IMG/VR virus record: IMGVR_UViG_3300046804_002650
Coordinates: 1 to 21,376 of that record
Direction: 5' to 3' (one strand)
DNA: 21,376 nucleotides
Source: a virus
Made by a program: the position numbers and the translations under genes. Shown here in pieces: positions 1 to 21,376 of the stretch. Under the pieces are notes generated by a model. It saw only the letters and a list, made by a program, of their open reading frames with translations. It did no database searches and was not told the origin of the DNA. Position 1 is the first letter of the stretch. Every line of letters starts with the position of its first letter.

Positions 1-89
1 GATAATGTGGTACATATTTGGATGTGGTAGTTGATAACAGTATTATTATACTGTATTTTGGACAAGAGATCAACCGCTATTTTTACCAT
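1..89 (-). CDS. Partial CDS, N-terminus only (runs off left edge)
   Basis: On the minus strand an ATG at 89-87 opens a reading frame that stays open to the window edge (29 codons, beginning MVKIAVDLLSK). It starts one base after the stop codon of the AMP-forming ligase, the tight spacing seen throughout this operon, which is the main reason to believe it. No domain can be recognised from so few residues. It would be the sixth gene of the leftward operon that starts at 2904. Confidence 0.5.
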   Translation of the reverse strand, partial: MVKIAVDLLSKIQYNNTVINYHIQICTTL

Positions 90-90
90 T

Positions 91-1224
91 TTAAACCGTA
101 ATAGCACCCTTACGTGCTAGTTTTCCTAGTGGAGTTTTGGGTAGTTTCTCAACTTTGACTATTTTTTTGGGCATAAAGCAAGGGCTTCGAGAATTGAGTA
201 TATCTTCAATTTCAGCAGGAGTTGCGTCACCTTCATAGTACAAAACTAAATGATCTTCTAATTTTAACAATGCTTCGTTAACTGTATCTAGCTCTTTGGC
301 AATTAATTCAAAACTTTCCGGAACAACTTTAAAGTCTCTATACTTAAATTGGTTGTCCTTCCTTCCTAGTAACTTTGGACCGTGGACAGGATCTACTTCA
401 ACTAGGTCGCCGCTTTGCCACCAGTCCATATGATTCCAACGGCACCACAATTCTCCGTCAACAGCTTTCCATTCGGCACCGGGATACCACACATGACCTA
501 AATGGTCTTGACTACCAGGATAGGAACACATGATTGCCGGCATTTCTGTTGTTCCATACCCGTGTACAGGACGGCCACCTTTATTTTTAATATCATCAAA
601 GAACCCCGGTACTAAAAAGTTAGCACCGCTTAGAAAGTATTTTACCTGCCGCAGATCAACTTTATTCCATTCTTTTGTTTTTCTTACCATATCGTACATT
701 CCTGGCACAAGAACAGCATGTGTTGGCCTGTGTGTCATAAAATCAGCAGATACTTGATAAGGATTAAACTTTCTACAAATTACTCGTGCTCCACTAATAG
801 CACCTGACAGGAGGCCGACTCCGAACACAGCGTTAGTAGCAGTTGGCAAGGTATGATAAAATGTACTACCTTCGTCCATTACTTCTATCGTTGCCTGAGC
901 AATAGCGGGAGCAATAAAATTTTCAAGATTGTGTGATATTAGTTTAGGAACGCCGGTGCTACCGCTAGTAGTTGATGAGTATGTGCCTGTGGGTTTTTCC
1001 TTGAGCATATCGTTTCCGCGGACAAGATATCCGCCTCCTAGTACAGCACTCATTAGCTCAACAAAATATTCAATGTGATTAGTATTTTCTGTTAGTCGAA
1101 CTTCGCTATGCTTGTTTTTGTATGCCTTGTCCATTAGGTCACGGACGGTGTGCTCTGTGTCATCCCAATCTACAAATACAGCCGTAGAATCAAATAGTGC
1201 TTCTATGAACTGCTGTTTTTTCAT
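91..1224 (-). CDS. Short AMP-forming ligase (adenylation-domain protein)
   Basis: Member of the ANL superfamily, which activates a carboxylate as an acyl-adenylate and usually passes it to CoA or a carrier protein. The core motifs are visible in order over 377 aa: P-loop TSGSTGVPK (86-94), YGTTE (223-227), SGDL (271-274), GRKDNQFKYRDFKV hinge region (287-300), and the C-terminal PKTPLGK with the catalytic lysine at about 368. The protein is shorter than the usual 500-550 aa. The shortening is at the N-terminus, since the P-loop lies at residue 86 rather than about 150-200. Adenylation chemistry looks intact because every catalytic motif is present. No carrier domain is fused and no acyl-carrier serine motif is seen in the neighbours. 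The start overlaps the upstream stop as ATGA. The substrate cannot be told from the sequence. Confidence 0.85.
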   Translation of the reverse strand: MKKQQFIEALFDSTAVFVDWDDTEHTVRDLMDKAYKNKHSEVRLTENTNHIEYFVELMSAVLGGGYLVRGNDMLKEKPTGTYSSTTSGSTGVPKLISHNLENFIAPAIAQATIEVMDEGSTFYHTLPTATNAVFGVGLLSGAISGARVICRKFNPYQVSADFMTHRPTHAVLVPGMYDMVRKTKEWNKVDLRQVKYFLSGANFLVPGFFDDIKNKGGRPVHGYGTTEMPAIMCSYPGSQDHLGHVWYPGAEWKAVDGELWCRWNHMDWWQSGDLVEVDPVHGPKLLGRKDNQFKYRDFKVVPESFELIAKELDTVNEALLKLEDHLVLYYEGDATPAEIEDILNSRSPCFMPKKIVKVEKLPKTPLGKLARKGAITV

Positions 1225-1466
1225 ATCTCAATTACCTTTATCTGTGTTTGTTTATCTAAAGCATTTATAAGTCTAACCTGTCCCATAACTTGTGTAGGAA
1301 AAGTCATAGTATAGGTTGCTAATAGCTTGTTGTTGTCATTTAGCCAATGTATAAAGATCTTGCCGTCGCTTTCGGGCACAAGAACAACGCCCTCATTCGC
1401 ATTAAATTCTAGCTGGGCTTTTGCTTCAAGTTTTAAGGTTTGGTGTTTCAGTGCTTTGTATCTCAT
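1221..1466 (-). CDS. Hypothetical protein, 81 aa
   Basis: A small protein with no recognised domain, signal peptide or membrane segment. The residues alternate hydrophobic and polar in a way that suggests beta strands (for example KIFIHWL and the repeated valine/leucine stretches). It contains no cysteine, so it is unlikely to carry an Fe-S cluster, and no phosphopantetheine attachment serine motif, so it is not an obvious carrier for the adjacent ligase. It is joined by ATGA overlaps both to the ErpA-like gene upstream and to the ligase gene downstream, which supports its being translated and perhaps working with one of them. Confidence 0.65.
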
Positions 1467-1786
1467 ACCGAGAAGCTAGATCCGCAACCGCAGGTACTTA
1501 CAGCGGTTGGGTTTTTAATAGTAAACTGACTACCCATTAGATCTTCTTTATAATCTACAGTTGCGCCCTGTAGATATTGAGCACTCATTGAATCTACAAG
1601 TAAATGTATGCCATCTTTTTCAATATCAAAATCGTCTTCGTTACGTTCTTCATCTAATGTAAACCCGTAACTAAACCCAGCACAGCCGCCGCCCTGAACA
1701 AACATCCTAAGACTCATTTTGGGATTGTTTTCCTCTGCTAGGATGTCTTTGATCTTTTCTACTGCGGAATCTGTGATTTCAACCAT
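1463..1786 (-). CDS. erpA: ErpA-like A-type Fe-S carrier protein
   Basis: A 107-aa HesB/IscA-family protein that would accept Fe-S clusters from a scaffold and deliver them to target enzymes. The three cluster-binding cysteines are present: C35 in [11 protein letters not shown], and C99 and C101 in the C-terminal [11 protein letters not shown]. The GGGC-GF-YGFT block, the VDSMSAQYL block and the [10 protein letters not shown] ending match ErpA better than IscA. The gene overlaps the end of iscU by 8 bases, so scaffold and carrier are probably translated together. A second, different A-type carrier is encoded at 2920 on the other strand. Family assignment is firm. The split between ErpA and IscA subfamilies rests on remembered motif similarity. 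Confidence 0.92.
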
Positions 1787-2159
1787 TGTGTTTGTCCTTG
1801 TAGTCTTTTACTGCGGCTTTGATAGCATCTTCTGCTAGAATGCTACAATGTATCTTAACTGGAGGCAGAGCTAGTTCTTCCGCGATTTGTGAGTTTTTAA
1901 GGTTAACAGCATCATCAATATGCATACCCTTAACCCACTCTGTAACCAACGACGAACTGGCGATTGCCGAACCGCATCCATATGTCTTGAAACGAGCATC
2001 TCTAATAATACCATCGCTATCTACCTTTATCTGTAACTTCATTACGTCACCGCAGGCGGGCGCACCGACCATGCCCGTGCCGACTGTATCGTCAATTTCA
2101 AACTTGCCCACATTCCTTGGGTTTTCGTAATGATCAATAACTTTATCTGAGTATGCCAT
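1779..2159 (-). CDS. iscU: IscU, Fe-S cluster assembly scaffold
   Basis: A 126-aa scaffold protein on which Fe-S clusters are built from sulfur supplied by a cysteine desulfurase. The chosen start gives [16 protein letters not shown], nearly the same as the start of E. coli IscU. An upstream in-frame ATG would add only MEHT. Ligand residues are present: C36 and D38 in GAPACGD, C62 in [11 protein letters not shown], and H104-C105 in LPPVKIHC, which is also the HscA chaperone recognition site. Similarity to the proteobacterial protein runs along the whole length, which suggests fairly recent acquisition from such a host. No IscS, HscA/HscB or ferredoxin is seen nearby, so desulfurase and chaperones would have to come from the host. 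It overlaps the upstream gene by 17 bases. Confidence 0.96.
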
Positions 2160-2904
2160 TGTATGTTCCAAATACTAAACTTTTTGGATAGTCATAAAAC
2201 TTGCTAACATTTTGTCTAGCAGTACCTATCGTTTCCTTGAAAACAGTATTAGTGTCCTCACCTATATTTACCGCCAGGAACAGGGCATCACTACCAATAA
2301 GTGATTCCATATCAGCTAAAAACATTTCTAGAATGGATTTACCATTTACTTCGTAGCCTCGCTGTAGGCAGGTCCAAACACTTAACGCATCCGGATCAAC
2401 ATACTTACGTTCTTTAATAATAAAATCGTAGTGATAATTCTTAATTTCTACAGCACAGTTTCCTATGATGTTTTTAAATTCTAGTATTGCTTGATCGACA
2501 GAACTCGGAGTATCAAGTATTTCAATTGACCTATTTTTACCAATTAACAGGGTTAACGAATCTGAGCATCTAGGACTGCCAGAGGCAAACATATAGACTT
2601 TTTTAAAGTTTAGAAGTCTTTGTTGAGAATCTAAATGATCTAGTAAATTTTTAACAATTACGTTTAGGTCTCTAGTCTTACTGGTCCCCCAAATAAAACT
2701 ACAATCAGCAAGTTTGCCAATTGGCAATAGTTTATTGCCCGCCGGGGCATTGTTGTATTCGTGCGACCCGGGAGCGTGATTATCTGTTATAACTCCTAGT
2801 ACTTCCGGATCCGTGTTGATTTCATTTATTACAGATAAGAACTCGTCTGTAATATGTTCCTGTTTAATGGGTATTCCAACTTTGACAATTTTATAGGGTA
2901 GCAT
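2143..2904 (-). CDS. Hypothetical protein, 253 aa, first gene of the Fe-S operon
   Basis: Not recognised. The protein is soluble in appearance, with no signal peptide or membrane helix. It has an alternating alpha/beta look, with hydrophobic strands such as ADCSFIWGTSK, KKVYMFASGS and SDALFLAVNIG each followed by a charged helix, resembling a Rossmann-type fold, but no nucleotide-binding glycine loop or catalytic motif stands out. It is the first gene of the leftward unit and its end overlaps iscU by 17 bases, so it may be linked to Fe-S cluster supply. It lies 15 bases from the divergent iscA. Confidence 0.7.
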   Translation of the reverse strand: MLPYKIVKVGIPIKQEHITDEFLSVINEINTDPEVLGVITDNHAPGSHEYNNAPAGNKLLPIGKLADCSFIWGTSKTRDLNVIVKNLLDHLDSQQRLLNFKKVYMFASGSPRCSDSLTLLIGKNRSIEILDTPSSVDQAILEFKNIIGNCAVEIKNYHYDFIIKERKYVDPDALSVWTCLQRGYEVNGKSILEMFLADMESLIGSDALFLAVNIGEDTNTVFKETIGTARQNVSKFYDYPKSLVFGTYNGILR

Positions 2905-2919
2905 ACATTAAATAGTAAC

Positions 2920-3246
2920 ATGATCACATTCACAGAGCAAGCCTATAACAAGATAGTTGGACAATTAAAAAAACGTGGTAAAGGTGTAGGAATTCGGATA
3001 GGAGTTCGTACAACTGGTTGCTCAGGGCTTGCCTATGTGTTAGAATATGTAGATGAGTACACCCACGAAGTAGGTGTTACTAATTATGCCCAAAAAGATT
3101 TTGTAGTATTAGTGGACGCTAAGAGCCAAGTTTACCTAAATGGTATGATTATTGACTGGGTAAGAAATGGACTAAACGAAGGTTTTGATTTTAAGAACCC
3201 AAATGAACGCGATCGTTGCGGCTGCGGTGAGTCGTTTAGGGTCTAA
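2920..3246 (+). CDS. iscA: IscA-like A-type Fe-S carrier protein
   Basis: A 108-aa A-type carrier. Cluster ligands are C34 in TTGCSGLAYVLEYVDE, and C100 and C102 in DRCGCGESFRV. The blocks RGKGVGIRIGVRT, GCSGLAYVLE and GLNEGFDFKNPN match E. coli IscA closely, so this is the IscA subtype, unlike the ErpA-like protein at 1463. It is the first gene of the long rightward unit and diverges from the Fe-S operon with a 15-base gap. No Shine-Dalgarno sequence is visible before the ATG. The gap contains TTAAATAG, a weak resemblance to the late-promoter motif. Confidence 0.95.
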   Translation: MITFTEQAYNKIVGQLKKRGKGVGIRIGVRTTGCSGLAYVLEYVDEYTHEVGVTNYAQKDFVVLVDAKSQVYLNGMIIDWVRNGLNEGFDFKNPNERDRCGCGESFRV

Positions 3247-3252
3247 TAAATA
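3245..3252 (+). promoter_or_regulatory. Candidate T4-like late promoter
   Basis: The sequence AATAAATA matches the NATAAATA late-promoter motif known from T4-like cyanophages. It begins at the stop codon of iscA and ends 22 bases before the start of the structural protein gene at 3275, a typical short-leader distance. Expression of a virion gene from a late promoter fits. Confidence 0.5.
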
Positions 3253-3274
3253 TACAGATAACGGAGTACAGAAT

Positions 3275-4165
3275 ATGGCAAGCGGCGATACAATTTTAGC
3301 AACCAAATACAACAGTATTAAAACTAAAGTAGATAGAATAATTACAGCAGGAAGTGGCGCAGAAGGCTACGGTGGGTCTTCTACTACTACCGCAGTTAAA
3401 GGTCCTAGCGCAGGAACATCACCATCTGACCTAATTACTGAACTACAATGGGACAACCTACGAAATGATATCACTAAGTGCTACAGGCACCAAAACGGGT
3501 TATCTCCAACTATTACTGACGTGTATCAAGGGTTAACAATTTACTGGGCTCATGCTGTCCAATATGATGTGCTAGCCGACGGTATCATTACAAATAAAGA
3601 TACAATATACACAGGAGCAACAACAGGCTCTTATACGCAACAAGCATCTCTTATAACTGGCACAGGTAGTACTCAAACAGGTAATTGGAAAACAAGCGCA
3701 ACCTGTACATTTACCATAAATCTCGGTACTCAAGAAAATGCTAGATTATTTTTTAATCTAGGTGGTCAAATTAGTCTAGTGCTTAGCCACACCGCAGGTG
3801 GTGCCGCAGGAACAAAGTCCGCATACTGGGCCGCGGTCATTGATCAAATTATTGCCGCAAAGCCAACAATTACCGCTTCAAACTATCGTAACCAAACTGG
3901 ATTTTCAGGAACATACGACGTTACTAGTGTACCATACACAGATAACGCTGCATCAGTTACTATGCAATGGACAACTAATCCACCTGTGGGAATCTTAGTT
4001 ACTGTAACGCTAAACGATGCCTCAGGGCAACCTAATGCTCCTTGGGGTACTGATGAAAACGCAGGTATCGACATTACTGCTAACTATGAATTAAGATGTT
4101 CAGTTGGGGAGTTCACTGGACCAGTTCCAACGCAATATGCCGCACCAGCATGGAGTTCAAGTTGA
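3275..4165 (+). CDS. Putative virion (tail-associated) structural protein
   Basis: A 296-aa protein rich in Thr, Ser, Gly, Ala and Asn, with many short beta-prone stretches and low charge, the composition typical of phage tail or fibre proteins. The N-terminal MASGDTILATKYNSIKTKVD block and the following glycine/serine/threonine stretch resemble structural proteins I recall from uncultured aquatic T4-like phages. The start at 3275 is preferred over an upstream in-frame ATG at 3185, because that one would overlap iscA heavily, while 3275 has GGAG at 3263-3266 and a late-promoter match upstream. Its exact position in the virion is unknown. It could be a target of the glycosyltransferase and modification enzymes encoded downstream. 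Confidence 0.6.
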   Translation: MASGDTILATKYNSIKTKVDRIITAGSGAEGYGGSSTTTAVKGPSAGTSPSDLITELQWDNLRNDITKCYRHQNGLSPTITDVYQGLTIYWAHAVQYDVLADGIITNKDTIYTGATTGSYTQQASLITGTGSTQTGNWKTSATCTFTINLGTQENARLFFNLGGQISLVLSHTAGGAAGTKSAYWAAVIDQIIAAKPTITASNYRNQTGFSGTYDVTSVPYTDNAASVTMQWTTNPPVGILVTVTLNDASGQPNAPWGTDENAGIDITANYELRCSVGEFTGPVPTQYAAPAWSSS

Positions 4166-4491
4166 ACGGGATAGATCAAGCATTAGAGTTTGCCAACTAT
4201 CAAGCTACTCTGTCTCAACAGCGTAAGTTGATACGACAGAGATTCGAAGACAAATGTGTAGTTGCCTTTGCTGGGGGACTTTTTAAAGTCACGCCCGAAT
4301 TTATCGCAGGAACTGCCTTTCTTACAGATACATGGGTTATTGACTCTAACGGTAATCCTATCAATGTAGGGCCGATAAAACCATTTATTGATCTGTGTAC
4401 TAAAACATATAATGACGCACTGATTGATTATGGGTTAGCCTACGATCAAATTAAAAAGCAACGTTCCGTAAGTTCATTGGTGGGTGTATGA
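4150..4491 (+). CDS. Conserved small phage protein of unknown function, 113 aa
   Basis: The chosen start (MEFKLNG) overlaps the structural gene by 16 bases. An in-frame ATG at 4096 would overlap it by 70. The protein has an N-terminal helical segment, a central beta stretch (VVAFAGGLFKVTPEFIA, then TWVIDSNGNPINVG) and a C-terminal helix ending in a lysine/arginine-rich turn. It resembles small proteins of unknown function that I recall in T4-like phages of cyanobacteria and other aquatic hosts, but I cannot name the family. The end is joined by an ATGA overlap to the first glycosyltransferase-like gene. Possibly a structural or assembly partner of the preceding protein. Confidence 0.65.
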   Translation: MEFKLNGIDQALEFANYQATLSQQRKLIRQRFEDKCVVAFAGGLFKVTPEFIAGTAFLTDTWVIDSNGNPINVGPIKPFIDLCTKTYNDALIDYGLAYDQIKKQRSVSSLVGV

Positions 4492-5282
4492 CCCGAGGTG
4501 TACTATTGTTTGCTCATGATAACGAGCAGATACAATATGGTCTCTTCGCTGTATGGCAAGCATTGAGAATACACAAGTGGCTTAACAAACCTGTTAGCCT
4601 GGTTGCTGACCAAAAGACTATTGATAGACTGGGCGCACACAAAGATGTATTCGATAATATCTTTGTATCCGAACAACTAGCTACACAGAAAAAGAACTAT
4701 AGCGGACATGAGCTAACGTTTAATAACATAGATAGAGCAAGTGCTTGGGATATTACTCCTTATAACGAAACACTTGTAATAGATACTGACATTGCTATCC
4801 AATCAAATATACTTAATAATGTATGGAACAACAACGCAGACTTGCTGTTCTGTAAAACATCTACAGATGCCTTTGGTAGAGCACTACAGGGATTTGATAA
4901 ACTGTCCATGACGGGTATAGATTTTATATGGGCAACGGAGTTCTATTTTAAAAAGAACGAAACAACTAAAGTATTCTTTAATTTGTGTAATCTAATTAAA
5001 GATCAATATAACTGGTATTCACACGTATACGGCGTGCCGAGAGGATATATTAGAAACGACTATGTTTGGTCTATAGCCCTACATCAATTAAAAGGCGACT
5101 GGTGCTTGCCTATGCCGCATAACTTGTATTTTACAATAGATAAGGACAACATTGTTAGCATGACAGATACCAGTGTAGTAATGTTAGGCGATCAGAAATT
5201 AGTAAATGTTGAAGGATCAGACCTCCATATTATGAATAAGTTTGATTTAATAGCGCACGTTAAGAAAGAACTAAATGACTAA
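4488..5282 (+). CDS. Glycosyltransferase-like protein with DTD motif
   Basis: A 264-aa protein with a nucleotide-sugar-binding GT-A look. An N-terminal beta strand (GVLLFAHDN) is followed by a helix with YGLFAVWQALRIHKW, and a metal/nucleotide-binding DTD lies at residues 99-101 in TLVIDTDIAIQSN. This is the arrangement of GT8-type and related glycosyltransferases. Conserved WATEFYFKK and NDYVWSIALHQL blocks lie further on. No signal peptide or membrane segment is visible. It starts in an ATGA overlap with the preceding gene and overlaps the next, related gene by 8 bases. Donor and acceptor sugars are not predictable. Confidence 0.7.
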   Translation: MTRGVLLFAHDNEQIQYGLFAVWQALRIHKWLNKPVSLVADQKTIDRLGAHKDVFDNIFVSEQLATQKKNYSGHELTFNNIDRASAWDITPYNETLVIDTDIAIQSNILNNVWNNNADLLFCKTSTDAFGRALQGFDKLSMTGIDFIWATEFYFKKNETTKVFFNLCNLIKDQYNWYSHVYGVPRGYIRNDYVWSIALHQLKGDWCLPMPHNLYFTIDKDNIVSMTDTSVVMLGDQKLVNVEGSDLHIMNKFDLIAHVKKELND

Positions 5283-6000
5283 AGGATACGTTATATTTGC
5301 CCAAGGCAATTATCTTCCAATGGCAGAACTGTTAGCTAAAAGTATTAAGGCAACACAGTCAATAGTCAACGATGTACACATCATTACGGAAACCACAGGC
5401 GAAGTAATGTTAAATCGAACACAGATCTATAATCTAAGTCCGTTTGACGAAACTGTTATGCTTGATGCTGATATGTTATTCTTAGAAGATGTTAGTCATT
5501 GGTGGGATCACCTAGCTAAGTTTCCGTTAGTAATAACAAACAAGGTTCGCACCTACAGAGACGAGTTAGTTATTAATAGTCCTTACAGAAAAACATTTAG
5601 AGCAAACGATTTACCAGACTGTTATTGTGCGTTTACTTACTTTAAGAAAGATCCACAGGCAGACCTATTCTTTAACTTGCTAACACACATTGTAAGCAAC
5701 TGGGACGAGTGGACTAACAGATATACACCCGAACATAGACAGTCTTGGCCTAGTATAGATGTAGCAATGGCCATTGCTGTGAAAGTTCTAGGAATAGATC
5801 CCTTTAGCCCGTTAGACTATCCTACATTCACACACATGAAATCAGGATGCCAGAGATGGACACACTATTCAGAAAGGTGGCGCGATCACCTAGGATGTTA
5901 TGTAACAGATGGTAAACTACAGCTAGGTAGTTATACACAGGGCGGCATATTACATTACGTAGATAAAGAACTATACAATGACCTATTGTGTTTATTTTAA
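5275..6000 (+). CDS. Glycosyltransferase-like protein with DAD motif, relative of the preceding gene
   Basis: A 241-aa protein with the same layout as its upstream neighbour: an N-terminal strand (GYVIFAQGN), a helix with PMAELLAKSIKAT, and a DAD motif at residues 64-66 in ETVMLDADMLFL. Later blocks (CYCAFTYFKKDPQADLFFNLL and SIDVAMAIAVKVLG, described here in part) parallel those of the 4488 protein, so the two probably arose by duplication and divergence. Both likely act on sugars in the cytoplasm. The 8-base overlap implies coupled translation. Confidence 0.7.
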   Translation: MTKGYVIFAQGNYLPMAELLAKSIKATQSIVNDVHIITETTGEVMLNRTQIYNLSPFDETVMLDADMLFLEDVSHWWDHLAKFPLVITNKVRTYRDELVINSPYRKTFRANDLPDCYCAFTYFKKDPQADLFFNLLTHIVSNWDEWTNRYTPEHRQSWPSIDVAMAIAVKVLGIDPFSPLDYPTFTHMKSGCQRWTHYSERWRDHLGCYVTDGKLQLGSYTQGGILHYVDKELYNDLLCLF

Positions 6001-6490
6001 AGCCACCGGTGCTCTTCAAAGTATTATTGATCGTCCTCCCACATCTGATGAGTTAGGTTACATCAAAATATCTAACGAACAAACAGAGCTATTCCTAACA
6101 GGAACTGTTCGAATGGCAGATTACAGAGTTGTACCAGATACGGGTAAACTTGTCAGTTACAAACAGATATCAGTTACAAGATATGTAGCAGATGATATTA
6201 TATTTGCTGTTCCAAAAGACTTGTCAAAAGCAGACTTTATCATAACACAAAATATACAGGACAAGACCTGTACTGCTAGAATAGGCCAACACGGTAAATT
6301 AGTAGATGGTATAGTGGGTATCACTATAGCGGCATGTAAACCAAATGTGCCTTATTCTCCTTTATGGATTTGGGATATAAAGTTTAGCGATTTACTTGAC
6401 AATGATGTTAAAATAAACTATACAGGTACTGACAATATAATGTTCTATACCAAAAAGAATTTTAATACATATTCCCATGAAACAATTTAA
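5978..6490 (+). CDS. Hypothetical protein, 170 aa
   Basis: Not recognised. The N-terminus (MTYCVYFKATGALQSI, then a proline-containing loop and ELGYIKISNEQ) resembles short phage proteins that begin with a beta hairpin around a glycine turn, which often belong to virion or tail-associated families. The C-terminal two thirds alternate short strands, for example GIVGITIAACK and PLWIWDIKF. It overlaps the upstream gene by 23 bases and the downstream gene by 14, so it is clearly embedded in the operon. A structural or glycan-binding role is possible but unproven. Confidence 0.6.
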   Translation: MTYCVYFKATGALQSIIDRPPTSDELGYIKISNEQTELFLTGTVRMADYRVVPDTGKLVSYKQISVTRYVADDIIFAVPKDLSKADFIITQNIQDKTCTARIGQHGKLVDGIVGITIAACKPNVPYSPLWIWDIKFSDLLDNDVKINYTGTDNIMFYTKKNFNTYSHETI

Positions 6491-8210
6491 TCTAGCCGAA
6501 ATAGATTGTATTTTTATAAGTTATGATGAACCGAACGCAGAACATAACTATGCCGATCTATTGAACAAAGCGCCATGGGTTAAACGTGTACACGGAGTTA
6601 AAGGTAGCGATGCTGCACATAAGGCAGCAGCCAACCTAAGCGAAACAGAACGTTTTATTACAGTGGACGCAGACAACATTGTTGATCCAAAGTTTTTTAG
6701 CTTAACAATTAACGAAACAGGTAAACAACTGTCTTGGTGCGGAAATAACAATATCAATGGACTTATGTACGGCAACGGTGGATTAAAATGCTGGACTAAA
6801 GAATATGTCCTTAACATGAAAACACACGAAGCCGCAGACAGCGATACTTCTCAAGTAGACTTTTGTTGGTCTCCTGATTATCAGCAAATGAGCGAGTCTT
6901 ACTCTACAAGCCATATAAATGCCAGTCCCCTACAGGCATTTAGAGCAGGATTTCGCGAAGGCGTAAAGATGACTTTAGATAACGGAGTCAGACAGAAATT
7001 AACTAATCCCAAAGCTCAATTAGTAAAACAAAACTATCAGCGATTGCTAATTTGGCAAAATATAGGTTTAGACGTTGAGCAAGGAGCATGGGCTATATAT
7101 GGAGCTCGCCTCGGCTGTTACATGACAAACTGTACAGACTGGGACTACACACAAGTTAGAGACTTCGAGTATCTGAACAAATTATTTGAAGAGAAGTTTA
7201 ATCTAGACCCCCGTGAGCAAATAGATATACTAGGACAACTATTAAAACAAAAACTGAATTTGCCAGTAAGTGTTTATGATCCTGAACAGAGTAAGTTTTT
7301 TAAAGAAGTTTGGAATAATGTTCCAAGAGTGTTAAGCAAACCTTCTTCTACAACTCCTATATTCAATAAAGATTTGCCAGAAGTGTTTGACGAGCTTAGT
7401 TATACACTTCAACCAGAAGATATAGGCTACGAGTTAGCATGGTATGTAGATCGTAAGTTTTTCAACGGTCCGGATATTCGTCTATGGACAATTAACACAG
7501 GAGACAAGGGTGTTAAGAGGATGGGATATATTACTCCAAAGCTGTCGACAGTATTAGATGTTGTGTTTATTTCATATGACGAACCAAACGCAGACGAGAA
7601 CTGGGAGCAACTTAAAAAAGTATGTTCGAGAGCTGTTAGAGTACACGGAGTTAAAGGAATATACAACGCACACAAGGAAGCGGCAAGTATTGTCAAGTCT
7701 GATATGTTCTATGTAGTAGACGGTGATGCCTGGGTTACGGACTTCGACTTTAGCTACACTCCGGATATATTCAATCGCAAGTATGTTCACATCTTTAAAT
7801 CGTCCAATCCTATAAATGGTTTAGAGTACGGTAACGGTGCTATTAAAATATTGCCCAAACATTCGTTCAACTCAGCTCCCGGCATAGATGTAACTACTTC
7901 TTTGGGACAAACAAAACTTATCGATCGTGTTGTTTGCGAAACAAGATTTAATACCAGCCCATTTAATACGTGGCGGGCAGGTTTCCGCGAAGGTGTTAAG
8001 TTAGCATCCGGAATCATTAACAATCAAGTTGATAAAGAAACAAGCGATCGTTTGAAAGTATGGATTAACATAGGTCGAGATAAAGAGTATGGCACCTATG
8101 CTATGGAAGGTGCTAAGATGGGAGAAATTTACGCACACTCGAAACAAGACCTAAATAACATTAACGACTATAACTGGCTGTTAAACAGATATAAAGACCA
8201 CTACGAATGA
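6477..8210 (+). CDS. Two-module glycosyltransferase-like protein
   Basis: A 577-aa protein built from two copies of the same module. Module 1 (about 13-241) and module 2 (about 364-577) share, in the same order, FISYDEPNA (13-21 and 364-372), RVHGVKG, an acidic motif DAD (64-66) or DGD (415-417), ING-xx-YGNG (93 and 446 onward), RAGFREGVK (156-164 and 500-508), and a final NIG-D-E-G block. A linker of about 120 aa separates them. The acidic motif after a hydrophobic strand suggests a GT-A type nucleotide-sugar-binding fold, though the family is not one I can name. Both acidic motifs are kept, so both halves may be active. It overlaps the previous gene by 14 bases and the next by ATGA. Confidence 0.65.
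   Translation: MKQFNLAEIDCIFISYDEPNAEHNYADLLNKAPWVKRVHGVKGSDAAHKAAANLSETERFITVDADNIVDPKFFSLTINETGKQLSWCGNNNINGLMYGNGGLKCWTKEYVLNMKTHEAADSDTSQVDFCWSPDYQQMSESYSTSHINASPLQAFRAGFREGVKMTLDNGVRQKLTNPKAQLVKQNYQRLLIWQNIGLDVEQGAWAIYGARLGCYMTNCTDWDYTQVRDFEYLNKLFEEKFNLDPREQIDILGQLLKQKLNLPVSVYDPEQSKFFKEVWNNVPRVLSKPSSTTPIFNKDLPEVFDELSYTLQPEDIGYELAWYVDRKFFNGPDIRLWTINTGDKGVKRMGYITPKLSTVLDVVFISYDEPNADENWEQLKKVCSRAVRVHGVKGIYNAHKEAASIVKSDMFYVVDGDAWVTDFDFSYTPDIFNRKYVHIFKSSNPINGLEYGNGAIKILPKHSFNSAPGIDVTTSLGQTKLIDRVVCETRFNTSPFNTWRAGFREGVKLASGIINNQVDKETSDRLKVWINIGRDKEYGTYAMEGAKMGEIYAHSKQDLNNINDYNWLLNRYKDHYE
6513..8207 (+). repeat. Internal tandem module duplication within one protein
   Basis: Copy 1 spans 6513-7199 and copy 2 spans 7566-8207. 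The similarity is clear at protein level (same motifs in the same order) and weaker at DNA level, so the duplication is old rather than recent. Confidence 0.8.
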
Positions 8211-9436
8211 CAAAACATCTCTGCGTATTACCTTGGATACACTTAAATTTAGAACCGTCTGGTGTTGTACAACCGTGTTGTATGATGACGGATCAAAATT
8301 ATATTGCTGGTGATCTTAATAAACAAACTATTGAAGAGATTTGGAATGGGGAGCCGTTAAAGAAACTTCGTAAAGAAATGATCAACGGAGAAAACCCCAA
8401 GGCCTGTACAAAGTGCTACAATGCCGAAGTGGCTACTGGTATTAGCAATAGGATACACAATAATAAAAACTTTAATTCTAAGTTAGCTGAGATTCCTGTC
8501 ATTACTGAAGAAGACGGTACCTGTAATAAAATTGATTTACGCTATTGGGACTTTAGATTTAGTAACATCTGTAATTACAAATGTAGGTCTTGCGGGCCAC
8601 GCTTTAGTTCTACATGGGTACCAGATGCGCTAAAACTAGGATACATAAAAGAAGATTCCGAGTACAGTAAAAAGGTTTTAGAAATTAAAGAAATTGACAG
8701 CGGTACTAAATTAGACTTCTTAGAAAGATATGCCAACGCCGTAGAGATAATTTATTTTGCTGGCGGTGAGCCACTGATTATGGATGAGCATTATAAGATA
8801 TTAGACATACTGGTTGCTAAGAATCGATATGATGTTACATTAAAGTACAACACCAACTTGTCTACATTTACTCATAAAAAATACAATGTATTAGACTACT
8901 GGGATAAATGGAAAACTAATTTACAGTTATGGCCTAGTATCGATGAAATCGGACCACGTGCTGAACTAATCCGTAGTGGAACACGCTGGGATAATGTTGA
9001 ACAAAATCTAATTACACTCGTTAATGGAAAATATAATATTCGACCGGGCATTACCGTAGGAGCGTGGAATGTATTTCGATTGCCAGAAATAATACAGCAC
9101 CTAACTGATATAGGAGTTATTGTTCCTAAACATAAGAATTTTTATTTCAATATGTTGATCAACCCTGCTCATTATCACTTGTCAATATTAAGCGATCAAC
9201 ACAAATTAGATACTACTAGAAAACTAACTAGATTTGTAGAAGAGTATAATTCAAAATATAATACTGATATTACTCAGGAATTTGCTTATGTATTTTCAGA
9301 GCTATCAAAACCTACAAATCCATTAATGGCTAGAAAGTTTGTATTTGTAAGTAAACAAGTTGATAATGTTAGAGACGAAAACATTTATGATGTTATTCCG
9401 GAACTAGGATATATTCGTGATACATTCGATAGATAA
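8207..9436 (+). CDS. Radical SAM protein with N-terminal twitch-like cysteine domain
   Basis: A 409-aa radical SAM enzyme. The N-terminal domain carries cysteines at 6, 24, 25, 67 and 70 (LCVLPWIHL, PCCM, ACTKC), like the SPASM/twitch auxiliary-cluster domains, placed here before the core. This order is that of the twitch-domain radical SAM proteins seen in phages and bacteria. The core follows with CNYKCRSC (C122, C126, C129), which binds the 4Fe-4S cluster, and AGGEP (185-189), which binds SAM. Such enzymes start radical chemistry with 5'-deoxyadenosyl. The substrate is unknown, though related proteins often sit next to glycosyltransferases. It is joined to the previous gene by ATGA and followed by a methyltransferase-like gene overlapping it by 20 bases. 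Confidence 0.88.
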   Translation: MTKHLCVLPWIHLNLEPSGVVQPCCMMTDQNYIAGDLNKQTIEEIWNGEPLKKLRKEMINGENPKACTKCYNAEVATGISNRIHNNKNFNSKLAEIPVITEEDGTCNKIDLRYWDFRFSNICNYKCRSCGPRFSSTWVPDALKLGYIKEDSEYSKKVLEIKEIDSGTKLDFLERYANAVEIIYFAGGEPLIMDEHYKILDILVAKNRYDVTLKYNTNLSTFTHKKYNVLDYWDKWKTNLQLWPSIDEIGPRAELIRSGTRWDNVEQNLITLVNGKYNIRPGITVGAWNVFRLPEIIQHLTDIGVIVPKHKNFYFNMLINPAHYHLSILSDQHKLDTTRKLTRFVEEYNSKYNTDITQEFAYVFSELSKPTNPLMARKFVFVSKQVDNVRDENIYDVIPELGYIRDTFDR

Positions 9437-9968
9437 AGACGCTTTTAGTAGCGGACAAATTGGCAGTAAGATTTGGCTCTGTGAAGAATTAGAAAACACA
9501 GGGTGGAATTCTAGCCTAACCTATATCTACGGTGGATGGTACGGCGTTACTGCGTTCCTGCTATTCAGCAGAGGAAAGTTTCAAGTTGACCAAATACAGA
9601 GTTTTGATATTGATCCTAGTTGCGAAGCTGTTGCTGATATGATCAACGAAAACTGGGTCTGGCAAGATTGGAAGTTTAAAGCATACACACTAGATTGTAA
9701 TAGTTATGTAAGGGGAGGCCCAGACTTAATCATTAATACAAGCACAGAGCATTTTGAAAGCATGGAATGGTTTGAAAACATTCCGGCCGGTACACGCCTT
9801 GTACTACAGGGCAACAATATGCTACATGACGATCATCATAGAATTACACAGAATATTGTAGACTTTATAGAACAGTACCCAATGTCCAAATATGTCTACA
9901 CCGGACAAAAAGAGTTTACATACCCTGATTGGAAGTTTACTCGATTTATGACAATAGGAATAAAATGA
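9417..9968 (+). CDS. Methyltransferase-like protein (class I SAM fold), GTG start
   Basis: A 183-aa protein whose order of motifs suggests a small Rossmann-fold methyltransferase: YIYGGWYG (36-43) as a variant glycine-rich motif I, then QSFDIDPSCEAV (61-72) as the acidic second strand that would hold the SAM ribose, and a later LIINTSTEHF strand. The start codon is GTG, with GGA about 8 bases upstream, and the gene overlaps the radical SAM gene by 20 bases. No ATG start is available near the N-terminus. The end overlaps the next start as ATGA. The glycine motif is divergent, so substrate and even activity are uncertain. Confidence 0.6.
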   Translation: MIHSIDKDAFSSGQIGSKIWLCEELENTGWNSSLTYIYGGWYGVTAFLLFSRGKFQVDQIQSFDIDPSCEAVADMINENWVWQDWKFKAYTLDCNSYVRGGPDLIINTSTEHFESMEWFENIPAGTRLVLQGNNMLHDDHHRITQNIVDFIEQYPMSKYVYTGQKEFTYPDWKFTRFMTIGIK

Positions 9969-10663
9969 CAAAAGTACCTCCAGGCATTAGCGGCCGTCCA
10001 ATAAAGTTTGATGCTAGCAATGTATCACACGAAACCTTAGTATGCGAAACGGCATTGTTATCGTTAGGCGACTTTGAGCCACTAGACTATAAGATAGATG
10101 TAAATGCGTTTTCTAAAGACATCTCTCCTTTTAATAACGACTGGGTTGATTACTTGCCTCGAACAGATCGTCCTAACAATCGCAAAGGACTATCCCTAAT
10201 GAATTACCCAGGATGGACACACACTGATTGTCCTAGCATGCCAGAAGCATATATAAAATTAGACAAGGTGCCGAGGGAGATAGAGTTTGATACTCCAACA
10301 ACCTTATACAAAGCCTGTACTAGTCTACAGCCGTTTTTAGATGACTGGCAACCGTTAGGACGCACATTCTTAGTTAAGAGCGATATTGGAGGATACTTTG
10401 TTCCACACAGAGATCATCCTAGCATGCCTAGAGAAACATTTAGACTTATCGCGTTCCTAAACAACTGCGGGCCAACAGACTACGATTGGTTAATGGATGA
10501 CAGAAAGATTCAAATAGAGCCTGGGCGAGTTTACTATGTTAATACACGTAAGACACATAGAACTATCAGTTGGGTGAATGACAGCATACACTTAATACTT
10601 AACGTACCGTTTACTTCTAGCAATGTGTCTAAGGTGCTAGCACATCTATTACATAGGCATTAA
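9965..10663 (+). CDS. 2OG-Fe(II) oxygenase, aspartyl/asparaginyl hydroxylase-like
   Basis: A 232-aa protein, taking the ATG at 9965, which overlaps the upstream stop as ATGA. An in-frame ATG 36 bases earlier is less likely. The iron-binding triad is visible: H148 and D150 in YFVPHRDHP, and H198 in THRTISW, with basic residues nearby that could hold 2-oxoglutarate. The layout (HxD about 50 residues before the last histidine, and a conserved RLIAFLNNC strand between) fits the aspartyl/asparaginyl beta-hydroxylase type of cupin oxygenase. It would hydroxylate a protein side chain or a small molecule, using O2 and 2-oxoglutarate. It is the last gene of the long rightward operon and its stop overlaps the convergent oxygenase gene. 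Confidence 0.75.
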   Translation: MTKVPPGISGRPIKFDASNVSHETLVCETALLSLGDFEPLDYKIDVNAFSKDISPFNNDWVDYLPRTDRPNNRKGLSLMNYPGWTHTDCPSMPEAYIKLDKVPREIEFDTPTTLYKACTSLQPFLDDWQPLGRTFLVKSDIGGYFVPHRDHPSMPRETFRLIAFLNNCGPTDYDWLMDDRKIQIEPGRVYYVNTRKTHRTISWVNDSIHLILNVPFTSSNVSKVLAHLLHRH

Positions 10664-11187
10664 GCTATAACTAGATGTATCCGGTCTTCTGCGCCGGCGT
10701 TATAAACAAAGTGTGGAATAGTTGTATCAACTCGATAGAAGTGTCTGTCGGCAGGTATATGATAGCAATGGGCCAATTCCTCTTTACCTTCTACACCAAA
10801 AGCAAAGAATGCTGTAGGATTGGTTTTTAATACTAGATGATATCTAACTGTTTCGTCAATGTGTAAACTTAAACCTGTTTTAGGCAACAGTCTCATATAA
10901 CGCACACGACCACATTTAAATCCTTCTGCTTGTTCTAACTCATTAACTAATTGTCGAGTATAAGAATCAACGTTCCATACATTAAAGTCATGTTCGTATG
11001 CTATACGTTTCATTTTAACTCTATCGAACAAACTACCAGCGGCATCTTTCCAAACATCAGTAGCACTTTCTCTGCGAGTAAGTCCAATTTGATTATGAGG
11101 AATCCAGCTGGCTTGCTCTAAAACTTTGTCAAGGTCAAATTGAACCTTTTCTAAATTTGCAGACGTTGATAGTTTTTTGATAAACAT
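10660..11187 (-). CDS. 2OG-Fe(II) oxygenase-like protein
   Basis: A 175-aa relative of the aspartyl/asparaginyl hydroxylase group. The metal ligands are H109 and D111 in LSLHIDETV and H159 in TIPHFVYN, and R169 in EDRIHLV is the likely 2-oxoglutarate anchor. The gene faces the other oxygenase, and their stop codons overlap by 4 bases. The start is only 5 bases from the start of the divergent radical SAM gene at 11193. No Shine-Dalgarno sequence is visible. It is shorter than the 9965 protein and not closely similar outside the active-site strands, so it is probably a separate acquisition and not a recent duplicate. Confidence 0.75.
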   Translation of the reverse strand: MFIKKLSTSANLEKVQFDLDKVLEQASWIPHNQIGLTRRESATDVWKDAAGSLFDRVKMKRIAYEHDFNVWNVDSYTRQLVNELEQAEGFKCGRVRYMRLLPKTGLSLHIDETVRYHLVLKTNPTAFFAFGVEGKEELAHCYHIPADRHFYRVDTTIPHFVYNAGAEDRIHLVIA

Positions 11188-11192
11188 ATAAT

Positions 11193-12146
11193 ATGAAAAA
11201 AGTAATCTCTATTGTAAGTAAAGCACCAACTACATTTATTGTAGACTGGATGCTGAATGACACTTGTACTTATGATTGTACCTACTGCCCTAGCGGAAAC
11301 AAGGCTGGTAAGGAAAAGTGGTTAACTTTAGAGCTTGCTAAGGGATTTTTGGATAGTTTAGAGAATCAGCTTTCTCCGGGACAATCTGTAGAAGTATTAA
11401 TGACAGGCGGGGAGCCTACCATATGGCCCAAGTTTGTCGATCTATGTAGTTATATCAAAGACAAAGGTTGGAAAGTCTCTGTTATTACTAATCTAGTTAG
11501 AAGTTTAGATTGGTGGAAGACCTACTGGAATTTATTTTCAACAGTTACGTATTCTTATCATAGCGAAACTACTAATGATGAAGAGTTTGTCAAAAAGATA
11601 ACATGGTTAGATCAGAATGCCAACAACTCACAAGCAGTTAAGGTTATGATGAACCCAAACGAATTTGACAGATGTAGGCAAGTATTTGAAAAGTTATCTA
11701 TTACAGATATGCCCATTGTAGCATCACCAGTACAACAAACATTTGGATTAGAACAAATTAATATACCTAACTACACTGAAGAACAAGCAAGTTGGTTTAG
11801 TGTTAACAAATATATACCTACATCAAAAGATCTAGAGTCTTTATTTTTACGTAAGCAATCAGTCTACGACGACGGAACCGTAGAAGATTGTAACCCTAAT
11901 AAAATTATTCTCGACAAGCAGAATACTTTTTACGGCTGGGATTGCGATGCGGGTTTAGAAAATGTATTTGTAGACAGCGCAGGAAATATATACGGAGCTA
12001 CTTGTAAGCAGGGGAATCTACTAGGATCAATTCAACAGGTTGATAGTATTAAATGGCCAACTAGCCCTGTTGTATGTAAAGCGTTAATTTGTCCGTGCTT
12101 TACTGATATACGAATATCAAAGAGATCCAGGATCTTCAATACCTAA
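11193..12146 (+). CDS. Radical SAM protein with C-terminal auxiliary-cluster domain (copy 1)
   Basis: A 317-aa radical SAM enzyme. The core motif CTYDCTYC (C25, C29, C32) and GGEPT (72-76) are intact. A C-terminal domain holds cysteines at 251, 271, 295, 300 and 302, in WDCDAGLE, GATCKQG and CKALICPC, consistent with a twitch/SPASM-like domain binding a further Fe-S cluster. The core sits very near the N-terminus. It is a paralog of the protein at 15231, with the same cysteine spacing. The last 30 bases overlap the convergent QueC-like gene. It is not QueE, which is smaller and lacks such a C-terminal domain. The substrate is unknown, perhaps a peptide or sugar. Confidence 0.85.
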   Translation: MKKVISIVSKAPTTFIVDWMLNDTCTYDCTYCPSGNKAGKEKWLTLELAKGFLDSLENQLSPGQSVEVLMTGGEPTIWPKFVDLCSYIKDKGWKVSVITNLVRSLDWWKTYWNLFSTVTYSYHSETTNDEEFVKKITWLDQNANNSQAVKVMMNPNEFDRCRQVFEKLSITDMPIVASPVQQTFGLEQINIPNYTEEQASWFSVNKYIPTSKDLESLFLRKQSVYDDGTVEDCNPNKIILDKQNTFYGWDCDAGLENVFVDSAGNIYGATCKQGNLLGSIQQVDSIKWPTSPVVCKALICPCFTDIRISKRSRIFNT

Positions 12147-12761
12147 CTGTTCTAATGCCCATTTGCGTTCTATACAATTAAAGCATTTCATACATCTTCC
12201 GTGTGCGACCATTGTACAACTGTGTGTTAGGGCAAGCAATGATTCCATATTACACAATCTATATAGATCTAACGTGTGACGTTTGTCTACTTTAGCGAAA
12301 GGACAGTAGACAGAAGGATACTCAATCTCTTCTGGCCTAAAAGGATATTCCCAATCTATATCAATAAGATCTTTAGGAGGAACCATTTGGCTTCCGTAGA
12401 CTATACAATCAATACCAAACTTTTCCATTGCTTCATTGCGGCCGCTCAAGACTTGTTTACTATGGTGTAGAGAAGGATTGCCAACTATGTGAGGACTATT
12501 CAATTCTATATCTAATAAACTACTAACATAGCCCACTATGATTTCAGCGAACGGTCTAGACCCATCTGTTTTAGGAACAGTAAAGGTTGTTATATTTTTA
12601 GGACTACCGTTCTCGATATTAAGTTTACACAATAGGTATAATAGTATCGCGCTGTCGGCACCGCCTGAAACTAGTATTCCGATGTTATTACCTTCTGGTA
12701 GTTTAATCTCAATTGTTTCTTTGAAGTTGCCTTTACCAGTTTCAAATGTGTATGCTTTCAT
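12117..12761 (-). CDS. QueC-like PP-loop ATP pyrophosphatase
   Basis: A 214-aa protein from the ATG at 12761, 4 bases after the upstream stop. An ATG at 12794 would overlap that gene by 29 bases. The ATP-binding PP-loop is SGGADS (32-37) in GILVSGGADSAILLYLL. The C-terminus has cysteines 182, 190, 193 and 196 in SCTMVAHGRCMKCFNCIERK, matching the zinc site of QueC, which converts carboxy-deazaguanine to preQ0. No QueD, QueE or FolE is present, so a full deazaguanine pathway is not encoded here. QueC-like proteins also occur in defence systems (QatC of Qat, and a deazaguanylating type IV CBASS protein), so a protein-modifying role is also possible. It is the last gene of a leftward unit of unknowns. 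Confidence 0.8.
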   Translation of the reverse strand: MKAYTFETGKGNFKETIEIKLPEGNNIGILVSGGADSAILLYLLCKLNIENGSPKNITTFTVPKTDGSRPFAEIIVGYVSSLLDIELNSPHIVGNPSLHHSKQVLSGRNEAMEKFGIDCIVYGSQMVPPKDLIDIDWEYPFRPEEIEYPSVYCPFAKVDKRHTLDLYRLCNMESLLALTHSCTMVAHGRCMKCFNCIERKWALEQLGIEDPGSL

Positions 12762-12765
12762 ACAG

Positions 12766-13476
12766 TTATTTAAAGGCCCATTTGTCAGCGGCATATGAAA
12801 TCAGATTGCCGACGGGTAACTGTTCATTTTTAGTAATAGATACAAATTCTATAGTCCTAGCAAGATTAGCTATTGAGTTATCTAATATAATTTCCGGACT
12901 AAACTTAAACATCTTTAAGTTTTTCCAATAATGTCCAAACTGATCTTTTTCTCTATTGCTTTGTAGATTTACTGAATAGCAAGATGTGCCTGGACTATAT
13001 TTGCTATTAACAGATATCAAATGTTTGAAAAAGATAGAAAATTGATCTATGTACTCGTAAAAGAAATCAATTGACGATTGTTGATAGCATTCTTCAAGTC
13101 CCGACAATCCTATCTCAGGAGTTGGCCTAGCAGTTTCATAGTACAACCACTGCTCACTACTGTCTTCTATGATGTCATAGGTTATTAATTTCTCAACCCG
13201 AAACTCTCCAGTATCTTTTGATATCTGATACATTTCTTTCATCATTTGACAATCTTGGGGATGGAACCAACGAACTAATCTAAAAATTCGTCCATCAGTT
13301 TGTCTTGCGTAAGTTACGCTACTCTTACCATTTAGATAGTATCCAGTAGAATCTAATTCCCAGCTGTAGTTACAATCATAAGCATCTTCATTCTTTATTC
13401 TAGGCAAATGATTGTAGAACTTGTCTATTTCCTCATCTTTACTGAGGTGGCGTCTGGCTAGTAGTTCCGATTTCAT
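12766..13476 (-). CDS. Hypothetical protein, 236 aa, probable relative of the 13723 protein
   Basis: Not recognised. The protein is rich in aromatic and charged residues, with no signal or membrane segment. Its layout resembles the 254-aa protein encoded at 13723: an acidic N-terminal part, a central region of short strands, a long helical part, then a short C-terminal tail ending in KWAFK, where the other ends in KWAL. This suggests distant paralogs. It overlaps the preceding small gene by 38 bases, and the stop lies 4 bases from the QueC-like start, so the four leftward genes are likely co-transcribed. A purine-rich stretch (AAGAGAAAG) lies upstream of the ATG. Confidence 0.65.
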   Translation of the reverse strand: MKSELLARRHLSKDEEIDKFYNHLPRIKNEDAYDCNYSWELDSTGYYLNGKSSVTYARQTDGRIFRLVRWFHPQDCQMMKEMYQISKDTGEFRVEKLITYDIIEDSSEQWLYYETARPTPEIGLSGLEECYQQSSIDFFYEYIDQFSIFFKHLISVNSKYSPGTSCYSVNLQSNREKDQFGHYWKNLKMFKFSPEIILDNSIANLARTIEFVSITKNEQLPVGNLISYAADKWAFK

Positions 13477-13726
13477 TTATGATTGTGTCTTTCTCTTGTC
13501 GGATTAAATCTAGATAGTTGTTTTTATTGGCAAAATGTAAGTCTGGCTTTGACATCCAAGAGTCAGAATGTATCTCAACTCCCGAATCAAACGTAATCTT
13601 TATGGTATATCCTAAGTCCGGAGCAGTCCATTGCGTAACAGTTTGTGTAATCATAAAGGTAGGAACCTGTTTATCAAATACAGGTACATTATCTTTAAAC
13701 ACTTCTAACCTAAAAAAGTTTTTCAT
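13439..13726 (-). CDS. Hypothetical protein, 95 aa
   Basis: Not recognised. The start at 13726 gives MKNFFRLEVFKD and overlaps the upstream stop as ATGA. An in-frame ATG three codons earlier is less attractive. The first 60 residues look like a beta-rich module (FRLEVFKDNVPVFDK, TFMITQTVTQW, YTIKITFDSG), and the last 30 look like a helix followed by a Thr/Pro tail. It sits between two probably paralogous genes and overlaps the second by 38 bases. It may form a complex with them. Confidence 0.6.
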   Translation of the reverse strand: MKNFFRLEVFKDNVPVFDKQVPTFMITQTVTQWTAPDLGYTIKITFDSGVEIHSDSWMSKPDLHFANKNNYLDLIRQEKDTIINEIGTTSQTPPQ

Positions 13727-14487
13727 AGTGCCCACTTCTCCTTTGCTAACGCAATAACATCGTCAATGTTTGGATTATCAATTATCGGGTTAGCGTTATA
13801 CATTGACTTTAACACATTGTACTTCTTTAAGTTGATTAGTTTTAAAGATGCTATTCCACAAGACATTGCTTCATCATAGGTCTGAGTGTACATTCCAGGA
13901 ACCCTAAAATAGTATCCTCTTTCGTTCCTCCAACGAATAGCGCCACAGAATACTTGCTGAGTCATTCCTTCTCCGTATCGCTGTGTAACCTTGTATATGG
14001 TCTTAGCAACTTTCTCTGTCTGTAAGATAAGTGTTTCTAAAAACTGAGGATTTGTAGAATCTGATAAAAAGTCTTGCCATGGATCATTTCCAAAAGTTCC
14101 CCAGGGCGGCATTGTTATATCAAAAGACCAGTCGACTCCGTCAATGTTTACAATTTCGTGATGTACAGGTACTTCGAAGTTGAAGTCTTCATATAATATT
14201 CCTTCAACATATACTTCACGAAGTATGTTCCAGTCATTAGGGCCAAATACATTGTTTATAGAGTAGAATCTGTTATCCTTGCCATATAAAATAACTTCTA
14301 CAGAAGTTCTTTCGTATTTTTTATTAATGTGTAATAATCCTAGATCAGTCTCTTCCCAAATATGGTGCCACCCTTCTCCGTATTTCTTGTTAGGTGGCGG
14401 GCATCCGTAAAACTCATTTTTACGGTCTTCTGTCCAGTAGTTTAACTTTTCAATAAGAAAGTCTAGTTTATCTTGATATTCTGACAT
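13723..14487 (-). CDS. Hypothetical protein, 254 aa
   Basis: Not recognised. The protein begins with a helical MSEYQDKLDFLIEKLNYW stretch, then a tryptophan- and tyrosine-rich central part (EGWHHIWEETD, GVDWSFDITMPPWG), a helical block and an RYGEGMTQQVFCGA segment, and ends in KEKWAL. The layout resembles the 236-aa protein encoded at 12766. The start has a good Shine-Dalgarno (GAGGGA, about 7 bases away) and lies 19 bases downstream of a late-promoter match on the same strand, so the gene may be the first of a sub-operon that also contains the small unknown, the paralog and the QueC-like protein. Confidence 0.7.
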   Translation of the reverse strand: MSEYQDKLDFLIEKLNYWTEDRKNEFYGCPPPNKKYGEGWHHIWEETDLGLLHINKKYERTSVEVILYGKDNRFYSINNVFGPNDWNILREVYVEGILYEDFNFEVPVHHEIVNIDGVDWSFDITMPPWGTFGNDPWQDFLSDSTNPQFLETLILQTEKVAKTIYKVTQRYGEGMTQQVFCGAIRWRNERGYYFRVPGMYTQTYDEAMSCGIASLKLINLKKYNVLKSMYNANPIIDNPNIDDVIALAKEKWAL

Positions 14488-14506
14488 GTCGGTCCCTCGT
14501 ATCTTC

Positions 14507-14514
14507 TATTTATT
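14507..14514 (-). promoter_or_regulatory. Candidate T4-like late promoter, leftward
   Basis: The minus strand reads AATAAATA, matching NATAAATA. It lies 19 bases before the ATG at 14487, which also has a strong Shine-Dalgarno, and it overlaps the stop of the upstream GT8-like gene. It would allow the unknown/QueC-like block to be transcribed separately. Confidence 0.45.
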
Positions 14515-15175
14515 GTAAAAAGTACTGAGATATTTCTAGCTCTCTGTTCCATTCGTTGTCGCTGTCAGTTGAAACAAAACACGGAGCTCCTAGCGTATAA
14601 TGTAACAACTTTGCCTTATCGTTTTTTGGATATTCTCCAACTAACCAGTTCCACTCTTTTGAGATACTTCCAATATCCAATTCGTCTAGCCATTGAAACT
14701 GATGTAGGTATTCTCCGCTATGCTTTGCTACTGAGTCGGGTGTTAACTGTTTATTTTTGTCGTGTCTGCAGTTGATTAACATAACACTACTCCAATTCTT
14801 CTTTGGGTAATTAGAATTTGAGTTGTTGAGAAACTTGGTATGTGTTTTAGTAGTGTAGTCGTGCTTCGCACACATAACGGCATACTGATTATCTGCTAAC
14901 TTCCAAAGTTCTGATATGTCAGATAGCGCAAGAACATCACAGTCTACATATATTGCCCACCCGCTGTAGTTCATAAGATAAGGAACTAAAAATCTAGTAT
15001 AACTGCTAGTGTTACTAGAATCAGTGTGTGTTTCTGTATACCCGGGTATGTTTGCTAAGTTCAGCGGCGTAATCGAAAGAGGTTGGCTAGATAATCTAGT
15101 CAAGCTACTAACAGCCACATGAAAACATACAGACTCTTTAGGGTCGTAACCTACAAATATTGGGATCATATTCAT
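14510..15175 (-). CDS. GT8-like glycosyltransferase
   Basis: A 221-aa protein from the ATG at 15175, with AGG about 7-9 bases upstream. The longer frame from 15211 adds a hydrophobic stretch but no better start signal. The opening MIPIFVGYDPKESVCFHV is typical of bacterial GT8-type proteins. A DCD motif at 78-80 in WAIYVDCDVLALSDI is the metal and nucleotide-sugar site, followed by SSVMLINCRHD and a late KLLHYTLGAP, where GT8 enzymes carry a conserved histidine near the end. It probably transfers a sugar from a nucleotide donor. It is the first gene of a leftward unit that diverges from the radical SAM gene at 15231. Confidence 0.78.
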   Translation of the reverse strand: MNMIPIFVGYDPKESVCFHVAVSSLTRLSSQPLSITPLNLANIPGYTETHTDSSNTSSYTRFLVPYLMNYSGWAIYVDCDVLALSDISELWKLADNQYAVMCAKHDYTTKTHTKFLNNSNSNYPKKNWSSVMLINCRHDKNKQLTPDSVAKHSGEYLHQFQWLDELDIGSISKEWNWLVGEYPKNDKAKLLHYTLGAPCFVSTDSDNEWNRELEISQYFLQ

Positions 15176-15199
15176 AATTATGCCTAGCAGATACGCTAC

Positions 15200-15207
15200 T
15201 ATAAATA
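15200..15207 (+). promoter_or_regulatory. T4-like late promoter (full match TATAAATA)
   Basis: The sequence TATAAATA is an exact match to the T4 late-promoter consensus. It lies in the 55-base divergent intergenic region, 23 bases before the ATG at 15231 of the radical SAM gene, and is the clearest promoter-like site in the window. It supports assignment to a T4-like phage. Confidence 0.65.
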
Positions 15208-15230
15208 TCATTATATACGCACATTATGAG

Positions 15231-16229
15231 ATGATTACCAACATTAAAAATATAAGCGGAGTCACACACCTCACATGGATCATTAACAATATATGTACTA
15301 AGAGCTGTGACTACTGCCCTACTAATTTACATAGAGGTAAAAATCATCATTACGATTGGACACACGCCAAAAGTTTCATAAAAGAAATATTCAAGAGATA
15401 CGAGAAACTTCACGTAACTATATCGGGCGGTGAACCAACAGTAAGTCCGTTCTTAATCGATGTGGTAAAAGAGTTTTATAACAACGGACATACAATTGGT
15501 ATTACAAGCAATGCCGCACGAACTAAAGACTACTACAAAGAACTGTGTCCAATGTTAAGCTACATAGGATTAAGTTGGCATCCCAGTGACCCAGATCCTG
15601 AATTTATAGAAAAGGCGTTAACTGCTTCCGATCACTGCTTTACCCTAGTTAGAGTTATGATGGATGCCAGACACTGGGACGAATGTATTTCTTTTTTAGA
15701 TAGGCTAAAACAAATTAAAGAATTAGCTTGGGAACCAGTAATGATAACTCCCTGGCATACTGAGGAAAGAGGAATAGCGCCGTGTGCCTATACAGAAGAA
15801 CAACTCGAATGGTTTAAGACAGCTCCATTTAAACGAGCAGATGAATTCTTTAAATCTAAAAGATACCCGTTACTATCAAAGCAACCTTTAGTAAGTTTTG
15901 CCTACAATGAAAAAGGAAAACGAATAAAGAACTTTTACCCAAACGAACTTATAAACAAGCGACAAAATGTGTTTACTGGGTGGACTTGTTATCCAGGATT
16001 AGAAAGTCTCTTTGTCCAATATACAGGACAGATAAGTTCAGCTAACTGTGGTCAGAATCGTAATTTAGGAACAATACAAGATATAGATAATATTAAATGG
16101 ATTACTGATCCTGTGACCTGTACACAACCTAGTTGCGAATGTACTTCGGATATACTATTAACCAAATACAGATATGCCCCGATAGTAACAACAAAACAAA
16201 AATTTTTAAATTGGATTAAGAAACTATGA
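15231..16229 (+). CDS. Radical SAM protein with C-terminal auxiliary-cluster domain (copy 2)
   Basis: A 332-aa radical SAM enzyme from the ATG at 15231, which lies just downstream of the TATAAATA site. A longer frame from 15180 would start upstream of that promoter. The core cysteines are C22, C26 and C29 in CTKSCDYC, and SGGEPT is at 65-70. C-terminal cysteines at 253, 273, 297, 302 and 304 have exactly the same spacing as in the 11193 protein, and the context (GW-C--GLE--FV---G-I---C) is shared. These are therefore paralogs with a twitch/SPASM-like auxiliary domain. It overlaps the epimerase gene by ATGA, so its product may act on a nucleotide sugar or glycan made with that enzyme. Confidence 0.87.
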   Translation: MITNIKNISGVTHLTWIINNICTKSCDYCPTNLHRGKNHHYDWTHAKSFIKEIFKRYEKLHVTISGGEPTVSPFLIDVVKEFYNNGHTIGITSNAARTKDYYKELCPMLSYIGLSWHPSDPDPEFIEKALTASDHCFTLVRVMMDARHWDECISFLDRLKQIKELAWEPVMITPWHTEERGIAPCAYTEEQLEWFKTAPFKRADEFFKSKRYPLLSKQPLVSFAYNEKGKRIKNFYPNELINKRQNVFTGWTCYPGLESLFVQYTGQISSANCGQNRNLGTIQDIDNIKWITDPVTCTQPSCECTSDILLTKYRYAPIVTTKQKFLNWIKKL

Positions 16230-17155
16230 AAATCTTCATTACAGGGTCTGATGGATTCATTGGATCGCATATGGTAAAAACACTAACCTCTCAAGGACAT
16301 TCTTTAACACCGTTAACTTGTGACCTGAGAGATCACGCTGGCGTAGAACAACAACTACGAGATGCTTCTCCAGATTTAATTGTACATCTAGCCGCTAGAA
16401 CAGAAGTAGAAAAAAGCTTCTACGAACAAACAACCTTTAGTGATATCAATTACACAGGGACAGTTAATCTAATTGAATCAGCGGCTAGACTATCTCATAA
16501 ACCGCATTTTGTATTTGCCAGCACAATGGAAGTATACGGATGGCAACCTGAAAGCGATTTAATTAGAGACGGAAAGCCATTTACATTGCCTGTGTTCGAT
16601 GAACATACTGTTCCACATCCTAATGCTCCGTATGCTGTTGCCAAGTACGGATGTGAAAAATATCTAGAGTATGCTAGTAGATCACTAGGCATTACATATA
16701 CAATTATTAGACAAACAAATGCCTATGGACGCAAGGATAATACATTCTTTGTCACTGAACGTATTATTAGTCAGATGCTAGGAGATGCTCACACCTGTAA
16801 ATTAGGATATGCTACTCCTTACAGAAACTTTATCTATATCGACGATCTGCTATCTGCTTGGGAAACAGTTATTAATAATCCAGACAAATGTAGAAATCAA
16901 TTGTATACCTTAGGGCCGGCTAATGCTATTCAGATCAAAGAATATGCTGAATGGATTGCTTCTCTATTAGATTGGGACGGTACTATCGAATGGAACACAC
17001 AACCTCATAGACCCGGTGAGATATATGTTTTAAACAGCAACCATAACTTATTAACAGAACACACAGGTTGGATGCCTAAGGTTACTTTAGAACAGGGGCT
17101 AATGCTAACTATTGATCATTGGAAGTCTCAGATAGTAAGATACCATCCTTGCTAA
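16226..17155 (+). CDS. NAD-dependent nucleotide-sugar epimerase/dehydratase (extended SDR)
   Basis: A 309-aa protein with full-length extended-SDR features: the cofactor loop GSDGFIG (7-13), HLAA (54-57), catalytic S99 in FASTMEVYG, and Y136 and K140 in the YAVAK motif, followed by a RQTNAYGRKD block and the C-terminal HRPGE substrate region. Such enzymes epimerise or dehydrate UDP-, dTDP- or GDP-sugars in the cytoplasm. The exact sugar is not predictable, although the layout is closest to UDP-glucose 4-epimerase and GDP-sugar dehydratase groups. It overlaps the radical SAM gene by ATGA. The 3' end overlaps a convergent glycosyltransferase-like gene by 47 bases. Confidence 0.88.
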   Translation: MKIFITGSDGFIGSHMVKTLTSQGHSLTPLTCDLRDHAGVEQQLRDASPDLIVHLAARTEVEKSFYEQTTFSDINYTGTVNLIESAARLSHKPHFVFASTMEVYGWQPESDLIRDGKPFTLPVFDEHTVPHPNAPYAVAKYGCEKYLEYASRSLGITYTIIRQTNAYGRKDNTFFVTERIISQMLGDAHTCKLGYATPYRNFIYIDDLLSAWETVINNPDKCRNQLYTLGPANAIQIKEYAEWIASLLDWDGTIEWNTQPHRPGEIYVLNSNHNLLTEHTGWMPKVTLEQGLMLTIDHWKSQIVRYHPC

Positions 17156-17792
17156 GTCTTCCTCTGTGGTGTATAAAGAACTTCTTTAATGGACTGCGTT
17201 GAAATGCTTCACCGCTTTGATAAGGAAGTTCAGATAAGTTCTTACTGGGTATTTTTAGTTCTTTAAAGACTTCTTCCCATACCCAAGCATCTTGCCACAT
17301 ATACATATCTTTTACTTTACCAGATAGATATGCGTCTTGCAAGGCCAACATAAACTCTCGTGTTCTAGGATGTTTCATGTTGTATGCCATCCATCCTGTT
17401 TCTGAATAGAAGTCGTCCCCTCTACCTAAATGAGAAACTACCTGATGTTCTTCAGGCATTACCGCCAACAACTCTTCGCTTGTAATTCCGTGTATCTGTG
17501 TAACATCAGTGTCTAACCATATAACATAATCTGCTGTTGATTGTAGGCAATGATTAACTAATGCTTCTATCTTATGAGAATACTTACAACAGGCTCTTAA
17601 AAAACTAGTGCCCTCGTCTGGCCATGTACGGGCTTCTGCTCTCATACGCTCCCAAGCTTCTGTACTGTCTTGCGGTTCCCAATACATTTTAACAAATGGA
17701 TACCATTGCCATGTCGGAATACTACGGCAAGCATACCTATCCCAAATTTCTTGATTCAGTCCTGTTATAATTTCTAAGTTGTTAATGTCCAT
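17109..17792 (-). CDS. Glycosyltransferase-like protein with DTD motif
   Basis: A 227-aa protein. The DTD motif at 94-96 in DYVIWLDTDVTQI follows a hydrophobic strand, as in GT-A fold glycosyltransferases. The block SHLGRGDDFYSETGWMAYN further on, with a large acidic/tryptophan-rich WQDAWVWEEV segment, suggests an acceptor-binding part, and HHRGR lies near the end. It differs from the GT-like proteins at 4488, 5275 and 14510. The last 47 bases overlap the end of the epimerase gene, so the two are antisense there. It starts 24 bases from the divergent gene at 17817, across an inverted repeat. Confidence 0.68.
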   Translation of the reverse strand: MDINNLEIITGLNQEIWDRYACRSIPTWQWYPFVKMYWEPQDSTEAWERMRAEARTWPDEGTSFLRACCKYSHKIEALVNHCLQSTADYVIWLDTDVTQIHGITSEELLAVMPEEHQVVSHLGRGDDFYSETGWMAYNMKHPRTREFMLALQDAYLSGKVKDMYMWQDAWVWEEVFKELKIPSKNLSELPYQSGEAFQRSPLKKFFIHHRGRLSKDGILLSETSNDQ

Positions 17793-17794
17793 GA

Positions 17795-17813
17795 GATATT
17801 TACTGTAAATATC
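17795..17813. promoter_or_regulatory. Inverted repeat in a 24-base divergent spacer, possible two-way promoter
   Basis: A perfect inverted repeat: arms GATATTTA and TAAATATC around CTG. Each strand therefore carries TAAATA, giving TGTAAATA on plus and AGTAAATA on minus, which differ from the late-promoter motif by two bases or fewer in the conserved part. It fills nearly all of the space between start codons at 17792 and 17817. It may be a symmetric late promoter or a binding site for a dimeric regulator. Confidence 0.45.
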
Positions 17814-17816
17814 ACC

Positions 17817-18347
17817 ATGTCCTATAAAATTGTTCCCTGGAGTAAAGATTTAGATCTCAGTGAGTTTTATCAAACCGCTAAGGAAAAAGGATTTCTAAAT
17901 AACTCAACTGAAGAATTACTTGTCGATTCTTTTAGGAACGAGCGCGAATGGAATGTGTGGATTTTGTATTACAATGACAAAGCTGTTGGAAGTATGGCTG
18001 CTCATAGCTTTGATGATGTAATGGGTCCAAACAGTTATAGGGTAGCTGTTAGAACCTGTGTGTTTACTGATAAGATTGAAGCTACTGGTCTAAAGACTCT
18101 ACAGACAATGCTCGATTATACTAAAGGAGAGCACCCTGTTGGTTATTTGTTCAAGGCATGTGTCGATTGGGTTCCAAAAGGATCTAGAATATTTACAACT
18201 ACAGTTACGAGCAACACTACAGGAAAACAAGACAAAGCACACACGGTTACTTCAGCATTGTCTAGGTTTAAAACATTTAAGAAGATGGGCGATATACATT
18301 ACCGACACACTGATCAAACACTTTGGGAAATATTATTAGACCATTGA
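17817..18347 (+). CDS. Acyltransferase-like protein (GNAT-type, tentative)
   Basis: A 176-aa protein. A strand VWILYYNDKAVGSMAAHSF followed by YRVAVRTCVF recalls the beta4-beta5 region of GNAT N-acetyltransferases, where the enzyme backbone meets acetyl-CoA, but the R/Q-x-x-G-x-G/A loop is not clear. It is a relative of the protein at 20756: both share a strand with K-x-V-x-S, an R-x-CV segment, a phenylalanine- and glycine-rich end and a final W residue. Each lies alone on the plus strand at the end of a leftward unit. Possible roles include acylation of an amino sugar made by the neighbouring enzymes. The 3' end overlaps the nucleotidyltransferase gene by 34 bases. Confidence 0.5.
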   Translation: MSYKIVPWSKDLDLSEFYQTAKEKGFLNNSTEELLVDSFRNEREWNVWILYYNDKAVGSMAAHSFDDVMGPNSYRVAVRTCVFTDKIEATGLKTLQTMLDYTKGEHPVGYLFKACVDWVPKGSRIFTTTVTSNTTGKQDKAHTVTSALSRFKTFKKMGDIHYRHTDQTLWEILLDH

Positions 18348-18748
18348 GCAAGTAAGTTGCTACTGCTAACTGTTTTATTTCCACCTACTCCAAATTTAAA
18401 AATTACATCATGAACTGCCAGTTCTGGAATATTTTTAGCAGTTCTATCTCCGCCATTAGCAAAGATGATAGTGTCTTTTGGAAATAAACTTTTTACATTT
18501 TTAATTGCTTCAATAGCACTTCCGTCGTTATCGTTAAACAGTATAACACCATCCACCATTCTTAAGTTTTCAATAATTTGTACTCGCTCATGGATTGGCA
18601 TAAAAGGACGGCCTTTTTTACGTTCGAGCCAAGCATCGCTATTAACACCGACAATAAGTTTATCACCTAACTCTTTTGCCGCGTTAAAATACGCAATATG
18701 TCCGCTATGTATAGGATCAAAGCCGCCTGTTACCAATACTACATTCAT
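18314..18748 (-). CDS. Nucleotidyltransferase of the cytidylyltransferase family
   Basis: A 144-aa protein. The GGFDPIHSGH motif (8-17, with the HxGH nucleotide-binding signature at 14-17) is typical of the small cytidylyltransferase family, which includes glycerol-3-phosphate cytidylyltransferase and the C-terminal half of HldE (RfaE). The block VGVNSDAWLERKKG and the GGDR segment also fit. The usual ISSTxI-type motif is VSSSN here, a moderate change. It would join CMP or AMP to a sugar or polyol phosphate, giving an activated precursor. It overlaps the upstream oxygenase gene by ATGA and is the last gene of that leftward unit. The product fits a sugar-activation step for the glycosyltransferases. 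Confidence 0.82.
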   Translation of the reverse strand: MNVVLVTGGFDPIHSGHIAYFNAAKELGDKLIVGVNSDAWLERKKGRPFMPIHERVQIIENLRMVDGVILFNDNDGSAIEAIKNVKSLFPKDTIIFANGGDRTAKNIPELAVHDVIFKFGVGGNKTVSSSNLLAQWSNNISQSV

Positions 18749-19218
18749 AGCTTGTAAGGAATCCTTTCTACTAGAGATTCGTATGTTTCATCTACAATAG
18801 AAATTCTAAATAGGATTCTTTCTTTATCTCCATTCTTTACTTCATGCGGCACTTGAGGATTTAATAGTGCTGTTGTATAGTAATAATCAACTCCGCCAAA
18901 TGTAACTGGAGCAAGGTCGTCTGATAGTAAAAAATTAACAGATACTAGTGTTTCATAATCAACATGCTCTGTTAAATGTGTATAGGGCTTTACCCAGCCG
19001 ACTTTAGGATAACAGGTGCCGCGTAATTCTAAGTCTTTTATGATTTGATTAACGTATTCATTATCTCTAATCTCGACTACTGATACATAATCTTTTAGAT
19101 ATCCAAATTCATCCTTAGGAGGAACATAATCTCCACCGGTAGCGTTTCTTAAGTCGTTGGCAATTTTTAATATGCGCTCTTTGTCAATCTTATAAGAAAG
19201 GTGAGTGATTGGAGTCAT
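18745..19218 (-). CDS. 2OG-Fe(II) oxygenase-like protein, 157 aa
   Basis: The metal ligands are H85 and D87 in LTEHVDYET and H125 in QVPHEVKNG, with R134 or R138 as the likely 2-oxoglutarate anchor. A double-stranded beta-helix layout is suggested by LVSVNFLLSDDL and ILFRISIVDE. The protein is compact, close to the minimum for the fold. It is translated between the radical SAM gene (ATGA overlap upstream) and the nucleotidyltransferase gene (ATGA overlap downstream), so the three probably act in one pathway. This is the third such oxygenase in the window and is not obviously a duplicate of the other two. Confidence 0.7.
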   Translation of the reverse strand: MTPITHLSYKIDKERILKIANDLRNATGGDYVPPKDEFGYLKDYVSVVEIRDNEYVNQIIKDLELRGTCYPKVGWVKPYTHLTEHVDYETLVSVNFLLSDDLAPVTFGGVDYYYTTALLNPQVPHEVKNGDKERILFRISIVDETYESLVERIPYKL

Positions 19219-20717
19219 TTTAATTTTTTCTCAACATAATCTTTAATCAATCTCAGAGATTTCTTTCTGTAATCGATTGTGTCAATCTGAGGATGGCATT
19301 GTCTTGTAATAGACAATACCTTTTCGTAATCCTGCTTGTACAATCCTAAGTATCGTATGGTAGAAAAACAATCTAGGAATTCTGTTTTCTTTTGAAACTC
19401 GGAAACTAAGTCTGTACATTCATAAATGTCAGTGTGTTCATTTTTCCAGAACACTTCGTTAATGGGACGAGTTACATTCTTTTCTCTGTTAATATCTCTA
19501 TCAACTTCTAGTATTTCAGAATACCCAAACTTAGACATATCTTCGCCAAAGGCAGCTATAATTCCTTTTTGTCTGTATATTGATAGCGGCCACCACATCC
19601 AGTGTTGATCAATCCAATTTTGCTGTAGCCATTTTTCTGTTTCTAGCATATCGCTAATAGGCTCGTGTGGTAAGCCGGCAATAAACCCTGCGGTGCCCCT
19701 ATACAAACCTACATGGGTATTCATGTAGTCCTTCATTTGTAGTAACAAGCCCTTCATTATGTCAGGATTCATTCCTTTACCAATTGATGTTCCTGCTCGT
19801 TTGTTAAACGTTTCAATGCCGTAGTAATGTACCCACGCTCTCGATTCTGCCAACAGTTCAAAATGTTCAGGGTGCGCTTTTAATAAGTCTAATCTAATAA
19901 AGGCTTTAAAGTCTGGTTTAAAATCTAGTCGCCTAACAACATTTCTAAGTTTAATTAATTTTTCAGTTCTGTCATTAAATGTGTCATCGGCAATAGTATA
20001 TACTGTAGTTCCCCACTTCTCGTAGTTCTCATTAAGTTCTCTATATAAACTTTCTTCACTAGCTGAAGAATCTTCTTTCATACCAATGAAGGGAAAACTA
20101 CAGAACTTACAAGCAAACTTACATCCTCTAGATAATTCGATAGTCATGTGATTATCTGGAGTAACATAATCGTTCTCGACAAATTTTACAGAGTAATCAT
20201 CTAGAGGAGTTGCTGGGTAAGCATGGTAGGCATCGATATGTCGACCGGTAAAAAACTCAGTGCTTGTGGGCATAGGTCCTGTGCTAAACTCATATTTTAG
20301 TACAGCATCTAACGCATATTCTCCGTAGCCAAATATATACCAGTCAGCTGACAGATCGTGATTGTACGGGAACTGCCCTCCTATGATTAATTTCAAATTT
20401 GGATACCATTCCTTGATGCTCTTAATCAAAGTAATAGCATCCTTGCTTTCAGAGATCCATGTATAGGATACACCTATCCATTTAGTAACTCCGTCTATAT
20501 ACCTAGTGTCGATAAACTGTTTTACTTGATCAACAGGCATCCAAAGCATGTAGTCCAATACTTCAATGTTCCACCCTTTCTCTCTCAAGTAGTGAGCTGT
20601 TCGATATGCTCCAGTTGATCGACTGTTTCGTAGTTCGTCGAACCCCGATAGGATTAAAGCATGACCCGTAGGGTATTCGACTGTCTGTTCAACTTGGTGT
20701 ATAGGTATGTGTTTCAT
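19215..20717 (-). CDS. B12-domain-like radical SAM protein
   Basis: A 500-aa protein. Residues about 15-140 form a Rossmann-like domain resembling the cobalamin-binding half of class B radical SAM enzymes (LILSGFDELR, TAHYLREKGWNIEVLDYM, KLIIGGQF, FGYGEYALDAVL), but the DxHxxG motif that ligates cobalamin is absent, so B12 binding is doubtful. The radical SAM core then follows, with C199, C203 and C206 in RGCKFACKFCSF. Downstream blocks (IADDTFNDR, HYYGIETFN, GFIAGLPHE) fit the family. A C-terminal extension of about 100 aa is unassigned. The first gene of its unit, it lies 38 bases from a divergent acyltransferase-like gene across an inverted repeat. Confidence 0.85.
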   Translation of the reverse strand: MKHIPIHQVEQTVEYPTGHALILSGFDELRNSRSTGAYRTAHYLREKGWNIEVLDYMLWMPVDQVKQFIDTRYIDGVTKWIGVSYTWISESKDAITLIKSIKEWYPNLKLIIGGQFPYNHDLSADWYIFGYGEYALDAVLKYEFSTGPMPTSTEFFTGRHIDAYHAYPATPLDDYSVKFVENDYVTPDNHMTIELSRGCKFACKFCSFPFIGMKEDSSASEESLYRELNENYEKWGTTVYTIADDTFNDRTEKLIKLRNVVRRLDFKPDFKAFIRLDLLKAHPEHFELLAESRAWVHYYGIETFNKRAGTSIGKGMNPDIMKGLLLQMKDYMNTHVGLYRGTAGFIAGLPHEPISDMLETEKWLQQNWIDQHWMWWPLSIYRQKGIIAAFGEDMSKFGYSEILEVDRDINREKNVTRPINEVFWKNEHTDIYECTDLVSEFQKKTEFLDCFSTIRYLGLYKQDYEKVLSITRQCHPQIDTIDYRKKSLRLIKDYVEKKLK

Positions 20718-20721
20718 GAGA

Positions 20722-20735
20722 TAAGTATTTACTTA
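20722..20735. promoter_or_regulatory. Short inverted repeat in the divergent spacer, possible promoter
   Basis: A perfect inverted repeat with arms TAAGTA and TACTTA around TT. The minus strand reads AGTAAATA here, the same 8-mer as the minus strand of the 17795 repeat, and lies 8 bases before the start codon at 20717. It could be a promoter for the leftward radical SAM unit, possibly with an almost leaderless transcript. Confidence 0.35.
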
Positions 20736-20755
20736 ATGAGATTGCGGAGGAAAGG

Positions 20756-21340
20756 ATGTTTGAAGTAGTAGAATACAACCCTAGTATAGATCTAAAGCCC
20801 TACTTCAAGCAAGCATATGAAGAAGGCTATATCTTTCATACTTCGCCTAAGATATTCACACAACCTGGAGAGCCGGTTTGTAAATCCTGGGTAGTATATC
20901 AGTCAGGTAAAATTGTTTCTAGTTTTAGTCTGTTCAGTCTTAAGACCGTATTTCCTGATAGTCCACAAAAGTTTTCAGTGGCAGGGAGAATGTGTGTCTT
21001 AAAACATCAAACTTCCGAAACTAGGAAAAGCATCAAGTCGTTCTTTACAGAGATGCAAAACTTTCCACAACAGATTGTGTTTCCGACCTGCTTCAAATGG
21101 TTAGAAGTTAACTACGGAACTAACTTCGAACCGCTAGTAATGGTTGATGTTGATAAAATCTATCCCTATTCAAGAGGCGATCAAATATTGGAAGGATTTT
21201 CTAGATTTCAAAATGTTATAGAAAAAATAGATACAAGAGTAGTTGGTTTTAAAAATGTATCTATATGGCGATATAACGTTGAACAATTCTGGAAGTTATA
21301 TAACACTTGCCCTAAATGGGATGTTCACTTTCCGTCGTAG
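20756..21340 (+). CDS. Acyltransferase-like protein (relative of the 17817 gene)
   Basis: A 194-aa protein with a strong Shine-Dalgarno (GGAGG about 6 bases before the ATG). The first half has the strand SWVVYQSGKIVSSFSLFSL followed by FSVAGRMCVL, which parallels the 17817 protein, and a KSFFTEM helix. The second half has a VDKIYPYSRGDQIL segment and a final SIWRYNVEQFW. A GNAT-like fold is suggested, but motifs are weak. Because the two related genes each stand alone beside a leftward unit of modification genes, they may act on the same pathway with different acceptors. The 3' end overlaps a leftward frame by 16 bases. Confidence 0.5.
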   Translation: MFEVVEYNPSIDLKPYFKQAYEEGYIFHTSPKIFTQPGEPVCKSWVVYQSGKIVSSFSLFSLKTVFPDSPQKFSVAGRMCVLKHQTSETRKSIKSFFTEMQNFPQQIVFPTCFKWLEVNYGTNFEPLVMVDVDKIYPYSRGDQILEGFSRFQNVIEKIDTRVVGFKNVSIWRYNVEQFWKLYNTCPKWDVHFPS

Positions 21341-21376
21341 TCTTTAACTGGGCCGCCATACTGTACAGACTTAGAC
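21325..21376 (-). CDS. Partial CDS, C-terminus only (runs off right edge)
   Basis: The minus strand has an open frame from the window edge to a TGA at 21327-21325, ending SVQYGGPVKDYDGK. The overlap of 16 bases with the convergent acyltransferase-like gene follows the pattern of every other convergent pair here, which supports it as a real gene end. Too short to identify. Confidence 0.4.
   Translation of the reverse strand, partial: SKSVQYGGPVKDYDGK

Follow-up and report, generated by a model that had tools for sequence, protein, structure and literature searches.

A conserved late-type glycosyltransferase operon headed by a tail-type gene, and a variable zone of enzyme cassettes, in a viral DNA fragment

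The genes surrounding and following a tail-type gene in the window, the whole 21,376-nucleotide stretch of viral DNA analysed here, form two parts, a conserved late-type operon and a variable cassette zone. The operon has a conserved order of the tail-type gene, the small gene g8, two GT8-like genes, g11 and a GT-A enzyme, and the variable zone includes a putative methyltransferase, oxygenases, a QueC-like gene, an epimerase and a nucleotidyltransferase. The order of the front half is common to dozens of diverse phages, which suggests that the phage attaches some chemical decoration either to its own tail or to the host surface. Late modification of a tail protein is the best, though tentative, reading. 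The sequence-only reading of this DNA, whose open reading frame coordinates all match the window, held that no single known pathway explains all of the genes; a conserved core followed by a variable zone agrees with this and argues against one pathway.

The conserved operon and its late-promoter-like motif

The tail-type gene, S (3275..4165, plus strand, start corrected from relatives), is the first gene of the late-type operon. The S protein of the window has no match in Pfam or PHROG. Its family includes a gene of the related record L001 (1877-3529) with the PF21722 glycine-rich domain and tail PHROGs, and in relatives S directly follows a Peptidase_G2 tail-fibre-like gene, the genes immediately upstream being tail-fibre-like (Peptidase_G2, glycine-rich). 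Since S has no family match of its own and g11 no recognised fold, the structural protein proposed earlier to lie ahead of the enzymes owes its tail label to relatives and position. The gene for the small g8 protein (4150..4491, plus strand) lies, in almost every relative, after S and ahead of the first GT8 gene.

GTa (4488..5282, plus strand, DTD at 99) and GTb (5275..6000, plus strand, DAD at 64) are assigned to GT8 through a joint GTa/GTb profile, whose match to the GT8 enzyme glycogenin is at 2e-8, and not through Pfam itself; GTb also matches phrog_1903 at 7.6e-13. The gene g11 (5978..6490, plus strand) is conserved between GTb and GTc and is suspected to encode a virion protein. It is homologous (hhalign 97.5%, E 6e-12) to the longer F35 family, whose members stand at this position in other phages, and a fold search with its model (pLDDT 83.6, pTM 0.56) gave no good PDB match and, in BFVD, only uncharacterised phage proteins. 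GTc (6477..8210, plus strand) consists of two tandem GT-A-type domains; VD[AG]D occurs twice, at 63 and at 414, and the DxD is invariant in the A4 alignment. GTc has no family match, and a sequence search of the PDB gave nothing convincing. The relative of GTc in L001 yields a confident model (pLDDT 86.5) that contains a nucleotide-binding domain of the GT-A type, and its best fold match is B4GALNT1 (Z 11.2 over 138 residues).

In a contig scan that used GTc alone as the query, two GT8-type genes lie just ahead of GTc in all 63 testable contigs (63/63). The three genes share one strand in 61/63, with a median gap of -8 nt, and N-twitch radical-SAM genes follow GTc in 30/46 contigs. Homologs scattered without co-occurrence, the outcome named beforehand as speaking against the island, are therefore not what the glycosyltransferase core presents. 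The expected co-occurrence holds for this core and extends partly to the radical-SAM genes, but it fails for the epimerase, the nucleotidyltransferase, GTe and OGc, which, together with g26, are not tied to the core. L001 is collinear with the window from g8 through GT8 at 35-76% protein identity, which is more than chance; this tblastn comparison used queries other than the tail-type gene, and rSAM2 was not found in place in L001. A tblastn search of 50,697 phage records gave no match to the core proteins, and neither DNA nor the rSAM2, GTc, GTa, F35, F0 (radical-SAM) and S proteins retrieved a close relative from the phage records.

The T4-type late-promoter-like motif, WATAAATA at approximately 20-38 nt ahead of a gene, precedes 18/74 S genes versus 1/437 glycosyltransferase, g11 and radical-SAM genes (Fisher 2e-15), and it was not seen ahead of the other 56/74 S genes. 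The window contains only three such sites, each 27-31 nt ahead of a gene start: AATAAATA at 3245, 30 nt ahead of the ATG of S; AATAAATA again, 27 nt upstream of g21; and TATAAATA at 15200..15207 on the plus strand, ahead of rSAM3.

Radical-SAM enzymes and the variable cassettes

The "radical chemistry" named earlier corresponds to four radical-SAM enzymes, which had not been listed individually; the QueC-like ligase, IscU and two A-type Fe-S carriers were likewise missing from that list. rSAM1 (8207..9436, plus strand) is an N-terminal-twitch enzyme with invariant CX3CX2C and N-terminal cysteines, scoring 344.9 bits against NF033640 (N_Twi_rSAM), twice the cut-off of 170. Beyond this agreement with the described family, some phage records differ in carrying up to 13-14 members over the cut-off, and eight N-twitch genes stand consecutively in the related record L269; none of 14 control genomes has a member over the cut-off. 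Two cultured isolates, Vibrio phages K566 and K567, also encode N-twitch radical-SAM enzymes. rSAM2 (11193..12146, plus strand; PF04055, 8e-12) combines CX3CX2C with conserved extra C-terminal cysteines, and rSAM3 (15231..16229, plus strand; PF04055, 2.2e-10; start corrected via L163) is its paralog. Viperin, the ddhNTP synthase, was rejected as an identity for both, because the scores against NF038283 (47.7 for rSAM2 and 40.3 for rSAM3 versus a cut-off of 180) reflect the common radical-SAM core and both proteins carry the extra cysteines, whereas viperin has no auxiliary cluster. rSAM4 (19215..20717, minus strand; PF04055 and PF02310) is of the B12-binding type; its nearest subfamily is PhpK, far under the cut-off, and a pattern scan across viral contigs gave no match.

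Directly after rSAM1, the putative class I methyltransferase MT (9417..9968, plus strand) shows the motifs of the methyltransferase proposed earlier, but it matches no methyltransferase family, and the only match of its profile is a Rossmann dehydrogenase at 0.006. MT recurs with GTc or OGb in the variable zone. Two of the three proposed 2OG oxygenases stand. OGa (9929..10663, plus strand) is a hydroxylase-like Fe(II)/2OG oxygenase with HRD at 160 and an invariant H210; its profile finds proline cis-4-hydroxylase at 1.2e-5 with the HxD...H kept. OGb (10660..11187, minus strand) belongs to the Asp/Asn beta-hydroxylase family (PF05118, over the cut-off), and its profile finds Cpz10, the caprazamycin beta-hydroxylase (PMC9814697), at 8.6e-35, although OGb has no surrounding nucleoside-antibiotic cluster. 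The third, OGc (18745..19218, minus strand), has the HxD..PH motif alone (HVD at 85, PH at 124), with no family or profile match.

Strand switches begin past 10663. A minus-strand run is headed by g21 (13723..14487) and continues through g20 (13439..13735; kept in L001, 64% over 56 aa) and g19 (12766..13476; a g21 paralog by blastp at 4e-5, also kept in L001) to the QueC-like ATP-dependent ligase (12117..12794). The latter reaches PF06508 exactly at the cut-off (22.0 versus 22.0) and recurs with OGa as a pair, often adjacent, in 11/20 OGa groups. Compared with canonical QueC, SGGxDS is present as SGGADS, and the cysteine motif is present as CX7CX2CX2C, with a spacing of seven instead of eight before CxxCxxC; the preQ0-synthase motifs YxQxHxxE, VPxRN and YPDC are absent from a 20-sequence alignment. 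The best solved relative is Cap9 (7e-7). The ligase resembles the protein-modifying Cap9/QatC enzymes of the QueC family (PMC13279940, PMC13329287) in SGGxDS and the zinc-type cysteines, and it differs in that the CDG-recognition Y/D motif of the Cap9 type was not found; no partner protein with an N-terminal glycine was identified.

Four of the five glycosyltransferase-like genes proposed earlier hold: GTa, GTb, GTc and a GT8-family gene on the minus strand (14510..15169; PF01501 7.6e-8, 32.7 versus a cut-off of 24.3), whose start at approximately 15169 was corrected by homology. The fifth, GTe (17109..17792, minus strand), is glycosyltransferase-like by an LDTD motif alone, with no convincing family or profile match. 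Simple hydropathy weakly flagged transmembrane segments in the minus-strand GT8-family protein, the QueC-like protein and two others, the GT8 stretch falling outside the corrected start. Both sugar-nucleotide families named earlier are supported. The NAD-dependent nucleotide-sugar epimerase/dehydratase (16226..17155, plus strand) matches PF01370 at 2.4e-38 with GxxGxxG and YxxxK, and the HldE/RfaE-like nucleotidyltransferase (18314..18748, minus strand) matches PF01467 at 4.5e-16, nearest to HldE/RfaE domain II (rfaE_dom_II, 80 bits, under the cut-off of 181.5). Between them lies g26 (17817..18347, plus strand), a g30 paralog (blastp 6e-10) of no family, which by eye only appears acetyltransferase-like.

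Tail protein or host surface as the target

The order, the packing, the conservation of the glycosyltransferase core, the late-promoter-like motif, and the enzyme families or folds of most members are direct observations. The front half of the island is one late-type operon, which opens with the tail-type gene and continues, its genes overlapping, through the two GT8-like enzymes, g11, the GT-A enzyme, the N-twitch radical-SAM enzyme, the MT-like protein and the 2OG oxygenase. On the tail reading, its products would act late, during virion assembly. Sugars would be attached by the glycosyltransferases, while the radical-SAM enzymes, the oxygenase and the methyltransferase-like protein may alter residues of a tail protein, with S or g11 as the likeliest substrate. 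The downstream cassettes could supply or trim unusual groups and may vary between phages as host-recognition genes do. In its fullest form, which is doubtful as a whole, this reading would have uncultured T4-like phages of a widespread group use the two GT8 enzymes and the GT-A enzyme of the late operon to sugar-coat a tail protein, which N-twitch arrays would then cross-link or rewrite, with phage-specific cassettes of hydroxylases, methyltransferase and QueC-like ligase. A hypermodified tail of this kind would represent RiPP-like chemistry on the virion, in the service of recognising or evading the host.

Against the tail reading count the customary role of GT8 enzymes in making glycans and LPS, the 56/74 S genes ahead of which no late-promoter-like motif was seen, and the rarity of IscU in records with N-twitch enzymes. 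Second to the tail reading, and rather unlikely, is a remodelling of host-surface glycans, either the O-chain or the capsule, that might serve to keep out superinfecting phages. Here the epimerase and the nucleotidyltransferase would activate a sugar, the glycosyltransferases would attach it and the oxygenases and methyltransferase would decorate it. The GT8-like enzymes, the epimerase and the HldE-like nucleotidyltransferase fit this, as do the radical-SAM cluster of Vibrio phage K566, situated near PagP, and the published interpretation (PMC7029224) of a pelagimyophage cluster whose cassettes include GT8, rfaE and radical-SAM genes. Against it, no flippase, polymerase or lipid-carrier gene was seen in the window, and the bacterial neighbours of N-twitch genes are scattered, with no clear theme and no dominance of polysaccharide genes in rough gene calls. 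Tail adjacency, overlapping genes (including the overlap with the tail-type gene) and late-type promoters lean towards the tail over host glycans, a choice between targets that sequence alone would not settle.

A natural-product-type pathway, whose RiPP-like small molecule or peptide would either be released or become joined to phage or host, is improbable. It would draw on the radical-SAM enzymes with SPASM-type clusters, the B12 radical-SAM enzyme, the methyltransferase, the AMP-binding enzyme at 91-1224 and the beta-hydroxylase OGb with its kinship to Cpz10; yet the core enzymes stay beside tail genes instead of forming a free cluster, and no precursor peptide candidate was recognised, although the substrate could be a large protein. 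It is more improbable still that the region is a hypervariable gathering of unrelated metabolic genes, as the untied genes and the strand changes after 10663 would allow, since the core order is invariant and the OGa and QueC-like pair recurs. Least probable is 7-deazaguanine chemistry for part of the set, with the QueC-like enzyme and QueD- or FolE-type genes elsewhere making or conjugating a deazapurine: it is kept as a weak rival because PF01242 (QueD-type) is mildly enriched (6/11 QueC-like records versus 3/24 controls, Fisher 0.015), FolE occurs in two further QueC-like records and Cap9 is the best solved relative, but the missing QueC motifs, a good QueE match in just 1/11 of these records (which are fragments) and no QueD or FolE seen within the window count against it and dispose of the canonical preQ0/queuosine pathway.

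Relation to known islands and the Fe-S genes

The island is probably one form of the "host recognition cluster" already known from T4-like aquatic phages. The described cluster sits between VrlC and gp14, neither of which lies within the window. Similar pelagimyophage islands have been described and read as host O-chain modification (PMC7029224). As in the clusters of pelagimyophages and cyanomyophages, a large variable island adjoins tail-fibre genes and carries radical-SAM cassettes together with rfaE-like genes and GT8-type glycosyltransferases (PMC7029224); unlike those clusters, the present type keeps GT8-GT8-g11-GTc in an unvarying order, accompanied by arrays of N-twitch radical-SAM genes, and adds QueC-like and 2OG cassettes. 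The window may well come from a T4-like (gp23-type) aquatic phage and cover part of its variable island linked to tail fibres: among related records, 10/20 and 6/18 have gp23 over the cut-off, and the 21 kb window itself is a fragment without gp23. No description of a tail-linked radical-SAM array was found in the literature, within incomplete coverage. If the virion is the target, radical-SAM chemistry would let phages vary host-contact proteins beyond the genetic code and would help to explain the many "metabolic" genes in aquatic-phage tail-fibre islands; if the host surface is the target, the set would be a large group of candidate glycan-tailoring enzymes. For either target, the old auxiliary-metabolic-gene question becomes testable through the conserved core and the cluster of Vibrio phage K566.

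Ahead of S lie the A-type Fe-S carrier IscA1 (1463..1786, minus strand; PF01521 3.8e-21), the scaffold IscU (1779..2156, minus strand; TIGR01999, 215.7 bits versus a cut-off of 192.4) and a second carrier, IscA2 (2920..3246, plus strand; PF01521 5.5e-16). IscU or A-type carriers also accompany many (up to 12) radical-SAM genes in T4-like environmental genomes (PMC5332604); the parts of that source consulted describe neither the N-twitch family nor a gene order linked to the tail. In the window, IscU and the A-type carriers probably help to supply the radical-SAM enzymes with their Fe-S clusters. IscU is present in 3/32 records carrying N-twitch enzymes, which rules it out as an obligatory partner of the array, and a radical-SAM gene lies near IscU in 10/79 IscU loci.

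Glycosyltransferase core and radical-SAM arrays

The late-type operon of the window opens with a tail-type gene (S, 3275–4165, plus strand), and is continued by the small protein g8 (4150–4491), two GT8-like glycosyltransferase genes (from 4488 and 5275), the small protein g11 (5978–6490), a GT-A-type glycosyltransferase gene (GTc, from 6477), and the N-twitch radical-SAM gene rSAM1 (from 8207). The same order, with g11 or its homolog, the longer F35 family, situated before GTc and N-twitch radical-SAM genes behind it, is repeated in 38 loci found through rSAM1. In this set the presence of a radical-SAM gene is given by construction; hence, a separate scan utilized GTc alone; of the 598 relatives that it confirmed, the 80 best entered the sample. 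Within this sample, which is therefore biased toward close relatives of the query and contains fewer independent cases than loci because some contigs are near-identical, two GT8-type genes precede GTc in all 63 loci with a readable upstream side, and the three genes lie on one strand in 61 of them; the median overlap is 8 nt. Downstream of GTc, 30 of the 46 readable loci contain N-twitch radical-SAM genes, while the family of the methyltransferase-like gene (9417 in the window) occurs in 17, relatives of the further radical-SAM genes rSAM2 and rSAM3 (11193 and 15231) in 15, and the QueC-like gene (12117) in 3.

The N-twitch genes also form extended arrays. At one locus (L269), GTc is followed by eight of them head to tail, and three phage records contain 14 (G009), 13 (G005), and 13 (G008) matches over the NF033640 cut-off, as counted by hand; in 14 control genomes of bacteria and archaea, no match reached this cut-off. 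Radical-SAM abundance as such is already known, since Nishimura et al. reported one T4-like genome with 12 radical-SAM genes plus iron-sulphur genes (PMC5332604). The cellular relatives of the N-twitch genes belong chiefly to Flavobacteriales, Saprospiraceae, and Bdellovibrionota-type and Elusimicrobia bins. A single Elusimicrobia metagenome bin (CAIRTQ01 contigs, part of L201–L256) possesses about a dozen N-twitch radical-SAM loci, and the cultured Vibrio phage K566 (L272, 161548–178915) contains a cluster of about five such genes.

A radical-SAM gene is adjacent to IscU in 9 of 79 IscU loci. In other phage contigs (L095, L104, L106, L107, L108, L110, L113, and L114), the gene directly 3' of IscU belongs to the rSAM4 family (19215 in the window) of B12-type radical-SAM enzymes. 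Regarding phage type, gp23 is present in relatives of the window, and that of one relative shares 71% identity with the gp23 of PA5oct-like Pseudomonas jumbo phages.

Enzyme content and variable cassettes

The window is an entire record, a viral contig of 21,376 bases, and its ORFs agree in coordinates with those placed by the sequence-only reading, which had proposed a modification island. Family, profile, and fold tests back the epimerase, the nucleotidyltransferase, four of the five glycosyltransferase-like genes, and two of the three 2OG oxygenases listed there; the fifth glycosyltransferase-like gene (GTe, 17109), the third oxygenase (OGc, 18745), and the methyltransferase are recognized by motifs alone. 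Absent from that list were four radical-SAM enzymes and the QueC-like protein, as well as three proteins encoded upstream, IscU and two A-type carriers. At the contig edge, adjoining the iron-sulphur genes, a short AMP-binding (ANL-type) enzyme of 377 aa with few relatives is encoded on the minus strand (91–1224). Furthermore, g26 (17817–18347) is a paralog of g30 (20756–21340; 6e-10), both being acetyltransferase-like by eye and without a family.

In a close relative, L001 (IMGVR_UViG_3300010885_018307), the iron-sulphur genes and the run from g8 to the GT8 gene at 14510 are collinear with the window at 35–83% identity, with the exception of rSAM2, which was not found at its place. The two halves of GTc are separate genes in L001, and past the GT8 gene the two contigs differ. 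Two minus-strand genes of the window, g19 and g21 (within 12766–14487), are paralogs without annotated function situated on either side of the small g20 (13439); among the fetched loci, they are present in the window and the L001 contig only.

Of 20 groups with the 2OG oxygenase OGa (9929), 11 also have the QueC-like gene; the two are frequently neighbours, in either orientation. Around them, the methyltransferase, the second oxygenase OGb (10660), and a short GTc relative recur; the epimerase and the nucleotidyltransferase appear occasionally. The QueC-like protein retains the ATP motif and the zinc-type motif, the canonical QueC substrate motifs are absent from it, and its best solved relative is Cap9. 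QueD-type genes are found in 6 of 11 QueC-like records versus 3 of 24 controls (p 0.015), an enrichment that serves as a lead only. One phage record (G048, locus L077) contains FolE and a good QueE match; the QueC-like protein was the only one of its kind there, and a canonical QueC was not seen.

Late-type promoters and the target of the island

WATAAATA is the T4-type late promoter box. Three sites exist in the window, located 27–31 nt 5' of the starts of the tail-type gene, g21, and rSAM3, the last measured from a homology-corrected start. The shuffled expectation for TATAAATA alone is 3.4; the count is thus ordinary, and the positions of the sites are unusual. At the GTc loci, 18 of 74 S genes have the box ahead of them, compared with 1 of the 437 genes that encode GTc, GT8, g11, or radical-SAM proteins; more than one possible start was allowed for each gene, equally in all gene classes. 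Such a distribution is compatible with the enzyme genes being transcribed from the S promoter. In the relatives, tail-fibre-like proteins are encoded immediately upstream.

The region represents a variant form of the published host recognition cluster (PMC7029224). As far as the accessible literature shows, a fixed glycosyltransferase core tied to N-twitch radical-SAM arrays behind late-type promoters is an addition to the published description. Both tail proteins and host surface glycans had been suggested as targets from the sequence alone. The position beside a tail-type gene, the gene overlaps, and the late-type promoters tentatively favour the former, and modification of a tail protein is the leading reading, at somewhat under even chances; that the enzymes would instead change the host surface is the second reading, and a less probable one. 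Between the divergent GTe and g26, a palindrome, GATATTTACTGTAAATATC, is located at about 17793–17813 and contains TAAATA on both strands.
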